Source: Sinomonas mesophila (GTDB lineage Bacteria > Actinomycetota > Actinomycetes > Actinomycetales > Micrococcaceae). From it: DNA of 64,000 bases. The notes under the pieces are model-generated. The model saw only the letters and a list, made by a program, of their open reading frames with translations, was not told the DNA's origin and searched no databases. Where the stretch lies: assembly GCF_001999765.1 (NCBI RefSeq), contig NZ_MTIC01000013.1:1-64000 (forward strand). The letters are read 5' to 3'. A program made the position numbers and the translations under genes. Positions 1-64,000 of the stretch are shown piece after piece. Position 1 is the stretch's first letter. Every line of letters starts with the position of its first letter.

Positions 1-156
1 GACGGCCTTGGCCGCGGCCCGGATCCGCTCCGCCCCCGCCAGGGCGTCCTCGCCCGTCCCCGCACCGGCCGGGGGCTCCGAGACCGGGGCCGGCATCTGC
101 CGCACCGGCCCCAGAACACGCCCCGGGGTCACACCGACACCATGAAACTGCTGCAT
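1..156 (-). CDS. ptsI: PTS enzyme I (phosphoenolpyruvate-protein phosphotransferase), N-terminal fragment
   Basis: The minus strand reads MQQFHGVGVTPGRVLGPVRQ from an ATG at 156, a typical actinobacterial enzyme I N-terminus (GVGVTPGR...GPV). The reading frame runs off the left window edge after 52 codons. Enzyme I takes phosphate from PEP and passes it to HPr, feeding all PTS permeases, including the mannitol permease encoded close by. A good ribosome-binding site (AAAGGA, 6 nt before ATG) supports the start. The gene is divergent from the TetR gene and its promoter carries a matching operator (see 231-259). Only the N-terminus is visible, so the phosphorylated His and PEP-binding regions cannot be checked. 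Confidence 0.85.
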   Translation of the reverse strand, partial: MQQFHGVGVTPGRVLGPVRQMPAPVSEPPAGAGTGEDALAGAERIRAAAKAV

Positions 157-215
157 GAGGATTCCTTTCGGGAGGGCCGAAGGGGCCGCGGGCGCCTCCG
201 GAGACGTGAGACGCA

Positions 216-233
216 GGTAACTGTCGCGTTACC
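216..233. promoter_or_regulatory. Inverted repeat GGTAAC-N6-GTTACC at the ptsI transcription start
   Basis: A 6-bp perfect inverted repeat with a 6-nt spacer lies at the -10/+1 region of the predicted ptsI promoter, between the promoter elements and the start codon. It could be a second operator or a small 5' UTR stem. It does not resemble the TATAGC operator next to it. Confidence 0.35.
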
Positions 234-259
234 CTAGCGGCTATAGCGCCGCTATACAA
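231..259 (-). promoter_or_regulatory. ptsI promoter with TetR-type operator in the spacer
   Basis: On the minus strand, TTGTAT (259-254), a 17-nt spacer and TAGGGT (236-231) form a promoter directed at ptsI. The spacer contains the perfect palindrome TATAGC-GCC-GCTATA (242-256). The same arrangement occurs in mirror image at 342-370 in front of the TetR gene. An inverted 10-mer shared by both sites (GCTATACAAG at 251-260, CTTGTATAGC at 341-350) shows they are copies. A bound repressor would block RNA polymerase between -35 and -10. Confidence 0.75.
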
Positions 260-341
260 GACCCTGTCGTGATCCGTGTCACAGATCCTGGAGGCGGCGA
301 TGCACAGCGGCGGGCCCAGTGACGCAGTTCACTATCGGCTC

Positions 342-370
342 TTGTATAGCGTTGCTATATCCATTACGCT
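342..370 (+). promoter_or_regulatory. TetR gene promoter with autoregulatory operator
   Basis: TTGTAT (342-347), a 17-nt spacer and TACGCT (365-370) precede the ATG at 378 by only 7 nt, so the transcript is probably leaderless. The spacer holds TATAGC-GTT-GCTATA (345-359), the same operator as in the ptsI promoter. The arrangement fits autorepression by the TetR protein, and possibly control of the downstream mtlA and mtlD genes by readthrough. Confidence 0.75.
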
Positions 371-377
371 AGCGGCC

Positions 378-1217
378 ATGCGTGAATCAGGGACTGGCGC
401 CAGCGACGGCGCCACCGGGGACGAGACGCGGCGCGCCTCGCCCCGTGAGCGCCTCATCCAGGCGGCCATGGAGCTCGTGGCCGCCTCGGGAGGGGCAGCC
501 GTCTCCACGCGGCAGATCACCGACCTCGCGGGCGTCACGGCCCCGACGCTCTACCACCACTTCGGGGACAAGGACGGGCTCATGGAGGCCGTCATTGCCC
601 GGGGATTCGAGGAGTTCGTCGAGCGTGAGGTCAGCGTCGAGCGCTCGGGCGTCCCCATCGAGGACGTCAAGAGGCTCTGGGACGTGCATGTGCAGTTCGG
701 CGTGACCCATGCGCAGCTGTACATGCTCATGTTCGGCAGCAGCGGCCCGAGCCGCCGCCCCGTCGTCGTGACGGAGGCGGAGAAGCTCCTCGAGATCGAG
801 CTCGTCAGGCTCGCCGCGGCGGGGCAGCTCGCCGTGCCGCCCGTCGAGGCGGCGCGGGCCATCCTCGCCGCCACCATCGGCGTGACGCTCATGCTCATCG
901 CCGACGCCCCCGCGGCCGCGGCGGGCACCGAACCGGTGGCCGAGAGCCAGCTCTCGGCCCAGACGCGGGACGCCGTCCTGCGTTCGATCCTCACCGACCC
1001 CGGCATCCTCGATGCCCCCACTGCCGGAGCGCCGGCGGGGAAGGCCGGGCCGCCCAGCTACGTCGCCGCGGCCATCGCCCTCAACGCCACGCTCGAGTCC
1101 TCGCACCCGGACCAGCTCTCGGGCACCGAGATGAAGCTCTTCCTGGAATGGCTCCACCGGCTCTCCACGACGTCGTCGCCCCTCGGCGAGACGCGCGATC
1201 CCCACCAGGGGAGCTGA
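378..1217 (+). CDS. TetR-family regulator, candidate repressor of ptsI and the mannitol genes
   Basis: This 279-residue DNA-binding repressor has its helix-turn-helix near residues 24-60 (RERLIQAAMELVA, then VSTRQITDLAGVTAPTLYHHF), typical of TetR. The ligand-binding part is longer than the usual ~200-residue total, with about 60 extra C-terminal residues of no recognised family. An upstream GTG at 276 and ATG at 300 are also in frame, but they lie upstream of the -10 box and the operator, so the ATG at 378 was preferred. Two matching operators flank the intergenic region. mtlA begins 52 nt downstream, so cotranscription is likely. The inducing ligand is unknown; a link to PTS sugars is inferred from context only. 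Confidence 0.85.
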   Translation: MRESGTGASDGATGDETRRASPRERLIQAAMELVAASGGAAVSTRQITDLAGVTAPTLYHHFGDKDGLMEAVIARGFEEFVEREVSVERSGVPIEDVKRLWDVHVQFGVTHAQLYMLMFGSSGPSRRPVVVTEAEKLLEIELVRLAAAGQLAVPPVEAARAILAATIGVTLMLIADAPAAAAGTEPVAESQLSAQTRDAVLRSILTDPGILDAPTAGAPAGKAGPPSYVAAAIALNATLESSHPDQLSGTEMKLFLEWLHRLSTTSSPLGETRDPHQGS

Positions 1218-1269
1218 CCCCCCTTTCGCAGCCGCACGCTGCCTCCGCCAGAAACAAGCAGGAGAAACC

Positions 1270-3288
1270 ATGTCGACCACAGCAGCGCCGTCACGCCTGC
1301 ACACGGCCAGGGCCGGAGTGCAGAAGTTCGGCACCTTCCTCTCGGGCATGATCATGCCCAACATCGGCGCGTTCATCGCGTGGGGCCTCGTCACGGCCCT
1401 CTTCATCGAGAAGGGCTGGCTCCCGGTGCCCGTGCTCGGGGGCTTCGGCGAAACGAATGGGGTCCCCAACGTGGGCCTCGTCGGGCCAATGATCACCTAC
1501 CTTCTGCCGCTGCTCATCGGCTACACCGGCGGCAGGATGGTCTACGACGTCCGAGGCGGCGTGGTCGGCGCCATCGGCACCATGGGCGTCATCGTCGGCG
1601 CAGGCATCCCGATGTTCATCGGAGCCATGATCATGGGCCCGCTCGGCGGGTGGACCATGAAGAAGATCGACGCGATCTGGGACGGGAAGATCCGCCCGGG
1701 CTTCGAGATGCTCGTCAACAACTTCTCAGCCGGCATCTGGGGCGCCCTCCTGGCCATGCTCGGCTTCTACGGCATCTCCCCGCTGGTCCAGGCGTTCAGC
1801 ACGGCCGCCGGGAACGTGGTCCAGTTCCTCGTCAGCAACGGCCTGCTCCCGCTGACCTCGCTCCTCATCGAGCCGGCCAAGGTGCTCTTCCTCAACAACG
1901 CCATCAACCACGGCGTGCTGACCCCGCTCGGCACCCAGCAGTCGCTCGAGCAGGGCAAGTCCATCCTCTTCCTGCTCGAGGCCAACCCGGGTCCCGGCCT
2001 GGGACTGCTCCTCGCCTACATGTTCTTCGGCCGCGGCGCCGCGAAGGCCTCCGCCCCCGGCGCGGCCATCATCCACTTTCTCGGCGGCATCCACGAGATC
2101 TATTTCCCGTACGTGCTCATGAAGCCGATCCTCATCCTCGCCACGATCGCCGGCGGCATGACGGGCATTGCGACTCTGGCCCTCACGAACTCGGGCCTCG
2201 TGGCCCCGTCAGCGCCGGGCTCGATCATCGCGGTCCTGGCCCAGACGTCGCGCGACTCCTACGTCGGGGTGATCCTCGCCGTCGTGCTCGCCGCGACCGT
2301 CTCCTTCCTCATCGCCTCCCTCATCCTCCGCACGGCCAAGGACCGCGCCGAGGGTGACCTCGCCGCGGCCACCGCGCGGATGGAAGGCATGAAGGGCAAG
2401 AAGTCCATGGCCTCGACCGTCCTCGGCGGCGGTGACGCGGGCACGACGGCGGTGCTCACCGGCCACGGCGTGAAGAACATCGTGTTCGCGTGCGACGCCG
2501 GCATGGGCTCGAGCGCGATGGGCGCCTCGGTGCTGCGCAACAAGATCCGGTCTGCTGGGCACCGGCACGTCACGGTCACCAACCAGTCCATCGCGAACCT
2601 CACCGACACGTACGACATGGTCGTTGTCCATCAGGACCTCGCCCTGCGGGCCAGTGAGAAGACGCCGAGCGCACAGATCGTCACCGTGGACAACTTCATG
2701 GGCAGCCCGAAGTACGACGAGATCGTGAACCTGCTCGACGAGCAGGCCGCGACCGAGTCAAAGCCCTTCGAAGGAGTGCCGGCCAAGACGGAGCCCGTTT
2801 CCGCCGCCGAGGCCGCCGCGGCGCATGTCCCGGTGCCCCACGTTCACGCGGAGACGAAGGATGTCCTTCGGCCCGAATCCGTGGTCCTCTCGGGTAGCGC
2901 GACGGACATGGCCGGCGCCATCGAGGAGGCGGGCGGCCTTCTGAAGAACACCGGGGCCGTCGACGACGAGTACATCGCTGCGATGCACGAGCGCGAGCGG
3001 TCCGTCCCGACCTTCATGGGGAACGGCCTCGCGATCCCGCACGGCACGAACGAGGCCAAGCCCCACATCAAGGCGTCGGCAGTGACCTTTGTCCGGTATG
3101 CCGAGCCGATCGACTGGCAGGGCAAGCCCGTGACGTTCGTCGTGGGCATCGCCGGCAAGGACAAGGAGCACCTCGGGATCCTCGCGAAGATCGCGAAGGT
3201 CTTCGGCGACAAGGAGCAGGTCGCTCGTCTCGAGGCGGCCCAGACCGTCGATGAGGTGCTTGACATTTTCGGAAAGGTGAATGCATGA
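1270..3288 (+). CDS. mtlA: Mannitol PTS permease, EIICBA fusion
   Basis: This 672-residue integral membrane protein imports and phosphorylates mannitol to mannitol-1-phosphate. Residues 1 to about 370 form the EIIC channel, with the family motif GGIHEIYFPYVL. The EIIB domain follows (NIVFACDAGMGSSAMGAS) with phosphocysteine C408. The EIIA domain occupies about 535-672, with its phospho-His at H591 (AIPHGT). All three domains are fused as in the enterobacterial protein (637 residues there). A GGAG motif sits 7 nt before the ATG. The stop overlaps the mtlD start (ATGA), indicating translational coupling. EIIB and EIIA depend on the general enzymes EI and HPr; EI is encoded at the window's left edge. 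Confidence 0.95.
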   Translation: MSTTAAPSRLHTARAGVQKFGTFLSGMIMPNIGAFIAWGLVTALFIEKGWLPVPVLGGFGETNGVPNVGLVGPMITYLLPLLIGYTGGRMVYDVRGGVVGAIGTMGVIVGAGIPMFIGAMIMGPLGGWTMKKIDAIWDGKIRPGFEMLVNNFSAGIWGALLAMLGFYGISPLVQAFSTAAGNVVQFLVSNGLLPLTSLLIEPAKVLFLNNAINHGVLTPLGTQQSLEQGKSILFLLEANPGPGLGLLLAYMFFGRGAAKASAPGAAIIHFLGGIHEIYFPYVLMKPILILATIAGGMTGIATLALTNSGLVAPSAPGSIIAVLAQTSRDSYVGVILAVVLAATVSFLIASLILRTAKDRAEGDLAAATARMEGMKGKKSMASTVLGGGDAGTTAVLTGHGVKNIVFACDAGMGSSAMGASVLRNKIRSAGHRHVTVTNQSIANLTDTYDMVVVHQDLALRASEKTPSAQIVTVDNFMGSPKYDEIVNLLDEQAATESKPFEGVPAKTEPVSAAEAAAAHVPVPHVHAETKDVLRPESVVLSGSATDMAGAIEEAGGLLKNTGAVDDEYIAAMHERERSVPTFMGNGLAIPHGTNEAKPHIKASAVTFVRYAEPIDWQGKPVTFVVGIAGKDKEHLGILAKIAKVFGDKEQVARLEAAQTVDEVLDIFGKVNA

Positions 3289-4490
3289 GCCCCCGGGCCA
3301 CGTCAGCACAGCCCAAGTCGGCCGTTCATTTCGGGGCGGGGAACATCGGCCGCGGCTTCGTCGGGCTCCTGCTGCACAACGCCGGCTACCGGCTCGTGTT
3401 CGCCGACGTCGCGGCGCCGCTCATCGACGCGCTCAACGCCACGCCGTCGTACACGGTCCACGAGGTGGGCGAGGGCGGCGGCGAGCACACGGTCGAGGGT
3501 TACGAGGCCGTGAACTCCGCCTCCGACGAGGCGGGCCTCGTCGAGCGGATCGCGCGCGCCGACGTCGTCACGACGGCGGTGGGGCCCACCATCCTGAAGT
3601 TCGTCGCCCCCGCGATCGCCCGCGGCCTCGCCGCGCGTCCGGCGGGGGCGGCCCCCCTCGCCGTGATGGCGTGCGAGAACGCGATCAACGCGACCGACAT
3701 CCTCGAGCGCGAGATCCGCGCCTGTGCTGCCGCGGAGGGCCTCGACGACGCCGCGGTGGACGCCCGCGCGGTCTTCGCGAACACGGCCGTGGACCGCATC
3801 GTGCCGAACCAGCCGCCCGGCGGTGGGCTCGATGTGCGGGTCGAGCCGTACTTCGAGTGGGCCGTCGAGCGGGGCCCGTTCGGGGACGCCGTCCCTGAGG
3901 TTCCGGGGGTGACGTGGGTCGACTCGCTCGGACCGTACATCGAGCGGAAGCTCTTCACGGTCAACACGGGCCACGCCGCCGCCGCGTACTTCGGCCGGGC
4001 CGCCGGCAGGGAGAAGATCTCCGACGCCCTCGCGGACCCCGAGATCAGGTCCAAAGTCGAGGCCGTCCTGCAGGAGACCAAGGCGCTGCTCGTCGCGAAG
4101 TACGGCTTCGCCCCCGAGGAGCAGGAGGCGTACGTGCGCAAGATCCTGGGCCGCTTCGCCAATCCCGAGCTTCCGGACACGGTCGAGCGCGTGGGCCGGG
4201 CGCCGCTGCGCAAGCTCAGCCGGCATGAGCGCTTTGTGGGCCCGGCCGCGGAGCTCGCGGAGCGGGGCCTCGGCGCCTCGGCGCTGCTCGAGGCCATGGG
4301 CGCGGCGCTCGCATTCGACGCGGCCGGCGACGACGAGGCCGCGCGCCTGCAGGCCCTCCTCGCCGGGGATGCGACGGACGCGCAGCTCGCCGAGGAGCTC
4401 ACGGGCCTCGCGCCGGGGCACCCGCTGCACGACGACGTCGTGCGGATCGTGGCCAGGGCCCGCCAGGCGAGGGCGGTCCGCCCCGCCTGA
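3285..4490 (+). CDS. mtlD: Mannitol-1-phosphate 5-dehydrogenase
   Basis: This 401-residue cytoplasmic enzyme oxidises mannitol-1-phosphate to fructose-6-phosphate with NAD. The N-terminal Rossmann motif is HFGAGNIGRGFVG. Downstream family features include ENAINATD, FANTAVDRIVP and a KLFTVNTGHA segment. A short extension of about 12 residues precedes the usual start; the family is normally about 382 residues. It overlaps mtlA by 4 nt, so the two form one operon that completes mannitol entry into glycolysis. A 21-bp repeat array follows the stop. Confidence 0.95.
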   Translation: MSPRATSAQPKSAVHFGAGNIGRGFVGLLLHNAGYRLVFADVAAPLIDALNATPSYTVHEVGEGGGEHTVEGYEAVNSASDEAGLVERIARADVVTTAVGPTILKFVAPAIARGLAARPAGAAPLAVMACENAINATDILEREIRACAAAEGLDDAAVDARAVFANTAVDRIVPNQPPGGGLDVRVEPYFEWAVERGPFGDAVPEVPGVTWVDSLGPYIERKLFTVNTGHAAAAYFGRAAGREKISDALADPEIRSKVEAVLQETKALLVAKYGFAPEEQEAYVRKILGRFANPELPDTVERVGRAPLRKLSRHERFVGPAAELAERGLGASALLEAMGAALAFDAAGDDEAARLQALLAGDATDAQLAEELTGLAPGHPLHDDVVRIVARARQARAVRPA

Positions 4491-4508
4491 CCACCCCCAG
4501 GGCCAGGG

Positions 4509-4698
4509 ATGCGGGGTCATGTCTCAGGGATCTGGGGTCACGTCCCTAGGATCCGGGGTCACGTCCCTAGGATGCGGGGTCATGTCTACTAGGTTCCGGC
4601 GTCAATGTCCGGTCATAGGCCTCGGATCCTAGGAAGGTGACCCCGCAACGTTGGGAGGTGACCCCGCATGGTTGGGAGGTGACCCCGCATCGGAGGGA
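4509..4698. repeat. 21-bp repeat array A, 4+3 units in opposite orientation
   Basis: Four 21-bp units in the GGGGTCA orientation (4509-4592) are followed, after a gap of about 43 nt, by three in the TGACCCC orientation (4636-4698). The typical right-hand unit is GGTGACCCCGCATGGTTGGG plus one A. The array lies between the convergent mtlD and sugar dehydrogenase genes. Transcribed RNA could fold into a long imperfect stem, so a bidirectional terminator role is possible. The same repeat recurs at 28058, 53991, 58800 and 59912. Confidence 0.9.
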
Positions 4699-4707
4699 GG
4701 GTGCGGA

Positions 4708-5907
4708 TCAGAGGGCGAGGGCTACGGCGAGGATCCTCGAGCGGTCGCCCTCGTTCGTCGCGATCCACAGCTCGCCGCCCGCCCCCGCCGCGCGCGCGGT
4801 GTCGGGCACCACGACGACGTCGCGCAGCCGGCCGTACTCGCGGCGGAAGTGCTCGCTCGCCCCGGCCAGCTGCCCGCCGCCGTCGGGCGCGAACCCGGGG
4901 CCCGGCAGCGGGACGCGCCAGAGCCGCTGCCCGCGCAGGCACACGACGTATGCGACGTCGTGGAGGATCGCGAGTGCGCTCGGCGAGGCGTCCGCCGGGC
5001 TGGGCCACACGTGCGCGGCCGGTACGCTGCCGTTGCTCACGCGGGCGCCGGTCACCTCCGGCCAGCCGTACTGCCGGCCCGGGGAGATCAGGTTGAGCTC
5101 GTCGTCGCGCTCGGGCCCGAACTCGCTCGCCCAGAAGCGCCCGAGCGAATCCCAGGCGAGGCCCTGGACGTTGCGGTGCCCATAGGAGTACGTGCGGTTG
5201 CCGAACGGATTGCCCGGCGCAGGCGAGCCGTCCGGGGCGACGCGCAGGATCTTGCCCCCGAGGCTGTCCCGGTCCTGGGCCGAGGCGCGCCGCGTCGCGT
5301 CCCCCGTGGCGATGTACAGCAGCCCGTCCGGGCCCACCTTGAGCCGCCCGCCGTTGTGGATCGTGGCCTGCGGGATGCCGTCCACGAGGACGCGCTCCCC
5401 GCCGAGCCGCGCGCCGTCCCAGCGCAGCGCGACGACGCGGTTGGAGCGTTCGGCGGAGTAGTAGACGAAGACCGTGCCGTCGGACGCGAAGGAGGGGGCG
5501 AGCTCGATCCCGAGCAGCCCGCCCTCGCTCGTGCCGGTGCGGATCGCGATCCGGTGCACCTCGCGCTGCTCGCCGCCGCCGGCCGGCACCTCGAGGACGC
5601 GGCCCGTTCCGCGCTCGGTCACGAGGGCCGAGCCGCCCGGCAGGAACGCGATCGACCACGGGGTGTCGAGCCCCTCGGCGACGGTCCCGACGACGCGCGG
5701 GAGGCCGGTCGCTCCGGTCGGGGCGCCCGTGGGCCCGCCGTCGGTGGGTGCCGCTCCTGTGGGCGCCGGGCCTACGGTGGCTGAGCCGTCCGGCCGGGGC
5801 GCGGGCGACGGCGTGCACGCGCCGAGCGCGGCGAGGGCGCCGCACGCCGCGAGGGCGAGGGCCGCCCGGCGGCCGGGCTCGGGACGGCCCGCGCGGGGCC
5901 TACCCAT
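4708..5907 (-). CDS. PQQ-dependent sugar dehydrogenase-like lipoprotein (glucose/sorbosone dehydrogenase family)
   Basis: This 399-residue predicted lipoprotein has an N-terminal signal ending in a lipobox (ALGAC) and then a Pro/Thr/Gly-rich linker. The body is a GSDH-type beta-propeller: GLDTPWSIAFLPGG, TGTSEGGLLGIELAPSF, GRLKVGPDGLLYIATGDA and SYGHRNVQGLAWD. Family members oxidise aldose sugars outside the membrane, usually with PQQ; the cofactor here is inferred from family. In-frame starts exist upstream (to 5952), but the signal peptide fits best from the ATG at 5907. It is convergent with mtlD across repeat array A. A 9-bp inverted repeat lies upstream. Confidence 0.8.
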   Translation of the reverse strand: MGRPRAGRPEPGRRAALALAACGALAALGACTPSPAPRPDGSATVGPAPTGAAPTDGGPTGAPTGATGLPRVVGTVAEGLDTPWSIAFLPGGSALVTERGTGRVLEVPAGGGEQREVHRIAIRTGTSEGGLLGIELAPSFASDGTVFVYYSAERSNRVVALRWDGARLGGERVLVDGIPQATIHNGGRLKVGPDGLLYIATGDATRRASAQDRDSLGGKILRVAPDGSPAPGNPFGNRTYSYGHRNVQGLAWDSLGRFWASEFGPERDDELNLISPGRQYGWPEVTGARVSNGSVPAAHVWPSPADASPSALAILHDVAYVVCLRGQRLWRVPLPGPGFAPDGGGQLAGASEHFRREYGRLRDVVVVPDTARAAGAGGELWIATNEGDRSRILAVALAL

Positions 5908-5958
5908 GTCGGACCCGGCCACCGCATGCACCCCCTGCCTGAAGGAAGGCATGAGAAA

Positions 5959-5986
5959 ACCTGCATCGCGCCATTGAGATGCAGGT
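5959..5986. promoter_or_regulatory. Inverted repeat ACCTGCATC-N10-GATGCAGGT upstream of the sugar dehydrogenase
   Basis: A 9-bp perfect inverted repeat with a 10-nt spacer lies about 50 nt upstream of the lipoprotein start and about 115 nt beyond the paaR stop. It could be an operator for the dehydrogenase. A separate GC-rich palindrome at 6046-6063 (GGGCTCCGGCCGGAGCCC) is the better candidate for a terminator after paaR. Confidence 0.4.
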
Positions 5987-6100
5987 CACGCCAAGAAGTC
6001 TAGTGGTCGGTGGGCCGGAAACCAAGGGCGGGCCGGACCAACGGCGGGCTCCGGCCGGAGCCCCCGGCCAGCGGATCGGAGCCCGTAGCCCGTCCTCCGG

Positions 6101-6715
6101 TCAGCTGCGGGTGTGCAGCCCGTCGAAGAGCACGGCCACGACGTCGTCGGCCAGCTTCTCGGCGGAGAGGGAGCCGCCGGGGCGGTACCACTCGACGATC
6201 GAGTTGATCGTGCCGAAGAGCAGGCGGGACGCCGTGCGCGGGTCGATGTCGCTGCGCACCGTCCCCTCCTCGCGGGCCTGCCCGATGAGCTCGGCGACCT
6301 TGCGGTCGAAGCCGCGGCGGCGTTCGAGCGCGGCCCGCTCCGTCTCGGTGTTGCCGCGCAGGCGCAGCAGGAGGGTGACGAAGGGCAGCTTCTCCGTCAG
6401 GACCCGCACGGTCGAGCGGACCACGAACTCGAGCCGCTCCTCGGCCGTGCCCGTCTGGGAGGCCGGAGCCTCCCAGACGGACTCGAGGCCGCCGAGGGCC
6501 TGCTCGAGCGCGAGCGCGAGCAGGTCCTCCTTGGACGGCACGTGGTGGTAGATCGCCGACTTCGAGATGCCCAGGTTCTCCGCGAGGATCCCCATGCTCG
6601 TCGCGTCGTAGCCGTGCCGGTTGAACACCTCGACGGCGATGTTGAGCACGGACTGCTGGTCGTAGCCGGGGCGGCCCCGGCGGCCAGCGGGGGAAGCGGT
6701 CGTGGAACTGGGCAT
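6101..6715 (-). CDS. paaR: TetR-family repressor of phenylacetate catabolism (PaaR-like)
   Basis: This 204-residue TetR regulator has the HTH SMGILAENLGISKSAIYHHVPSKEDLL near residues 40-68. It lies 10 nt downstream of paaK in the same direction. It resembles the TetR-type PaaR of actinobacteria, which represses paa genes until phenylacetyl-CoA is present; that ligand is inferred. Matching operators occur before paaI and before paaA. A TAGGCT box (6728-6723), overlapping the paaK stop, sits 7 nt before the ATG and could give a separate leaderless transcript. Confidence 0.8.
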   Translation of the reverse strand: MPSSTTASPAGRRGRPGYDQQSVLNIAVEVFNRHGYDATSMGILAENLGISKSAIYHHVPSKEDLLALALEQALGGLESVWEAPASQTGTAEERLEFVVRSTVRVLTEKLPFVTLLLRLRGNTETERAALERRRGFDRKVAELIGQAREEGTVRSDIDPRTASRLLFGTINSIVEWYRPGGSLSAEKLADDVVAVLFDGLHTRS

Positions 6716-6725
6716 GGTGTACAGC

Positions 6726-8069
6726 CTAGGCCTCGTTGCGCCGATCGTAGATCCGGCGCAGCTTGCCGCTCGAGCGCTCGAGCGCGCCGGGCTCGACGAC
6801 GTCGATGTGGCACGAGGAGCCGATGTGGATCTTGATCTGCTGCTTGAGCGTGGCCCCCGCGTGCCGGCGCTGCTCGGGCGTCGTGCCCTCGCGCGGCTCG
6901 ATCTTGACCGTGAGCTCGTCCATCCGGCGCCCCGCCGGGCGCGTGAGCTCGAGCTGGAAGTGGGGGCTGAGCTCGGGGATCCGCAGGGCGATCTCCTCGA
7001 TCTGCGACGGGAAGAGGTTCACGCCGCGCAGGATGATCATGTCGTCGGTGCGCCCCGAGATGCGGCCCATCCGGCGGTGCCCCGGCCGGGCCGTGCCCGG
7101 CAGGAGGGCCGTGAGGTCCTTGGTCCGGTAGCGGATGATCGGCAGCGCCTTCTTCGTGAGGGACGTGAAGACGAGCTCGCCCTGCTCGCCGTCGCCGAGC
7201 GTCCGGCTCAGGTCGAACGGGTCGAGGATCTCGGGGCGGAAGTGGTCCTCCCAGATGTGCGAGCCGTCCTGGGTCTCGACGGCCTCGCCCGCGACGCCGG
7301 GGCCCATGACCTCGGAGAGGCCGTAGATGTCGCACGCCTTGATGCCGAACATCTCCTCGAGCTCGTGGCGCATCTCCTGGGTCCACGGCTCGGCGCCGAG
7401 CACGGCGTACTTGAGCGAGGTCGCGCGCGGATCGAGCCCGCGGTGCAGCATCGCGTCGCCGATGGTGAGCAGGTAGGTCGGCGTGCACAGGATCGCGTCC
7501 GGGGCGAAGTCCTCGATGAGCTGGATCTGCTTCTCGGTCTGGCCGCCGGACATCGGGATGACCGTGCAGCCCAGCTTCTCGGCGCCGCCGTGCGCGCCGA
7601 GGCCTCCCGTGAAGAGGCCGTAGCCGTAGGCGTTGTGCACCTTCATCCCGGGGCGGACGCCCGAGGCGCGGAGGCACCGGGCCACGAGCGTGGCCCACGT
7701 GTCGAGGTCCTCCTTCGTGTAGCCGACCACGGTGGGCCGGCCGGTCGTGCCGGAGCTCGCGTGCACGCGGGCCACCTCGGACATGGGCACGGCGAACATG
7801 CCGAAGGGATACTCGGCCCGCAGGTCCTCCTTGGTGGTGAAGGGGAACCGAGCGAGGTCGCCGACCTGCTTGAGGTCCTCGGGGCGGACGCCGGCCTCGT
7901 CGAACTTGCGCTGGTAGAGCGGGACGCGCTCGTAGGCGTAGGCGAGGGTCTCCTGGAGGCGGGTCAGCTGGAGGGACTCGATCTGGTCCCGCGACATGGT
8001 CTCCTCGGCGTCGAGGACCGCGGGGGCCGGGGCGTTCGAGGCCTCGGGGGCAGGTGCTGTCTGAGTCAC
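6726..8069 (-). CDS. paaK: Phenylacetate-CoA ligase
   Basis: This 447-residue cytoplasmic enzyme activates phenylacetate to phenylacetyl-CoA using ATP and CoA, the first step of aerobic phenylacetate degradation. The adenylate-forming motif HASSGTTGRPTVVGYT is intact. Other family blocks are NAYGYGLFTGGLGAHGGAE, DIYGLSEVMGPG and a C-terminal GRTDDMIILRGVNLFPSQIEE. It follows paaI on the same strand after 72 nt, with paaR immediately downstream. The ring-epoxidising paaABCDE genes lie 15 kb away on the other strand. Confidence 0.95.
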   Translation of the reverse strand: MTQTAPAPEASNAPAPAVLDAEETMSRDQIESLQLTRLQETLAYAYERVPLYQRKFDEAGVRPEDLKQVGDLARFPFTTKEDLRAEYPFGMFAVPMSEVARVHASSGTTGRPTVVGYTKEDLDTWATLVARCLRASGVRPGMKVHNAYGYGLFTGGLGAHGGAEKLGCTVIPMSGGQTEKQIQLIEDFAPDAILCTPTYLLTIGDAMLHRGLDPRATSLKYAVLGAEPWTQEMRHELEEMFGIKACDIYGLSEVMGPGVAGEAVETQDGSHIWEDHFRPEILDPFDLSRTLGDGEQGELVFTSLTKKALPIIRYRTKDLTALLPGTARPGHRRMGRISGRTDDMIILRGVNLFPSQIEEIALRIPELSPHFQLELTRPAGRRMDELTVKIEPREGTTPEQRRHAGATLKQQIKIHIGSSCHIDVVEPGALERSSGKLRRIYDRRNEA

Positions 8070-8141
8070 GGCTTGCTCACTTCTGGATCGGGCGGGGCAG
8101 GGGCGGGGTGGAGTGGGCGGGAAGGGGCATTGCGGGGGCGC

Positions 8142-8606
8142 TCAGCGCCGGGGGATCGTGCGGGAGCGTCCGCGGAACTCGGCCACGAGCCGGCCGGGCT
8201 CCGCGGGGGTGTGCGGGTGGCCGTCGGGGCAGGCGAAGACCTGGACGTCGTAGATGCCGCTCCGTCCGGCGTGGGCGCGGCGGGCGGCGACGGCGGTGAT
8301 CCGCTCGCCCTCGTGCGCGGGGGCGAGGAAGTTGACGTCGACGCCGGCGGCGACGGTGATGCTCGAGGCCTGGTCCTCGTCGGGGCTGTGCGGGTTGCAC
8401 GCCAGGGCGAAGGCGGAGTCGGCGATCGCGAAGAGCATCCCGCCGTGGGCGATGCCGAAGCCGTTGAGCATCTCGCGCCGCAGCGTCGTCGCCACGGTGG
8501 CGGTGCCCTCGCCGAGGTCGAGGACCCTCAGGCCCATCCACTCGGTTGCGTAGTCGTCCGTCAGGATCGGGTGCGCCAGCGTGTGGGCGGGAGCAGCGTC
8601 GCTCAT
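8142..8606 (-). CDS. paaI: Hotdog-fold phenylacetyl-CoA thioesterase
   Basis: This 154-residue hotdog thioesterase carries the PaaI signature EMLNGFGIAHGGMLFAIADS, whose Asp serves catalysis in the family. It probably releases CoA from dead-end phenylacetyl-CoA derivatives, protecting the CoA pool. The ATG at 8606 was chosen because it follows a GAGAGG ribosome-binding site. Longer frames to 8774 run through the promoter. It heads the paaI-paaK-paaR operon, transcribed from the promoter at 8627-8671. Confidence 0.88.
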   Translation of the reverse strand: MSDAAPAHTLAHPILTDDYATEWMGLRVLDLGEGTATVATTLRREMLNGFGIAHGGMLFAIADSAFALACNPHSPDEDQASSITVAAGVDVNFLAPAHEGERITAVAARRAHAGRSGIYDVQVFACPDGHPHTPAEPGRLVAEFRGRSRTIPRR

Positions 8607-8626
8607 GGGTGGGCCTCTCGCAATTT

Positions 8627-8671
8627 TTACCGAACGTTCATTAGGTAATCTCATCGGGCCGGATGTGTCAA
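8627..8671 (-). promoter_or_regulatory. paaI promoter with PaaR-type operator
   Basis: On the minus strand TTGACA (8671-8666) and TACCTA (8647-8642, spacer 18) form a promoter. A near-palindrome, TTACC...GGTAA around GAACGTTC (8627-8648), covers the -10 and the start region. It shares ACCGNNCGTTCRTT with the site before paaA. From memory, this fits the ACCG-NN-CG-NN-CGGT core described for actinobacterial PaaR. Confidence 0.7.
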
Positions 8672-8760
8672 GGAGCACAGCAGCCCGCCCGTGGCTGAAA
8701 ACACCTCCAGAAGCCGTCGCGGGGCATGGCGGGAGGCAGCCCAGCTGGAAGGATGGACCC

Positions 8761-10884
8761 ATGGCACGAGGCATCTACGTCAGCGCTACCACGCCCGGCT
8801 CGGGCAAGTCGCTCGTGGCCCTGGGCGTGGCCGAGGCGCTCCACCGCCACACCGGCCGGATCGGCTTCTTCAGGCCGGTCGTCCTCGGCGACGACGCCGC
8901 GCGGGACCCCATGGTCGCGCTCATGGCCACGCGGTTCGGCCTCGAGCCAGACGTGTGCCGGGGCGGCCTCACGGCGCGCGAAGTCCGCCAGCTCCTCGCC
9001 GCCGGCCAGCGCGAGGAGATCGATGCCCGCTGCGTCGAGATCTTCGCCGAGATCGCGGCGCGGTGCGACGTCGTCGTGGTCGAGGGGACCGACCTCACGG
9101 GCCACGACTCCGCCGTCGAGTTCGCCCTCAATGCCCGGCTCGCGAACCACCTCGCGTGCCCCGTCGTCGCCGTGGTGAGCGGGCGCGACCGCACGCCCGA
9201 GGAGATCGCCGACGCCGTCGACGTCGCCCGCAAGGAGCTCGCCGCCGCGCGGTGCTCCGTGCTCGCCATGATGGTCAACCGGGCCGACGCCGGCCGGCTC
9301 GGCGAGATCGCGGACGGCATCCGCCCTGGCGCCTCGCACCGGCCCGTGTACGTCCTGCCCGAGCTGCCCGAGATCTCCCGACCGACGACGGGCGAGGTCT
9401 CCGCGGGCCTCGCGCTGCGGCAGATCGCCGGGAGCGCCGACATGGAGCGCGAGGTGCGGGGCGTGAAGGTCGCGGCGATGAGCGTCGCGAACTTCATCGG
9501 CGCGCTCGCCGACGGCGACCTCGTGATCGTGCCGGGCGACCGGCCCGACGTCATGGTCGGCGCCCTCGCCTCGACGTTCTCGCCCGAGTTCCCGGTCCCC
9601 GCCGCCATGGTCCTCACGGGCGGGCTCGCGCCGGACGCGCACGTCCTCTCGCTCCTGGCCCAGGCGCCGTTCCCGGTCTTCGCCTACCCGGACGACACCT
9701 ACAACGCGGCGCGCGCCGTCGCCGAGGTCCGGAGCGAGATCTGGACGGGCCACCGCCGCAAGGTCGCCTCGGCGCTCGGCGCGTGGGCGCGCCACGTCGA
9801 CGACGCCGAGCTCGTCGAGCGGCTCGAGCTGCCCCGGCCGGTCACGATGACACCGCTGCGCTTCCTGCACGAGCTCATCGGCCGAGCCCGCGCCGAGCGC
9901 AAGCGGATTGTGCTCCCCGAGGGCACGGACGTGCGGATCCTGCGGGCCGCAGAGATCCTCGCCCGCCGGGACGTGTGCGACCTGACTCTCCTGGGCCCCG
10001 AGCGCGACGTCCGCGAGCTCGCCGCGTCCAACGGAGTCTCCCTCGAGGGCATTGCCGTCGTCGACCCCGCGGCCTCCGAGCTCCGCGCCCGCTTCGCCGA
10101 GGAGTACGCGCGGCTGCGCGCGCACCGGGGCGTCGACCTGGCCAAGGCCCTCGAGGTCATGCTGGACGTGAGCTACTTCGGGACCATGATGGTCCAGCTC
10201 GGCCTCGTCGACGGCATGGTCTCCGGCGCCGCGCACACGACGGCGCACACCATCCGGCCCGCGCTCGAGTTCGTCAAGACGGTGCCCGGCGTGAAGATCG
10301 TCTCCTCGGTGTTCCTCATGCTCATGGCGGACCGCGTGCTCGTCTACGGCGACTGCGCCGTCGTCCCCGATCCCGACGCCGGGCAGCTCGCCGACATCGC
10401 CCTCGCCTCGGCCGAAACCGCGGCGCAGTTCGGCGTCACGCCGCGCGTTGCGATGCTCAGCTACTCGACCGGCGGATCGGGCTCGGGCGCCGCCGTCGAC
10501 AAGGTGCGCGCGGCGACCGAGGAGGTGCGGCGGCGCCGGCCCGGGCTCGCCGTCGAGGGCCCGATCCAGTACGACGCCGCCGTCGAGCCCACCATCGCGG
10601 CCTCGAAGCTGCCGGGCTCGGACGTCGCTGGGCAGGCGACCGTGTTCATCTTCCCGGACCTCAACACGGGCAACAACACGTACAAGGCGGTCCAGCAGTC
10701 CTCGGGCGCGGTCGCCGTCGGCCCCGTCCTGCAGGGGCTCCGGCGGCCGGTGAACGACCTCTCCCGCGGGTGCACGGTCGAGGACATCGTCAACACCGTC
10801 GCGATCACCGCGATCCAGGCGCAGAGCGTGCCCACTGCGCAGACCGCCGCGGCCCTCGCCCCGCAGACCGCCCCGCAGAACTAG
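8761..10884 (+). CDS. pta: Phosphate acetyltransferase
   Basis: This 707-residue enzyme interconverts acetyl-CoA and acetyl phosphate. It has the long architecture: an N-terminal P-loop domain (SATTPGSGKSLVALG), a middle DRTGG-like domain, and a C-terminal PTA_PTB catalytic domain (IVLPEGTDVRILRAAEIL, then VDGMVSGAAHTTAHTIRPAL and SYSTGGSGSG). The length matches the 714-residue E. coli protein. The ATG at 8761 has a GGAAGGA site 8 nt upstream; a longer frame from 8581 would cross the divergent paaI promoter. ackA follows after 9 nt in the same operon. Confidence 0.95.
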   Translation: MARGIYVSATTPGSGKSLVALGVAEALHRHTGRIGFFRPVVLGDDAARDPMVALMATRFGLEPDVCRGGLTAREVRQLLAAGQREEIDARCVEIFAEIAARCDVVVVEGTDLTGHDSAVEFALNARLANHLACPVVAVVSGRDRTPEEIADAVDVARKELAAARCSVLAMMVNRADAGRLGEIADGIRPGASHRPVYVLPELPEISRPTTGEVSAGLALRQIAGSADMEREVRGVKVAAMSVANFIGALADGDLVIVPGDRPDVMVGALASTFSPEFPVPAAMVLTGGLAPDAHVLSLLAQAPFPVFAYPDDTYNAARAVAEVRSEIWTGHRRKVASALGAWARHVDDAELVERLELPRPVTMTPLRFLHELIGRARAERKRIVLPEGTDVRILRAAEILARRDVCDLTLLGPERDVRELAASNGVSLEGIAVVDPAASELRARFAEEYARLRAHRGVDLAKALEVMLDVSYFGTMMVQLGLVDGMVSGAAHTTAHTIRPALEFVKTVPGVKIVSSVFLMLMADRVLVYGDCAVVPDPDAGQLADIALASAETAAQFGVTPRVAMLSYSTGGSGSGAAVDKVRAATEEVRRRRPGLAVEGPIQYDAAVEPTIAASKLPGSDVAGQATVFIFPDLNTGNNTYKAVQQSSGAVAVGPVLQGLRRPVNDLSRGCTVEDIVNTVAITAIQAQSVPTAQTAAALAPQTAPQN

Positions 10885-10893
10885 GAGGCCCTC

Positions 10894-12093
10894 ATGCTCG
10901 TCCTCGTCATCAACTCCGGCTCGTCGTCCCTCAAGTACCAGGTGCGCGACGTCTCCGCGCACGAGCACGAGGCAGGCGTGCTCGCCGAGGGGCTCATCGA
11001 GCGGATCGGCGTCGGCAACGGGGGAGGGGGCGACGGCGAGCCGATCGGCCCGCGCGACCATGCCGAGGCCCTCGAGCTCGTCGACGCCCGCCTGCACGAG
11101 GTCCTCGGCGACCGCACGGTCGACGCCGTCGGGCACCGCGTGGTCCACGGCGGCGAGCGCTTCGCCGAGCCGGTGCTCGTGGACCACGAGATCACCCGCG
11201 CGATCGAACGGCTCAACCCGCTCGCTCCGCTGCACAACCCCGCCAACGTCCTCGGGATCCGGGCGATCGCCGAGAAATGGCCGACGATGCCTCAGGTCGC
11301 CGTGTTCGACACCGCCTTCCACCGCAGCATCCCCGAGCACGCCTGGCGCTACGCCGTGCCGGACTGGCTCTACAGCCGCCACGGGATCCGCCGCTACGGC
11401 TTCCATGGCACCTCGCACCAGTACGTCGCGCACCGGGCGGCCCAGCTGCTGGGCATCCCCGAGGAGGAGTTCGACGGCGTCATCCTCCACCTCGGCAACG
11501 GCGCCTCCGCGACGGCGATCCAGGGCGGGAAGTCGGTGGACACCTCGATGGGCTTCACCCCGCTCGAGGGCCTCGTGATGGGCACGCGGTCCGGGGACAT
11601 CGACCCGTCCATCCTGGTCTTCCTCGGCCGGCAGGGGATGAACCCGGACGAGATCGACGCGCTGCTGAACCGCGAGTCGGGGCTCAAGGCGCTCGCGGGA
11701 AGCAACGACATGCGCTCGGTGGTCGAGGCCGCCGAGTCCGGGGACGAGGCGGCGCGGACCGCGCTCGCGGTCGCGTCCTATCGCCTGGCGAAGTACGTCG
11801 GGGCGTACCACGTGGCGGTCGGCGGGGCGCACGCGGTGGTCTTCACGGCCGGGATCGGCGAGAACTCGGGGGCGTTCCGTGCCCTCGTGGCCGAGCGGCT
11901 CGGAGCGCTCGGCGTGGAGCTCGACGACGCCCTGAACGCCGAGCGCTCGAAGGAGCCGCGGGTCATCTCCGCGCCCGGGTCCGCCATCCCGCTCCTCGTC
12001 GTCCCCACGGACGAGGAGCGGGCCATCGCGGAGGCCACGGCCACCGTGGTCGAGCGGGCTTCAGCCGGATCTCAGCCCGTCGGGTCAGCATGA
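10894..12093 (+). CDS. ackA: Acetate kinase
   Basis: This 399-residue ASKHA-fold kinase forms ATP and acetate from acetyl phosphate, completing the Pta-AckA overflow and assimilation route. The N-terminal signature VLVINSGSSSLKYQV and the second signature GFHGTSHQYVAHRAA are present, along with VFTAGIGENSG near the C-terminus. Length equals the family norm. An AGGAGG site precedes the ATG, and pta ends 9 nt upstream. Confidence 0.96.
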   Translation: MLVLVINSGSSSLKYQVRDVSAHEHEAGVLAEGLIERIGVGNGGGGDGEPIGPRDHAEALELVDARLHEVLGDRTVDAVGHRVVHGGERFAEPVLVDHEITRAIERLNPLAPLHNPANVLGIRAIAEKWPTMPQVAVFDTAFHRSIPEHAWRYAVPDWLYSRHGIRRYGFHGTSHQYVAHRAAQLLGIPEEEFDGVILHLGNGASATAIQGGKSVDTSMGFTPLEGLVMGTRSGDIDPSILVFLGRQGMNPDEIDALLNRESGLKALAGSNDMRSVVEAAESGDEAARTALAVASYRLAKYVGAYHVAVGGAHAVVFTAGIGENSGAFRALVAERLGALGVELDDALNAERSKEPRVISAPGSAIPLLVVPTDEERAIAEATATVVERASAGSQPVGSA

Positions 12094-12112
12094 CGCCGCC
12101 GGGCGGACCGGC

Positions 12113-12574
12113 CTACTCCTGCCCGAGCTGGGCCTGGATGGCCGCCAGGTCGTAGTAGCGATGTTCCTCGGCGATCCGTCCCTGGGCGTCGACGCGGCTG
12201 AAGGAGGCGAACTTCTGGTCGATGCGTCGCCCGGTGGCCGGCAGCTCGCCGTCGGGCAGCGCGAGCGGCCCGGTCTGGGTTCCCGTCACATCCATTTCGG
12301 CGGCAACGCTCTCACCGGCAGTCAGCACGTTGGTCACCGTGGCGCGCAGGTCGGGCATCGCTGTGAAGAAGGCGGCGACGTCCTCCTCGATGGCTGCACG
12401 CCCGCGCAGCGGTTCCGGATACTGGGGATCGACGACGACGGCGTCGTCCGCGTAGAACGCGGTGAACCCGGTCGCGTCATGGGAGTTGAAGGCAGACAGC
12501 TGGTCGCGGACGAGCTGTTCCAGCGACGTCCTTCCTGCGGCGTCAGCTCCTGTTCCCTCGGTCGAGGTGGTCAT
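12113..12574 (-). CDS. SnoaL-like (NTF2-fold) ester cyclase family protein
   Basis: This small protein of 153 residues matches the SnoaL-like NTF2 fold: LVRDQLSAFNSHDATGFTAFYADDAVVVDP, followed by LRGRAAIEEDVAAFFTAMPDLR. Family members range from polyketide cyclases to proteins of unknown function, so no substrate can be named. AAGGAG lies 6 nt before the ATG. It is convergent with ackA, separated by 19 nt, and is followed upstream by a TetR/hydrolase pair in the same direction, 78 nt away. Confidence 0.7.
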   Translation of the reverse strand: MTTSTEGTGADAAGRTSLEQLVRDQLSAFNSHDATGFTAFYADDAVVVDPQYPEPLRGRAAIEEDVAAFFTAMPDLRATVTNVLTAGESVAAEMDVTGTQTGPLALPDGELPATGRRIDQKFASFSRVDAQGRIAEEHRYYDLAAIQAQLGQE

Positions 12575-12652
12575 GGCGAGCTCCTTCCAAGCGGTGGGAC
12601 AGGACCATGGTCGATCCGGCCCGGAGCCCGGTCAACGCTTCGTCAGAGGCAT

Positions 12653-13216
12653 TCATCCGGCGCGGCGGAGCGACGTGTCGAGCCTGTCCAGCATCCGGTG
12701 GAAGCTCTGCTCGACGTCGCGGGGGAGGCCGAAGCCGCCGGCCTGCTCCAGGCTCACCCAGCCGTGCAGCGCGGCCCGGAGTGCGCGCACGGCGTCCACC
12801 TCGTCGTCGCCCGCGAGGCCGTAGCCGCGCAGGGCGTCCGTGACCACGGTCAGCACCCGTCCGGCGACGTCGGCGAGCACCTCGTCCTGGGCATCGGGGC
12901 TGCGGAGGGTGGCGGCGTACCGGCCGGGGTGCTCAAGGGCGTAGGCGCGGTAGGCGGACCCGAGGGCCTGCAGCGCCTCGGCCCCCGAGCGCCCGACGGC
13001 GGCGGCGGAGAGACGTGCGGTGAGCTCCTCGAGCGCCAGCAGGCAGACCTCGTGCTGCAGCGCGTCGAGGCCCGCGACGTGGTTGTAGAGGCTGGGCGTC
13101 TTGACGCCGAGCTCCTGGGCCACCGCGGCGAGGCTCAGCTGCGCCAGTCCGCGCCCGTCGGCCAGGGACGCCGCGGCCGCCACCACCCGGCTGCGGTCCA
13201 GGCCCACCCTAGGCAT
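12653..13216 (-). CDS. TetR-family regulator with WHG-type C-terminus
   Basis: This 187-residue regulator has the HTH LAAVAQELGVKTPSLYNHVAGLDALQ near residues 28-52 and a C-terminal LHGWVSLE segment like the TetR WHG-domain subgroup. Its start overlaps the end of the alpha/beta-hydrolase gene by 8 nt, so the two are cotranscribed. A palindrome at 14067-14081 upstream of the hydrolase is the likely operator for self-control. Confidence 0.85.
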   Translation of the reverse strand: MPRVGLDRSRVVAAAASLADGRGLAQLSLAAVAQELGVKTPSLYNHVAGLDALQHEVCLLALEELTARLSAAAVGRSGAEALQALGSAYRAYALEHPGRYAATLRSPDAQDEVLADVAGRVLTVVTDALRGYGLAGDDEVDAVRALRAALHGWVSLEQAGGFGLPRDVEQSFHRMLDRLDTSLRRAG

Positions 13217-14057
13217 CGGCGTCGACCTCCCGGAGGAAGCCTACGATCTCGGGGGAGACGAGCTCGGCGTACTCCGCGTGGGGGTAGTGACCGGCCCGGG
13301 GGACCATCACGGCGCGGCCGCCAAGCCGGGCGGCGACGTGCTCCGCCTCCGCCCGCGGGTCCGGGAAGTCCGGGTCCCGCTCGCCCATGACGACGAGCGC
13401 TGGAGACCGGACCTGGCCCAGCCTGGCCTCGGCCTCGGCATGCGACGTCCGCGTGGTCGCGGTGAAGGCGCGCCAGTAGTGCCGCCGTCGGGCGCTGCGC
13501 ACGACGGCGGCGAGATGCTCCGCGAAGCCTTCCGGCTTCCGGCCCGGGTACAGGGTCGCGACGTAGCGCTTGAGGACGAGGGGGCCCCACGGGCGAACGA
13601 AGGCCAGACGGAACAGGGCCGTCGTCAGTCGGCCGATGGGAGGGTTGCGGACGAACGGGCCGATCAGGACGAGCCCGCGGACCAGCTCGGGGGCCTCGGC
13701 CGCGGCCCAGACGGCCGCGCCCGCGCCCATCGAGCTGCCCACGAGCACCGCGGGCCTGCCCAGCTCCCGGAGCAGGGCCAGCATGTCGCCACCCGTGGGG
13801 ACGTCGCCGTACTCGGTGAAGCCCGCGTCGCTGTCGCCGTGCCCGCGCAGGTCCATGACCGCTACCGAGAAGCCGGCCCGGGCCAGGTCGGCGGCGAGGA
13901 ACCGGTAGGCCAGGCGGAGATCGCCCATCCCCGGCACGCAGACGACGAGGGGGCCCTCACCGTGGAGCTCGTAGGCGACCCGCCCCTCGGGCCGGGAGAG
14001 GTGGCGCGGTCGCGCCATGCCGAAGCGGGCAGCATCCTGAAGATTGCTATTGCTCAT
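13209..14057 (-). CDS. Alpha/beta hydrolase
   Basis: This 282-residue hydrolase has the nucleophile elbow GSSMGAG (Ser in VLVGSSMGAGAAVW), an oxyanion region near VCVPGMGDLR, a DLRGHGDSD motif and a C-terminal acid/His pair (VMGERDPDFPDP and RAGHYPHAEY). The substrate is unknown. The ATG at 14057 is preferred because TAGTCT lies exactly 7 nt upstream, matching other leaderless genes here; ATG 14063 is an alternative. It is the first gene of an operon with the TetR regulator. Confidence 0.8.
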   Translation of the reverse strand: MSNSNLQDAARFGMARPRHLSRPEGRVAYELHGEGPLVVCVPGMGDLRLAYRFLAADLARAGFSVAVMDLRGHGDSDAGFTEYGDVPTGGDMLALLRELGRPAVLVGSSMGAGAAVWAAAEAPELVRGLVLIGPFVRNPPIGRLTTALFRLAFVRPWGPLVLKRYVATLYPGRKPEGFAEHLAAVVRSARRRHYWRAFTATTRTSHAEAEARLGQVRSPALVVMGERDPDFPDPRAEAEHVAARLGGRAVMVPRAGHYPHAEYAELVSPEIVGFLREVDADA

Positions 14058-14066
14058 AGCCATAAG

Positions 14067-14081
14067 ACTAATAGCATTAGT
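14067..14081. promoter_or_regulatory. Operator ACTAAT-AGC-ATTAGT before the hydrolase/TetR operon
   Basis: A 6-bp perfect palindrome with a 3-nt centre lies between the -35 region and the -10 (TAGTCT) of the predicted hydrolase promoter. AT-rich palindromes are rare in this DNA. The position mirrors the TATAGC operators of the first TetR gene, so autoregulation by the operon's own TetR protein is likely. Confidence 0.65.
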
Positions 14082-14100
14082 TTTGCGACGCCAGCCCCGG

Positions 14101-16302
14101 TCACGTGTCCGGAAGGTCTCTCGCGCCGAGGGCGTCGGCGATGAACGCGTAGTCCCACGCGCGCTCCCGCCACGCCTCGTACCGGCCCGAGGCACCGCCA
14201 TGCCCAGCATCCATCTCGGTCTTGAGCACCACCGGCTGCCCGCCCGTGGTCGCCCCGCGCAGCGCCTGGACCCACTTGGCCGGCTCGACGTAGAGCACGC
14301 GAGTGTCGTTGAAGCTCGTCACTGCGGCGACCTTCGGGTAGGCGGCGGGCCGGACGTTCTCGTACGGCGAGTAGGACTTCATGTAGGCGTAGACCTCGGG
14401 ATCCTCGAGGGGGTTGCCCCATTCCTCCCACTCGAGGGCGGAGAGCGGCAGCTCGGGGTCGAGGACGGTGGTCAGGGTGTCCACGAAGGGCACCTGCGCC
14501 ACGGCGGCCGCGTACTTCTCCGGCGCGAGGTTGAGCACGGCGCCGACGAGGAGCCCGCCGGCCGAGCCGCCCATGCACGCGATCCGCGCCGGGTCTGCCC
14601 AGCCCGAGGCGACGAGCCAGTCCGTTGCCGCGACGAAGTCGGTGAACGTGTTCTTCTTGGCGAGCTTCTTGCCCTCCTCATACCAGCGCCGGCCCAGCTC
14701 TCCGCCGCCGCGCACGTGCGCGATGGCCATGACGATCCCGCGGTCCAACAGGCTCAGGCGGGGGATCGAGAAGCCCGGGTCCATGCTGATCTCGTAGGAG
14801 CCGTAGCCGTAGACGAGGGCGGGGTTCGTTCCGTCCGGGGCGGCCGACGCGCGGCGCAGGATCGACAGCGGCACCCGGGTGCCGTCGTCGGCCGTGGCCC
14901 ACGCGCGCTCGGCGACGTAGTCCGCGGGGTCGTACCCGCCCAGGACGGGCGTCTCCTTGCGCAGGAGCAGCTCGCCCGTCGCGAGGACGTAGTCGTAGAC
15001 GCGCGGGGGAGTGACGTAGGAGGTGTAGCTCAGGCGGGCGACGGGGGAGAGGTAGTCGGAGGCGCCCGCGCCGGCCGTGTAGAGCTCCTCGCCGAACGCC
15101 GGCTCCGCGAACGACGGCGTGGTCCCCGCGGCGGCGGACCGCACCACGTCGTCGCGGGCGGCGAAGCGGACGGTCTCGATCGTGTCGCGGCGCAGGGAAA
15201 GGAGCACGTGCGTCGCGGTGACGGATGCGCCCTCGACCTTGACGGCGTCGTCGTGCGGGACGACCTCGGCCCAGCGCTGCTCGGCGAGCGGCTTCGCGAA
15301 CTCGGCGAGCGGGGCGAGCGAGACCATGTTGTTCACGGCCTTGCTGTCTGGGTGGTCCGGCGCCGCGCCCCGGTTGTGCGTGAGCAGGACCTGGGTGGCG
15401 CCGTCGTGCTCGAAGAACTCGGGGGAGTAGAGGACGCGCTCCTCGCGCCCGATCAGCACCTGGAGCCGCGCGCCCGGGTCCGCGAGGTCGAGGTAGCGGG
15501 ACTCCGAGTATTCCGAGTTGCCGATTCCGACGTGCAGCCAGCGCCGGTCCGGCGAGGTGTCGATCCCGGTCCATTGCGCGACGTCGTCCTCCTGGAAGAG
15601 CAGCTCGTCCTGCTCGACCGGCGTGCCGAGGACGTGCATGCGCACCTGGTAGGGGCGCCAGGCCTCGTCCGCGACCATGTAGAACAGGCGGCGCCCCTCC
15701 GGGTCGAACTCGAGACCGTAGAAGACGTTCTCGATCACCTCGGGGAGGAGCTCGCCGGTGCGGAGGTCCTTGACCCGCAGCGTGAAGGTCTCGTCGCCGG
15801 ACGTGTCGACGGCGTAGGCGTACAGGTGGCCGTCCCGCGTCACGGCGGCGGTGCCCACGCTGAAGAATGGGTGCCCCTCTGCCTCGGCGTTGCCGTCGAG
15901 GAGGACGTGCTCGCCCGGGACGGGGACGCCGGGCTCGACGGCGGGCGGGGTCCAGTCCGCGGAGGGGTCGCCGGTGTCCGCGGCTGCGACGCGGCAGTAG
16001 ATCGGGTACTGCTGGCCCTCGACGGTGCGCGAGTAGTACCACCAGTCGTCCTTGCGGCTCGGTACGGAGAGGTCCGTCTCCTGGGTGCGCCGCTTGATCT
16101 CGTCGAAGATGGCGTCGCGGATCGGCTGCTGGTCCGCGGTCACGGCCTCGGTGTAGGCATTCTCGGCCCTCAGGAACGCGACCACCTCCGGGCTCTCCTT
16201 GTCCCGCAGCCACTCGTAGCTGTCCACGAAGGCGTCCCCGTGGTGCGTGCGGGCGTGCGGAACCTTGCGGGCGGAGGGCGGCTGCGGGGTCGTATCCGTC
16301 AT
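14101..16302 (-). CDS. ptrB: S9 family oligopeptidase (oligopeptidase B-like)
   Basis: This 733-residue serine peptidase has an N-terminal beta-propeller followed by a C-terminal alpha/beta-hydrolase domain. The nucleophile motif CMGGSAGGLLVGAVLN and the distal His in DAGHGGASGRYEAWRE are present. HARTHHGDAFVDSYEWLRDKESPEV is the usual S9A start. Oligopeptidase B cleaves short peptides after basic residues in the cytoplasm; there is no signal peptide. A TAGGGT box (16314-16309) 6 nt before the ATG suggests a leaderless mRNA. Confidence 0.9.
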   Translation of the reverse strand: MTDTTPQPPSARKVPHARTHHGDAFVDSYEWLRDKESPEVVAFLRAENAYTEAVTADQQPIRDAIFDEIKRRTQETDLSVPSRKDDWWYYSRTVEGQQYPIYCRVAAADTGDPSADWTPPAVEPGVPVPGEHVLLDGNAEAEGHPFFSVGTAAVTRDGHLYAYAVDTSGDETFTLRVKDLRTGELLPEVIENVFYGLEFDPEGRRLFYMVADEAWRPYQVRMHVLGTPVEQDELLFQEDDVAQWTGIDTSPDRRWLHVGIGNSEYSESRYLDLADPGARLQVLIGREERVLYSPEFFEHDGATQVLLTHNRGAAPDHPDSKAVNNMVSLAPLAEFAKPLAEQRWAEVVPHDDAVKVEGASVTATHVLLSLRRDTIETVRFAARDDVVRSAAAGTTPSFAEPAFGEELYTAGAGASDYLSPVARLSYTSYVTPPRVYDYVLATGELLLRKETPVLGGYDPADYVAERAWATADDGTRVPLSILRRASAAPDGTNPALVYGYGSYEISMDPGFSIPRLSLLDRGIVMAIAHVRGGGELGRRWYEEGKKLAKKNTFTDFVAATDWLVASGWADPARIACMGGSAGGLLVGAVLNLAPEKYAAAVAQVPFVDTLTTVLDPELPLSALEWEEWGNPLEDPEVYAYMKSYSPYENVRPAAYPKVAAVTSFNDTRVLYVEPAKWVQALRGATTGGQPVVLKTEMDAGHGGASGRYEAWRERAWDYAFIADALGARDLPDT

Positions 16303-16332
16303 GGCCCAACCCTAGCCCCGCGGCCCCCCTTG

Positions 16333-16395
16333 CAACCCCGCATCGCAACACGCTGGAATCCGGAGCACTTAACAGCGTGTTGCGATGCGGGGTTG
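16333..16395. repeat. Perfect 23-bp inverted repeat with 17-nt loop
   Basis: The left arm (16333-16355) and right arm (16373-16395) are exact reverse complements; the right arm starts CAGCGTGTTGCGATGCGGGG. It lies between the divergently transcribed oligopeptidase and DUF4012 genes, so it terminates neither. The arm contains GATGCGGGGTT, close to the GATGCGGGGTCA core of the 21-bp arrays. It may be an operator, a cruciform or a small mobile-type element. Confidence 0.9.
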
Positions 16396-16502
16396 AGCGT
16401 GGCGGGGTCGCATTGGGGCGATGCCTCCGTGCGCCGATAGCATCGACGGGACGGCGTGAGGGGGCCACGTGGCCGAAGCCCCCGCGGGAAGGAGTGCGGC
16501 CC

Positions 16503-18368
16503 ATGGCGGAAACCCAGGCGCCGATGCGCCGCGCCGGCGGGGAGCTGCGTGCCCGCCGCGCGGAACGGAACCCCCGCAGGGCAGGCCGCGCCCGCTGGTG
16601 GTGGCTCGGCGCCGCGGGACTGGTCCTCGCTGCGTGCGGCGTCCTGGCCGCCCAGGCGCTGTGGCTGCGCTCGGACCTGCTGCGCGCCGCCGAACTCGCC
16701 CCCCGCCTCGAGTCCGAACTCGCCGAGCGCCGCATCCCCGAGGCCCAGGGCACGCTCGGCGAGCTGCGCGAGCGCGCAAGCGGCGCGCGCGCCGCGGCCT
16801 CCGGGCCGCTGTGGGATCTCGCGGCGGGCCTCCCGTGGATCGGGCCGAACCTCCGCGCGGGGACCGCGGCGGCCCAGGCGGCGGACACCCTCGCGTCCAA
16901 GGCGCTGCCCCTGCTGCTCGAGGTCGCCTCGACCGTGGACCCCGGCGCCGTCCTGCCCGGGCGGGAGCCGAAGGACCTCGCGCCGCTGGCCCAGGCGGTG
17001 CCCAAGGTCGAGGCCGCCGCGGAGGCCGTGCGTTCCGCCGAGGGGCTCCTCGGGGCGGTGGACACCTCCGCGATCGTGCCGCAGCTCGCCGGCCCTGTGC
17101 GCTCGGCGCACGACGACGTCGCGCGGCTGCGCGGGCTCCTCGACACCGGGGAGGCCGCAGCCCGCATGGCCCCGGGCCTGCTCGGGGCGGACGGTCCGCG
17201 GACGTACCTCGTGCTCGTCCAGAACAATGCGGAGGCCCGCGCCTCCGGCGGCATCCCGGGCGCCCTTGTGGAGGTCACGCTCGACCGCGGCGCGATGACG
17301 CTCGGGAAGCAGGGCTCGGCCAGCGGCCTCGGCTCCTTCCTGCCGCGCATCCCCGTCGACCCCGTCCAGCAGCGCATCTACAGCACGCGCCTCGGGCGCT
17401 ACATGCAGGACGTGAACCTCACCCCTGACTTCCCGACGGCGGGGGCCACGGCCGCGGCGATGTGGGAGCGCGAGGGCGGGAAGCACGTCGACGGTGTCGT
17501 CTCCCTGGATCCCGTGGCCCTCGCGCGTCTGCTCGGAGCGCTGGGCCCCGTCGAGCTCGAGGGACGCGAGTTCGCGCCGTTTCGCGCGGCGGGCCTGCCC
17601 GCGACACTCACGGCGGAGAACGCGACCCGCACGCTGCTCTCCGACGTCTACCGGATCGAGGAGCCGAAGCTGCAGGACGTCTACTTCGCGGCCGTCGCGC
17701 GGGAGATCTTCGCGTCCTTCTCAGCGGCCGACGGCGACCCCGTGGCCCTCGCGCGCGCCGTCACCGCGGTCGTCGAGGACGGCAGGCTCTTCTTCTACTC
17801 CTCGCGGCCCGAGGAGCAGGCCACCGTGGCCGGATGGGACGTCGGCGGCGCGATCGACCGGCCGGGGGCAGACGAGGCCCGCTTCGGCGCGTACTTCAAC
17901 GACGGCACCGGCGCGAAGATGGACTACTACGTCCGCCGGACGGTAGAGCTTGTCACGGAATGCACCCCGGAGGGGACGCGGGCTGTGATGCGAATCACTG
18001 TGGAAAACACCGCCCCAGCGGACGCCGCGACAGCCCTTCCGCGATATGTGACAGGAAATGGCGCATTCGGGATCCCGCCGGGGAGCGTCCAGACGAACGT
18101 CATCGCCTACGGGCCGAAGAGGGCCGCCGTCGAGGGCCTGCGCATCGACGGCAGGCAGTCCGGCCTCCACGCCGACGTGCACGCCGGGCGGCCTCTGGCT
18201 ACCTCCGTCGTCCGGCTGTCTCCGGGGCAGAAGGCGTCCCTCGAGTTCGTCTTCAGCCGCATCCCCGAGGCGCCGCTCATGCTCGACGTGACGCCTGGCG
18301 TGCAGCCCAAGGCGCAGGTTGTGAGGCCCTTTTCCGGGCAGGGCTGCAGGGCCTCAGGCGGAAAATGA
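16503..18368 (+). CDS. DUF4012 domain-containing membrane protein
   Basis: This 621-residue protein begins with a basic segment and one membrane helix (WWWLGAAGLVLAACGVLAAQ, residues ~34-55). The rest is extracytoplasmic and matches DUF4012: PGLLGADGPRTYLVLVQNNAEARASGG, then VDGVVSLDPVALARLLGALGPVEL. Such proteins are often found with exopolysaccharide genes in actinobacteria, but no activity is known to me. The ATG at 16503 has AAGGAG 8 nt upstream. Codons around 17940-18080 include more A/T-rich triplets than their neighbours. A surface protein, a phosphatase and a BY-kinase follow. Confidence 0.75.
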   Translation: MAETQAPMRRAGGELRARRAERNPRRAGRARWWWLGAAGLVLAACGVLAAQALWLRSDLLRAAELAPRLESELAERRIPEAQGTLGELRERASGARAAASGPLWDLAAGLPWIGPNLRAGTAAAQAADTLASKALPLLLEVASTVDPGAVLPGREPKDLAPLAQAVPKVEAAAEAVRSAEGLLGAVDTSAIVPQLAGPVRSAHDDVARLRGLLDTGEAAARMAPGLLGADGPRTYLVLVQNNAEARASGGIPGALVEVTLDRGAMTLGKQGSASGLGSFLPRIPVDPVQQRIYSTRLGRYMQDVNLTPDFPTAGATAAAMWEREGGKHVDGVVSLDPVALARLLGALGPVELEGREFAPFRAAGLPATLTAENATRTLLSDVYRIEEPKLQDVYFAAVAREIFASFSAADGDPVALARAVTAVVEDGRLFFYSSRPEEQATVAGWDVGGAIDRPGADEARFGAYFNDGTGAKMDYYVRRTVELVTECTPEGTRAVMRITVENTAPADAATALPRYVTGNGAFGIPPGSVQTNVIAYGPKRAAVEGLRIDGRQSGLHADVHAGRPLATSVVRLSPGQKASLEFVFSRIPEAPLMLDVTPGVQPKAQVVRPFSGQGCRASGGK

Positions 18369-18457
18369 CGGCAGTGAATGAACGTCCGTGAAAATGCCGG
18401 CGTCGAGCATGTTTCTTGGCCACCTGTTAAGTTTATTGACTGATTATTTGTGCGCTT

Positions 18458-18507
18458 TTGGGTTTTCCCCTCACCGTGCTAGTGTCCGGAAAGTGCCTTT
18501 CGGGCAC
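18458..18507 (+). promoter_or_regulatory. Promoter and 5' leader of the LANTG surface protein
   Basis: The 243-bp gap between the DUF4012 and LANTG genes is AT-richer than its surroundings. TTGGGT (18458-18463), a 16-nt spacer and TAGTGT (18480-18485) form a plausible promoter. A further TTGACT lies at 18436 without a good -10. A short hairpin, GTGCC-TTTCG-GGCAC (18493-18507), follows in a leader of about 120 nt, which is long for this window. Confidence 0.4.
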
Positions 18508-18611
18508 CTCGGGTGTCATCGCGGGATCCATCGGGTGTGTGTGCCGAAGTCTCCGTCGACGGCCGCGGTCCATGAGGGCTTCGACAACAAAGTCTTGAGG
18601 GGGACTTGACC

Positions 18612-19196
18612 ATGAAGAAGATCTACGCAGCACTTGCCCTGGCCGGTTCCATCGCACTCGCCGGGGCCGCCCCGGCCGCCGCCACCACGTACCCGGCCCC
18701 GTCTCCGTCCGCCGCCGTCTCCGACGGCACCGTCGCCCCAGGCGAGCCGTTCGTGTTCTCGGGTGAGGGCTTCCTGCCGGGTGAGACCGTCAACGTCAGC
18801 GTCGTCCCGACCGGCGGCCCGGCCGCCGCCGGTGGTGCCGCGGGTGCCGCGCTCAGCGTCCCGTCCGGCGTCATCGTCCTGGCCGAGACCCAGGCCCTGT
18901 CCACCACCGCCAATGCCGACGGCACCTTTGCGATCACCATCACGATCAACGAGCCCGGCACCTACCTGCTCACCGCGACGGGGGCCACCTCCGGCAGGAC
19001 TGTCAGCGCTACGGTTACCGTGGCCGGCGGCGGCCTCGCCAACACCGGCGGTGGCGCCGCGACCGGCGGCCTCGCCAACACCGGCATGGATCCGGCCCTC
19101 GTGGGCTGGTCCCTCGTGGGCGCGGGCGCCGTGGCTGCCGGTGCGGCCGCGGTCGTCGTCGCACGCCGCCGCAGCAGCGCTGCCACCCGGCCCTGA
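18612..19196 (+). CDS. Secreted surface protein with duplicated LANTG sorting motif
   Basis: This 194-residue protein has a signal peptide (MKKIYAALALAGSIALAGAA, cleavage near APAAA-TT), an Ig-like beta domain rich in Thr/Val, and a C-terminal sorting signal: LANTG, a hydrophobic helix, and a basic RRRSS tail. LAxTG is the form used by class E sortases of high-GC actinobacteria. LANTG occurs twice, 13 residues apart (LANTGGGAATGGLANTG). No sortase is encoded in the window. The ATG at 18612 follows a GAGGGGGAC site. Confidence 0.8.
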   Translation: MKKIYAALALAGSIALAGAAPAAATTYPAPSPSAAVSDGTVAPGEPFVFSGEGFLPGETVNVSVVPTGGPAAAGGAAGAALSVPSGVIVLAETQALSTTANADGTFAITITINEPGTYLLTATGATSGRTVSATVTVAGGGLANTGGGAATGGLANTGMDPALVGWSLVGAGAVAAGAAAVVVARRRSSAATRP

Positions 19197-19305
19197 GCCG
19201 GTCTCCATCCGAACAGCTGGACATGGCGGGGCAGGTGCGCGAGCACTTGCCCCGCTTTGCTGCCCCCGCGCCGGGACGGCCCCGGCCGACTGCTAGGGTG
19301 GGCCG

Positions 19306-19881
19306 GTGAATCCCACCCCACCCCTGTCGCTCCTGGTCGTCTGCACTGGCAACATCTGCCGCTCGCCGTTCGCGGAGCGCTGGCTCCAGCATGCCTTCGA
19401 CGCGTTGGCGCCCGGCCAGGCGGTTGTGGCGAGCGCGGGGACGAGGGCCCTCGCCGGGCACCCCGCCCACCCGTCGGTGAGGGGCCTCGAGGAGAGCTCC
19501 GGGCTGAGCTTCGACGGTTTCAGCGCACGCCAGCTGACCGCCGGCATGGTGAAGGAGGCGGACGTCGTCCTGACCATGACGGCCCAGCACCGGGCCCAGG
19601 TGCTGGACGTCGCGCCGGCGGCGCTCAAGCGCACGTTCCTGCTGCGGGAGCTTGCTCGGCTGCTCGAGTCGACGCCCGGCCTGCCGGGGCCTGCGGAGGG
19701 CGGCCTGAGGGCCGCGTGGCGCGGCGTGGCGGCAGCCCTGTCGGCCGGGCGGCGGGCGTCGGGCCCGGACGACGACGTCGTGGACCCGTATGGCGGGGGG
19801 CCGGAGGATTACCGGCTCATGGCCGAGCAGATGGTCCCGGCACTCGCAGTGGTGATGAAGCACGTCCAGGCCCTCGTCTGA
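19306..19881 (+). CDS. Low molecular weight protein-tyrosine phosphatase (Wzb-like)
   Basis: This 191-residue phosphatase contains the P-loop VCTGNICRSP with nucleophile C13 and R19 (CX5R), and a general-acid motif DPYGG near the C-terminus. Wzb-type enzymes dephosphorylate the C-terminal tyrosines of the partner BY-kinase, which is encoded 73 nt downstream. A GTG start lies 6 nt after TAGGGT (19294-19299), a likely leaderless transcript. Confidence 0.9.
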   Translation: MNPTPPLSLLVVCTGNICRSPFAERWLQHAFDALAPGQAVVASAGTRALAGHPAHPSVRGLEESSGLSFDGFSARQLTAGMVKEADVVLTMTAQHRAQVLDVAPAALKRTFLLRELARLLESTPGLPGPAEGGLRAAWRGVAAALSAGRRASGPDDDVVDPYGGGPEDYRLMAEQMVPALAVVMKHVQALV

Positions 19882-19954
19882 CGTCCGCCGGGGCTGCCTC
19901 CGGTAGACTTTCGAAACGTATGCGCGCTGGCGGTCTATGGGGAGGAAACCGTAC

Positions 19955-21775
19955 GTGGAGTATGAGAATGAGCAGCGGGGCGCGCAGGATCTGACGCTGA
20001 GCGACTACCTGAGGGTCGCTCGCCGCTACTGGCGGGGAATCGTGGCCATCACCGCGCTCACAACGGCCCTTGCCTTCGGCTGGTACCTCATGCAGCCGCG
20101 CGTCTACGCGGCGGAGTCCAGCGGCGTCGTCATCACTGTCGGCGGCGACAACCTGAGTCTCTCGCTGGCCGGCGACAACCTCGCGAAGTCGCGCGCCAAG
20201 AACTACAAGTCGGTGGCCGAGTCGGCCCTCGTCGCGGACCGTGTGGCCCGAGACCTCGGCCTGAACCGCACCGCACAGGAGCTCGTCGGGGCCGTGTCGG
20301 TGACGGTCCCGCAGGACACGACCGAGATCCGGGTCACCGCGAAGTCGACGGACCCGTCCGAGGCCCAGCGCGTCGCGGACGCGTGGATCACGGCGCTGTC
20401 CGATCAGGTCCGCGAGATCGAGCAGTCGGCCGGCGCGGCGGACCTGCCGCCCGTGCGCGTCGTGACGCTCGGCCGGGCCGTCCTGCCGGAGGAGCCGGTC
20501 TCCCCGAACGTGCGCCTCACGCTCGGCATCGGCGTCGGCGGCGGGCTCCTGCTGGGCCTGGCCTACGCGATGATCCGGCACCACGTGGACCGCCGGATCC
20601 GCAACGCGGCCGAGATCGAGCAGCTCTTCGGCCTGCCGGTCGTGGGAACCCTGCCCGTCGACCACAGCCTCGACGCCAACGCGAAGGTCCTCGACGGGCA
20701 GAACGGCAGCCGCGCCATCAACGAGGCGTTCCGCGAGCTGCGCACGAACCTGCACTTCATCGACGTCGACAACCCCCCGCGCATCCTCCTCGTGACGAGC
20801 TCGGTGCCCTCCGAGGGAAAGTCGGCCGTCGTGTCCAACCTCGCGGCGACGATGGTCGCCGCGGGCGAGAACGTCGTCGTCGTCGACTGCGACCTGCGGC
20901 GCCCCACGATCCACACGATCTTCGACGTCGTCCCCGGCGTCGGCCTGAGCGACGTCCTCGCGGGACGGGCCGACGTCGACGACGTCCTCCAGGCCTGGTC
21001 CGGCTCGCCCACCCTCCAGGTCCTCGGCGCCGGCCGCATCCCGCCGAACCCGTCCGAACTCCTGGGCTCGCGGGCCATGCGCTCGCTGCTCGAGCGGCTC
21101 GCGCAGGACGCCTTCGTCCTCGTCGACGCCCCTCCGCTGCTTCCCGTCACGGACGCGGCGGTCCTCTCCCGCGCCGTGCACGGCACGCTCGTGGTCACCC
21201 GGGCGGGGCAGACGACGACGGACAGCCTCGGCCGCGCCCTCGGCAACCTCGAGAAGGTCCGCGGGTCCGTGCTCGGCGTCGTGCTCAACTGCGTGCCCAC
21301 GAAGGGCCCCGAGTCCTACACGTACGGCTACTACGGCACGTACGGCACCGACCCGCAGGGTCACGACACCGTGGGTCACGACACCGCGGGCTCGGGTGGC
21401 AAGGGCCGCGCGTCCCGCGGCGCGGCGGAGCAGACGCCGGCGGCCACGCCTGTCGAGGCCGGGTCAGCCCTGCCGGACGCGGGCGTCGGCGCCTACCCGG
21501 AGCCCGCCTTCGCCGCCGGGCAGCACGGGGCCCCGGTCCACGGCCACGCCACCTACGACGACGAGCCCTACGACTACGCGAGCTCCTACGACGAGGCGTC
21601 CGAGGACACCCGCCCGCGCGACGCCGCCGGGTGGCCGCCGTACCCCGCTCCCGTCCCCGTCGACCGCGCCGACGACGGCGGCCGGATGGAGGACGAGGAT
21701 CCCATCTGGCTGCCCGCCAAGGTCCGGGACAACTACCGCGGACGCCGTTCCGCAGGCCCCGGCTACGACTCCTAG
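19955..21775 (+). CDS. Polysaccharide chain-length regulator/bacterial tyrosine kinase (Wzc/CapAB fusion type)
   Basis: This 606-residue protein has an N-terminal Wzz domain between two membrane helices (~residues 27-46 and ~190-210). A CapB-like kinase domain follows, with Walker A SSVPSEGKSAVV (K289), Walker A' VVVVDCDLRRPT and LVDAPPL. A Tyr cluster, YTYGYYGTYG, follows the kinase core and is the probable autophosphorylation site. The last ~140 residues are acidic, low complexity and Tyr-containing. The GTG at 19955, 9 nt after GGAGG, is preferred to the ATG at 19937, which overlaps that site. It probably controls exopolysaccharide export with the adjacent phosphatase. Confidence 0.88.
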   Translation: MEYENEQRGAQDLTLSDYLRVARRYWRGIVAITALTTALAFGWYLMQPRVYAAESSGVVITVGGDNLSLSLAGDNLAKSRAKNYKSVAESALVADRVARDLGLNRTAQELVGAVSVTVPQDTTEIRVTAKSTDPSEAQRVADAWITALSDQVREIEQSAGAADLPPVRVVTLGRAVLPEEPVSPNVRLTLGIGVGGGLLLGLAYAMIRHHVDRRIRNAAEIEQLFGLPVVGTLPVDHSLDANAKVLDGQNGSRAINEAFRELRTNLHFIDVDNPPRILLVTSSVPSEGKSAVVSNLAATMVAAGENVVVVDCDLRRPTIHTIFDVVPGVGLSDVLAGRADVDDVLQAWSGSPTLQVLGAGRIPPNPSELLGSRAMRSLLERLAQDAFVLVDAPPLLPVTDAAVLSRAVHGTLVVTRAGQTTTDSLGRALGNLEKVRGSVLGVVLNCVPTKGPESYTYGYYGTYGTDPQGHDTVGHDTAGSGGKGRASRGAAEQTPAATPVEAGSALPDAGVGAYPEPAFAAGQHGAPVHGHATYDDEPYDYASSYDEASEDTRPRDAAGWPPYPAPVPVDRADDGGRMEDEDPIWLPAKVRDNYRGRRSAGPGYDS

Positions 21776-21817
21776 GACCCGTCGCCGGGCGGCGCAGGGA
21801 AGCCGCCGCGGCCAGAG

Positions 21818-21860
21818 GAGGGCCCCGGGACGCTCATCGAGCGTCCCGGGGGCCTCTTTT
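21818..21860. terminator. Rho-independent terminator between the BY-kinase and subtilase genes
   Basis: An 18-bp stem with one mismatch (GAGGGCCCCGGGACGCTC at 21818-21835, GAGCGTCCCGGGGGCCTC at 21839-21856) closes a 3-nt loop and is followed by TTTT on the plus strand. It ends the BY-kinase transcript and may also serve the convergent subtilase gene. Confidence 0.9.
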
Positions 21861-21898
21861 CGTCTGCCGTGCGATGCCTCTTGGAGCCGGCGTTCGGC

Positions 21899-23128
21899 CT
21901 AGGACTGCGGCGCCTGGACGATCCCCGACCCGACATCGACCGGATCGGTCCCAGAGGCGAGCGGGCTGTGCGTCCCGGACGCGACGAGCTTGGACTGGAG
22001 CAGGACAGGGCTCAGCGGACCCTGGGCCATGAGCTTCTCCGCCCACAGGGCCGTCACGCCCGCGACGTGCGGGGTCGCCATGCTCGTGCCGCTGATCGTC
22101 TTCGTCCCGCCCGCGAGCCACGCGCTCTTGACCCCCACGCCCGGACCCGAGACGGTGGCGAGCGTGTTGGAGAAGGGCGCGACCGTGAGCCCGGCCCCGT
22201 TGCCCAGGGCCAGCGCCGCGACAGAGACGACGCCATAGGCCGCGGCCGGCGGGGCCACGTTGATCTCGTAGGCGGGGCTGCCGCCGCGCTCGCTCTCGTT
22301 TCCGGCCGCCGCGATGACAAGCGTCGTCTGGGCAACCGACGCCCGGGCGTTGAGCAGGTTCGCCACCTGCTCGAAGAGCCGGATGTTCGCGCGGTAGTCC
22401 TCGAGGGCGATCGACGTCGCCGCCGGGATCGGCAGCCGGTTGACCTTCACGAGCTCCTCGACCCAGCCCGGGAAGTCGATGCCGAGCGACATCGAGATGA
22501 CGTTGGCGCCGTTGTCCGCGGCCCAGAGCATCGCGCTCGCGAGCGTGTCGCTCCCGCCGCCGCTCGGGCCGCCCAGGACCTTGCCGATGAGCGCCTTCTG
22601 CACGCCGCGCGCGACGCCGATCCGCTCCCCGTTGAGGTCGCGGCCGAAGATCGTGCCCGCGCAGTGCGTGCCGTGGCCGTGGTCATCCTCGGCGCTCCCG
22701 GCGCCGGTGAAGTCCTTCGTGGTCAGCTCCATGCCTGCGAAGGCCGGGTGGTCGGCGTCGATCCCGGTGTCGAGGACGCAGACGGTGACGCCGGCGCCCG
22801 TGAAGGGCGAGGTGTCCGCGCCGACGGCCTTGACGCCCCACGTCGTGGCGGCCGCCTCGGCCTCCTCGGCCTCGAGCGGGTCGACGAGCCTGAGCGGCAT
22901 GGCCCGGGCGATGCCCAGGACCGTGGGGTCGTTGCGCAGGGCGCTGAGGGTCGCGGGGGAGGGGTCCTCCTCCGTCTCGAGGACCGCGGAGGCGGCGGCC
23001 TCGCGGGCCTCGTCGTCGGCGCCGAGCCCGCGGGCGCGGGGGCCGTCGAAGGGATCCCGCGTGGCCCGGATGCCGGGCGCGCGGAGGATGACCAGACGGG
23101 ATGCGGGTGAAGGAGAAGGATCAGTCAT
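21899..23128 (-). CDS. S8 family subtilisin-like serine peptidase without signal peptide
   Basis: This 409-residue peptidase has the catalytic triad D120 (VCVLDTGID), H152 (HGHGTHCAG) and S349 (GTSMATPHVAG), with oxyanion N277 (AAAGNES). About 110 residues precede the catalytic domain and could form an I9-like propeptide. No signal peptide or membrane helix is visible, so it is probably cytoplasmic or exported by a non-classical route. The ATG at 23128 follows GAGG; an alternative start is 23140. It is convergent with the BY-kinase gene. Confidence 0.88.
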   Translation of the reverse strand: MTDPSPSPASRLVILRAPGIRATRDPFDGPRARGLGADDEAREAAASAVLETEEDPSPATLSALRNDPTVLGIARAMPLRLVDPLEAEEAEAAATTWGVKAVGADTSPFTGAGVTVCVLDTGIDADHPAFAGMELTTKDFTGAGSAEDDHGHGTHCAGTIFGRDLNGERIGVARGVQKALIGKVLGGPSGGGSDTLASAMLWAADNGANVISMSLGIDFPGWVEELVKVNRLPIPAATSIALEDYRANIRLFEQVANLLNARASVAQTTLVIAAAGNESERGGSPAYEINVAPPAAAYGVVSVAALALGNGAGLTVAPFSNTLATVSGPGVGVKSAWLAGGTKTISGTSMATPHVAGVTALWAEKLMAQGPLSPVLLQSKLVASGTHSPLASGTDPVDVGSGIVQAPQS

Positions 23129-23279
23129 GGCGGGCCTCACAGGAGTCGGTGCCTCTCGATGGATGCGAGCCGGGAGCGGTTCCCCGGATTAGTCCATCAA
23201 ATGTAATAAAAGCCTAGTCCCGGGGCGGCGGCCCGGTCAATGTATCGCGCTGCGGTTTCTGCCGGGAGGGTCGGCGCGC

Positions 23280-23326
23280 TTGACCGGCACCGTGGCGTCG
23301 CATATTCTGAACGAACGGTCGGTAAT
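23280..23326 (+). promoter_or_regulatory. paaA promoter with PaaR-type operator
   Basis: TTGACC (23280-23285), a 17-nt spacer and TATTCT (23303-23308) form one of the best promoters in the window. The operator (23305-23326) overlaps the -10 and start region. Its reverse strand reads TTACCGACCGTTCGTTC, matching TTACCGAACGTTCATT at the paaI promoter. The rest of the 216-bp gap before paaA holds an AT-rich stretch (23190-23215) that probably carries the subtilase promoter. Confidence 0.75.
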
Positions 23327-23344
23327 TATTTCAGAGGAGGAGAC

Positions 23345-24361
23345 ATGGCAGCTGCGTCCCTGCAGTCCGTGCCCCAGCCCCAGCCCGGACGGGACACCGA
23401 GGTCCTGTCCGAGGCCGACGCGGCGGGTCAGGCCTACTTCGATCGCATCATCGCCGAGGACTCGCGCATCGAGCCCCGCGACTGGATGCCCGTGGCCTAC
23501 CGGAAGACACTCGTGCGCCAGGTTTCGCAGCACGCGCACTCGGAGATCATCGGCATGCAGCCGGAGGCCAACTGGATCACGCGCGCCCCGAGCCTCAAGC
23601 GCAAGGCAATCCTCATGGCCAAGGTCCAGGACGAGGCCGGCCATGGCCTGTACCTCTACTCGGCCGCCGAGACCCTCGGCACGAGCCGCGACACGATGAC
23701 GCAGCAGCTGCTCGAGGGCAAGGCCAAGTACTCCTCGATCTTCAACTACCCGGCCCGCACGTGGGCCGACATGGGCGCCATCGGGTGGCTCGTGGACGGC
23801 GCGGCGATCGCGAACCAGGTCCCGCTGTGCCGTGCGAGCTTCGGCCCGTACGGGCGCGCCATGGTGCGCATCTGCAAGGAGGAGTCGTTCCACCAGCGCC
23901 AGGGCTTCGAGATCCTCCTCGAGCTCTCGCACGGGACGCCCGCGCAGAGGCAGATGGCCCAGGACGCCGTCGACCGCTTCTACGCCCCGGCCCTCATGAT
24001 GTTCGGCCCGCCGGACGAGGACTCGCCGAACTCGAAGCAGTCCATGGCCTGGAACATCAAGCGCTTCTCGAACGACGAGCTGCGCCAGCGCTTCGTCGGC
24101 ATGATCGCCGAGCAGGTCAAGGTCCTCGGCCTGACCCTCCCGGACCCCGACCTCCGCTACGACGAGGAGACCGGGACGTGGATCCACATGGACCTCAACT
24201 GGGATGAGTTCAAGGCCGTCATCGCCGGCAACGGCCCGTGCAACGCCCAGCGCATGGCACGCCGCCGCGAAGCCCACGAGAACGGCGCCTGGGTGCGCGA
24301 GGCCGCCAAGGCCTACGCCGAGAAGCAGGCAGCCAAGCACGTCACGATCGGAGCAGCATAA
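23345..24361 (+). CDS. paaA: Phenylacetyl-CoA epoxidase catalytic subunit A
   Basis: This 338-residue diiron oxygenase subunit epoxidises the ring of phenylacetyl-CoA. Ferritin-like metal-binding motifs are visible: KVQDEAGHG and [14 protein letters not shown] precedes the ATG at 23345; longer frames run into the promoter. It is the first gene of paaABCDE, with paaB starting 1 nt after its stop. It needs PaaC as structural partner and PaaE as electron donor. The operator over its promoter implies control by the PaaR-like repressor. Confidence 0.96.
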
Positions 24362-24362
24362 A

Positions 24363-24656
24363 GTGAGCGAGCAGACCAACATCTGGCCCCTGTGGGAGGT
24401 CTTCGTGCGGTCCAGCCGCGGCCTGTCCCATGTGCACGCGGGCTCGCTGCACGCCCCGGACGCGGCGATGGCCCTGCGCAACGCGCGCGACCTCTACACG
24501 CGCCGCAACGAGGGCGTCTCGATCTGGGTCGTCCCCTCGGACGCGATCTCGTCCTCGGACCCCGACTCCAAGGGCGCGTACTTCGAGTCGCCGCAGGGCA
24601 AGGACTACCGCCACGCGACGTACTACACCAAGAGCGAGGGCGTGAAGCACCTGTGA
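24363..24656 (+). CDS. paaB: Phenylacetyl-CoA epoxidase subunit B
   Basis: This 97-residue protein carries the PaaB signature (NIWPLWEVFVRSSRGLSHVH, then GSLHAPDAAMALRNARDLYTRR and EGVSIWVVPS). PaaB bridges the PaaAC heterodimers in the epoxidase complex. The GTG start at 24363 lies 1 nt after the paaA stop. Its own stop overlaps the paaC start by 4 nt (GTGA), indicating coupled translation. Confidence 0.95.
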   Translation: MSEQTNIWPLWEVFVRSSRGLSHVHAGSLHAPDAAMALRNARDLYTRRNEGVSIWVVPSDAISSSDPDSKGAYFESPQGKDYRHATYYTKSEGVKHL

Positions 24657-25549
24657 GCCACGAGACCCACGCTACCCACGGCGCCCCTTCCGCGCCCGCC
24701 CACCCTGATCACTCGCTCGACAGCTTCGGCGACGCCGCGGCGTCGGCCACGCGCGTCACGCCCGGCAACGCCCTCCGCCCCGAGGACATCGCCCTCGCCA
24801 AGGACGTCCCGAGCGAGGAGATCGCCCAGTATGCCCTGCGGCTCGGCGACGACTCCCTCATCCTCGCCCAGCGCCTGAGCCACTGGATCTCCCGCGCCCC
24901 CGAGCTGGAGGAGGACGTCGCGCTCGGCAACATCGCGCTCGACGTCCTCGGCCACGCGCGCTCGTTCCTCTCCTACGCGGGGCACGCCTGGGGCAAGACG
25001 GAGGACGACCTCGCCTACTGGCGCGAGGAGGAGGAGTTCCGCTCGGCGTGGCTCTTCGAGCAGCCCAACGGCGACTTCGCCGTCACGATCGCGCGCCAGC
25101 TCGTCGTGTCGGCCTACCAGTACCTCCTCTACGCGCGCCTCCTGGGCTCGACCGATGCGACGCTCGCCGCGATCGCGGCCAAGGCGCTCAAGGAGGTCGA
25201 CTACCACCGCGACCACGCGATCCAGTGGACCCTGCGCCTCGGCGACGGCACCGAGGAGTCCCACCGCCGCATGCAGGACGCCCTCGAACTCGTGTGGCCC
25301 TATGTCGGCGAGCTCTTCCAGGACGACGCGCTCATCGACGCCGTCGGCGCCGCGGGGGTGCGCCCCTCGGGCCTGCGCGAGGAATTCGACGCCGGGATCG
25401 CCCCGGTCCTCGAGGAGGCGACCCTCACCCTCCCCGCTGTGCCCGCCGCCTCCGGCGGCGGCCGCCGCGGGGAGCACACCGAGCACCTCGGCTACATCCT
25501 CGCCGAGATGCAGGTCCTGGCCCGCAAGCACCCCGGCGCCACGTGGTAG
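24653..25549 (+). CDS. paaC: Phenylacetyl-CoA epoxidase structural subunit C
   Basis: This 298-residue ferritin-like protein pairs with PaaA. Recognisable blocks are YALRLGDDSLILAQRLSHWI, ALDVLGHARSFLSYAG and EVDYHRDHAIQWTLRLGDGT. In characterised PaaC proteins the metal ligands are degenerate and the role is structural; that is family knowledge. An N-terminal extension of about 45 residues, rich in His/Ala/Pro, precedes the conserved region. The GTG start overlaps the paaB stop. Confidence 0.93.
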   Translation: MSHETHATHGAPSAPAHPDHSLDSFGDAAASATRVTPGNALRPEDIALAKDVPSEEIAQYALRLGDDSLILAQRLSHWISRAPELEEDVALGNIALDVLGHARSFLSYAGHAWGKTEDDLAYWREEEEFRSAWLFEQPNGDFAVTIARQLVVSAYQYLLYARLLGSTDATLAAIAAKALKEVDYHRDHAIQWTLRLGDGTEESHRRMQDALELVWPYVGELFQDDALIDAVGAAGVRPSGLREEFDAGIAPVLEEATLTLPAVPAASGGGRRGEHTEHLGYILAEMQVLARKHPGATW

Positions 25550-25569
25550 CGGGGCGGTAGGAGTACACC

Positions 25570-26064
25570 ATGATCACGACCGACGACGAGGTCCTCGCCC
25601 TCGCGGCCACCGTCACGGATCCCGAGATCCCCGTGCTGAGCATCGCGGACCTCGGGATCCTCCGGAACGGCCGCGTCGCCGCGGACGGCACCGTGCACGT
25701 GACCATCACCCCGACCTACTCGGGATGCCCCGCCATGGACGCCATCCGCGAGGACCTCGCCGCGGTGTTCGCCCGGGCAGGGCACGAGCGGGTCGAGGTC
25801 GACCTCGTGCTCTCGCCGGCGTGGACCACCGACTGGATGACCGAGGAGGGCAAGGCGAAGCTCGAGCAGTACGGCATCGCCCCGCCCACCGGCGCCGCGG
25901 CCCTCGCGGGGTCCCGGCCCGTGCGCCTCGGCCTGACGGTCAAGTGCCCCCAGTGCCACTCGCTCAACACGCGCGAGATGTCCCGCTTCGGCTCCACGTC
26001 CTGCAAGGCGCTCTACGTCTGCCAGGACTGCAAGGAGCCCTTCGACTACTTCAAGGTGCTCTAG
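25570..26064 (+). CDS. paaD: Phenylacetate degradation protein D (MIP18/SufT-like)
   Basis: This 164-residue protein combines an N-terminal DUF59/MIP18 domain (VTDPEIPVLSIADLGIL, then ITPTYSGCPAMDAI) with a C-terminal zinc-ribbon-like segment with paired cysteines (KCPQCHSLNT, then YVCQDCKEPF). PaaD is thought to help mature Fe-S or metal centres of the epoxidase system. It begins 20 nt after paaC and ends directly against paaE. Confidence 0.93.
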   Translation: MITTDDEVLALAATVTDPEIPVLSIADLGILRNGRVAADGTVHVTITPTYSGCPAMDAIREDLAAVFARAGHERVEVDLVLSPAWTTDWMTEEGKAKLEQYGIAPPTGAAALAGSRPVRLGLTVKCPQCHSLNTREMSRFGSTSCKALYVCQDCKEPFDYFKVL

Positions 26065-27261
26065 ATGACTGACCAGCTGAACGAGACGACCGAGGCGAGC
26101 GCACGCCGTCGTGCGTCCTTCCACTCGCTCGAGGTGAGCGAGGTCCGCCGCCTCACGAACGACGCCATCGAGGTCACCTTCGGCGTCCCCGCCCCCCTCA
26201 CCGACGAGTACGACTACATCCCCGGCCAGTATGTGGCCCTGCGCACCCGCCTCGAGGACCCGGGCCAGGGCGGCGAGGAGCGCGAGGTGCGCCGCAGCTA
26301 CTCGATCTGTGCCGTGCCGCGGCGCTTCGAGGACGGCAGCAGCGAGATCAGGGTCGCGATCAAGCGCGACCTCGGCGGCATCTTCTCGACGTGGGCCAAC
26401 GAGAGCCTCGCCCCCGGCGACCGGCTCGACGTCATGAGCCCGGCGGGCGCCTTCATCTCGAAGCACCGCATGACGGACCTCAACGACCCCTCGAGCATCG
26501 ACACCGACGCCGAGCACACCTTCGTCGCAGTCGCGGCCGGCTCCGGCATCACCCCGATCCTGTCCATCGCGAAGACGGTCCTGGCGGCTGACGACAAGGT
26601 CCGCTTCGACCTCATCTACGCGAACAAGGCCGCGATGGACGTCATGTTCGTCGAGGAGCTCGCGGACCTCAAGGACAAGTACCCGGCCCGGTTCGCGCTG
26701 CACCATGTCCTCTCCCGCGAGCAGCGCATCTCGCCGCTGCTCTCGGGCCGCGTGGACTCCGAGAAGCTCACGACCCTGCTCAGCACCGTGATCCACGCCG
26801 AGGACGTCGACGAGTGGTTCCTGTGCGGGCCGTACGAGCTCGTCCAGCTCGTGCGCGACACCCTGGCCGAGCGCGGCGTCGAGCCCGAGAAGATCCGCTA
26901 CGAGCTCTTCACGACCGGCACGCCGACGCGCCTCGAGGGGAACATCGGCCGCCCCGTCGTCGAGGACGAAAGCGGCGCGAACTTCGAGATCGAGTTCCGC
27001 CTGGACGGGCTCTCGGGCACCGTCAAGAGCCCCGTCTCCGCGAACGAGACGATCCTCAACGCAGCCCTCCGTGTCCGCCCCGACGTCCCGTTCGCGTGCG
27101 CCGGCGGCGTATGCGGCACGTGCCGTGCGAAGCTCGTCTCGGGCTCCGTCGAGATGGCGGAGAACTACGCGCTCGAGGCCGACGAGGTCGAGCGCGGCTA
27201 CGTCCTGACCTGCCAGTCCCGCCCGACGACGGACGCCGTGTCCGTCGACTTCGACGCCTGA
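26065..27261 (+). CDS. paaE: Phenylacetyl-CoA epoxidase reductase subunit E
   Basis: This 398-residue reductase passes electrons from NADPH to the diiron oxygenase. The FAD/NAD-binding ferredoxin reductase part comes first (RRSYSICAVPRR for flavin, VAAGSGITPILSIAKT for nucleotide). A C-terminal plant-type [2Fe-2S] ferredoxin domain follows (FACAGGVCGTCRAKL, distal Cys in LTCQS). Its ATG directly follows the paaD stop. Confidence 0.95.
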   Translation: MTDQLNETTEASARRRASFHSLEVSEVRRLTNDAIEVTFGVPAPLTDEYDYIPGQYVALRTRLEDPGQGGEEREVRRSYSICAVPRRFEDGSSEIRVAIKRDLGGIFSTWANESLAPGDRLDVMSPAGAFISKHRMTDLNDPSSIDTDAEHTFVAVAAGSGITPILSIAKTVLAADDKVRFDLIYANKAAMDVMFVEELADLKDKYPARFALHHVLSREQRISPLLSGRVDSEKLTTLLSTVIHAEDVDEWFLCGPYELVQLVRDTLAERGVEPEKIRYELFTTGTPTRLEGNIGRPVVEDESGANFEIEFRLDGLSGTVKSPVSANETILNAALRVRPDVPFACAGGVCGTCRAKLVSGSVEMAENYALEADEVERGYVLTCQSRPTTDAVSVDFDA

Positions 27262-27278
27262 TCTAGGGGAGAGCGCGC

Positions 27279-28061
27279 ATGATCGACCTGACCATTGCCG
27301 AGGGCGTCGCCGAGGTCGTCCTCGACGCCCCGGCCAAGCTCAACGCGCTCGATGAGGCGGCGCTCGCCGAGCTCTCGCAGGCGTACGACGACGCCGCTGC
27401 CGCCGCCGAGCGCGGCGACGTGCGGGCGCTGCTCCTGCGCGGCGAGGGCCGGGCCTTCTGCGCGGGGCGCGACATCTCCGGGGTCACCCCCGCGGACGAC
27501 GACGTGCTCGGCTACCTCGGCGGGACCGTCACGCCTCTCCTGCAGAAGATGGCCGCGTTCCCCGCCCCGACCTTCGCCGCCGCCCAGGGGGCCTCGCTCG
27601 GGGTGGGCCTGGGGCTCCTGCTCGCGACCGACGTCGTGTACGTGGCCGAGGACGCCAAGATCGGCTCCCCGTTCGCGAACCTCGGCGCGACCCTCGACTC
27701 GGGCGGGCACTGGTACTTCACCGAGCGGCTCGGCATGCACCGGGCGCTCGACCTCGTGTACACCGCCGAGCTCATGAGCGGGGCGGACGCCGTGCGGGCG
27801 GGGATGTTCAGCCGGTCCTACCCGGCCGAGGAGCTCCTGCCGCGCACGCGCGAGACCGTGGGCCGCGTGGCCTCCGGCGCGACCGGCGCCTTCCGCGCGT
27901 CCAAGGAGCTCGTCGCGCAGATCCGTGACCGCCGGCTCGGGCTGTGGGAGTCGATGGACGCCGAGAACCGGGCCCAGGCGCAGCTGTGCGCCTCGGACGA
28001 CTACGCCGAGGGCTTCAAGGCCTTCCAGGAGAAGCGCCGTCCGGTCTTCGCCGGCCGCTGA
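27279..28061 (+). CDS. paaG: Enoyl-CoA hydratase/isomerase, probable ring-1,2-epoxyphenylacetyl-CoA isomerase
   Basis: This 260-residue crotonase-fold protein has the oxyanion-hole segments GRAFCAGRDISG and AAQGASLGVGLGLLLATD. The catalytic position shows a single acid (GATLDSGG), as in PaaG isomerases, rather than the two glutamates of hydratases. PaaG converts the epoxide to the oxepin form before ring cleavage. It starts 17 nt after paaE. Its stop TGA lies inside a 21-bp repeat unit. A PaaF-type hydratase is a less likely alternative. Confidence 0.8.
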   Translation: MIDLTIAEGVAEVVLDAPAKLNALDEAALAELSQAYDDAAAAAERGDVRALLLRGEGRAFCAGRDISGVTPADDDVLGYLGGTVTPLLQKMAAFPAPTFAAAQGASLGVGLGLLLATDVVYVAEDAKIGSPFANLGATLDSGGHWYFTERLGMHRALDLVYTAELMSGADAVRAGMFSRSYPAEELLPRTRETVGRVASGATGAFRASKELVAQIRDRRLGLWESMDAENRAQAQLCASDDYAEGFKAFQEKRRPVFAGR

Positions 28062-28141
28062 CCCCTCAACGAAGGGGGCTGGCCCCTCAACTGAATCCTC
28101 CGGCGTGAGGGGTCATGTCCGCCCGCCTGAGGGGTCACTGC
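28058..28141. repeat. 21-bp repeat array B, 2+2 units between convergent genes
   Basis: Two units in the TGACCCC orientation (28058-28099) are followed by two in the GGGGTCA orientation (28100-28141). Units read TGACCCCTCAAC... and ...TGAGGGGTCAT, a variant of the core with A in place of C. The stop codon of the paaG-like gene (28059-28061) and that of the opposing membrane protein (28137-28135) both fall inside repeat units. The array could act as a shared terminator. Confidence 0.85.
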
Positions 28142-28926
28142 GCCGCGATGAACGCGTGCACGCTCGCGTGGTTCATGCCCGTGGCGGCCTCTTCGGCGCT
28201 CGGGCACTCGGCGGACATCACCATGGCCGTCCCGGCGCCGGGCACGGCACGCACGGCCAGCCGGACGTGCACGACCGTGCCGTCGGTCTGCGTGACGCGC
28301 AGCGCCGCCGCGGCCATGTCGACGAGCGGCCCCGAGAGCGAGCCGAGCGTCGACACAACCGTCATCCGCTCCTCCGTCACCGCCGCCTGCGCTGCCTCGG
28401 CCCGGATCCCGTCGATCGCGGCGGCGAGGGCTTCCATCGTCGCCGCGGTCTCGGCATCCAGTGCGGGGTCCGATGCGGTGGCCCCCGCCGTCGGCGAGCC
28501 TCCCGCCGCGCCCGGCCCCGGCGCCGTCGTGCGCCCGCCGGGCGTGTACGGCTCGCTGCGGAAGACGAGCGTGCACCTGTTCTCGGCCACATAGCGCAGT
28601 TCGTCCGGGGCGGCCGTGAGGCGGTAGCGCGCGCTCGGCTCGGCGTGCCAGACGGGCGGCGCGGTGAACGGCAGGGGATCGGAGAGCCTGTAGGCGCTGA
28701 GGTCAGTTCGGGCGGTCGGCGTGCCCGTGGGGGACGACGGCGTGGGGCTGGGTGACGGGGACGCCCCTGGGCCGGGGCCCGGGGCCGGGCTCGGCGCCAT
28801 GAACAGGCCGGTCACGGCGACGACGAGGCCGACGCCCACGACCGCGCACACCGCGGCGAGCACCCATGCCCACTGGGGCCATCGGCGCGCCGGGCCGGGA
28901 ACGGGCGCCGGGGTGTCGCTCGTCAT
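28135..28926 (-). CDS. Single-pass membrane protein of unknown function
   Basis: This 263-residue protein has a short cytoplasmic N-terminus, one membrane helix (WVLAAVCAVVGVGLVVAVTG, ~residues 21-42) and a Pro/Ser/Gly-rich linker (PSPAPGPGPGASPSPSPTPS). An extracytoplasmic domain with two cysteines (NRCTLVF and SAECPSAEE) follows. No family is recognised. The two cysteines could pair in an exported domain. It is convergent with the paa operon and its stop lies inside repeat array B. Confidence 0.65.
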   Translation of the reverse strand: MTSDTPAPVPGPARRWPQWAWVLAAVCAVVGVGLVVAVTGLFMAPSPAPGPGPGASPSPSPTPSSPTGTPTARTDLSAYRLSDPLPFTAPPVWHAEPSARYRLTAAPDELRYVAENRCTLVFRSEPYTPGGRTTAPGPGAAGGSPTAGATASDPALDAETAATMEALAAAIDGIRAEAAQAAVTEERMTVVSTLGSLSGPLVDMAAAALRVTQTDGTVVHVRLAVRAVPGAGTAMVMSAECPSAEEAATGMNHASVHAFIAAQ

Positions 28927-29024
28927 TGATCTCCTCGGGATGCGGTCCTGTACCTACCTTCCCATGCGAGGTCACCGAAGTGGGCGCACGGGCGGATTCC
29001 GCAGGACCGCGGGAGCCGTCGGGG

Positions 29025-29531
29025 CTACCGGGTGTCGAGGTCCTCGAACACGAGGAACGTCTGCGTGTCGAGGACGCCCGGCATGTTCTGCAGCCGGTCG
29101 AACACGACGCGGCGCAGGTCCGTGTTGTCCACCGCTCGCACGAGGATGATGACGTCGAAGTCTCCGCCGACGAGGGCGATGTGGTGCACCTCGGGGATGG
29201 CCCGGAGCCGCTCGCGCAGTTCGCGCCACGTCTGCTGCCGGACCTTGAGCGTCACGTAGGCGCTCGAGCGCAGGCCCGCGCGCAGCGGGTCCACGAGCGC
29301 GGTGTACTTCGTGATGACCCCGTCCGCCTGGAGCCGGGAGATCCGGTTGTACGCGTGTGCCCGCGAGATGTGCACGTTCTCGGCGATGGTCGTGACCGAG
29401 CGGCGCGCGTCCTCGGTGAGCTGCGCGAGGATCGCGCGGTCGACGGCGTCGAGCGGCCGCGGCTCGGCCGGCGCCGCCCCGTGCAGTTCATCCGTCGAGT
29501 GCAGGTCGTCCATCGTGTGCAGATCGTCCAC
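29025..29531 (-). CDS. bkdR: Lrp/AsnC family regulator, probable BkdR
   Basis: This 168-residue regulator has an N-terminal HTH (LDAVDRAILAQLTEDARRSVTTIAENVHISRAHAYNRI) and a C-terminal RAM ligand domain (HHIALVGGDFDVIILVR). The first 16 residues contain a DDLHxxD tandem. The GTG start at 29531 has AGGAGG 5 nt upstream. It is divergent from the branched-chain 2-oxoacid dehydrogenase operon, as BkdR regulators usually are, and probably controls it in response to branched-chain amino acids; that is inference. Confidence 0.82.
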   Translation of the reverse strand: MDDLHTMDDLHSTDELHGAAPAEPRPLDAVDRAILAQLTEDARRSVTTIAENVHISRAHAYNRISRLQADGVITKYTALVDPLRAGLRSSAYVTLKVRQQTWRELRERLRAIPEVHHIALVGGDFDVIILVRAVDNTDLRRVVFDRLQNMPGVLDTQTFLVFEDLDTR

Positions 29532-29543
29532 TGTGCCCTCCTG

Positions 29544-29555
29544 TGACCCGGGTCA
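29544..29555. promoter_or_regulatory. Palindrome TGACCCGGGTCA in the bkdR/bkdA intergenic region
   Basis: A 12-bp perfect palindrome lies 13 nt upstream of the bkdR start. It is a candidate Lrp-type site. AT-rich sequence around 29590-29650 probably carries the promoters. The 175-bp gap holds no other recognisable element apart from the GAGGAGG ribosome-binding site for the E1 alpha gene. Confidence 0.35.
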
Positions 29556-29706
29556 TGGTGGCGGTTCGTCTCTGAAAACAGGGCCTGCAGCACCACTTTT
29601 CCATAATTCTCCCACGATGTGGATACGAATAGCAGCCGAAGAGGATACTTGAGGCAACACGTGCGGCCCGTCCGCACCCGGTTCAGCGGCGCACCGAGGA
29701 GGAGCC

Positions 29707-30903
29707 ATGACCATCCCCGCCGAGGCCCAGCAGGCCATCCGGAGCTTCGGGATCAGCCTCGAGGACTACCTGCTTCCCGTGCACGGGCGCGTGCAGCAGA
29801 TCCAGATCCTCGACCCGTCCGGACACCTCCTGCCGGAGGACGAGCGCGGCTCCGCGCCCGGCCACGAGTACCCGATCCCGCCCGGCGAGGAGCTGCTCGA
29901 GGCCTATCGCAGGCTCGTGATCGGCCGGCGCGTCAACGACCAGAACTCCGCGCTCGTGCGTCAGGGGCGCATGGCCGTCTACCCCTCGAGCCACGGCCAG
30001 GAGGCGTGCCAGGTCGCCGCGGCCCTGTGCCTGAGCGAGGGCGACTGGATGTTCCCCACGTACCGGGACTCGGTCGCGGTGATGAGCCGCGGCGTCGACC
30101 CGGTCGAGGCCATGACGCTGTTCCGGGGCGACTGGCACGGCGGCTACGACCCGCACGAGCACCACGTCGGCATCCAGTGCACCCCGCTCACGACCCAGCT
30201 CCTGCACGCCGTCGGCGTCGCCCACGCCGCCAAGCTGCGAGGCGAGGACACCGTGGTCCTCGCGATGTGCGGCGACGGCGCCACGAGCGAGGGCGACTTC
30301 CACGAGGCGCTCAACTTCGCCGCAGTCTTCCACCTCCCGGTGGTCTTCTTCGTCCAGAACAACCAGTACGCGATCTCGGTGCCGCTCGCGCACCAGACCG
30401 TCGCGCCGTCGCTCGCGCACAAGGCGATCGGCTACGGCATGGCGGGCGAGCGCGTGGACGGGAACGACGCCATCGCCCTCCTCGCCGTCCTCGACCGCGC
30501 CGTGCGCCTCGCCCGCTCCGGCTCGGGCCCGCTGCTCGTCGAGGCCCACACCTACCGCATGCAGGCGCACACGAACGCCGACGACGCGACCCGCTACCGC
30601 GCGGACGCCGAGGTGCAGGCCTGGGCCGCCAAGGACCCGCTCGTGCGGATGCGCGAGTACCTGCGCGGCGAGGGCGTGCTCACGGACGACGTCGAGGCCT
30701 CCTTCGCGGCCGACGCCGAGGAGGTTGCCCGCCGGCTCCGCGAGGGCCTCGGCGAGGACGCCGCCGTCGATCCCGCCGACCTCTTCCGGTTCGTCTTCAC
30801 CGAGCCGACGCCCCAGCTGCGCGAGCAGGCCGCGCTCCTCGCAGAGGAGGTCGCTCGAGACGACATCTCCGCACGCGACGACATCCCCGGAAAGGAGCAC
30901 TGA
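29707..30903 (+). CDS. bkdA: Branched-chain 2-oxoacid dehydrogenase E1 alpha
   Basis: This 398-residue subunit decarboxylates 2-oxoacids on thiamine diphosphate. The ThDP motif is GDGATSEGDFHEALNFAAVF, ending in VVFFVQNN. RQGRMAVYPSSHGQEA is typical of branched-chain or acetoin-type E1 alpha. It is separate from E1 beta, unlike the one-chain AceE pyruvate enzyme. GAGGAGG precedes the ATG. The pyruvate dehydrogenase of the PdhA type is an alternative, but the Lrp neighbour favours BCKDH. Confidence 0.9.
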   Translation: MTIPAEAQQAIRSFGISLEDYLLPVHGRVQQIQILDPSGHLLPEDERGSAPGHEYPIPPGEELLEAYRRLVIGRRVNDQNSALVRQGRMAVYPSSHGQEACQVAAALCLSEGDWMFPTYRDSVAVMSRGVDPVEAMTLFRGDWHGGYDPHEHHVGIQCTPLTTQLLHAVGVAHAAKLRGEDTVVLAMCGDGATSEGDFHEALNFAAVFHLPVVFFVQNNQYAISVPLAHQTVAPSLAHKAIGYGMAGERVDGNDAIALLAVLDRAVRLARSGSGPLLVEAHTYRMQAHTNADDATRYRADAEVQAWAAKDPLVRMREYLRGEGVLTDDVEASFAADAEEVARRLREGLGEDAAVDPADLFRFVFTEPTPQLREQAALLAEEVARDDISARDDIPGKEH

Positions 30904-30904
30904 T

Positions 30905-31957
30905 ATGAGCACCGTCGCCGAGGCCGTCGCCGCGCGAGCCGCCGCCAGCGCGGGCCCCGAGCCCCTCACGTTCGCCAAGGCCCTCACCGCCGCCATGGCC
31001 GACTCCCTCCGCGCCGACGATTCCGTCGTCGTCTTCGGCGAGGACATCGGCACCCTCGGGGGCGTCTTCCGGATCACGGACGGGCTGCAGGAGGAGTTCG
31101 GCGAGCAGCGCGTCTTCGACACCCCGCTCGCCGAGTCGGGGATCGTCGGCATGGCGGTCGGCATGGCCATGAACGGCCTGCGCCCCGTGCTCGAGCTGCA
31201 GTTCGACGCGTTCGCGTACCCCGCGTTCCAGCAGATCCTGAGCCACGTCGCCAAGATGCACAACCGCACGCGCGGCAAGGTCCGCCTGCCCATGGTGCTG
31301 CGGGTGCCGTACGCGGGCGGGATCGGCGGCGTCGAGCACCACTGCGACTCCTCCGAGGCCTACTATGCCCACACGCCCGGGCTCAAGGTCTGCACGCCCG
31401 CGACCGTCGCCGACGCCTACCGGATGCTCCGCGAGGCCATCGCGAGCGACGACCCGGTCGTGTTCCTCGAGCCCAAGAAGCTGTACTGGACCAAGGACCT
31501 CGTGGACCTCGAGGCGCTGCGGGCCGAGTTCGACGCCAAGCCCGCGAGCAGCGAGGGGCGCGCCGTCGTCGCCCGCCCCGGCACCGACGCGACGCTCATC
31601 GCCTACGGCCCCACGGTGGGCACCGCGCTCGCGGCCGCCGAGGCCGCCGCGGCGGAGGGCCGCTCGGTCGAGGTCGTCGACGTGCGCTCGATCGTGCCGT
31701 TCGACGACGAGACCGTCACCGCGTCCGTGCGCAAGACCGGCCGCGCCGTCGTCGTCGCCGAGGCGGCGGGCTTCGCGTCCGTGGCGTCGGAGATCGTCGC
31801 TCGGGTCCAGGAGCGCTGCTTCCACTCGCTCGCCGCGCCCGTGCGCCGCGTGACCGGCTTCGACATCCCGTACCCGCCGCCCAAGCTCGAGCACTGGCAC
31901 CTGCCCAGCGTCGACCGCATCCTCGACGCCCTCGACGACCTTCAGTGGGAGGACTGA
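30905..31957 (+). CDS. bkdB: Branched-chain 2-oxoacid dehydrogenase E1 beta
   Basis: This 350-residue subunit completes the E1 heterotetramer. Family segments are VVFGEDIGTLGGVFRIT, RVFDTPLAESGIVGMAVGMA and VPYAGGIGGVEHHCDSSEAYYAH. The ATG at 30905 begins 1 nt after the E1 alpha stop. A longer frame from 30725 overlaps E1 alpha and is not needed. The stop overlaps the E2 start codon by 1 nt (TGATG). Confidence 0.92.
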   Translation: MSTVAEAVAARAAASAGPEPLTFAKALTAAMADSLRADDSVVVFGEDIGTLGGVFRITDGLQEEFGEQRVFDTPLAESGIVGMAVGMAMNGLRPVLELQFDAFAYPAFQQILSHVAKMHNRTRGKVRLPMVLRVPYAGGIGGVEHHCDSSEAYYAHTPGLKVCTPATVADAYRMLREAIASDDPVVFLEPKKLYWTKDLVDLEALRAEFDAKPASSEGRAVVARPGTDATLIAYGPTVGTALAAAEAAAAEGRSVEVVDVRSIVPFDDETVTASVRKTGRAVVVAEAAGFASVASEIVARVQERCFHSLAAPVRRVTGFDIPYPPPKLEHWHLPSVDRILDALDDLQWED

Positions 31958-33495
31958 TGACTGCGTCCAACCAGACTGCGAAGACGGCTGCGACGACTCG
32001 CACCTTCGCCCTGCCCGACCTCGGGGAGGGCCTGACCGAGGCCGAGCTCGTGCGCTGGCTCGTCGCCGTGGGCGACGCCGTCGCCGTGGACCAGCCGATC
32101 GCCGAGGTCGAGACCGCCAAGGCCGTGGTCGAGGTGCCCTCGCCGTACGGCGGGACTGTGGCCCGGCTGCACGGCGAGCCGGGCGAGACCATCGACGTCG
32201 GGGCCCCGCTCATCACGGTCGCCCAGCCCGCCGAGATGGGGGCTCGTGACGCCGAGATGGGGGCTCCGGCCGCCGAGATGGGGGCTCGTGCCGCCGAGAT
32301 GGGGGCCCGTGCCGCCGAGATGGGGGCTGCCTACCGATCCGAGGAACGCGCGGGCTCACGCACACCGGAGGAGTCCAAAGGCTCGGGCAACGTGCTCATC
32401 GGCTACGGCACGCCTGGCGGGGCGAGCGGCAGCCGCACCCGGCGGCGCAGGGGGGCCACGCCGTCGTCCGCGGCTGTGCCTGGGGTACCGTCCGGGCGGC
32501 AGGCGCGCACGACGGCGCCGGGCCGGGCCGTGCGGGTCGTCTCGCCGATCGTCCGTCGGCTCGCCCGGGACCTCGGCGTCTCGCTCGCGGGGGTCACGGG
32601 CACCGGGCCCGACGGGCTCATCATGCGGCGCGACGTCGAGTCTGCCCCCACGTCGAGCGCACAGGCCCCCATTTCGGTGGCACAGACCCCCACTTCGGCG
32701 TCGCAAGCCCCCATTTCGGCGGTCCAGACCCCCATTTCGGCGGCACAGGCCCCCATTTCGGCGGCGGTGGATGCCCGGACGGGGCTGCCCGTTGCGTCCC
32801 GGACCCCGGTCAGGGGCGTCCGGAAGGCGGTCGCCCAGGCCATGGTCCGCTCGCGCACCGAGATCCCCGAGGCCACGGTGTGGGTCGACGCCGACGCGAC
32901 GGCCCTCGTCGGGCTCCGCGCGGACCTCAAGCGCCGCGACCCGCACGGGACGCCGAGCCTGCTCGCGTTCATCGCCCGCTTCGTCCTCGCGGGCCTCGCG
33001 AAGTACCCCGAGCTCAACACGCGCCTCGAGGGGGCGGCCGACGGCGAGGCCCAGGAGATCGTCGCGTTCGACGGCGTGAACCTCGGCTTCGCGGCACAGA
33101 CGGACCGCGGGCTCGTGGTGCCGGCCATCCGCGCCGCCCACTCCCTCAGCGCGCGCGGCCTCGACGCCGAGATCCGGCGCCTCACGGCCCTGGTCCGCGA
33201 GGGAAAGGCCTCGCCGGCGGACCTCACCGGCGGGACGTTCACGCTCAACAACTACGGCGTGTTCGGGGTCGACGGAAGCGCCGCGATCATCAACCACCCC
33301 GAGGCGGCGATCCTCGGCGTCGGGCGCATCGTGGACCGCCCTTGGGCCGTCGACGGCCAGCTCGCGGTGCGCAAGGTCGTGCAGCTGACCCTCACCTTCG
33401 ACCACCGCGTGTGCGACGGCGGGACCGCCGCCGGCTTCCTGCGCTACGTCGCCGACGCGGTCGAGCAGCCGGGCAACGTCCTCGCCGATCTCTAA
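31957..33495 (+). CDS. bkdC: Dihydrolipoamide acyltransferase E2 with repeat-built linkers
   Basis: This 512-residue E2 has a lipoyl domain (residues ~16-88, lipoyl-Lys K55 in VETAKAVVEV) and a peripheral subunit-binding domain (~193-227, SPIVRRLARDLGVSLAGVTG). Its C-terminal catalytic domain carries DHRVCDGG (H483, D487). Both interdomain linkers contain 21-bp DNA repeats in opposite orientations (32229-32333 and 32638-32763), giving AEMGARA heptads in linker 1 and AQAPISA heptads in linker 2. No E3 gene is nearby, so E3 must come from elsewhere. Confidence 0.93.
   Translation: MTASNQTAKTAATTRTFALPDLGEGLTEAELVRWLVAVGDAVAVDQPIAEVETAKAVVEVPSPYGGTVARLHGEPGETIDVGAPLITVAQPAEMGARDAEMGAPAAEMGARAAEMGARAAEMGAAYRSEERAGSRTPEESKGSGNVLIGYGTPGGASGSRTRRRRGATPSSAAVPGVPSGRQARTTAPGRAVRVVSPIVRRLARDLGVSLAGVTGTGPDGLIMRRDVESAPTSSAQAPISVAQTPTSASQAPISAVQTPISAAQAPISAAVDARTGLPVASRTPVRGVRKAVAQAMVRSRTEIPEATVWVDADATALVGLRADLKRRDPHGTPSLLAFIARFVLAGLAKYPELNTRLEGAADGEAQEIVAFDGVNLGFAAQTDRGLVVPAIRAAHSLSARGLDAEIRRLTALVREGKASPADLTGGTFTLNNYGVFGVDGSAAIINHPEAAILGVGRIVDRPWAVDGQLAVRKVVQLTLTFDHRVCDGGTAAGFLRYVADAVEQPGNVLADL
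32229..32333 (+). repeat. 21-bp coding repeat, 5 units, E2 linker 1
   Basis: Five adjacent 21-bp units with consensus CGCCGAGATGGGGGCTCGTG plus one base lie in frame between the lipoyl and subunit-binding domains. Each encodes a heptad (AEMGARD, AEMGAPA, AEMGARA twice, AEMGAAY). Acidic and Met-containing heptads are unusual for E2 linkers, which are normally Ala/Pro rich. Confidence 0.95.
32638..32763 (-). repeat. 21-bp coding repeat, 5 units plus one degenerate unit, inverted, E2 linker 2
   Basis: Five good units (32659-32763) and one degenerate unit (32638-32658) lie between the subunit-binding and catalytic domains. Read on the minus strand they have consensus CGCCGAAATGGGGGCCTGTG plus one base, matching the linker 1 unit at about 18 of 21 positions. 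On the coding strand they give AQAPISV, AQTPTSA, SQAPISA, VQTPISA and AQAPISA. The array is thus an inverted copy of the linker 1 repeat. Confidence 0.93.
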
Positions 33496-33575
33496 GAGGA
33501 CAGTCGCATGGCAGAATCGGGGAACCGGAATCTGGCAGCAGGCCCGGCGTAGGGCCCGAGGAAGGACGGCAGCAC

Positions 33576-34388
33576 ATGGCCGCATGGCGGGAGCTCGGCG
33601 GGGACACCTATGTCCTCGCGATCGGGCCGCTCAGGCTCAACATCGGACTCGTCGTGGGGACGGAGCGGGCGCTCGTCGTTGACACCGGCCACGGCCCACG
33701 CCAGGGCGCCGAGATCCTCGCCGCGGTGCGGGAGAAGACCGACCTCCCGCTCGTCGTCGTCAACACGCACGCGCACTACGACCACTACTTCGGCAACGCC
33801 GTGTTCGCGGCCGACGGTGTGACGGAGTTCTACGCGCACGAGAACGCCGCCGCGGCCATCACCGAGCTGGGCGAGGCCGAGCGTCCCGCGGTCGCCGAGG
33901 CCGAGCCGGAGATGGCCGTGGGCTCGGGCGAGAACACCCAGATCGTGGTCCCGACGGCGATCGTGCGCGAGCAGCCCGTCCTCGTGGACCTCGGCGGCCA
34001 CTCCGTGACGCTCTTCTACCTCGGCCGCGGCCACACGGACGGCGACCTCCTCGTCGGGACCGGGACGACGCTGTTCAGTGGCGACCTCCTCGAGGAGGGC
34101 GGATACCCCGAGTTCGGCGACTCGTATCCCGAGGAGTGGGCCGACGTCCTGCGCCACATCTCCGCGCTCCGGCACCGGTACGAGAATCTCGTGCCGGGAC
34201 ATGGAAGCCTGTGCAGCGATGCGTTCGTGCGCACGATGGCGGATACGATGGCGACGGCAGTGCGCTCGGCACGGCAGGCAACCCGGGAGACGCCGGAGGA
34301 CGCCACGAAGGCGATCCCGATCCTCCCCTACGGGCCGGAGCAGTCTCGGCTGTTCATCCACCGGCTCAAGGCCAGCTCCGTGCGCTAG
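33576..34388 (+). CDS. MBL-fold metallo-hydrolase
   Basis: This 270-residue hydrolase has the zinc-binding motif THAHYDH, with further ligands in GRGHTDGD, FSGDLLEEGG and LVPGHG. It looks like a glyoxalase II/lactamase-type MBL enzyme; the substrate is unknown. The ATG at 33576 follows GAGGAAGGA. It lies 80 nt downstream of E2 on the same strand and could be the last gene of the bkd operon. Confidence 0.85.
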   Translation: MAAWRELGGDTYVLAIGPLRLNIGLVVGTERALVVDTGHGPRQGAEILAAVREKTDLPLVVVNTHAHYDHYFGNAVFAADGVTEFYAHENAAAAITELGEAERPAVAEAEPEMAVGSGENTQIVVPTAIVREQPVLVDLGGHSVTLFYLGRGHTDGDLLVGTGTTLFSGDLLEEGGYPEFGDSYPEEWADVLRHISALRHRYENLVPGHGSLCSDAFVRTMADTMATAVRSARQATRETPEDATKAIPILPYGPEQSRLFIHRLKASSVR

Positions 34389-34427
34389 CACACTGCCGCG
34401 AACCACGGCGGACGAGGGGAAGCATCA

Positions 34428-35786
34428 ATGACGGAGCAGGGCGGCAACCATGTGCCCATGACGAGGCGCGAGGCGCGCCGGCTCGAGACCGGGAAGTTCC
34501 CGCAGGTGCTCCCTGGGCCTGCCGATCCCGAGCAGGCCGAACCAGAGCAGGCCGAGGAGCCGGCGCTCGCCGACACGGCAGTGGTGGCCGAACCGGCGCC
34601 GGCCCTCGAGGCGCCGGCCGTCGAGGCGCCGGCCGTTGAGGCGCCGGCCGTTGAGGCGTCCGCGGCTGAGCCGTTCGGGAGCGCCCCGCAGTGGTCCGGC
34701 CCCGCGCCTGAGCCTGAGCGGCCGGAGGCAGAGCAGCCGGCGGCGCAGGAGTCCGCGCCCGAACAGCCCGAGCCCGAGGCAGAGCAGCCAGAGCCCGAGG
34801 CAGAGCAGCCGGCGGCGCAGGAGTCCGCGCCCGAACAGCCCGAGCCGACCGCAGAAGCCACCCCCGCGCCGCGGCGGGCAGGCTTCGTCCGCTCCGCCCC
34901 GGTGGTACCGCCGCGGGGCTGGCGCGGGTTCATCTACCGGCTCACGGGCGGGGCCGTGAACCTCGGCCCGAACGCCGAGCAGCGCTACGAGCAGGAGCTT
35001 GCCGAGCAGATAGGCCGCCGCCTCGACGGGAGCTGGAACACCGCGTTCCTGTCCCTCAAGGGCGGGATCGGGAAGACGTCCACGACCGTCGGTGTCGGCC
35101 TCACGCTCGCCGAGCTGCGCCCCGACCCGCCCTGCGCGATCGACGCCAACCCGGATGCGGGGGACCTTGTGGAGCGCGCCCTCGGCGACGGCGCCTACGA
35201 ATCGGAGCGCCAGCACTCGATCACGGCGCTCCTGCGCGACTGCGACTCGGTGAGCTCGCGCTCCGAGCTCGGGGCGTACCTGCACCAGGCCGGAGGCCTC
35301 CACCTGCTCGCGGGCGAGCAGGACCCGGAACTCTCGGACTCGCTCACTGCGGACGAGTATCGCCGGGTGCACCGGCTCGTGTCGCGCTACTTCGGCGTGA
35401 CGCTCACCGACTGCGGCACGGGCGTGACCCACCCGGCCATGCAGGGCATCCTCCAGGACGCGGACAGCATCGTCGTGGTCGCGGGCTACGCCGTGAGCGG
35501 CGCCAAGCGCGCGCGGGACACGCTCCACTGGCTCGCCGCCCACGGATACGAGCGCCTTGCAAAGAGCGCCGTCGTCGTCGTGACCGACAAGGACGGCGTC
35601 TCGGGCCGCGTGGACAAGGAGACGATCGAGGACACGCTCGCGGGCCTGTGCAAGGCGCTCATCACCGTCCCGCACGACAAGTCGATGGCGGACGGAGACC
35701 TCGTCTCCCTCGCGACCCTCAGGCCGGACACCCGGAACGCCTACCGGGAGATCGCCGCGGCCATCGTCTCTAGCTACGAGCGCTGA
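34428..35786 (+). CDS. MinD/ParA-like P-loop ATPase with repetitive Pro/Glu N-terminus (EspI-like)
   Basis: This 452-residue protein has a disordered N-terminal region (~1-150) rich in Pro, Glu and Ala, then a deviant Walker A (SLKGGIGKTSTTVGVG), a DANPDAGDLVERALG segment and a Walker B-like LTDCGTG. The order resembles MinD-like ATPases linked to type VII secretion (EspI) in actinobacteria. No ESX gene lies in the window, so the role is open. EAPAV is repeated three times (34608-34652), followed by an exact 50-bp duplication (34725-34846). Confidence 0.75.
   Translation: MTEQGGNHVPMTRREARRLETGKFPQVLPGPADPEQAEPEQAEEPALADTAVVAEPAPALEAPAVEAPAVEAPAVEASAAEPFGSAPQWSGPAPEPERPEAEQPAAQESAPEQPEPEAEQPEPEAEQPAAQESAPEQPEPTAEATPAPRRAGFVRSAPVVPPRGWRGFIYRLTGGAVNLGPNAEQRYEQELAEQIGRRLDGSWNTAFLSLKGGIGKTSTTVGVGLTLAELRPDPPCAIDANPDAGDLVERALGDGAYESERQHSITALLRDCDSVSSRSELGAYLHQAGGLHLLAGEQDPELSDSLTADEYRRVHRLVSRYFGVTLTDCGTGVTHPAMQGILQDADSIVVVAGYAVSGAKRARDTLHWLAAHGYERLAKSAVVVVTDKDGVSGRVDKETIEDTLAGLCKALITVPHDKSMADGDLVSLATLRPDTRNAYREIAAAIVSSYER
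34725..34846 (+). repeat. Exact 50-bp direct repeat inside the MinD-like gene
   Basis: Positions 34725-34774 and 34797-34846 are identical, offset by 72 nt (24 codons). A short partial copy sits between them (34776-34790). The repeat encodes EAEQPAAQESAPEQPEP. A 15-bp repeat (GAGGCGCCGGCCGTT, three copies) lies upstream at 34608-34652. Both keep the frame and could expand or contract between strains. Confidence 0.95.
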
Positions 35787-35814
35787 CCGCCACTCCTCCT
35801 AGCAGGCACAACGT

Positions 35815-35848
35815 GGGCCCGGCGCCTGCCCCCACAGGCGTCGGGCCC
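35815..35848 (+). terminator. GC-rich hairpin after the MinD-like gene
   Basis: A 14-bp stem with one G-U pair (GGGCCCGGCGCCTG, then CAGGCGTCGGGCCC) closes a 6-nt loop, 29 nt after the stop. It lacks a T-tract, so termination would be intrinsic but weak. The rest of the gap to 36016 holds AT-richer sequence around 35930-35975 but no clear promoter apart from TAGAGT at 36005-36010. Confidence 0.6.
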
Positions 35849-36016
35849 GAACAGCCGCCCGGCGCCGCGGCTGCCCCCAATAGCAGCCGCGACGCCGGCA
35901 CTCCGAAGGAACCCGCGCGAGCGTGCGGCATTTCTCCAGTGACTGTAGTTATGAAGCATAGCGAGGCCCTCGCCGAGAAGGCAATGGGGACCCCTCCCCG
36001 CCCCTAGAGTGGGACC

Positions 36017-37261
36017 GTGGCTCAGGACGGCAGACCCTTCTCGCTCTGGTCCATCGCCGTCCCCGCCTTCGGTCCCTCGGTCCTGTTCTGCCTCGGCGAG
36101 GGCGCGGTCCTGCCCATCGTCGCGCTGTCCGCCCGTGAGCTCGGCGCCTCGGTCGCGGCCGCGGCGCTGACGGTCACGCTCATCGGCCTCGGCTCGCTCG
36201 TCTTCAACCTCCCGGCCTCGGCCATCACGCTGCGCTTCGGCGAGCGCTGGGCGATCGTCGGCGCGCAGCTCGCGGGAGCCGCGGCGCTCGCCCTCGCCGC
36301 GCTCGCGGGGGAGCTGTGGCAGCTCGTGCCCGCGCTTCTCGCGCTCGGGATGGCCGCGAGCGTGACCGGCCTGGCCCGGCAGAAGTACCTCACCGAGGCC
36401 GTCCCGCCGGACTTGCGCGCCCGTGCCCTCTCCACGCTCGGCGGCGTGACCCGGATCGGGATCTTCGCCGGCCCGTTCCTCGGGGCGGCGGCCATGCAGG
36501 CGTGGGGCCTGCGCGGCGCGTTCTGGCTCGGCGCCGTGGTCTTCGTGGGCGCGGCCGCCGTCGCGCTGCGCATCCCGGATCTCCCGGATCCCACAGCGCA
36601 CGACGGCGGCTCTCCCCGCGCGCCCGAACCGCGCCTCGCCGCCGTGGCAGCCGGCCACTGGCGCGTGCTCGGAAGCGTCGGAGCCGGCGTCCTCCTCGTC
36701 GCCGCTGTGCGGCAGTCGCGGCAGGTCGTCATCCCGCTGTGGGCCGAGCACCTGGGCCTCGACGCCCCCACGGCCGCACTCGTCTACGGGATCGCCGGGG
36801 GAGTGGACCTCGCCCTGTTCTACCCCGGCGGGCGGCTCATGGACCTCCGGGGCCGGCTGGCCGTCGCCGTCCCCTCGATGACCGTCATGGGCCTCGCGCT
36901 CGCGGTCATGCCCCTCACGGCCTCCTTCTGGCCCTTCCTCATCGTCGCGTGTGCGCTCGGGCTCGGCAACGGGATCGGCTCCGGGATGGTCATGACCCTC
37001 GGTGCGGACTTCTCCCCGAGCCCGGGACGGGCCCAGTTCCTGGGGCTCTGGCGCCTCATGGCGGACCTCGGCAGCACCGGCGGGCCGCTGCTGCTCTCGG
37101 CGGTCACGGCGGCCACGGCGCTCGGCGCGGGGGTGGCCGCGACGGGCGGTCTCGGCCTGCTCGCGGCGGTGGTGCTCGCGTGGTCCGTGCCGCGGGCTAG
37201 CGGCGCCGCGCGGCGCCCGCGAACAGCCAGGCCGCTCCGACGCCGAGGAGGTACCCCGTGA
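36017..37261 (+). CDS. MFS transporter
   Basis: This 414-residue protein has about 12 predicted membrane helices and the MFS pattern, including a central hydrophilic loop (residues ~190-215). The substrate is unknown. The GTG start at 36017 lies 6 nt after TAGAGT, a likely leaderless promoter. The 3' end overlaps the convergent PAP2 gene by 65 bp; the last ~20 residues are basic (ARRPRTARPLRRRGGTP) and encoded inside that overlap. Confidence 0.82.
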   Translation: MAQDGRPFSLWSIAVPAFGPSVLFCLGEGAVLPIVALSARELGASVAAAALTVTLIGLGSLVFNLPASAITLRFGERWAIVGAQLAGAAALALAALAGELWQLVPALLALGMAASVTGLARQKYLTEAVPPDLRARALSTLGGVTRIGIFAGPFLGAAAMQAWGLRGAFWLGAVVFVGAAAVALRIPDLPDPTAHDGGSPRAPEPRLAAVAAGHWRVLGSVGAGVLLVAAVRQSRQVVIPLWAEHLGLDAPTAALVYGIAGGVDLALFYPGGRLMDLRGRLAVAVPSMTVMGLALAVMPLTASFWPFLIVACALGLGNGIGSGMVMTLGADFSPSPGRAQFLGLWRLMADLGSTGGPLLLSAVTAATALGAGVAATGGLGLLAAVVLAWSVPRASGAARRPRTARPLRRRGGTP

Positions 37262-38174
37262 TGACGATGAGCGCGCAGCCGGCCCAGAAGTAGTTGGTGG
37301 TGCTCGCCTCCTGCCCGGCGAGCGGGGCGATGCGCACGAGGGCCACGGCGGCGCCTGCGGCCGCGACCATCCCGCCGACCACGGGGAGCGCGAGCCACGC
37401 GTGCGAGGACGCCCAGTGCGCCCCCGGGCCGTCCCACGCGTTCCACCGCCAGCCCACGCGCATCACGAGCCACCCCGCCGGGGCCATGAACGCCGCGACG
37501 ACGAGGAACGCGGCGACCACGTCGGCGGGCCGGTGCCACTGGTTCACGAGCGTCGAGGCCCCCGAGGCGACCGCGAAGGTGCTGCCCACGAACGCGAGGA
37601 AGGGGCGCCATCGGGGCGAGGCGACGAGGAACACGGCGGCCGCCGCGGAGGCCGCGAGCGTCGTGTGGCCGGACGGCAGCGAGTTCTCGGTGAGCGTCTC
37701 GACCCCGCGGAAGGGCCGGGTGAGGAGGTCCGCCTTGAGCACCTGGGTCGTGATGTTGGCCCCGGCAGCCGCCGCGACGGCGACGAGCGCGGCGAACCAG
37801 CGGCCCCGGAAGATCGCGGCATAGCCGAGCGCCACCGCGGCCGCCACGACAGAGAGGGCGGGCATCATGTCCAGGAAGCGCAGCGTGGCCTTCCCGGCCG
37901 CGCCGTACAGGGCGACGGACTCCACGAGCGCGGACTCGTCGATGTACTGGCCCGTGGTCGTGCGCACGAAGAAGAGGTAGGTCGCCAGGAGCCCGACCGT
38001 GGCGGTGAGCGAGGCGAGGAGGAACGGTCCCGGCCCGGCGGTCCGCATCTCCGAGATCCCGGGCCCGCCAGCCTCCGGCTCGGGCCGTCCCGGCCCCCGG
38101 GGAAGCGGGCGCGCGGCGCCGCCCCGGCGGCCTGGCGGATCCAGGGCTAGGCGACGAGCGGTGGGAGCAGCCAT
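37197..38174 (-). CDS. PAP2-family membrane phosphatase
   Basis: This 325-residue protein has about six membrane helices and the phosphatase motifs KADLLTRPF, NSLPSGHTTLAAS and VNQWHRPADVVAAF. Family members dephosphorylate lipid phosphates such as undecaprenyl diphosphate or phosphatidic acid; the substrate here is not known. The ATG at 38174 was chosen; an upstream in-frame start at 38252 would place the N-terminus in the sugar operon promoter. The 3' end overlaps the MFS gene. Confidence 0.85.
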   Translation of the reverse strand: MAAPTARRLALDPPGRRGGAARPLPRGPGRPEPEAGGPGISEMRTAGPGPFLLASLTATVGLLATYLFFVRTTTGQYIDESALVESVALYGAAGKATLRFLDMMPALSVVAAAVALGYAAIFRGRWFAALVAVAAAAGANITTQVLKADLLTRPFRGVETLTENSLPSGHTTLAASAAAAVFLVASPRWRPFLAFVGSTFAVASGASTLVNQWHRPADVVAAFLVVAAFMAPAGWLVMRVGWRWNAWDGPGAHWASSHAWLALPVVGGMVAAAGAAVALVRIAPLAGQEASTTNYFWAGCALIVITGYLLGVGAAWLFAGAARRR

Positions 38175-38245
38175 GCCTTCCAGCGTCCCACACCGGTCTG
38201 GGAGCTGCCTTGGGATTCTCTGATGGGCGCCGTCCTCGGGAACAC

Positions 38246-38292
38246 TTGACACGTGTTAGGAGTCACATCTACGATTCCTAACACGTGTTAGG
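38246..38292 (+). promoter_or_regulatory. Fructoside operon promoter with two LacI operators
   Basis: TTGACA (38246-38251), an 18-nt spacer and TACGAT (38270-38275) form the promoter. Operator 1, TGACACGTGTTA (38247-38258), overlaps the -35. Operator 2, the perfect 16-bp palindrome CCTAACACGTGTTAGG (38277-38292), covers the start site. The centres are 32 bp apart, about three helical turns, so both sit on one DNA face. A third ACACGTGT site precedes the LacI gene. Confidence 0.85.
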
Positions 38293-38329
38293 TGCGGCCT
38301 CGAGCCGTTCAACCCTTCGAAGGAGAGTC

Positions 38330-39763
38330 ATGGGCGACTCCATCCGGCTGCGGGACATCTCGCGGCGAACCGCCCTCGGTGCCCTCGGTGTAGGAATCCT
38401 CGGGGCGACGGCGGCCTCGTGGCCCCGCCTCACCGCAACGGACATCCCCGGCCGCAACGACGGAAGCCTGAGCATCGCGATCCTCGGCACCGCGGCCGAC
38501 GCGGCGGCCAGGCAGAAGGCGGTGGACGCGTTCCGGCGCCTCCACCCCGAGATCAAGGTCCGCGTCCAGGCCATCCAGGCGGTGGACTGGAAGGACTTCT
38601 TCAGCAAGATCCTGACCATGGTCGCCGCCGGCAACCCGCCCGACGTCGTCTACGTCGCCACGGAGGGGGCGCAGCTCTTCGCCGAGAAGCTCGCCCAGCC
38701 CCTCGACGAGTTCGTCCGCCGCGACGCGAACGTCATGGCCGAGTACTTCGCCGACGTCCACCCGAGCCTCGTCGAGGCGTTCATGTACCGCGGCAGCCTG
38801 TACCAGCTGCCCATGGACTGGAACGCGGCCAACATGTACTACAACACCTCGGTCTTCTCGGCCTCGGGCCTCGCCCGCCCGGCCGACGACTGGACGCACC
38901 TCGACTTCCGCGCAGCGCTTGCCGCCATGCGCCGGGCGAACCCGGACGGCTTCACCCCGTACTACTGGACGAACCGGCTCTTCGGCGGCGTCGTCCCATG
39001 GCTCTACGCCAACGGCACCTCGTTCCTGTCCGAGGAGCGCGCCGCGGGCGGCGACTGGCTCTGGGACCGCTTCTACCCGAGCGATCCCTCGCGGGCGTCC
39101 CGCTCCGGCGGCTACCTCTGGGAGGGGCCCAACGCCGACGACCCGCGCGTCGTCGAGGCCTTCGACTTCCTCCGCGGCCTCGTCAAGGACGGCCTCGGCG
39201 TCCGCCCCGAGGAGGGCGGCGGCAACTCGCTCGTCGGGCTCTTCGCCTCGGGCCGGATCGGCACGACGCCGGCCGGCGGCTACTGGGTCCAGGGCCTCGC
39301 CGAGGCCGGCATGGGGCCGGACGCGTTCGACGTCGCGTTCTTCCCGCGCTGGGCGAGCGGGCCGGCGTCGGCCGCGCAGCGTCACCAGTTCGGCACCGCG
39401 GGCTACGCGATCATGAAGACCGCGAAGGACAAGGACGCCGCGTGGGAGTGGGTCAAGTTCAGCGCCTCGCGCGAGGCCATGGAGCTCCTCTTCGCCACGC
39501 CCTCCACCACCCCGGCCCGCCGGTCGATGGTCAACGAGGCCCTCTACTCGGGCAAGGGCCCGGCGCACTGGAAGGTCTTCTACGACACCCTCGACCGGTT
39601 CCCCGCGACGGGCCCCATCCCCGCGCCGCCGCAGCAGGCCGCCGTCGAAACCGCCCTCATCAAGAACGTCTCGCTCGCCGTGAGCGGGGACGAGCGGCAG
39701 CTCAAGAGCGCGCTCGCCTCGCTCCAGGGCGATCTCGAGCTGGCCCTCAGGAGGACCCCATGA
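38330..39763 (+). CDS. Sugar ABC transporter substrate-binding protein
   Basis: This 477-residue extracellular binding protein (MalE/UgpB type) has a twin-arginine-like signal (DISRRTALGALGVGILGATA). Family segments are VDAFRRLHPEIKVRVQAI, AAGNPPDVVYVATEGAQLF and a C-terminal KDAAWEWVKF. It delivers sugar, probably sucrose or short fructosides, to the two permeases downstream. The ATG at 38330 follows AAGGAGAG. The stop overlaps the next start by 4 nt. No ATP-binding subunit is in the operon, so a shared MsiK-type ATPase is likely; that is inference. Confidence 0.9.
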   Translation: MGDSIRLRDISRRTALGALGVGILGATAASWPRLTATDIPGRNDGSLSIAILGTAADAAARQKAVDAFRRLHPEIKVRVQAIQAVDWKDFFSKILTMVAAGNPPDVVYVATEGAQLFAEKLAQPLDEFVRRDANVMAEYFADVHPSLVEAFMYRGSLYQLPMDWNAANMYYNTSVFSASGLARPADDWTHLDFRAALAAMRRANPDGFTPYYWTNRLFGGVVPWLYANGTSFLSEERAAGGDWLWDRFYPSDPSRASRSGGYLWEGPNADDPRVVEAFDFLRGLVKDGLGVRPEEGGGNSLVGLFASGRIGTTPAGGYWVQGLAEAGMGPDAFDVAFFPRWASGPASAAQRHQFGTAGYAIMKTAKDKDAAWEWVKFSASREAMELLFATPSTTPARRSMVNEALYSGKGPAHWKVFYDTLDRFPATGPIPAPPQQAAVETALIKNVSLAVSGDERQLKSALASLQGDLELALRRTP

Positions 39764-40728
39764 GCACCACGGCAGCCCCCGAGAAGGGCACTCCTCGCCT
39801 GAGCGAGAACGGACGACGGCGCCAGCCGCCCCCCGCTGGCACGGCACCGTCCGCGGCCCGCGGCTCGCGGGCCATGGCCTGGCTGTTCCTCGCCCCGACG
39901 ATCGTCGGGATGGGCGTGTTCACCCTCGTCCCCATCGTCGCCTCCATCCTCCTGGCCTTCTTCCGCTGGGACATCCTCAGTGCGCCGCAGTTCGCCGGGC
40001 TCGCCAACTTCACCGAGATCACCTCCGACCCCACCGTGCGGGTCGCCTTCGGCAACACGATCGGCTTCGTGGTCGTCGCCGTCGTGCTCCAGCTCGGCGT
40101 CGCGCTCGGGCTCGCCGTCCTCGTCCAGGAGCGCCTGCCGAACTGGCTGCGCGTGTTCTTCCGGTCGGCGTTCTTCTTCCCGCTCATCCTTTCCGCGGCG
40201 AGCGTCTCGATCTTCATGAAGTACCTCTTCAACGAGCAGTTCGGCGTGGTCAACTGGCTCCTCGGCACGGTCGGCGTGCCGGCCGTCCCGTGGCTCACGA
40301 CGCCGGTCGGGTCGGCATGCGTCGTCGTGCTCGTCTACGTGTGGCAGAACTTCGGCTTCTCGTTCCTGCTGTTCCTCGGGGCACTCTCCTCGATCCCGCA
40401 GGAGACCTACGAGGCCGCCTCGATCGACGGCGCCACCGGCTGGCGCAAGCACCGCCACGTGACCCTGCCGCTCATCAGCCCCACGACCCTCGTGGCCTCC
40501 GTCATGGCGATCATCAACGCCCTTCAGGTCTTCGACCAGCCCTACGTCCTCACCCGCGGCGGCCCCGGAGACTCGACCCGCACCGCCGTCATGGTGATCT
40601 TCGAGACCGCGTTCCAGCGCCTCGAATTCGGCAAGGCCTCCGCCATCGGCGTGGTCCTCATGCTCCTCATCATGGCCGTGACGGCCCTCCAGTTCCGGCT
40701 CAGCAAGCGCTTCGTCTTCTACCAGTGA
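39760..40728 (+). CDS. Sugar ABC transporter permease, MalF-type
   Basis: This 322-residue permease has six membrane helices and the EAA loop EAASIDGATGWRKHRHVTLPLI that contacts the ATPase. A basic N-terminal tail of about 30 residues precedes the first helix. The ATG overlaps the binding-protein stop (ATGA). The second permease follows after 8 nt. Confidence 0.92.
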   Translation: MSTTAAPEKGTPRLSENGRRRQPPPAGTAPSAARGSRAMAWLFLAPTIVGMGVFTLVPIVASILLAFFRWDILSAPQFAGLANFTEITSDPTVRVAFGNTIGFVVVAVVLQLGVALGLAVLVQERLPNWLRVFFRSAFFFPLILSAASVSIFMKYLFNEQFGVVNWLLGTVGVPAVPWLTTPVGSACVVVLVYVWQNFGFSFLLFLGALSSIPQETYEAASIDGATGWRKHRHVTLPLISPTTLVASVMAIINALQVFDQPYVLTRGGPGDSTRTAVMVIFETAFQRLEFGKASAIGVVLMLLIMAVTALQFRLSKRFVFYQ

Positions 40729-40736
40729 GGCCCGAC

Positions 40737-41660
40737 ATGACCACCACCGCCTCTCCCGCCCCCTCGAACCGGGGCGCCCGCCCGGGAACCCGCGCCCATC
40801 GCGACCGCAGCCCGGACGCCCCGGCGCGCCGCCGCCGTCGTCCGCTCGACTGGTCCCTCGCCGGCCGCGTCGCCGTCCTCGTCGTCGCGGCGGCCCTCAC
40901 GCTCGGGCCCGTGCTCTGGACTCTCTCCACGTCGCTGCGCCCGCCGGCCGACTCGCTCAGGCTGCCGCCGTCGTTCCTGCCGCTGAACCCGGACGTCACC
41001 TCCTACGCGCAGGTGTTCAAGCAGGTCGACATGGCCCTGCTCGTGCTCAACAGCGCGCTCGTCACCGGGCTCATCGCCGTGGGCCAGATGGTCTCCGCCG
41101 CGCTCGCGGGGTACGCGTTCGCGTTCCTGAGGTTCCGCGGCAAGGGCGCCCTGTTCTCGCTCGTGCTCGCGACCATGATGGTCCCCGTCCAGGTCACGAT
41201 CGTGCCGGTGTTCATGCTCATCCGCGGCATGGGCCTCTCCGACACCCTCCTGGCGCTCATCCTCCCGGCGATCCCCACGGCCTTCGGGACGTTCCTCATG
41301 CGCCAGTACTTCCTCGGCCTGCCCGCCGAGCTGGCCGAGGCCGCCGCGATCGACGGCGCCTCCCCGTTCCGCATCTTCCGCTCGGTCTACGCGCCGCTGG
41401 CCATGCCGGGGCTCGCGATCGTGGGCATCCTCGCGTTCAACTTCCACTGGAACGAGTTCTTCCGGCCGCTCATCCTGACCATCTCCGAGCAGAACTTCAC
41501 GCTGCCCCTCGGCCTCGTCTCCCTCCAGGGGAACATGGGCACCGGGAGCATCTCCGTGGTCCTCGCCGGCGTCGTCCTGTCCATGATCCCCGCCCTGGTC
41601 GTCTTCCTCGTCGGCCAGCGGACCCTCCGCGACGGCCTCACGGCCGGCGCGGGCAAGTAG
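40737..41660 (+). CDS. Sugar ABC transporter permease, MalG-type
   Basis: This 307-residue permease has six membrane helices and the EAA loop EAAAIDGASPFRIFRSVYAPLA. A 35-residue basic N-terminal tail (RDRSPDAPARRRRRPLDW) precedes the first helix. It pairs with the MalF-type permease 8 nt upstream. The GH32 gene follows after 13 nt in the same operon. Confidence 0.92.
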   Translation: MTTTASPAPSNRGARPGTRAHRDRSPDAPARRRRRPLDWSLAGRVAVLVVAAALTLGPVLWTLSTSLRPPADSLRLPPSFLPLNPDVTSYAQVFKQVDMALLVLNSALVTGLIAVGQMVSAALAGYAFAFLRFRGKGALFSLVLATMMVPVQVTIVPVFMLIRGMGLSDTLLALILPAIPTAFGTFLMRQYFLGLPAELAEAAAIDGASPFRIFRSVYAPLAMPGLAIVGILAFNFHWNEFFRPLILTISEQNFTLPLGLVSLQGNMGTGSISVVLAGVVLSMIPALVVFLVGQRTLRDGLTAGAGK

Positions 41661-41673
41661 AAGGCAGCTGCCC

Positions 41674-43044
41674 ATGACGTCACACACCGCACCCGCCGCT
41701 GGCCCTGCCGCTGGCCCCGCCGCAGGCGCGCCCACGGGCGACCACCCCGACCGCTCCTTCCCCCGCCTGCACCCGCGCCCCGCCCGGGGCTGGGTCAACG
41801 ACCCGAATGGCATCGTGTTCGCCGACGGGCGCTGGCACGTCTTCTTCCAGTACAACCCCGCCTCCGCCCGGCACCACCGCATCCACTGGGGGCACGTGAG
41901 CTCCGCCGACCTCGTCTGCTGGGAGGCTCACTCCATCGCCCTGGCCCCGCAGGAGGGCGGGCCGGACGCCTACGGCTGCTGGACCGGCGTCGTGACCCTC
42001 GACGCCGGGACCCCCACCGCCGTGTACTCCGGCGTGGAGGACGGGTCCGGGCGCTCGCAGGTCACGCTGGCCCGCGGCTCGGCGGATCTGGGGGAGTGGA
42101 CGCAGGAGGGCGTCGTCGCCGCCGGGATGCCGGACGATCCGCGCGTCGTCGCCGTCCGGGACCCATTCCTCTTCGAGTTCGCCGGGCGGCGCTGGGCCAT
42201 CCAGGGCGCGGGGCTCGACACCGGGCAGGCCGCCCTGCTCCTCTACGGCGCCGACGACCTCGCGGCCTGGGAGTACCACGGCATCTGGCTCACGTCCGAG
42301 GAACCCGTGGCAGCCGGGCTGCCCGCCGCGAACGTCTGGGAGTGCCCGCAGCTCGTGCGGTCGGGCGACGCGTGGGTGGCCGTGGTCTCGCTCTGGCGCG
42401 ACCACGAGCTCACGGGCGTGGGGCATTTGGTCGGGTCCCTGGCGCTCGACGAGGCGACCGGCCTGCCCGTCTTCTCCCCCCGGGCGCACGGCATCACCGA
42501 TCTGGGCGGCTCCTTCTACGCACCCCAGGCGGTCCAGGCCGGGGACCGGGTGCTCGTGTGGGGCTGGGCCAAGGAGGTGGCCCCGCCCGGGGTCCGCGGG
42601 CGGACGGAGCAGGACTGCGACGCCGCCGGCTGGTCAGGGCTCCTGACCTTCCCGCGCGAGCTGCGGGTGCGCGACGACCTCGAAGGCACAGTCGAGCTCG
42701 CTCCGGCACGCGAGCTGGCGGCGCTGCGGGCGGACGAGCTGCCCGGGCCGCCAGCGCCGGCGCACGACGGCGCCGCTCGCCTCGCGCTGCCCGACCAGGC
42801 CGAGGCGGTGCTCACCGGCACCGGCGCGGTGCGCCTCATGCTGGCCGGTGCGACGGTGTGGAGCGGCGAGGTGGCCGAGGGGGAGGAGCTGCGCGTGCTC
42901 GTGGACGCCTCGCTCATCGAGGTGTACCGCAGCGGCGGCGCGGCGACGACCCTGCGGGCCTACCCCGAGGGGGCGGAGGAGTACGGCCTCGAGCTCGGCG
43001 CGGGCGTCAAGGCCAAGGCCTGGCGCCTGGCCGTCCCCGCCTGA
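41674..43044 (+). CDS. Glycoside hydrolase family 32 (beta-fructosidase/sucrose hydrolase)
   Basis: This 456-residue enzyme splits beta-fructosides such as sucrose or short fructans. The catalytic residues are present: nucleophile D43 (WVNDPNG), transition-state D163 (RDP) and acid/base E223 (EC). There is no signal peptide, only an Ala/Gly/Pro-rich N-terminus, so it acts on sugar brought in by the upstream ABC importer. The five-bladed propeller is followed by a short C-terminal beta domain. It is convergent with the LacI gene. Confidence 0.92.
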   Translation: MTSHTAPAAGPAAGPAAGAPTGDHPDRSFPRLHPRPARGWVNDPNGIVFADGRWHVFFQYNPASARHHRIHWGHVSSADLVCWEAHSIALAPQEGGPDAYGCWTGVVTLDAGTPTAVYSGVEDGSGRSQVTLARGSADLGEWTQEGVVAAGMPDDPRVVAVRDPFLFEFAGRRWAIQGAGLDTGQAALLLYGADDLAAWEYHGIWLTSEEPVAAGLPAANVWECPQLVRSGDAWVAVVSLWRDHELTGVGHLVGSLALDEATGLPVFSPRAHGITDLGGSFYAPQAVQAGDRVLVWGWAKEVAPPGVRGRTEQDCDAAGWSGLLTFPRELRVRDDLEGTVELAPARELAALRADELPGPPAPAHDGAARLALPDQAEAVLTGTGAVRLMLAGATVWSGEVAEGEELRVLVDASLIEVYRSGGAATTLRAYPEGAEEYGLELGAGVKAKAWRLAVPA

Positions 43045-43107
43045 TCCCCTCGCGGCCTTCCCGGGGCAGCGGGGGAGCGTCAGGCGGGGCGGTCATTCCG
43101 GAGCGCC

Positions 43108-43140
43108 GGGGCGGTCAGGCCGGGGCGGTCAGGCCGGGGC
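43108..43140. repeat. 14-bp tandem repeat GGGGCGGTCAGGCC between GH32 and LacI genes
   Basis: Two exact copies (43108-43121, 43122-43135) are flanked by partial copies (GGGGCGGTCA near 43087 and GGGGC at 43136). The LacI stop codon (43131-43129) lies inside the second copy. The unit differs from the 21-bp family in length but again has a GGGG...TCA core at a convergent 3' junction. Confidence 0.7.
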
Positions 43141-44193
43141 GGGGCCCGTGGACTCGCGCGGGACCAGCCGGCAGGGGATGAGGAACGGCTCGCCCGCCGG
43201 CCGCTGCGCACGGCCAGGGCCGCCGCCGTCGAGCACCCCGAGCACCGCGCGCATGGCCTCCTCGCCGATGCGCCGCAGCGGCAACTGCACGGTGCTCAGC
43301 GGCGGGATCATGAGGGCGGCGACGCGCCGCTCGTCGTCGTAGCCCATGATCGAGACGTCGCGCGGCACGTCGAGGCCGAGGCGGGCGGCGGCGAGGACCA
43401 TGCCCACCGCGGCGCGGTCGTTGCCCGCGAGCAGCGCGGTGGGACGCTCCGACGCGGGCGCGGAGAGGAGGGCCGTGGACGCGGCGTGGCCGGGGGCGAT
43501 GTCGAAGCCCGCCTCGAGCACCCAGTCCTCGCGCACCGGGAGGCCGGCCTCGGCCATGGCGGCGCGGAAGCCCGCCTCCCGCAGAGCGACTGCGGGGGAG
43601 GAGTACTCGCCCCCGAGGAAGGCGATCCGCCGGTGGCCCAGCGCGATGAGGTGGGCGGCGGCGTCGCGCCCCCCGGCCACCTCGTCGGGCTGGACCGACG
43701 TCAGGGCCCCCGCCCCGGGGGGCGAGTCCGGCGAGGCGTAGCAGTTGGCGAGCGCGGCGGGCAGGGTCAGCATGCCCTGGGGGACGTGCAGTTCGTGGAG
43801 GCCCACGGTGACGTAGATGAGCCCGTCGACCCGGCGGTCCAGGAGGGTCCTCACCGCGTCGAGGTCCCGCTCCGCGTCCTGCTCGGTGTCCGTTGCCAGC
43901 GTGACGAAGCCCCGGCTGCGGGCGAGGGCATCCGCGCCGGCGATGATCTCCCCGTCGAACGGGCTCGTGACGGCCGCGTCCGAGACGAGCCCGATGACGC
44001 GCGTGCGCTGGTCGCGGAGGCTGCGGGCGATCGCGTTGGGGGTGTAGTTCAGCTCGGCTGCCGCCGCGAGGATCCGCTGCTGGGAGTCCTTGGCCACGTT
44101 GCCTTCCCCGCGTCCGTTGAGCACGAGGGAGACGGCGCTGCGGGACACGCCGGCGCGGCGCGCGACGTCGAGGGCTGTGGCCTTGCGGGTCAT
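43129..44193 (-). CDS. LacI-family repressor of the fructoside operon
   Basis: This 354-residue repressor has an N-terminal HTH (TALDVARRAGVSRSAVSLVLNG) with hinge NAIARSLRDQRTRVIGLV. A periplasmic-binding-protein-like ligand domain follows (VDGLIYVTVG, TALLAGNDRAAVGMV, VSIMGYDDE). The ATG at 44193 lies 6 nt after TACACT, so the mRNA is probably leaderless. An ACACGTGT operator sits in its promoter and two more precede the ABC operon, so it likely represses both. The inducer, probably a fructoside, is inferred. Confidence 0.9.
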   Translation of the reverse strand: MTRKATALDVARRAGVSRSAVSLVLNGRGEGNVAKDSQQRILAAAAELNYTPNAIARSLRDQRTRVIGLVSDAAVTSPFDGEIIAGADALARSRGFVTLATDTEQDAERDLDAVRTLLDRRVDGLIYVTVGLHELHVPQGMLTLPAALANCYASPDSPPGAGALTSVQPDEVAGGRDAAAHLIALGHRRIAFLGGEYSSPAVALREAGFRAAMAEAGLPVREDWVLEAGFDIAPGHAASTALLSAPASERPTALLAGNDRAAVGMVLAAARLGLDVPRDVSIMGYDDERRVAALMIPPLSTVQLPLRRIGEEAMRAVLGVLDGGGPGRAQRPAGEPFLIPCRLVPRESTGPAPA

Positions 44194-44199
44194 GGCCGC

Positions 44200-44219
44200 A
44201 GTGTACCTGACACGTGTGC
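44200..44219 (-). promoter_or_regulatory. LacI gene promoter with autoregulatory operator
   Basis: On the minus strand TACACT (44205-44200) lies 6 nt before the ATG. TGACACGTGT (44208-44217) sits just upstream in the promoter spacer and matches the core of the operators at 38247 and 38277. This supports negative autoregulation. Confidence 0.75.
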
Positions 44220-44278
44220 GGTCGCCGAGCTGCTCGGCCCACCGCCGCCTCACAGGAGGCTCGGCTAGGGTCGGGGGC

Positions 44279-44995
44279 GTGGAACAGGCATGGGAGCAGT
44301 GGTGGGACGCCTTCGTCTCGGGGTTCGCGCGGACGGTCCCGCCGTCCGTCGGGACGCTCGAGCTGGCCCTCGTCCTGGCGGGCGCCGCGGCCGTGTGCCT
44401 CATCCCGGCCCTGTGGCGGCTCTTCGGCCGCTTCGTGACGATCGTGCACGAGCTCGGGCACGCGCTCGCGGGGATCGCGACGGGCATGCGGATCACCGGG
44501 ATCACGCTGCGCATGGACCAGGGAGGCGTGACCCGCGGCGTCGGCAAGGGCCGCTCGGTCTGGTTCGGCTTCTGGGGCTACCCGGCCCCCGCGCTCGCGG
44601 GGCTGGGCCTCGTGTGGGCCGCCTCGGCCGGCTGGGGCCGCGCGTCCCTCTCCGGCGCCGTGCTCGTGCTCGTCGTCGCGCTCGTGCTCATCCGCAACGC
44701 CCAGGGCGTGCTCATCCTCTCCGGGACCATCCTCGCGGCGGGCGCGATGGTCGTCCTCGTGCCGCCCGAGGCCCAGGCGCACGTCGCGCTCGCGGGCGGC
44801 CTCGGCCTCCTGCTCGGCGCCGCGCGCGACTGGTGGAACCTCGTCTCGGTCCACACCGGGCGTCGCCGCGAGCTCGCGAGCTCGGATGCCTTCATCCTCG
44901 CCCAGCGCACGGGCGTCCCCGCCGTCGTGTGGCTCGCGGCCTTCGCCGCCATGATCGGCGGCTGCGGGGCGGCCGCCTGGACCATTCTGGCCTGA
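44279..44995 (+). CDS. M50-family peptidase-like membrane protein
   Basis: This 238-residue protein has about six membrane helices and the zinc-binding motif HELGH (H57, E58, H61), matching the M50B-like family of actinobacteria. A possible third ligand is the Asp of ARDWWNLVS near the C-terminal third. The substrate is unknown. The GTG start at 44279 lies 7 nt after TAGGGT. It is divergent from the LacI gene and precedes menC by 50 nt. Confidence 0.8.
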   Translation: MEQAWEQWWDAFVSGFARTVPPSVGTLELALVLAGAAAVCLIPALWRLFGRFVTIVHELGHALAGIATGMRITGITLRMDQGGVTRGVGKGRSVWFGFWGYPAPALAGLGLVWAASAGWGRASLSGAVLVLVVALVLIRNAQGVLILSGTILAAGAMVVLVPPEAQAHVALAGGLGLLLGAARDWWNLVSVHTGRRRELASSDAFILAQRTGVPAVVWLAAFAAMIGGCGAAAWTILA

Positions 44996-45045
44996 GCCCG
45001 GCCCGGGAGGGCCCGGCAGCCGCGCCAGATGCCTAGAGTGGCAGC

Positions 45046-46068
45046 ATGAGCGAGCCAGCCCCCCGCCTGCCCGACCTCACCGAGCTCATGGCGCGCGCCG
45101 CCGTCGTCCGCGTGCCCCTGCGGGTGCGGTTCCGCGGCGTGACGGAGCGCGAAGCCCTCCTGCTCGAGGGCCCCGCCGGGTGGGGCGAGTTCGCGCCCTT
45201 CCTCGAGTACGGCGACGCCGAGTCGGCGCGCTGGCTCGCGAGCGCCGTCGAGGCCGCGTGGGAGGGCTTCCCGGAGGCCGTGCGCTCGCGTGTTCCCGTC
45301 AATGCGACGGTGCCTGCCGTGCCGGCCGCGCGCGTGCGCGAGGTCCTGGCGGCCTTCGGCCCCGTCGAGGCCGTCAAGGTCAAGGTCGCCGAGGAGGGCC
45401 AGTCCCTCGCGGACGACCTTGGCCGCGTCGCCGCCGTGCGGGAGGCACTGCCCGAGGCTGCGCTGCGCGTGGACGCGAACGGCGGCTGGAGCGTGGCCGA
45501 GGCCGTCGAGGCCCTGGGGCAGCTCGAGCCGTTCGGGCTCGAGTACGCCGAGCAGCCCGTGGCCGGCATCAACGGCCTCGCCGAGGTCCGGGCGCTGCTC
45601 GCCGAGCGCGGCACGCCCGTGCGCATCGCCGCCGACGAGTCGGTGCGCAAGGCCGAGGACCCGCTCCGCGTCGCCCGCGCCGGCGCCGCAGACCTCATCG
45701 TCGTCAAGGCCGCGCCCCTCGGGGGAGTGCGGCGCGCGCTGCGGATCGTCCGCGAGGCCGGGCTGCCCGCCGTCGTGAGCTCCGCCCTCGACACGTCGGT
45801 GGGCCTCGCCGCCGGCGCGGCGCTCGCGGCGGCGCTGCCGGAGCTGCCGCACGCCTGTGGGCTCGGCACGGGGGCGCTGCTCGCGGCCGACGTCGTGGGG
45901 TCGCCGCTCGTGCCCGACGCCGGGTTCCTGCCGGCGGGCGCCGCGCTCGCGGAGCGGTCGAGGCCGGACCCGGGGCTCCTCGCGGAATGGGCGGCGCCCG
46001 CGGAGCGGCGGCGCTGGTGGCTCGAGCGCCTGGGCCGGTGCCACGCGGTGCTCGCGGCGGGACAGTAG
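45046..46068 (+). CDS. menC: o-Succinylbenzoate synthase
   Basis: This 340-residue enolase-superfamily enzyme dehydrates SHCHC to o-succinylbenzoate in menaquinone synthesis. The barrel carries the catalytic lysine motif KVKV, metal-binding VDANGGW, EYAEQP and AADES, and the second lysine in IVVKAAPLGG. It has the short actinobacterial form. TAGAGT (45034-45039) lies 6 nt before the ATG. menD is 2.3 kb downstream beyond phoX. Confidence 0.93.
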   Translation: MSEPAPRLPDLTELMARAAVVRVPLRVRFRGVTEREALLLEGPAGWGEFAPFLEYGDAESARWLASAVEAAWEGFPEAVRSRVPVNATVPAVPAARVREVLAAFGPVEAVKVKVAEEGQSLADDLGRVAAVREALPEAALRVDANGGWSVAEAVEALGQLEPFGLEYAEQPVAGINGLAEVRALLAERGTPVRIAADESVRKAEDPLRVARAGAADLIVVKAAPLGGVRRALRIVREAGLPAVVSSALDTSVGLAAGAALAAALPELPHACGLGTGALLAADVVGSPLVPDAGFLPAGAALAERSRPDPGLLAEWAAPAERRRWWLERLGRCHAVLAAGQ

Positions 46069-46199
46069 CGCTCGGCCTGCCGTGCGGCAAGGGGGCGGCG
46101 GAAGAGAGAGTTTGCCGTCGGTTAACCTGCGGGTGGAACCGGATTCGCCTGGGGCTGGTTCTGTGGGGCCGTTCGTGCCCAACCCTTCCGGAGGAACCC

Positions 46200-48296
46200 A
46201 TGCCTGCTGAGAACCAGCGCACCCTGCTCGGCCTGCCCATGCTCGGCCACGTCCGCGGCAAGCGCAGCGCCGTGACGTGCGCGCTCAAGTGCGACAACGC
46301 GTGCGCCGGCGAGGTGTGCAACACCTCGCAGAACAACTACTTCCGCGACATCGTCGAGGGCCAGATCTCGCGCCGTTCGGCCCTGGGCCTCGGCCTCGCC
46401 GGCGCGCTGACCCTCGCGCTCACGGGCACGGGCACTGGCCGGGCCGAGGCCGCCGGGCTCTCGCAGGCCGTGAAGACCGCGGAGCCGACCAAGCTGGACT
46501 TCACACCGATCTCCCCCGTGAACTACCTCGCCGACGAGTTCACGGTCCCGGCCGGGTATGCCTGGAAGCCGATCATCCGCTGGGGCGACCCGCTCTTCCA
46601 CGACGCCCCCGCGTTCGACGCCGCGAACCAGACGCCCGAGGCCCAGGCCCGCCAGTTCGGCTACAACAACGACTACTCGGACATCATCGAGCTCGCCGGC
46701 AGCAAGGGCCGCAACGCGGTGCTGTTCGCGAACCACGAGTACACCAACGAGAACATCATGTTCTCCGACGCCGAGATCGCCGCCGACCCGGAGCGCGTCC
46801 GTGCGGTGTCCCGCGCAGCGCACGGACTGAGCGTCGTCGAGCTCGAGCGCAAGAACACCACCGAGGCCTGGTCGTACGTCAAGGGCGCCCCGCGCAACCG
46901 CCGCTACCTCCTCGACACGCCGTACGAGGTCACCGGCCCGGCCGCCGGTTCCGACCTGCTCAAGACCAAGGACGATCCGACGGGCCGCCGCATCCTCGGC
47001 ACGCTCGGCAACTGCGCCGGCGGCACGACGCCGTGGGGCACGGTCCTCTCGGGCGAGGAGAACTTCCAGGGCTACTTCCGCGCGCCCGGGACCTCCGCAG
47101 GGGACAAGCGGTACGGCCTGAAGGACAGCGCGACCACGCGCAAGTGGGAGCTCGACGACCCCCGCTTCGACACCCGCAACCCCGGCTACGAGAACGAGGC
47201 CAACCGCTTCGGCTGGATCGTCGAGATCGACCCGCTCGACCCGACGTCGACCCCCAAGAAGCACACGATGCTCGGCCGCCTCAAGCACGAGGGCGCGAAC
47301 GTCCACATCGCCGCCAACGGCAAGGTCGTGGCCTACACGGGCGACGACGAGCGCTTCGACTACCTGTACAAGTTCGTCTCCCGCGACACGTACCGCCCGG
47401 GCGCCACGGCCGCGGACAGGGAGCACAACAAGACGCTGCTCTCCAACGGCAGCCTCTACGTCGCCAGGTTCGAGGGCGACTCGCCGGAGGCCGAGATCGA
47501 TGGCTCGGCCGCGCTTCCCTCGGACGGCGCGTTCGACGGCGTCGGCACGTGGCTCCCGCTCGTCGTCGACAACGAGTCTGTGGTCGAGGGCATGACGACC
47601 GAGCAGGTCCTCGTCTACACGCGCCTCGCCGCGGACGCCCAGGGCGCGACGAAGATGGACCGCCCTGAGGACGTCGAGCCCAATCCGCTCACGGGCAAGG
47701 TCTACGTCGCGTGCACGAACAATGACGACCGCGGCAAGGACGGCAAGGAAGGCCCCACCGGGGTCAACCCGCGCTCGCTCAACCGCGACGGCCACATCGT
47801 CGAGATCACCGAGGACGGCGGCGATCAGACGTCCACCACCTTCACGTGGAATCTCCTGCTCGTCGCGGGCGATCCGGCCCAGTTCGGGAACACCTACTTC
47901 GCGGGCTACCCCGTCGACCAGGTCTCGCCGATCTCGTGCCCGGACAACCTCGCGTTCGACTCCGTCGGCAACCTGTGGATCTCCACCGACGGCGCTCCGG
48001 GCAAGATCGGCTACAACGACGGCCTCTTCAAGGTCACCCTCGAGGGTCCCGAGCGCGGCAAGGTCGAGCAGTTCCTCTCCGTCCCGCGGGACGCGGAAAC
48101 CTGCGGCCCGATCGTCCGCGACGCCGAGCGCCACGTCTTCGTCTCGGTCCAGCACCCAGGCGAGGAGGGCACCTACGCGGCGCCGAACTCGTACTTCCCG
48201 GACTACCTGCCCGCCGGCACCGCGGCGCGCCCGGGCCAGTTCGCCGGCCCGCGCCCGTCCGTCGTGCAGATCCTCCCGGCAGCGCACGCGAACTAG
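46200..48296 (+). CDS. phoX: PhoX-family phosphatase (DUF839), Tat-exported
   Basis: This 698-residue protein matches PhoX-like phosphatases: GNCAGGTTPWGTVLSGEENF, RFGWIVEIDP, KHEGANVHIAANGKVVAYTGDD and RPEDVEPNPLTGKVYVACTNN. A Tat signal (QISRRSALGLGLAGALTLAL) follows an unusually long N-region of about 55 residues containing three Cys (CALKCDNAC). PhoX enzymes are Ca/Fe-dependent and release phosphate outside the cell. GGAGG precedes the ATG at 46200. It splits menC from menD. Confidence 0.88.
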   Translation: MPAENQRTLLGLPMLGHVRGKRSAVTCALKCDNACAGEVCNTSQNNYFRDIVEGQISRRSALGLGLAGALTLALTGTGTGRAEAAGLSQAVKTAEPTKLDFTPISPVNYLADEFTVPAGYAWKPIIRWGDPLFHDAPAFDAANQTPEAQARQFGYNNDYSDIIELAGSKGRNAVLFANHEYTNENIMFSDAEIAADPERVRAVSRAAHGLSVVELERKNTTEAWSYVKGAPRNRRYLLDTPYEVTGPAAGSDLLKTKDDPTGRRILGTLGNCAGGTTPWGTVLSGEENFQGYFRAPGTSAGDKRYGLKDSATTRKWELDDPRFDTRNPGYENEANRFGWIVEIDPLDPTSTPKKHTMLGRLKHEGANVHIAANGKVVAYTGDDERFDYLYKFVSRDTYRPGATAADREHNKTLLSNGSLYVARFEGDSPEAEIDGSAALPSDGAFDGVGTWLPLVVDNESVVEGMTTEQVLVYTRLAADAQGATKMDRPEDVEPNPLTGKVYVACTNNDDRGKDGKEGPTGVNPRSLNRDGHIVEITEDGGDQTSTTFTWNLLLVAGDPAQFGNTYFAGYPVDQVSPISCPDNLAFDSVGNLWISTDGAPGKIGYNDGLFKVTLEGPERGKVEQFLSVPRDAETCGPIVRDAERHVFVSVQHPGEEGTYAAPNSYFPDYLPAGTAARPGQFAGPRPSVVQILPAAHAN

Positions 48297-48350
48297 CCCA
48301 GACGGGCCGGCTGCGGTCCGGCCCCTGGCGGCCTGCCTAGGATGGGGGGC

Positions 48351-50045
48351 GTGAGCCCCCTCAGTTCCCTCGACGCCGCCCGCGAAGCAGTCTCCGGACT
48401 CCTCGCGGGCGGCGTCCGCTTCGTCGTCGTCAGCCCGGGCTCGCGCAGCGCCCCCCTCGCGTACGCGCTCGCCGAGGCCGAGGGGCGCGGCCTGCTCGAG
48501 CTCGCCGTGCGCATCGACGAGCGCGCGGCAGGCTTCACGGCGCTCGGCGCCGCCCTGTCCTCGGGGCGGCCGACGGCGGTCGCGACCACGAGCGGCACGG
48601 CCGTGGGGAACCTCCTGCCCGCCGTCATGGAGGCCAACCACGCCGGGGTCCCGCTCCTCGTCCTCTCCGCCGACCGGCCCGAGGAGCTGCACGGCACCGG
48701 GGCGAACCAGACGACCGAGCAGCTGGACATCTTCGGCGAGCACGTGCGGTTCGCGAGCTCCGTCGCCGCGGGCGAGCCGCCGTCGTCGGCCGTCAGCACG
48801 GCCCTCAACGCGGCCTCCGGGGTCCTCGAGGGCATCCCGGCGGGCCCCGTCCAGCTCAACCTGTGCTTCCGCGATCCGCTCGTGCCGGACGGCGAGTGGG
48901 AGCCGCCCAGCGGCGGGTCCGCCGGGCGCGATCCCCGGCCCTCGTTCGAGCGGCCCGTCGTCGCGGCGCACGGCGGGCTCCCGCCCCGCCGCACCGTGGT
49001 CCTCGCGGGCCACGGCTCCGGCCCGCTCGCCGAGGCCTTCGCCGCGGCGCACGGCCTGCCGCTGCTGGCCGAACCATCCTCGAACGCGCGCTACGGCAGC
49101 CACGCCGTCGGCCCGTACCGGCTCCTGCTCGACGGGCGCCCGGGGAACAGGATCGAGAGGGTCGTGCTGTTCGGCCGGCCCACCCTTTCCCGGCCGGTGA
49201 CCGCCCTCCTCGCGCGGGACTCCGTCCAGACGGCCCTGTACCACCCCCGCACCGTCCCCTGGTTCACGGAGGGCCGCCGGCGGGAGCGGCTCGTGGCGGA
49301 CCTCGACGAGCTCTCGCTCTTCGCGGGCCGGGGCGCCGAGGGGTGGCTCGACGCGTGGCTCTTCGCCGGGGCCGCGGCCCAGGAGGCGATCGACCGGGAG
49401 CTCGGGGCGCCGGGCGCGCCGCTGACCGGCCCGGGCCTGGCCCAGATCGTGTGGCGGCTGGCCCGGGGCCAGCTCATGCTCGGCTCCTCGAACGGGATCC
49501 GGGACGTGGACCTCGCGGCGGCCCCGGCCGCCGAGCCCACCGCGCGGGTCTACGCCAACCGTGGCCTCTCGGGCATCGACGGGACGGTCTCGACGGCGGC
49601 GGGGCTGTGGTTGGGCAACCGGACGCCGACCGACCTGTTCCTCGGAGACCTCACGTTCCTCCACGACGCCGGAGGCCTGCTCGTGGGGCTCGGCGAGGCC
49701 GAGCCGGACCTGCGCGTCATCGTGCTCAACGACGCCGGCGGGGCCATCTTCGGGCTCCTCGAGCACGGCAGCGTCGGCGGGGACCCGGCCACCCGCCCCG
49801 GTGCCGCGTCCGCCGTCGAGCGCCTCTTCGGCACGCCGCACCGTGCCGACCTGCGGGCCCTCGCGGCGGCCTACGGGGCGCGGCACCGGCTCGTGCGCAC
49901 GCCCGCCGAGGCCGCCGAGGCCCTCGCCTCCCCCCGCGCCGGCGGACGCGAGGTCATCGAGGCCCGTGTCGACCGGACCGGGCTCCGCGGCCTCCATGGA
50001 CGGATCCGGCAGGCTGTCGCGGCCGCGGTCGGGCACGGCGGCTGA
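48351..50045 (+). CDS. menD: SEPHCHC synthase (MenD)
   Basis: This 564-residue ThDP enzyme joins isochorismate and 2-oxoglutarate in menaquinone synthesis. The N-terminal pyrimidine-binding part has VVSPGSRSAPLAYAL and RIDERAAGFTALG; the middle has SADRPEELHGTGANQT. The C-terminal part has FLGDLTFLHDAGGLL and NDAGGAIFGLLEHG. The GTG start lies 7 nt after TAGGAT (48338-48343), so it has its own leaderless promoter. An ATG-free extension to 48342 is not favoured. Confidence 0.95.
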   Translation: MSPLSSLDAAREAVSGLLAGGVRFVVVSPGSRSAPLAYALAEAEGRGLLELAVRIDERAAGFTALGAALSSGRPTAVATTSGTAVGNLLPAVMEANHAGVPLLVLSADRPEELHGTGANQTTEQLDIFGEHVRFASSVAAGEPPSSAVSTALNAASGVLEGIPAGPVQLNLCFRDPLVPDGEWEPPSGGSAGRDPRPSFERPVVAAHGGLPPRRTVVLAGHGSGPLAEAFAAAHGLPLLAEPSSNARYGSHAVGPYRLLLDGRPGNRIERVVLFGRPTLSRPVTALLARDSVQTALYHPRTVPWFTEGRRRERLVADLDELSLFAGRGAEGWLDAWLFAGAAAQEAIDRELGAPGAPLTGPGLAQIVWRLARGQLMLGSSNGIRDVDLAAAPAAEPTARVYANRGLSGIDGTVSTAAGLWLGNRTPTDLFLGDLTFLHDAGGLLVGLGEAEPDLRVIVLNDAGGAIFGLLEHGSVGGDPATRPGAASAVERLFGTPHRADLRALAAAYGARHRLVRTPAEAAEALASPRAGGREVIEARVDRTGLRGLHGRIRQAVAAAVGHGG

Positions 50046-50068
50046 GCGGCGGCTCGGACCGAGGGGGC

Positions 50069-50965
50069 TCAGATCGTGACGTTCAGGGCAGCCGTGTACC
50101 CGGCTGCCGCGCTGCCCGCCATGGTCGCGAGCTGGTACCGGGCGCCGTCGTCCCGGAAGACCGCGTCACGGCTGAGCGACATCCCGGGGAAGTTCTGTCG
50201 GCTCGCGGCGTAGGCCTCCGTGGCGTAGACGTCGTTGCACGCGGCCTCGGTCAGCGCGGCCTGGCTGACCTTGAGCACCCGCCCGGTCGAGTTGATGTTG
50301 CTGAGCGAGTCGAAGACCTCGAAGTGGATGTGCGGCCAGCGGCCGGGATAGGCGCCGGGGAAGATCGTGGTGAAGGTGACCTGTCCGTACGCGTCCGCCT
50401 CCTGGACGCCGCGGAGGAAGTTCTCGTCCTCGTGGCCGGCGTCGTACATCGAGTACCTGCCCTCCCTGTCGCAGTGCCACACGTAGACCGCGGCGCCCGT
50501 CAGGGGCACGCAGCCGTTCGAGTTGTCGAGGAGCGTGAGCGTGAGCGTCAGCGGGACGCCCTCGGCCCGGGTCGCGCTCCCGCCGCCGAAGCTGCCGGTG
50601 ATGTCCCTGCGCACGATTCCGGACGCCTCGAGGGCATTGGGCCCATTCGTGCCGTCGCCGGGGAACGGCCCGGCCGTCTCGTCGGGGATCTCCACGCCGC
50701 ACTCGGCGATCGCCCGGGTGACGGTCGGGCTCGGGGTCATCGTGGTGCCCGTTGCTGCAGTCGCGGACGACGGCGGCGAGGCGGCCGCCGCCGTCGTCGT
50801 CGCCGTCGTGCCCTGACCGGTGCCGGGCGCCCCGGGGGTGCAGGCGGCCAGCGCGGCGGTCGCGCCCGCGCCGAGGGCGAGGGTGAGGGCGCGGCGGCGG
50901 GTGAGGAGCGTGGCCAGGTCGAACTCGAGGCCGCGGTCGTGGTCGGGGTGCGGTGAGTCGCTCAT
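50069..50965 (-). CDS. Intradiol dioxygenase-like lipoprotein
   Basis: This 298-residue protein has a Tat-like signal (TRRRALTLALGAGATAALAAC) ending in a lipobox Cys, then a Thr/Ala/Ser linker. The C-terminal domain resembles intradiol ring-cleavage dioxygenases: GAAVYVWHCDREGRYSMYD, FPGAYPGRWPHIHFEVF and an N-terminal ETAGPFPGDG. The Fe-ligand type Tyr and His residues are present in those motifs. Secreted members are known in actinobacteria but their substrates are unclear. It is convergent with menD. Confidence 0.8.
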   Translation of the reverse strand: MSDSPHPDHDRGLEFDLATLLTRRRALTLALGAGATAALAACTPGAPGTGQGTTATTTAAAASPPSSATAATGTTMTPSPTVTRAIAECGVEIPDETAGPFPGDGTNGPNALEASGIVRRDITGSFGGGSATRAEGVPLTLTLTLLDNSNGCVPLTGAAVYVWHCDREGRYSMYDAGHEDENFLRGVQEADAYGQVTFTTIFPGAYPGRWPHIHFEVFDSLSNINSTGRVLKVSQAALTEAACNDVYATEAYAASRQNFPGMSLSRDAVFRDDGARYQLATMAGSAAAGYTAALNVTI

Positions 50966-51211
50966 GCTGACCATTGTCGGAAGGGACGCTGAGTTCCTGC
51001 TGTGCGTCGATGGGCCCCAACCGCAGCCCCCCGGCGATTGTCTGGAATCCCAGAACGCGGCCGCCGTGCCGGGCTTGATTCCTCTGCCGTGATGTTGTCC
51101 AATAGTGAAACATTAGTTGCCTGTGATGCACATCTCATCTCGCGAGGGGAGCGGGTAGGATGAGGCGTCGCATAGCACTTTCGACTAGTACCTCCAAGTA
51201 AAGGTAGAGAT

Positions 51212-52150
51212 ATGACTTTCTCCGCGAAGCTCGCCGCCAGAAGCGCCGCAGTTCTCGCCGTCGGGGCCCTCGCGCTCACGGCCTGCACCACGGCCTCGGA
51301 GACGGGCGGCGGCGCCGCCACCCCCACCGGCACCGCCTCTGCCGCGGCATTCGATCCGAGCACGGTGTCCGAGGACGCCACGCTCGCGGCGCAAGTCCCG
51401 GCCGCCATCAAGTCCAAGGGCAAGCTGGTGGTCGGCTCGGACACCTCCTACGCCCCGGCCGAGTTCCTCGGAGGGGCCGACAACGCGACCCCGATGGGTT
51501 ACGACGTCGACCTCGCCAAGGCGATCGGCGCGAAGCTGGGCCTGGACGTCGAGGTGCAGACCGCCGAGTTCACGGGCATCCTCCCCGCCCTGGGCCCGAA
51601 GTACGACCTGGGCATCTCCTCCTTCACCATCAACCCCGAGCGCCTCGCGGCCGTGAACTTCGTGAGCTACTTCGAGGCCGGCACCTCGTGGGCAGTCCAG
51701 AAGGGCAACCCGAAGAACTTCTCCCTCGATGACGTGTGCGGCAAGAAGATCGGCGTCCAGACCGGCACCGTCCAGGAGGACCCGGACCTCGCCGGCCGCA
51801 ACGCGAAGTGCCAGGCCGAGGGCAAGCCGTCCATCGAGATCGTCACGCTCAAGACGCAGACCGACATCAACACGCGCCTCGTCAATGGGTCCCTCGATGC
51901 GATGGCGGCCGACTCGCCGATCGTGGGCTACGCGATCACGCAGACCAACGGCGCGGTCGAGAAGATCGGCGACACGTATGACTCGGCACCGCAGGGCATC
52001 GCCGTGGCGAAGTCGGACCTCGCGCTCGCCGGGCTCATCCAGAAGACGCTCATGAGCCTCATGGACGACGGCACCTACACGGAGATCCTCAAGGCCTGGG
52101 GCAACGAGGACGGCGCCATCTCCAAGCCTGAGGTCAACCCGGCTGTCTGA
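51212..52150 (+). CDS. Amino-acid ABC transporter substrate-binding lipoprotein
   Basis: This 312-residue family 3 solute-binding protein has a lipobox signal (VGALALTAC). The ligand domain shows GKLVVGSDTSYAPAEF, GYDVDLAKAIGAKLGLDVE and GKKIGVQTGTVQED. Ligand is probably a polar amino acid; which one cannot be told. AAAGG lies upstream of the ATG. The 246-bp upstream gap is AT-richer and probably holds the promoter; TAGGAT at 51157 is a candidate -10. The stop overlaps the permease start by 1 nt. Confidence 0.9.
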   Translation: MTFSAKLAARSAAVLAVGALALTACTTASETGGGAATPTGTASAAAFDPSTVSEDATLAAQVPAAIKSKGKLVVGSDTSYAPAEFLGGADNATPMGYDVDLAKAIGAKLGLDVEVQTAEFTGILPALGPKYDLGISSFTINPERLAAVNFVSYFEAGTSWAVQKGNPKNFSLDDVCGKKIGVQTGTVQEDPDLAGRNAKCQAEGKPSIEIVTLKTQTDINTRLVNGSLDAMAADSPIVGYAITQTNGAVEKIGDTYDSAPQGIAVAKSDLALAGLIQKTLMSLMDDGTYTEILKAWGNEDGAISKPEVNPAV

Positions 52151-53178
52151 TGGTCATGACTGCTCACAAGGCTGAAGCCGCGACCGCCCAGGGCGGCGCA
52201 CCGGAGCTCATCAAGGCGGTTCCGGTCCGCCATCCGGGCCGGTGGGTCGGCGCCGCCGTCATCCTGCTCCTCGTGGCCCTGGGGATCCAGAGCCTCGCCA
52301 CGAACCCCCAGTTCCACTGGGAGACCGTGGCGCTGTACATCCTCGACGTCAACGTGGTCCGCGGCGTGGGCTGGACGCTCCTGCTCACGGTCCTGTCGAT
52401 GGTCCTCGCGATCGTGCTCGCCGTTCTCCTGGCCGTCATGCGGCAGTCGGACAACCCGATCTTCCGCTGGTCCAGCTGGGTCTGGGTGTGGTTCTTCCGC
52501 GGTACCCCGGTCTACACGCAGCTCCTGTTCTGGGGGCTCGTGACGGTCCTGTACCCCACGATGTCCCTGGGCATCCCGTTCGGCCCCGCGCTCGTCACGT
52601 GGGTGCTCGAGGACCCGACGCGCGGCTTCATCCCCGCCGTCCTCGGCCTCGGGCTCAACGAGTCCGCCTACCTCGCGGAGATCTTCCGCGCGGGCCTGAA
52701 GTCCGTGGACAAGGGCCAGGCGGAGGCGGCCGAGGCGCTCGGGATGAGCAGGGGCAAGATCATGTGGCGGATCATCCTGCCGCAGGCCATGCGCGTCATC
52801 GTCCCGCCGACCGGCAACGAGACGATCGGCATGCTCAAGACGACCTCGCTCGTCCTGGCCGTGCCCTTCACCCTCGACCTGACCTTCGTGACGAACTCGC
52901 TCGCGAACCGCACGTACCTGCCCATCCCGCTGCTCATCGTCGCGGCCACGTGGTACCTCGTCATCACGAGCATCCTCATGGTCGGCCAGCACTACATCGA
53001 GAAGCACTACGGCAAGGGAATCGAGAGCGGGGCGCCCCCCGTCAACCCCGCGGCGGCCAAGGCCGCGGCGGCGGGCACGGCTCCGACCGGCACCGCTCCG
53101 ACCGGCGTCGAGCCGGGGGAGGCCATCCCCGGCGGCCCGACCGTGACCGGCAAGGACATTGAGGAGAGCGGACGATGA
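52150..53178 (+). CDS. Amino-acid ABC transporter permease
   Basis: This 342-residue HisM/GlnP-type permease has five or six membrane helices and the EAA loop [36 protein letters not shown] is a family motif. The C-terminal tail is Ala/Pro/Thr-rich and includes a TGTAPTGV repeat. Its ATG overlaps the binding-protein stop (TGATG), and its end overlaps the ATPase start (ATGA). Confidence 0.92.
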
Positions 53179-53987
53179 GCGCCCCAGCACAGCCGAAGCC
53201 CGCCGTCGTGGACGGACGGCGCGACACCAAGGAGCTCGTCCGGATCGAGGGCGTGCACAAGTACTTCGGCGACCACCATGTCCTGCGGGGCATCGACATG
53301 ACCGTCCGGCAGGGCGAGGTCGCGGTCCTCATCGGCCCCTCCGGGTCCGGGAAGTCGACCCTCCTGCGCTGCATCAACCACCTCGAGACGATCAGCGCCG
53401 GACGGATCTTCGTCGACGACGAGCTCATCGGCTACCACGAGCGGGGCGGGAAGCTGCACGAGCTCCACCTCAAGGAGATCGCGCGCCAGCGCCGCAACAT
53501 CGGCATGGTGTTCCAGCGCTTCAACCTCTTCGGCCACAAGACGGCCGTCGAGAACGTCATGGAGGCCCCGGTCCAGGTCAAGGGCCAGGGCAAGGCCGCG
53601 GCGAGGCGCCGCGCGCTCGAGCTCCTCGACCGGGTCGGGCTGTCCGAGCGTGCCTACCACTACCCGGCGCAGCTCTCGGGCGGGCAGCAGCAGCGCGTCG
53701 CGATCGCCCGGGCGCTCGCGATGGACCCCGAGCTCATGCTCTTCGACGAGCCGACCTCGGCCCTCGACCCGGAGCTCGTGGGCGACGTCCTCAACGTCAT
53801 GAAGGACCTCGCACGGTCCGGCATGACCATGGTCGTCGTGACCCACGAGATCGGCTTCGCCCGCGAGGTGGGGGACACCCTGACCTTCATGGACGGCGGC
53901 GTCGTGGTCGAATCGGGCCACCCCCGAGAGGTCATCGCCAACCCCCAGCACGAGCGCACGAAGGGCTTCCTGAGCCGCGTCCTCTAA
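53175..53987 (+). CDS. Amino-acid ABC transporter ATP-binding protein
   Basis: This 270-residue GlnQ/HisP-type ATPase has Walker [10 protein letters not shown], a Q-loop VFQRFNLF, signature LSGGQQQRV, Walker [15 protein letters not shown] and switch His in VVVTHEIGF. It powers the permease encoded just upstream. The start overlaps the permease stop by 4 nt. Repeat array C begins 4 nt after its stop. Confidence 0.95.
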
Positions 53988-53990
53988 AGA

Positions 53991-54099
53991 GGTGACCCCG
54001 CATCCCTGAGAGGTGACCCCGCATCCCGATTATGGATGCGGGGTCACCTTCCTGCGTTGCGGGGTCAGCTTCCTGCGTTGCGGGGTCAGCGTTCGATGC
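53991..54099. repeat. 21-bp repeat array C, 2+3 units with a 16-bp perfect hairpin
   Basis: Two units in the TGACCCC orientation (53991-54032) meet three in the GGGGTCA orientation (54037-54099). At the junction, AGGTGACCCCGCATCC (54011-54026) and GGATGCGGGGTCACCT (54034-54049) form a perfect 16-bp stem with a 7-nt loop. The array lies between the convergent ABC ATPase and menF genes. The menF stop codon (54088-54086) lies inside the last unit. Confidence 0.92.
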
Positions 54100-55537
54100 C
54101 CAGGGCCTCGAGCATCGGGCGGAACTTGGCCCAGGTCTCGGCGAGCTCGGCCTGCGGCTGGGACGCCTCGACGATCCCGCAGCCCGCGTACAGCCGCATC
54201 GTCGTCGGCGTCTCGATGACCCCGCCGCGCAACGCGATGCCCCACTCGCCGTTCCCGGCGCCGTCGAGCCAGCCCACCGGCCCCGCGTACGGACCCCGGT
54301 CGAGCTCCTCGAGCTCCCGGATGAGCGCGCCCGCGACGAGCGTCGGCGTCCCGCACACCGCGGCAGTGGGGTGCAGGGCGTTGACGAGCGCGAGCGAGGT
54401 CGGCACGTGCCCTTCGACGTCGGCGAGCTCGGCCTTGACGTCGGAGGCCAGATGGAAGACGTTCGGCAGCTCGAGGATGAACGGCTCCTCGTGCGAGTTC
54501 ATCGCCTCGGAGAAGGGCTCGAGCGCCACGGTGAGGGACTGGATCGCAATCTCGTGCTCGTGCCGCTGCTTCGCCGAGCCCGCGAGGACCCGCGCGGGGT
54601 ACCCGTCGCCCTGGCCCAGGGCGTCGCGCCGGTCCAGCGTGCCCGCGAGCACGCGCGCCTGCGCCGTGCGCCCCTCGACCTGGATGAGCATCTCCGGCGT
54701 CGCGCCCACGAGCCCGTCCACGCCGTACACCCACGTGTCCCGGTAGGCCGCCGCGAGCCGCCGCAGCACCTCGGCGCGCGGGATCCCGGCGCCGTCCTCG
54801 ACCACGATGTCCCGCGCGAGCACGAGCTTCTCGAGCTCTCCCGCGCGGATGCGCCGGACCCCGGCGGCCACGGCGTCGGTCCAGCGCTGCTGTCCGAGCG
54901 CGCCAGGCAGGAGCGCGGCGTGGCGATGCGCCGCCGGTGCGGGTGCAGACGACGGCGAGCGGGCGCCGTGGTGCGCGGCCGTCGCCGCGGGCGGGTGCGC
55001 GCCGTCGTGCGCTGGGTTCGCAGCCTGCCCGAGCCGCGAGGCGATCCGCCCGACGGCGGCACGAAGCAATGCCTCGCTCGGCACCGTGCCGTCGGTGCTG
55101 AGCTGGGTCGCCCACGCCCGCCCGTCCCGGATGCCGAGCACGAGCTCGGGGACGATGAGCCGCGAGAGGTACCGCGAGGTCTTGGAGAACGCGAAGCTGC
55201 CGAACGCGAGCGGGCCCGTGCCCGGATGGCCGACCGCGTCGTCGACCTCGGCCTCGAGCACGAGGTGCTTCCACCACGCCTCGGCCTCGATGAAGCGCTC
55301 GGGCCCCGTGACGGTGAAGCGGGCCGCCTCGCCGAAGCCCAGGTGTCCCTCGCCGCGCCGCGTCCAGCACTGCACCGTGCCATCCGCTGCACCCCGGGCC
55401 GCGCCCTCTGCCTTCCCCTTTGCCTTCCTCTTTGCCTTCCCCTTTGCCTTCGGCGTTTCGGCGAGGAAGGCGGCCAGGTCCCCGGCGGGGAAGTCATCGC
55501 CCAGGTCGATGCTGAGGGCGCGGAGGGGGTGGCTCAT
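54086..55537 (-). CDS. menF: Isochorismate synthase
   Basis: This 483-residue chorismate-utilising enzyme forms isochorismate for menaquinone. Conserved blocks are [53 protein letters not shown] and [16 protein letters not shown]. An extra Lys/Ala-rich tract, [16 protein letters not shown], near residues 30-45 is encoded by a 12-bp repeat. Its ATG at 55537 lies 9 nt after TAGGCT (55552-55547). It is divergent from menG. Confidence 0.93.
55409..55456 (-). repeat. 12-bp coding repeat in menF
   Basis: Four units of TGCCTTCCCCTT type (55409-55420, 55421-55432, 55433-55444, and a diverged 55445-55456) encode KGKA/KRKA tetrads on the minus strand. The tract adds a positively charged loop near the N-terminus of isochorismate synthase. 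Confidence 0.85.
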
Positions 55538-55546
55538 GATGGATCA

Positions 55547-55563
55547 AGCCTACGCGCTAATCT
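55547..55563. promoter_or_regulatory. Divergent back-to-back -10 boxes for menF and menG
   Basis: TAGGCT (55552-55547, minus) and TAATCT (55558-55563, plus) lie 5 nt apart. They sit 9 nt and 8 nt from the menF and menG start codons, which are only 34 bp apart. Each -35 would fall at the edge of the opposite gene. No clear -35 hexamer is seen. Confidence 0.5.
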
Positions 55564-55571
55564 TTGGCAGA

Positions 55572-56348
55572 ATGGTGCGGGTGAGCAGCGCAGGCAGCAG
55601 GGCATCCCTTGACAAGCGTCCCGACGAAGTCGCAAGCATGTTCGATGAGGTGGCGCCCCGATACGACGTCGTGAACGACCTCCTCTCGCTCGGCCAGACG
55701 CGCCGGTGGCGCAAGGTCGTGGTCGATGCGGTCGACGCTGCCCCGCACCAGCGCGTCCTCGACCTCGCCGCCGGGACGGGCACCTCCGCCGAGCCGTACG
55801 CGGACGCCGGCGTCGACGTCGTCGCGTGCGACTTCTCCCTCGGCATGCTGCGCGTCGGCAAGCGCCGCCGCCCGGACATCGACTTCATCGCCGGCGACGC
55901 GACGAACCTGCCGTTCGCGGACAACTCCTTCGACGCCGTCACCATCAGCTTCGGGCTGCGCAACGTCAACGACCCGCACCGTGCCCTGCAGGAGATGCTC
56001 CGCGTCACCAGGCCGGGCGGGCGGCTCGTCGTCGCAGAGTTCTCCTCCCCGGTCAACCCCCTGTGGCGCACGATCTACCTCGAGTACCTCATGCGCGCCC
56101 TCCCGGGGATTGCCCGCCGCGCCTCGTCCAACCCGGACGCGTACGTGTACCTCGCCGAGTCGATCCGGGCCTGGCCGGACCAGGACAACCTCGCCGCGTG
56201 GCTCGTCGCGGACGGCTGGGAGAAGGTGACGTACCGCAACCTCACGGGCGGGATCGTCGCCGTCCACCGCGCGCACAAGCCCGCTGCCCCGGCGTCGACC
56301 GCTGGCCCGCTCGCCAAGGCCCGCCGGGCCCGCCGCGCCGCGCGCTGA
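55572..56348 (+). CDS. menG: Demethylmenaquinone methyltransferase
   Basis: This 258-residue SAM-dependent methyltransferase (UbiE/MenG family) performs the last methylation to menaquinone. Motifs are [38 protein letters not shown] and [27 protein letters not shown] basic C-terminal tail ([12 protein letters not shown]) follows. Starts at ATG 55572 or GTG 55581 are possible; the former is 8 nt after TAATCT. menJ starts 5 nt after its stop. Confidence 0.94.
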
Positions 56349-56353
56349 GACGC

Positions 56354-57685
56354 ATGGAGGTCCTCGTCATCGGGGCCGGCCCCGCCGGCTCCACCGCTGC
56401 CCACTACCTCGCCCGCTCCGGCGTGCCGGTCACCGTCCTCGAGAAGACGCGCTTCCCGCGCGAGAAGGTCTGCGGCGACGGACTGACCCCGCGCGCCGTG
56501 CGCGAGATCCAGCTCCTCGGCCTCCCGCACGCGGAGGCGGACGGCTGGCGCCGCAACCGGGGCCTGCGCCTCATCGCCGGCGGCCGCACGCTCGAGCTCC
56601 CGTGGCCCGCCCTCGGCGACTTCCCGGACTACGGCCTCATCCGCACGCGCCTCGGCTTCGACGCCGAGCTCGCCGAGCACGCCCGCGCGGCGGGCGCCCG
56701 CATTCTCGAGGGCCACGCCGTCACTGAGGTGATCGACGATGGCGGCCGCGTCGTGGGCGCGCGCGCCCACCTCCTCGACGGGGACGGCAGGCGGACAGGC
56801 CAGACGCGCGAGTTCCGGGCCGACGTCGTGCTCGCGGCCGACGGCAACTCGACCCGCGCCGCCGTCTCGCACGGGCTCGCGAAGCGCGACGACCGCCCGC
56901 TCGGCGTCGCGTACCGCACGTACTTCACGAGCCCCCGCCACGAGGACGACTGGATGGAGGGCTGGCTCGAGCTGCCCGGCCGGGACGGCAAGCCGCTGCC
57001 TGGCTACGGCTGGGTCTTCGGCGTCGGCGACGGCACCTCGAACGTGGGCCTGGGCATCCTCAACTCGTCCGAGGAGTTCGGGAAGCTCGACTACCGGCAG
57101 GTGCTGCGCGACTGGACCGCGGGGATGCCCGAGGAATGGGGCTTCACCGAGGAGAACCAGGTCGGCCCGGTGCGCGGCGCCGCCCTGCCGATGGGCTTCA
57201 ACCGGACCCCGCACGTCGTTCCGGGGATGGCGCTGCTCGGCGACGCCGGCGGCATGGTGAGCCCGTTCAACGGCGAGGGCATCTCGTATGCCATGGAGTC
57301 CGCGCGCTTCGCAGCCCAGTACCTCGTCGACGCCGCATCGGCCCAGCGCGCGGCGGGCCTCGCGCGGCCGTCCGCGCACGACGTCGACCGCCGGCTCGCG
57401 GCGTATGCCGGCCGGGTGCGCGCGGAGTGGGGGAGCCACTTCACGCTCGGGCGGATGTTCGCCGCGCTCATCGGACATCCCGCCGTCATGCGCGCCGCGC
57501 TCGCGACGGGGATGCCCATCCCGCCGCTCATGCGCCTCGTCGTGCGGCTCCTCGCGAATCTCGCCGACCGGCCGGGCACGAGCCTGCCCGACGCCGCGAT
57601 CCGCGTCCTGGAGTCGCTCGTCCCGGCGACCTCCAACACTGACCGCCCCCGCACGCCTGCGCCCACCCGGCGCCCCGAAAGCTAG
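56354..57685 (+). CDS. menJ: Geranylgeranyl-reductase-family flavoprotein, probable menaquinone reductase MenJ
   Basis: This 443-residue FAD enzyme has GAGPAGSTAAHYLARSG for FAD, FPREKVCGDGLTPRAV, and LLGDAGGMVSPFNGEGISYAMESARFA near the C-terminus. The mycobacterial MenJ saturates one isoprene unit of menaquinone. The order menG-menJ-polyprenyl synthase resembles the mycobacterial locus, which supports this role over archaeal-type lipid reduction. It begins 5 nt after menG. Confidence 0.85.
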   Translation: MEVLVIGAGPAGSTAAHYLARSGVPVTVLEKTRFPREKVCGDGLTPRAVREIQLLGLPHAEADGWRRNRGLRLIAGGRTLELPWPALGDFPDYGLIRTRLGFDAELAEHARAAGARILEGHAVTEVIDDGGRVVGARAHLLDGDGRRTGQTREFRADVVLAADGNSTRAAVSHGLAKRDDRPLGVAYRTYFTSPRHEDDWMEGWLELPGRDGKPLPGYGWVFGVGDGTSNVGLGILNSSEEFGKLDYRQVLRDWTAGMPEEWGFTEENQVGPVRGAALPMGFNRTPHVVPGMALLGDAGGMVSPFNGEGISYAMESARFAAQYLVDAASAQRAAGLARPSAHDVDRRLAAYAGRVRAEWGSHFTLGRMFAALIGHPAVMRAALATGMPIPPLMRLVVRLLANLADRPGTSLPDAAIRVLESLVPATSNTDRPRTPAPTRRPES

Positions 57686-57694
57686 GCTTGACCC

Positions 57695-58798
57695 GTGACG
57701 ACTTCTCGAGACCACAGCTGGACGCACGCCGGGCATGGCCGCCCGTCGTCGGCTGAGCCGGCACCGACCACGACGGCGATCGCCGCCGGCCTCCAGCTTC
57801 CCGCGGGCTTCGCCGCGATCGCCGACGACGCCGAGCTGGGCCCGGCGATCACGACCAGCATGGCCCGGGTCGAGAAGCGCCTCCGCGAGGCCATCGCCAA
57901 CTCCGACCCGCTCGCGGACGCGACGAGCCGGCACCTCGTGGAGGCCGGCGGCAAGCGGATCCGCCCGCTCCTGACGATCCTGTGCTCGCACCTTGGCGAC
58001 CCGGAGCGTCCCGAGGTCCTGCAGGCGGCCGCCGTCGTCGAGCTGACGCACCTCGCGACGCTCTACCACGACGACGTCATGGACTCCGCCCCGTACCGCC
58101 GCGGCGCCCCCACGGCGCACGAGGTGTGGGGCAACACGGTCGCCATCCTCACGGGCGACCTCATCTTCGCGCGCGCCTCGATCCTCGTCTCTGAGCTCGG
58201 CGGCCGCGCCTTGTCCATCCAGGCCCGCACGTTCGAGCGCCTGTGCCTCGGGCAGCTGCACGAGACCGTCGGCCCGCGCGATGGCGAGGACCCGGTCGAG
58301 CACTACCTGTCCGTCCTGGCGGACAAGACCGGCTCGCTCATCGCGGCCTCGGGCCAGCTTGGGGCGATCTTCTCGGGCGCGCCGGACGAGTACGAGGACT
58401 TGCTCGTCGAGTACGGCGAGAAGGTCGGCGTCGCGTTCCAGCTCGCCGATGACGTCATCGACGTGACCGGCGGCAAGGCCTCCTCGGGCAAGTCCGCGGG
58501 CACCGACCTGCGCGAGGGTGTGCCCACGCTCCCCGTCCTGCTCGCGCGCCGGGCCGCGCACGACGGCGATGCCTCCGCGGCGGAGGTCGTCGCCCTTGTG
58601 GACGGTGACCTCACGAGCGACGAGGCGCTCGCCCGCGCGGTCGAGGCCCTCTCGGCGCATCCTGCGACGCAGGAGGCGTGGGCCGTGGCCCGCGAGTGGG
58701 CCGATGCCGCGAAGGCCGCGCTCGAGCCGCTGCCCGAGGGGGTTGTGAAGGCCTCGCTTGCGGCGTTCGCCGACGCGGTGGTCGACCGCACCCTCTAG
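57695..58798 (+). CDS. Polyprenyl diphosphate synthase
   Basis: This 367-residue trans-prenyltransferase has the first Asp-rich motif DDVMD (in LYHDDVMDSAPYRRG) and the second DDVID (LADDVIDVTGG). GGKRIRPLL is also present. It probably makes the menaquinone side chain, such as an octa- or nonaprenyl diphosphate. The GTG at 57695 is 6 nt after TAGGCT (57683-57688), 9 nt after the menJ stop. Repeat array D begins 1 nt after its stop. Confidence 0.92.
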   Translation: MTTSRDHSWTHAGHGRPSSAEPAPTTTAIAAGLQLPAGFAAIADDAELGPAITTSMARVEKRLREAIANSDPLADATSRHLVEAGGKRIRPLLTILCSHLGDPERPEVLQAAAVVELTHLATLYHDDVMDSAPYRRGAPTAHEVWGNTVAILTGDLIFARASILVSELGGRALSIQARTFERLCLGQLHETVGPRDGEDPVEHYLSVLADKTGSLIAASGQLGAIFSGAPDEYEDLLVEYGEKVGVAFQLADDVIDVTGGKASSGKSAGTDLREGVPTLPVLLARRAAHDGDASAAEVVALVDGDLTSDEALARAVEALSAHPATQEAWAVAREWADAAKAALEPLPEGVVKASLAAFADAVVDRTL

Positions 58799-58799
58799 T

Positions 58800-58883
58800 C
58801 CCGGGGTCACCTCCCAACGTTGCGGGGTCACCTCCCTGTGTTGCGGGGTCATCTCTCAACGTTGCGGGGTTACGTCCGATCCC
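58800..58883 (+). repeat. 21-bp repeat array D, 4 units in one orientation
   Basis: Four units of TGCGGGGTCACCTCCCAACG type (plus T) lie head to tail at 58800-58883, directly after the polyprenyl synthase stop. The last unit (58863-58883) is degenerate. Unlike arrays A-C there is no inverted half, and the flanking genes run in the same direction. The next array, E, lies on the other side of the following gene in opposite orientation. Confidence 0.9.
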
Positions 58884-58983
58884 ACGTCTTCCTGTGGAGG
58901 GGAATCGGACTCCCGCGCGGTGACGCTTTCGTCGAGCCGGCCCTGTGGATAACGTCGGATGGGCTCCGCCCGTCGGTGCCACC

Positions 58984-59916
58984 ATGTTCGCCATGGACGT
59001 TCTCGCGACTCACGGGGCCATGCTCGACGCACCCTTCACGGCTGCCGCTGCCCGACAACACGGTCTGGACTACTTCGCCCTGCTACGCGAGGACGTCCGG
59101 CACGTAAGCCGGGAGCTCTATGTGCCTGGAGGGGGCCAGTCTGGGCTTGTCGACCGAGTCCGCGCGCATCTGGCTGTAACGCCCGGCGCCTGGGCCTCGC
59201 ATCGGACGGCTGCAGCTTTGCACGGACTGTGGCTTCCCGACGCTGCAGACGATCAGACCCTTCTCCACCTCAGCAAGCCCACTGAGCTGCCGAGGGTCAG
59301 ACGCGCCGGCGTCGTTGGACACCGTGTGAGGATCCGCCCTGAAGAGGTCGTGGAAGTCGAATCCGGGATCCGGGTCAGCAGTCCCGCGAGGACGTGGCTC
59401 GACCTGGGGAATGAGCTCGGCCCGGTGGCGCTCGTGGTCCTCGGCGACCAGCTGATCCGAGTCCCGCGACCCGACTTCGAAGGCCGTGACCGTCCGCATG
59501 CTACCAGGAACTCACTCGCCGCGATGCTCCGGGCACACCCGAAGATGCAGGGCGTGGCCAGATGCCGGGCCGCACTCGCTGACATGCGGGTCGGAGCCGA
59601 CTCTGTGCCGGAAACGCTCTTGCGGCTCTGTCTCCTCGCCTACGGATTCCCTGAACCCGAACTGCAGATCGTGTTGCGGCCCTACGACCCCTTCTCTCCC
59701 AGCGGCGACCTGGGCTACCGCGGCATCAAGGTCGTCCTGCAGTACGACGGCGGCCATCACCAAACAGATGAACGGCGGAAGCGCGATGCCAGGCGGGATG
59801 CCGCCTTCCGTGCAGCCGGATGGGTCGTCATCATCGTCACGGCCGAAGACCGACACGACGATTTTGGCCGCGTCCGGGCTGAGTTGCGTAAGTACCTGGC
59901 CGCACGGGTGTCGTGA
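58984..59916 (+). CDS. AbiEi-like/DUF559-type protein
   Basis: This protein of about 310 residues has an N-terminal winged-helix-like part (FTAAAARQHGLDYFALLR, then HRTAAALHGLWLP) and a C-terminal DUF559/Vsr-like nuclease fold (VVLQYDGGHHQTDERRKRDARRDAAFRAAGWVVI). Such proteins are common orphans in actinobacteria with no proven function. Codon use is less GC-rich than its neighbours. The start is uncertain: ATG 58984, ATG 58993 or GTG 58945. It is flanked by array D and array E, which face each other. Its stop TGA lies inside the first unit of array E. Confidence 0.65.
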   Translation: MFAMDVLATHGAMLDAPFTAAAARQHGLDYFALLREDVRHVSRELYVPGGGQSGLVDRVRAHLAVTPGAWASHRTAAALHGLWLPDAADDQTLLHLSKPTELPRVRRAGVVGHRVRIRPEEVVEVESGIRVSSPARTWLDLGNELGPVALVVLGDQLIRVPRPDFEGRDRPHATRNSLAAMLRAHPKMQGVARCRAALADMRVGADSVPETLLRLCLLAYGFPEPELQIVLRPYDPFSPSGDLGYRGIKVVLQYDGGHHQTDERRKRDARRDAAFRAAGWVVIIVTAEDRHDDFGRVRAELRKYLAARVS

Positions 59917-60101
59917 CCTCGCATCGTTGGGAGGTGACCCCGCATCGTTGGGAGGTGACCCTTGGATCGTTGGGAGGTGACCCCGCATCGTTGGGAGGTG
60001 ACCCCGGATCGTTGGGAGGTGACCCCGGATCGTTGGGAGGTGACCCCGGATCGTTGGGAGGTGACCCCGCATCGTTGGGAGGTGACCCCGGATCGTTGGG
60101 A
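59912..60101 (-). repeat. 21-bp repeat array E, 9 units in tandem
   Basis: Nine units of GGTGACCCCGGATCGTTGGG type (plus A) run from 59912 to 60101. All are 21 bp except the third, which is 22 bp (59954-59975). Units carry either CGCATCG or CGGATCG after the core. The array is the largest in the window and lies between the DUF559 gene and the convergent SMI1/KNR4 gene. A strong hairpin terminator follows at 60115. The frames through the array are open but are not genes. Confidence 0.95.
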
Positions 60102-60114
60102 GGTTAAAAGGGAT

Positions 60115-60149
60115 GGCCCCGGGAGGCGGTAGAACCGCTCCCCGGGGCC
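60115..60149 (+). terminator. Rho-independent-like terminator after array E
   Basis: GGCCCCGGGAGGCGGT (60115-60130) and CCGCTCCCCGGGGCC (60135-60149) form a strong stem with an AGAA loop, followed by GTTTCC. A short A-rich stretch precedes it. It ends transcription from the DUF559 gene and array E. The remaining gap to 60280 holds AT-richer sequence but no recognisable element. Confidence 0.75.
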
Positions 60150-60280
60150 GTTTCCGTTCGCACCCGGATTCACTGGAGGCTAAGTAGTGAACCCACGACC
60201 CAGCATATGACAGATTCGTCAAAAAGCCAATAGACCCCGTCAACAATGTGTGAACTCAGGCGTCACATGCGTTACGCAGG

Positions 60281-60700
60281 CTAGTCCTCGTCCGTGAAGA
60301 CCCACTCGAACATGTCGAACGTGAACTCGGAGAACGTCCCGTCCTCGGAGACCCACTCGCCGCGCGCGTTGTTCTTGCGGTAGACGATGGGGTCTGGGAC
60401 GCGCAGGTCCCCGGACCGGAAGCCCCACGTGAACTGCTCCTCCTCGTCCTCGAGGAACATGAGGAATCCCTCATCGTCGACCTCGAGTTCCTCGGGGTCC
60501 CAGAAGAAGTGGTACGCCTCCATGAGTTCGCTTCCGCCGAGCGCGAGGTAGAACTCCCGCAGCGCGAGCGGGATCGTGAACGCATGCTCCTCGAGGGCGT
60601 CGTCGAGCTCCTCTTCGGAGAGGCCGTCGCTCGGCTGCCAGGGATCCTCGAGGTACTTGGGGACAAGCGCGCGGAACTTCTCCAGGAACATCTCGCTCAT
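60281..60700 (-). CDS. SMI1/KNR4 family protein
   Basis: This 139-residue acidic protein fits the SMI1/KNR4 (SUKH) fold: GLSEEELDDALEEHAFTIPLALREFYLALGG, then FLMFLEDEEEQFTWGF. SUKH proteins often act as toxin immunity proteins, but others are housekeeping; no toxin gene is adjacent. The ATG at 60700 is 7 nt after TAGGAT (60713-60708), a leaderless-type promoter. It is divergent from the chelatase gene. Confidence 0.75.
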   Translation of the reverse strand: MSEMFLEKFRALVPKYLEDPWQPSDGLSEEELDDALEEHAFTIPLALREFYLALGGSELMEAYHFFWDPEELEVDDEGFLMFLEDEEEQFTWGFRSGDLRVPDPIVYRKNNARGEWVSEDGTFSEFTFDMFEWVFTDED

Positions 60701-60771
60701 GCTGTTCATCCTAGCCGCGCGCAGGGGCCGCGTTTCTGCCACGTAAACCCCCTCAGGGGTACGCTCCCCTC

Positions 60772-61461
60772 ATGACTCACGACTTCCTCGTGGCCTGCGC
60801 GCACGGAACCAGCAACACCGAGGGCAAGGCAGCGATCCTCGAGGTCGTCGAGCAGATCCGCGCCGCCCGCCCGGGACTGACGGTCCTGGACGCGTACGTC
60901 GATGTCCACGGCCCCGAGCTGCCCGAGGTCGTGGCGGGCCTGCCCGAGGGCGCGCGCGCCGTCGTCGTCCCCCTCCTGCTGACCGTGGGTTACCACGTCA
61001 AGGTGGACATCGCGAAGGCCGTCACGTCGCGGCCGGGAACGCTCGCGGCCGGGCCGCTCGGCCCGGACGAGCGCCTCGCCGGGCTGCTCGCCGAGCGCCT
61101 CCAGGAGGCGGGCCTCGGGGCGGACGACGCCGTGGTCCTCGCCGCCGCAGGCTCGTCGAACCCGCGCGCGGCGGTCGATATCGAGCGGCTCGCCGACATG
61201 CTGCGCCACCGCGTCCCGAACCGCATCCTGCCCGGCTACGGCGCGAGCGCGAGCCCGAGCGTCCCCGAGGCAGTCGCGGAGCTGCGCGAGGAGGAGGTAG
61301 GCCGCATCGTCGTGGCGAGCTACCTCCTCGCCCCCGGGTACTTCCACGACCAGCTGGCCAAGGCCGGCGCCGACGCCGTCGCCGCGCCGCTCCTGCCGTC
61401 CCCCGTCATCGCCGAGCTCGCCCTGGACCGGTACGACGCGGCCCTCGCCGCCGCGCAGTGA
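60772..61461 (+). CDS. Sirohydrochlorin chelatase (CbiX/SirB family)
   Basis: This 229-residue enzyme inserts ferrous iron into sirohydrochlorin to give siroheme, needed by the reductase downstream. It is a two-lobed CbiX protein: the first lobe has CAHGTSN (H11) and a second His in GYHVKVDI; the second lobe has AAAGSSN and YFHDQL. TACGCT (60760-60765) lies 6 nt before the ATG. The stop overlaps the MFS start (GTGA). Confidence 0.88.
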   Translation: MTHDFLVACAHGTSNTEGKAAILEVVEQIRAARPGLTVLDAYVDVHGPELPEVVAGLPEGARAVVVPLLLTVGYHVKVDIAKAVTSRPGTLAAGPLGPDERLAGLLAERLQEAGLGADDAVVLAAAGSSNPRAAVDIERLADMLRHRVPNRILPGYGASASPSVPEAVAELREEEVGRIVVASYLLAPGYFHDQLAKAGADAVAAPLLPSPVIAELALDRYDAALAAAQ

Positions 61462-62696
61462 CCCCGGGCGCAGCGACACCGCGCTCGACGACTGGCCCCA
61501 CCCCCGAGCTCGCGGGGCGGCCCGCCATCCTCGTCGTGCTCGTCGCCGCGATGGGCGTCGGGCCCCTGCTCAACTATGGCCTGAGCGCCGTGAGCCCCCT
61601 CATCATCGCGGACCTCGGCATCAGCCAGTCCCAGTTCGGCATCCTCGCCGGGGCGGTGTTCGCGTCCGCGGCGGTCAGCAGCTTCTCGCTCGGGCGGCTC
61701 AGCGACCGCACGACGACGCGCCAGCAGCTCGTCGTCATCTTCGGCGGGACCGCCGTCGCGCTCGTCGCCGCGGCCCTCGCAGGCAGCTACTGGCTCCTGC
61801 TCGCGGCCTCGCTCCTGGCCGGGCCCGCGCAGTCGCTCTCGAACCCCACGACCAACCGCGTCATCGTCACGGACGTCCCGCACGCCAAGCGCGCAGGCTG
61901 GATCGGCGTCAAGCAGTCCGGCGTCCAGGCGAGCCAGCTCTTCGCCGGCCTCTTCTTCCCCGCCATCTCGCTGTGGCTCGGCTGGCACGGAGCCTTCGGC
62001 CTCGCCGCCGCCGTCGCCCTCGGGCTCCTCGCGTTCGGGCTCCTGACGGTCCCGCGGCAGCCGCCCCGTCCGCGCACGGCGAAGCGCGGCTCGGGCGGCA
62101 CGCTCGGCTTCCCCGTGTGGCTCTTCGCGGGTTTCGCGTTCTGCTCGGGCCTGGGCATGCAGGCCACGAACGTCTACCTGCCGCTCTTCGCCGTGCGGGA
62201 GCTCGGCTTCCCCCTCGTCCTCGCGGGCGCGGCCGCGGGCGTCTCGGGGATCGTCGGGGTCACCTCGCGCATCATGTGGGGGCGCCGCATGGCCCGCGGC
62301 GCGCGGCCCTCCGGCCTCCTTGCGGTCCTCGCCGTGGGAGCGGTTGCGGGCATCGCGTGCCTGCTCGGGGCGGGGGCGTGGCACGCGCCCGCGCTCCTGT
62401 GGGCCGGCGTCGCGCTCCACGGGGCGACCGTGCTGGGAGCCAACGTCATCACGAACGCCGCCGTGCTCGTCGTCGTGCCCGCCGAGCGCATCGGCGCGGC
62501 CTCCGGCGTCCTCTCGATGGGCATGTACGCCGGCTTCGCGCTCGGGCCGCTGCTCATGGGCGTCCTCGCCGACGCCACGGGCGCGTTCGACGCCGGGTGG
62601 GTCGCCGTGGGTGCCGGCTACGCCGTCTGCCTCCTGCTCGCCCTGTGGCTCCGCCGCTACGGCGCGACGCACCCGTGGAGCTCGTTCCAGCGCTAG
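61458..62696 (+). CDS. MFS transporter
   Basis: This 412-residue protein has about 12 membrane helices and MFS segments GRLSDRTTTRQQ and GVKQSGVQASQLFAGLF. It resembles CynX/NarK-like nitrate, nitrite or cyanate families only loosely. Its place between the siroheme chelatase and a sulfite/nitrite reductase suggests a sulfur or nitrogen oxyanion. The GTG start overlaps the chelatase stop by 4 nt. Confidence 0.8.
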   Translation: MTPGAATPRSTTGPTPELAGRPAILVVLVAAMGVGPLLNYGLSAVSPLIIADLGISQSQFGILAGAVFASAAVSSFSLGRLSDRTTTRQQLVVIFGGTAVALVAAALAGSYWLLLAASLLAGPAQSLSNPTTNRVIVTDVPHAKRAGWIGVKQSGVQASQLFAGLFFPAISLWLGWHGAFGLAAAVALGLLAFGLLTVPRQPPRPRTAKRGSGGTLGFPVWLFAGFAFCSGLGMQATNVYLPLFAVRELGFPLVLAGAAAGVSGIVGVTSRIMWGRRMARGARPSGLLAVLAVGAVAGIACLLGAGAWHAPALLWAGVALHGATVLGANVITNAAVLVVVPAERIGAASGVLSMGMYAGFALGPLLMGVLADATGAFDAGWVAVGAGYAVCLLLALWLRRYGATHPWSSFQR

Positions 62697-62812
62697 GTGA
62701 GTCAAGCCTTCCCCGTCACAATGCGCGGGTATGCGACGAAATGTGTCCTCGGGTGACCCTCCGTGTCACAGGGCGTAGGGCGGGACCGCGTGGCGTCCGT
62801 ACCCTCGAATGC

Positions 62813-64000
62813 ATGAGTGAGACTGCTGCACCCGAGCGCACGGAGCGATCCGCCCGCGCGGCCGAGGCCCCGGCGCGGCCGGCCCGTCCCCGCGCGTCCA
62901 AGCCCAACGGGCAGTGGAAGGTGGACGGGACCACCCCGCTCAACGCCAACGAGGCCTGGAAGCAGGAGGACGGCGGGCTCAGCGTCCGCGAGCGCATCGA
63001 GACGATCTACGCCCAGGGCGGCTTCGACTCGATCGACCCGACCGACCTGCACGGCCGCTTCCGCTGGTGGGGCCTCTACACCCAGCGCAAGCCCGGGATC
63101 GACGGCGGCAAGACCGCCACGCTTGAGCCGCACGAGCTCGAGGACCGCTACTTCATGATGCGCGTGCGCATCGACGGCGGCGCGCTCACCACCGAGCAGC
63201 TGCGTGTCATCGGCCAGATCTCGGTCGACTTCGCGCGCGGCACTGCGGACATCACCGACCGCCAGAACATCCAGCTCCACTGGGTCGAGGTCGAGGACGT
63301 GCCGGAGATCTGGCGCCGCCTCGAGTCCGTGGGCCTCTACACGACCGAGGCCTGCGGCGACGTCCCGCGCGTCATCCTCGGCTCGCCCGTGGCCGGCATC
63401 GCCGCGGACGAGATCCTCGACCCGACGCCGCAGATCCAGGAGATCGCCGAGCGCTACATCGGCGACGAGTCCTTCGCGAACCTGCCGCGCAAGTTCAAGT
63501 CCGCGATCACGGGCCACCCGTCCCAGGACGTCGTGCACGAGATCAACGACATCGCGCTCGTCGGCGTCGTGCACCCCGAGCTCGGCCCCGGCTACGACCT
63601 GTGGGTCGGCGGCGGGCTCTCGACGGCGGCGCACCTCGCCGTGCGCCTCGGCACCTTCGTCGAGCCCTCCCGCGCCGCCGAGGTGTGGGCCGGCGTCACG
63701 AGCATCTTCCGCGACTACGGCTACCGCCGCCTGCGCAACCGGGCCCGCCTCAAGTACCTCGTCCAGGACTGGGGTGCCGAGAAGTTCCGCCAGGTCCTCG
63801 AGACCGAGTACCTCTCCGCGCCGCTCCCGGACGGCCCCGCCGCCGTCAAGCCGTCGACGCCGGGCGACCACGTGGGCGTGCACGCGCAGAAGGACGGGAA
63901 GTTCTACATCGGCGCGACGCCGACCGTGGGCCGCGTCTCGGGCGAGATCCTGCTCCAGCTCGCGGACCTCATCGAGGCCCACGGCTCCCAGCGCCTGCGC
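62813..64000 (+). CDS. Ferredoxin-dependent sulfite/nitrite reductase, N-terminal part
   Basis: The first 396 residues of a siroheme [4Fe-4S] reductase are visible; the gene is cut by the right window edge. Family blocks are FRWWGLYTQRKPGIDGG, YFMMRVRIDGGALTTEQLR, DITDRQNIQLHWVEVEDVP and TTEACGDVPRVILGSPVAG. A Pro/Ala/Arg-rich extension of about 30 residues starts the protein. The siroheme-ligating Cys motifs lie outside the window. Sulfite reductase (SirA) is favoured over nitrite reductase by family resemblance, not proven. TACCCT (62800-62805) lies 7 nt before the ATG. Confidence 0.88.
   Translation, partial: MSETAAPERTERSARAAEAPARPARPRASKPNGQWKVDGTTPLNANEAWKQEDGGLSVRERIETIYAQGGFDSIDPTDLHGRFRWWGLYTQRKPGIDGGKTATLEPHELEDRYFMMRVRIDGGALTTEQLRVIGQISVDFARGTADITDRQNIQLHWVEVEDVPEIWRRLESVGLYTTEACGDVPRVILGSPVAGIAADEILDPTPQIQEIAERYIGDESFANLPRKFKSAITGHPSQDVVHEINDIALVGVVHPELGPGYDLWVGGGLSTAAHLAVRLGTFVEPSRAAEVWAGVTSIFRDYGYRRLRNRARLKYLVQDWGAEKFRQVLETEYLSAPLPDGPAAVKPSTPGDHVGVHAQKDGKFYIGATPTVGRVSGEILLQLADLIEAHGSQRLR

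Follow-up and report, generated by a model that had tools for sequence, protein, structure and literature searches.

The best-described repeats at bacterial gene 3′ ends are palindromes, and their spread is thought to be due to RAYT transposases (PMC2817692 and PMC8049555, in excerpt). In the portions of PMC3733652, PMC2817692 and PMC8049555 drawn on here, REP, BIME and REPIN elements are described as high-copy, extragenic and species-specific, lying mainly in convergent or co-directional gaps, frequently as inverted doublets capable of forming hairpins, and they have been linked to termination, to mRNA ends and to the binding of proteins. Multi-unit intergenic arrays are represented by the gyrase sites of Escherichia coli BIME-2 (PMC6379681, in excerpt), and for intrinsic terminators a joint action of clustered hairpins has been reported (PMC8355165, in excerpt).

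Here we analyse tandem-repeat arrays in a 64-kb stretch of a Sinomonas genome (Micrococcaceae), hereafter the window; our search of the open-access literature found no description of these Sinomonas repeats. Like REP, BIME and REPIN elements, they are high-copy, extragenic and species-specific, and are often arranged as hairpin-capable inverted doublets; however, their unit is a direct tandem repeat rather than a palindrome of 20–40 bp, and its spacing varies between species. They share with BIME-2 the multi-unit intergenic array, although BIME-2 units are palindromic, and with intrinsic terminators and hairpin clusters a structure directly 3′ of stop codons, whereas their tandem-array build and genome-wide family identity set them apart from terminators.

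Results

TRF called 21-bp arrays at 4507–4609, 4635–4700, 53988–54027, 54037–54090, 58802–58877 and 59913–60104 of the window, and GCGGGGTCA occurs 18 times against 1.54 expected, a count reached in none of 100 shuffles. The five 21-bp arrays of the earlier note are therefore real, although one of them (28058–28141) is weak and was not called at score 40; the note's total of about 29 units agrees with our manual count of ~29 for what we term family I. The repeated core that the note described is also real, but the better-conserved part is GGGGTCA, and the two bases 5′ of this motif vary. The unit, GGGGTCACCTCCCAACGTTGC, which in some cases includes CGTC (GGGGTCACGTCC), one of the two tags (GTAG or CGTC) that accompany the palindrome in REP, BIME and REPIN elements, is a direct repeat without a palindrome; palindromes occur only at the centres of inverted pairs. 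Units adjoin head to tail, and a test for a CRISPR array found no unique spacers, the sequence between cores being common to different units. An Rfam scan of the window at gathering thresholds returned no matches.

The first three arrays of the window are inverted pairs. At 4511–4699, in plus-then-minus order, four plus-strand units of 21 bp (4511–4594) stand directly 3′ of a plus-strand mannitol dehydrogenase-like gene ending at 4490, and three minus-strand units (4637–4699) face a minus-strand GSDH-like gene with its 3′ end at 4708; between them lies a centre, GGCGTCAATGTCCGGTCATAGGCC (4595–4636), related to the centres of other plus-then-minus elements, and the folding z of 4491–4707 is −7.26. 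The weak pair at 28058–28141, minus then plus with two units on each side, is spaced at 21 bp on one side and 22 bp on the other, and the genes on both sides have their stop codons within its outer units. A further minus-then-plus pair of family I (53991–54102) fills the gap that separates an ABC gene from a chorismate-binding gene; its centre has a stem that is long and perfect (GGTGACCCCGCATCC-loop-GGATGCGGGGTCACC), and the folding z of 53985–54088 is −7.77.

The remaining two arrays are inverted around a plus-strand gene (58945–59916) with a weak DUF559 match (20.4 bits, marginally below the cut-off of 20.6). Four plus-strand units (58801–58884) directly follow the stop codon of a polyprenyl synthetase (PPS) gene and also end ~60 bp upstream of the weak-DUF559 gene, whose 3′ end is overlapped by nine minus-strand units (59912–60101). 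This gene is missing from the 58798–60280 gap in four relatives (G007, G008, G010 and G011), and its orientation is reversed in seven. A search for U-tract terminators (a G+C-rich hairpin, then a U-tract) between positions 53000 and 60500 of the window gave 0 sites.

The source genome (G000) contains 232 exact GGGGTCA-N14-GGGGTCA pairs against 0 for the control, and the repeats are neither randomly placed nor confined to the window. Placement was analysed in 1.504 Mb, which holds 63 arrays, 56 of them intergenic. As to placement, the suggestion of a family-wide 3′-end element is borne out: 39 of the 56 sit in convergent gaps, for which gap length predicts 10.2, 13 in co-directional gaps (31.8 expected) and 4 in divergent gaps. 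Counted by gap, the convergent class is occupied in 23 of 167 cases, the co-directional class in 11 of 530 and the divergent class in 3 of 197. A strict 3′-end rule goes too far, with 4 of the 63 arrays in divergent gaps, 7 within called genes, and 8 of the 56 intergenic arrays nearest a 5′ end, including 4 co-directional ones. Family I is thus high-copy, extragenic and on the 3′ side of genes, as are REP, BIME and REPIN elements. Relative to the nearest 3′ end, arrays occur in both orientations, 34 in sense and 14 in antisense, and inverted arrays enclose single genes (weak DUF559, NUDIX, isochorismatase-domain and TetR). Among 43 genomes of other genera, the exact 21-spaced pattern matches 0 to 3 times each, and two 20-kb stretches from such genera, in which the gene caller performed poorly (7 and 6 genes), gave no array with TRF. 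No match was obtained in viral contigs with one 28-base pattern, or in plasmids with one array.

The strongest structural clue is an architecture that the earlier note did not mention, the inverted pair. Forty of the 63 arrays make up 20 such pairs, less than 300 bp apart. When whole gaps of 60–400 bp were folded and compared with shuffles, the convergent gaps with an inverted pair gave a median z of −9.8 (n = 13), hairpin-forming inverted doublets as in REP, BIME and REPIN elements, against a median of −4.2 for convergent gaps without an array (n = 81), −0.74 for co-directional gaps without an array (n = 54, every sixth gap) and 0.05 for divergent gaps (n = 50, every third gap). Folding is weak for arrays present in one orientation only (median z −2.15, n = 5), and the best hairpin in 60-nt windows is weaker in array gaps (median −30.4, n = 18) than in array-free convergent gaps (−39.0, n = 81). 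The arms match each other at 15.22 of 21 positions and the arms of other loci at 15.52 (20 pairs, permutation p 0.97). The long stem thus shows no coupled selection, and compensatory evolution of the arms was rejected for these 20 pairs. The fold of array gaps may be a mere by-product of inverted family units. For the short centres, own and cross pairing were 9.25 and 8.83 of 11 (n = 4 only, p 0.41) and, in a second set, 10.60 and 10.60 of 12 (n = 5 only, p 1.0).

Genus relatives, among them G002, G003, G004 and G007–G014, differ in spacing; array-bearing relatives include Sinomonas atrocyanea and S. notoginsengisoli. In the source genome the main genome-wide spacing of GGGGTCA is 21 bp. G013 mostly uses 22 bp, with 84 exact pairs at this distance and 13 at 21 bp, and G002 mostly uses 19 bp, with 27 pairs at 19, 12 at 21 and 0 at 22. 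Since relatives use other main spacings, the 21-bp period is no constraint, and the idea that it places all cores on one face of the DNA is not supported. At the two orthologous gene ends compared, place and polarity are kept while units differ, a comparison that rests on a few gaps. The 4490–4707 gap carries a plus-then-minus element in all six genomes with the same gene pair, down to one unit per side in G004. The ABC gap carries a minus-then-plus inverted repeat in all eight genomes where it is convergent. The core GGGGTCA occurs at the ABC gap only in G000 and G009, GGGGTCT or GGGGTCC in six relatives, and a single hairpin in G004 and G012; the ABC protein diverges to 84–92% identity among the genomes compared. 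The 120 nt after the ABC stop codon are structured in all 15 genomes (z −2.5 to −10.7; coding windows for comparison, median −0.24, n = 47), although their sequences differ among the 15 and some have no GGGGTCA array. Orthologous gaps with neither array nor structure also occur (G004 gap 28061, z +1.44; G009 gap 43044, z +0.42).

Unit number differs at two loci, the ABC and PPS gaps, between G003 and G014, which are ~98% identical there; such change between close strains is typical of minisatellites (VNTRs). Relatives' arrays have many periods, from 17 to 36, with one 14-bp array seen by eye, and 8 of 89 lie in divergent gaps. Family I spacer sequence is common to unlinked loci, and similarity outside the core is 5.78 of 12 positions within species against 4.94 between species, a result matched by 8 of 1000 label shuffles. 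In G003 and G004 the one-mismatch core scan behind these figures also took in GGGGTGACCTCGGCG (family V) and arrays of GGGGTCT, and thus mixed families there.

A second family, absent from the earlier list, lies inside the E2 dehydrogenase gene. A plus-strand array of family II (CCGARATGGGGG, 21 bp; 32228–32328) stands in frame between the lipoyl and E3-binding domains, and an inverted, minus-strand one (32644–32765) in frame between the E3-binding and catalytic domains. Family V replaces family II in relatives, swapped in place and in frame, so that place and polarity are kept here too. We rejected family I membership for the E2 arrays, as none of the six relatives read has the exact core there in the orientation expected.

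Along the chromosome, 14 of 101 family I loci fall in the terminus-proximal 30% (30.3 expected, p 1.3e-4) in four closed or nearly closed genomes, a count that retains doubtful coding-like matches, takes the first of two contigs only for G013, and sets the origin in G004 by the dnaA match at 3,700,333. Per genome, KS p values are 0.145 (G003), 0.0047 (G002), 0.062 (G004) and 0.058 (G013). The family V loci of G004 show no clear departure from an even spread (5 of 32 loci in the terminal 30%, 9.6 expected; KS p 0.16), and we rejected terminus depletion as a general rule.

The RAYT (Y1) transposase PF01797 was found in 0 of 15 genus genomes and in 5 of 14 control genomes, and spread by RAYTs was rejected on this ground. 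In two IS21 types of G010, a short motif is present at either end in 2–4 copies, 22–33 bp apart. The arrays resemble IS21-family ends in having spaced repeats, but have no istA/istB between them, run to nine units and are unlike the IS21 ends read in sequence. GGGGTCA arrays were absent from 10 loci (8 being relatives' IstB matches, some partial; 1.5-kb flanks), and exact 19-, 21- or 22-spaced pairs from four further G010 IS21 loci, only some of the 31 IstB matches of G010 having been read. No full-length IstB was found in G000. At the 58798–60280 gap, the single filled/empty comparison for a target-site duplication, the edges are strongly diverged.

Discussion

There is about an even chance, in our judgement, that the arrays are REPIN/BIME-like extragenic repeats made of direct tandem units, giving bidirectional stem-loops at gene 3′ ends. 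They would then belong to a genus-specific, dispersed extragenic repeat population, whose usual working unit would be two direct tandem arrays in inverted orientation, separated by a short palindromic centre and lying in a convergent gap. A read-through transcript from either facing gene could fold into a long stem-loop at the array pair, which may terminate or attenuate read-through and/or protect the mRNA end; because transcripts from either gene can fold in this way, a bidirectional 3′-end element appears the likeliest job. Units would be gained and lost via slippage or unequal recombination and homogenised across loci within a species, presumably by recombination or copying between loci, so that units would shift across the whole genome in sequence, and in some species in length too, while the loci compared keep their place and polarity. 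Since relatives keep elements at the compared gene ends, each with its own version of the unit, the arrays look less like a fixed code for protein binding than like structured elements of gene ends that can be renewed.

The uncoupled arms of the pairs, copy number that varies between near-identical strains, the many periods and divergent-gap arrays (8/89) of relatives, and the toleration of in-frame arrays in E2 linkers would all be expected of neutral or selfish minisatellites, dispersed without benefit to the host and found at 3′ ends because these, unlike promoters and coding sequence, tolerate them. We nevertheless hold this explanation to be unlikely, as the compared gene ends keep place and polarity through ABC protein divergence to 84–92% identity, and avoidance of promoters alone does not explain the under-filled co-directional gaps (13 vs 31.8 expected), though promoters also lie there. 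Rather improbable is an array of sites for a nucleoid, topoisomerase or roadblock protein that binds GGGGTCA and whose shifting preference retunes the unit genome-wide: the core stays constant while spacing changes, species-specific units (5.78 vs 4.94 of 12) suggest a trans-acting factor and family I is scarce near the terminus (14/101 vs 30.3 expected), but spacings of 19, 21 or 22 bp undo the same-face argument, unlinked loci share more spacer sequence than a binding site alone needs, and family V in G004 is present near the terminus (5/32 loci, 9.6 expected).

The inverted arrays around single genes, the array-gene-array segment missing from the 58798–60280 gap in four relatives, and the spaced motif copies at the ends of the two G010 IS21 types recall relics of transposon ends (multiple transposase sites of IS21 type, or MITEs) that owed their mobility to a lost or distant transposase. 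Such an origin, which we keep as no more than a rival, the IS21 end repeats in G010 being different from the GGGGTCA arrays, is highly improbable: the 10 loci scanned and the four further G010 IS21 loci are without such arrays, G000 is without full-length IstB, neither a target duplication nor a fixed tip was recognised by eye, Y1 transposase is found in none of the 15 genomes, and the viral-contig (one 28-base pattern) and plasmid (one array) searches gave no match.

It is conceivable, though doubtful, that Sinomonas has a satellite-like system in which arrays at gene ends are targets of one or more trans-acting factors; these would rewrite unit and spacing genome-wide, across unlinked loci, with place and polarity kept even in the E2 gene. 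If true, such a rewriting system would be a bacterial counterpart of the concerted evolution of satellites and their binding proteins, and a non-RAYT route for the spread of extragenic repeats.

More generally, a striking 21-bp period need not imply helical phasing. Sinomonas carries several families of tandem arrays near gene ends, often as inverted pairs and without a detected RAYT-type transposase, and units at the same places differ by species. Such arrays in sibling species therefore make both work at transcript ends and homogenisation across unlinked loci testable in one set of species.

GGGGTCA arrays are concentrated between convergent genes

An earlier note had named five places in the window with 21-bp repeat arrays at gene 3' ends; the sighting was real, with GGGGTCA-core repeats at 21-bp spacing (family I) present at all five, the 28058 site being a weak array with spacing partly 22. 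Three of the five sites are inverted pairs, and the remaining two arrays lie on either side of a single gene that weakly matches DUF559. The whole Sinomonas mesophila genome (G000) holds 232 exact family I pairs, and its backward-read control none. In 1.504 Mb of this genome we found 63 family I arrays comprising 210 units (reversed-sequence control, 2), with a unit-to-unit distance of 21 in 145/147 cases. This sample was partly picked for holding hits (C1:20001-40000, all C2 stretches, C4:100001-120000, C5:62001-82000, 130001-150000 and 160001-180000, and C6:80001-160000), a choice that raises array density and does not bias the type of gap.

By location, 39 arrays were convergent, 13 co-directional and 4 divergent, against 10.2, 31.8 and 14.0 expected from intergenic length; the other 7 lay within called genes, a count that is approximate, as are gene ends, since genes were called with a simple codon-usage script. 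A 3'-end element, the general direction of the earlier reading, is the best-supported interpretation. A second 21-bp family (family II) formed 9 clusters in the same 1.504 Mb, four convergent, three in genes, one divergent and one co-directional.

Few family I loci lie opposite dnaA: the terminal 30% of four closed or nearly closed genomes contains 14 of the 101 loci, where 30.3 were expected; within single genomes the scarcity is weaker (KS p 0.145, 0.0047, 0.062 and 0.058). In S. mesophila, dnaA is carried by contig C3, and contig C1 is probably terminus-proximal, judging from where weak matches to ATPases lie in the closed genomes of relatives. Arrays occupy 0/38 convergent gaps on C1 versus 23/129 elsewhere. 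We also observed three family I arrays in 420 kb of C1 (20001-440000; stretches L064 and L176-L195), compared with 27 in 340 kb of C3. The E2-type unit of relatives (family V) is not clearly depleted in G004 (5/32 loci in the terminal 30%).

Polarity is kept at two gene ends while units change

Comparison with 14 Sinomonas relatives (G001-G014) covered the surroundings of the ABC gene in all 15 genomes. This gene faces a chorismate-binding gene in eight, S. mesophila included (gap 53991-54102), and all eight carry an inverted repeat in the order - then +, with differing units: the core is GGGGTCA in S. mesophila and G009 and GGGGTCT or GGGGTCC in the other six. G004 and G012 have a single hairpin there. 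The 120 nt downstream of the ABC stop are structured in 15/15 genomes (z -2.5 to -10.7), also without GGGGTCA arrays. At gap 4490-4707, the order is + then - in 6/6 genomes keeping the gene pair, with one unit a side in G004.

Across relatives, several kinds of array or hairpin occupy gap 28061, among them a ~14-bp GGTCACCTTCTG-type repeat found in both G013 and G005; G009 and G004 have neither array nor hairpin there. At gap 43044, a family I inverted pair occurs in G002 and is absent from S. mesophila, G009 and G003 (the last judged by its two ends). Thus, the two best-compared gaps hold polarity while units change, and other gaps lose or swap the element.

Two side observations concern this region: downstream of the ABC gene, G008 and G010 carry 22-bp arrays whose core resembles GTGGCCACNTCTC and recalls GGGGTCACCTCCC, and in seven relatives (G001, G002, G006, G007, G008, G010 and G011) the segment from the chorismate-binding to the polyprenyl synthetase gene (53000-59000) has the reverse orientation with respect to the ABC gene.

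Gaps with inverted pairs are strongly structured

In 8/15 pairs ordered + then - and separated by under 260 bp, the gap measures 26-27 bp, and most of these eight, their loci being unrelated, have a related centre, GGYCAATGTCCkGACATTGACC; - then + pairs have a 17-19 bp gap in 4/4. Folding of whole gaps of 60-400 bp gave a median z of -9.8 for inverted pairs (n=13), -4.2 for convergent gaps without arrays (n=81), -2.15 for single-orientation arrays (n=5) and -3.4 for co-directional gaps with arrays (n=7); sampled array-free gaps gave -0.74 when co-directional (n=54) and 0.05 when divergent (n=50). Window gaps 4491-4707 and 53985-54088 scored -7.26 and -7.77. Structured gaps of this kind may act in termination. 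Two results count against a reading in which structure itself is selected: arms of inverted pairs show no matching beyond family identity, and gaps with arrays form a less stable best 60-nt hairpin than convergent gaps that lack them.

Inverted arrays encode both E2 linkers

The E2 gene at 31957-33495 carries an inverted, in-frame pair of family II arrays (unit CCGARATGGGGG) in the two linkers around the E3-binding domain (Pfam: lipoyl 16-87, E3-binding 195-228, catalytic 281-509). Both interdomain linkers are encoded by inverted 21-bp arrays, the S. mesophila unit being CGCCGARATGGGGG. In the six relatives examined, these linkers carry CGCCGARGTCACCCC or decayed versions of it at matching polarity and frame; the exception is G005, whose left linker shows no such units. 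Exact CGCCGARGTCACCCC pairs number 76 in G004, 21 in G003, 18 in G014, 14 in G009 and 2 in G012, with none in S. mesophila or the other nine genomes; CGCCGARATGGGGG has 31 exact pairs in S. mesophila and none across 1.10 Mb of relatives' DNA. Because they have CGCCGAR in common and occupy the same E2 locus, the two units may be one family, retuned.

Units differ between Sinomonas species

A strict three-unit pattern matched 31 stretches, all Sinomonas, in a collection of 84,980 species by its description that may omit records of S. mesophila or of genomes very close to it. At least 12 exact pairs at spacing 21 occur in 9/15 Sinomonas genomes, S. mesophila counted, and none in 6/15; 43 genomes of other genera hold 0 to 3 each. 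Exact pairs at spacings 21/22/19 number 232/5/0 in S. mesophila, 13/84/0 in G013, 12/0/27 in G002, 74/0/7 in G003, 72/0/11 in G014, 51/0/0 in G005, 55/8/0 in G009, 45/1/1 in G012 and 13/2/1 in G004. The proposal that a 21-bp period phases units on the DNA helix is not supported, the commonest spacing being 22 in G013 and 19 in G002.

Non-core positions were alike at 5.78 of 12 within species versus 4.94 between (8/1000 label shuffles as large), figures that for G003 and G004 are mixed with another repeat family. Within-species likeness was clear in S. mesophila, G013 and G005, and weak in G003 and G009; the E2 linkers repeat the species-specificity of units in a second family. A further array family of ~31-32 bp, with TTCGGGTACG / CGTACCCGAA, was seen in convergent and co-directional gaps in stretches of G001, G004, G005, G007, G009, G010 and G013, in array-rich and array-free Sinomonas alike.

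Mobility and relation to known repeats

At gap 58798-60280, which follows the polyprenyl synthetase gene, an array-gene-array segment is present in eight genomes and missing from G007, G008, G010 and G011 (G001, G002 and G006 fall outside this tally). The weak-DUF559 gene (58945-59916) is on the + strand in S. mesophila and the - strand in seven relatives (stretches L136-L149); recombination between the flanking inverted arrays would permit such a flip. A gene also lies between inverted GGGGTCATGTCCC arrays at seemingly the same place in G005 (C6, L070) and G009 (C17, L071), the G005 copy being a TetR regulator (Pfam).

No transposase tied to the arrays was found: Y1 transposases are absent from 15/15 Sinomonas genomes, the IS21 loci examined have end repeats of other kinds or none seen, and one search each of viral contigs and plasmids gave no array match. 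G010 C1 (L156-L159) contains two multi-copy IS21-type elements, each end with 2-4 short-motif copies 22-33 bp apart.

On this analysis, we file the Sinomonas arrays as a putative new variant of bacterial extragenic repeats, which would act like REPIN/BIME elements but fail two of their defining tests.
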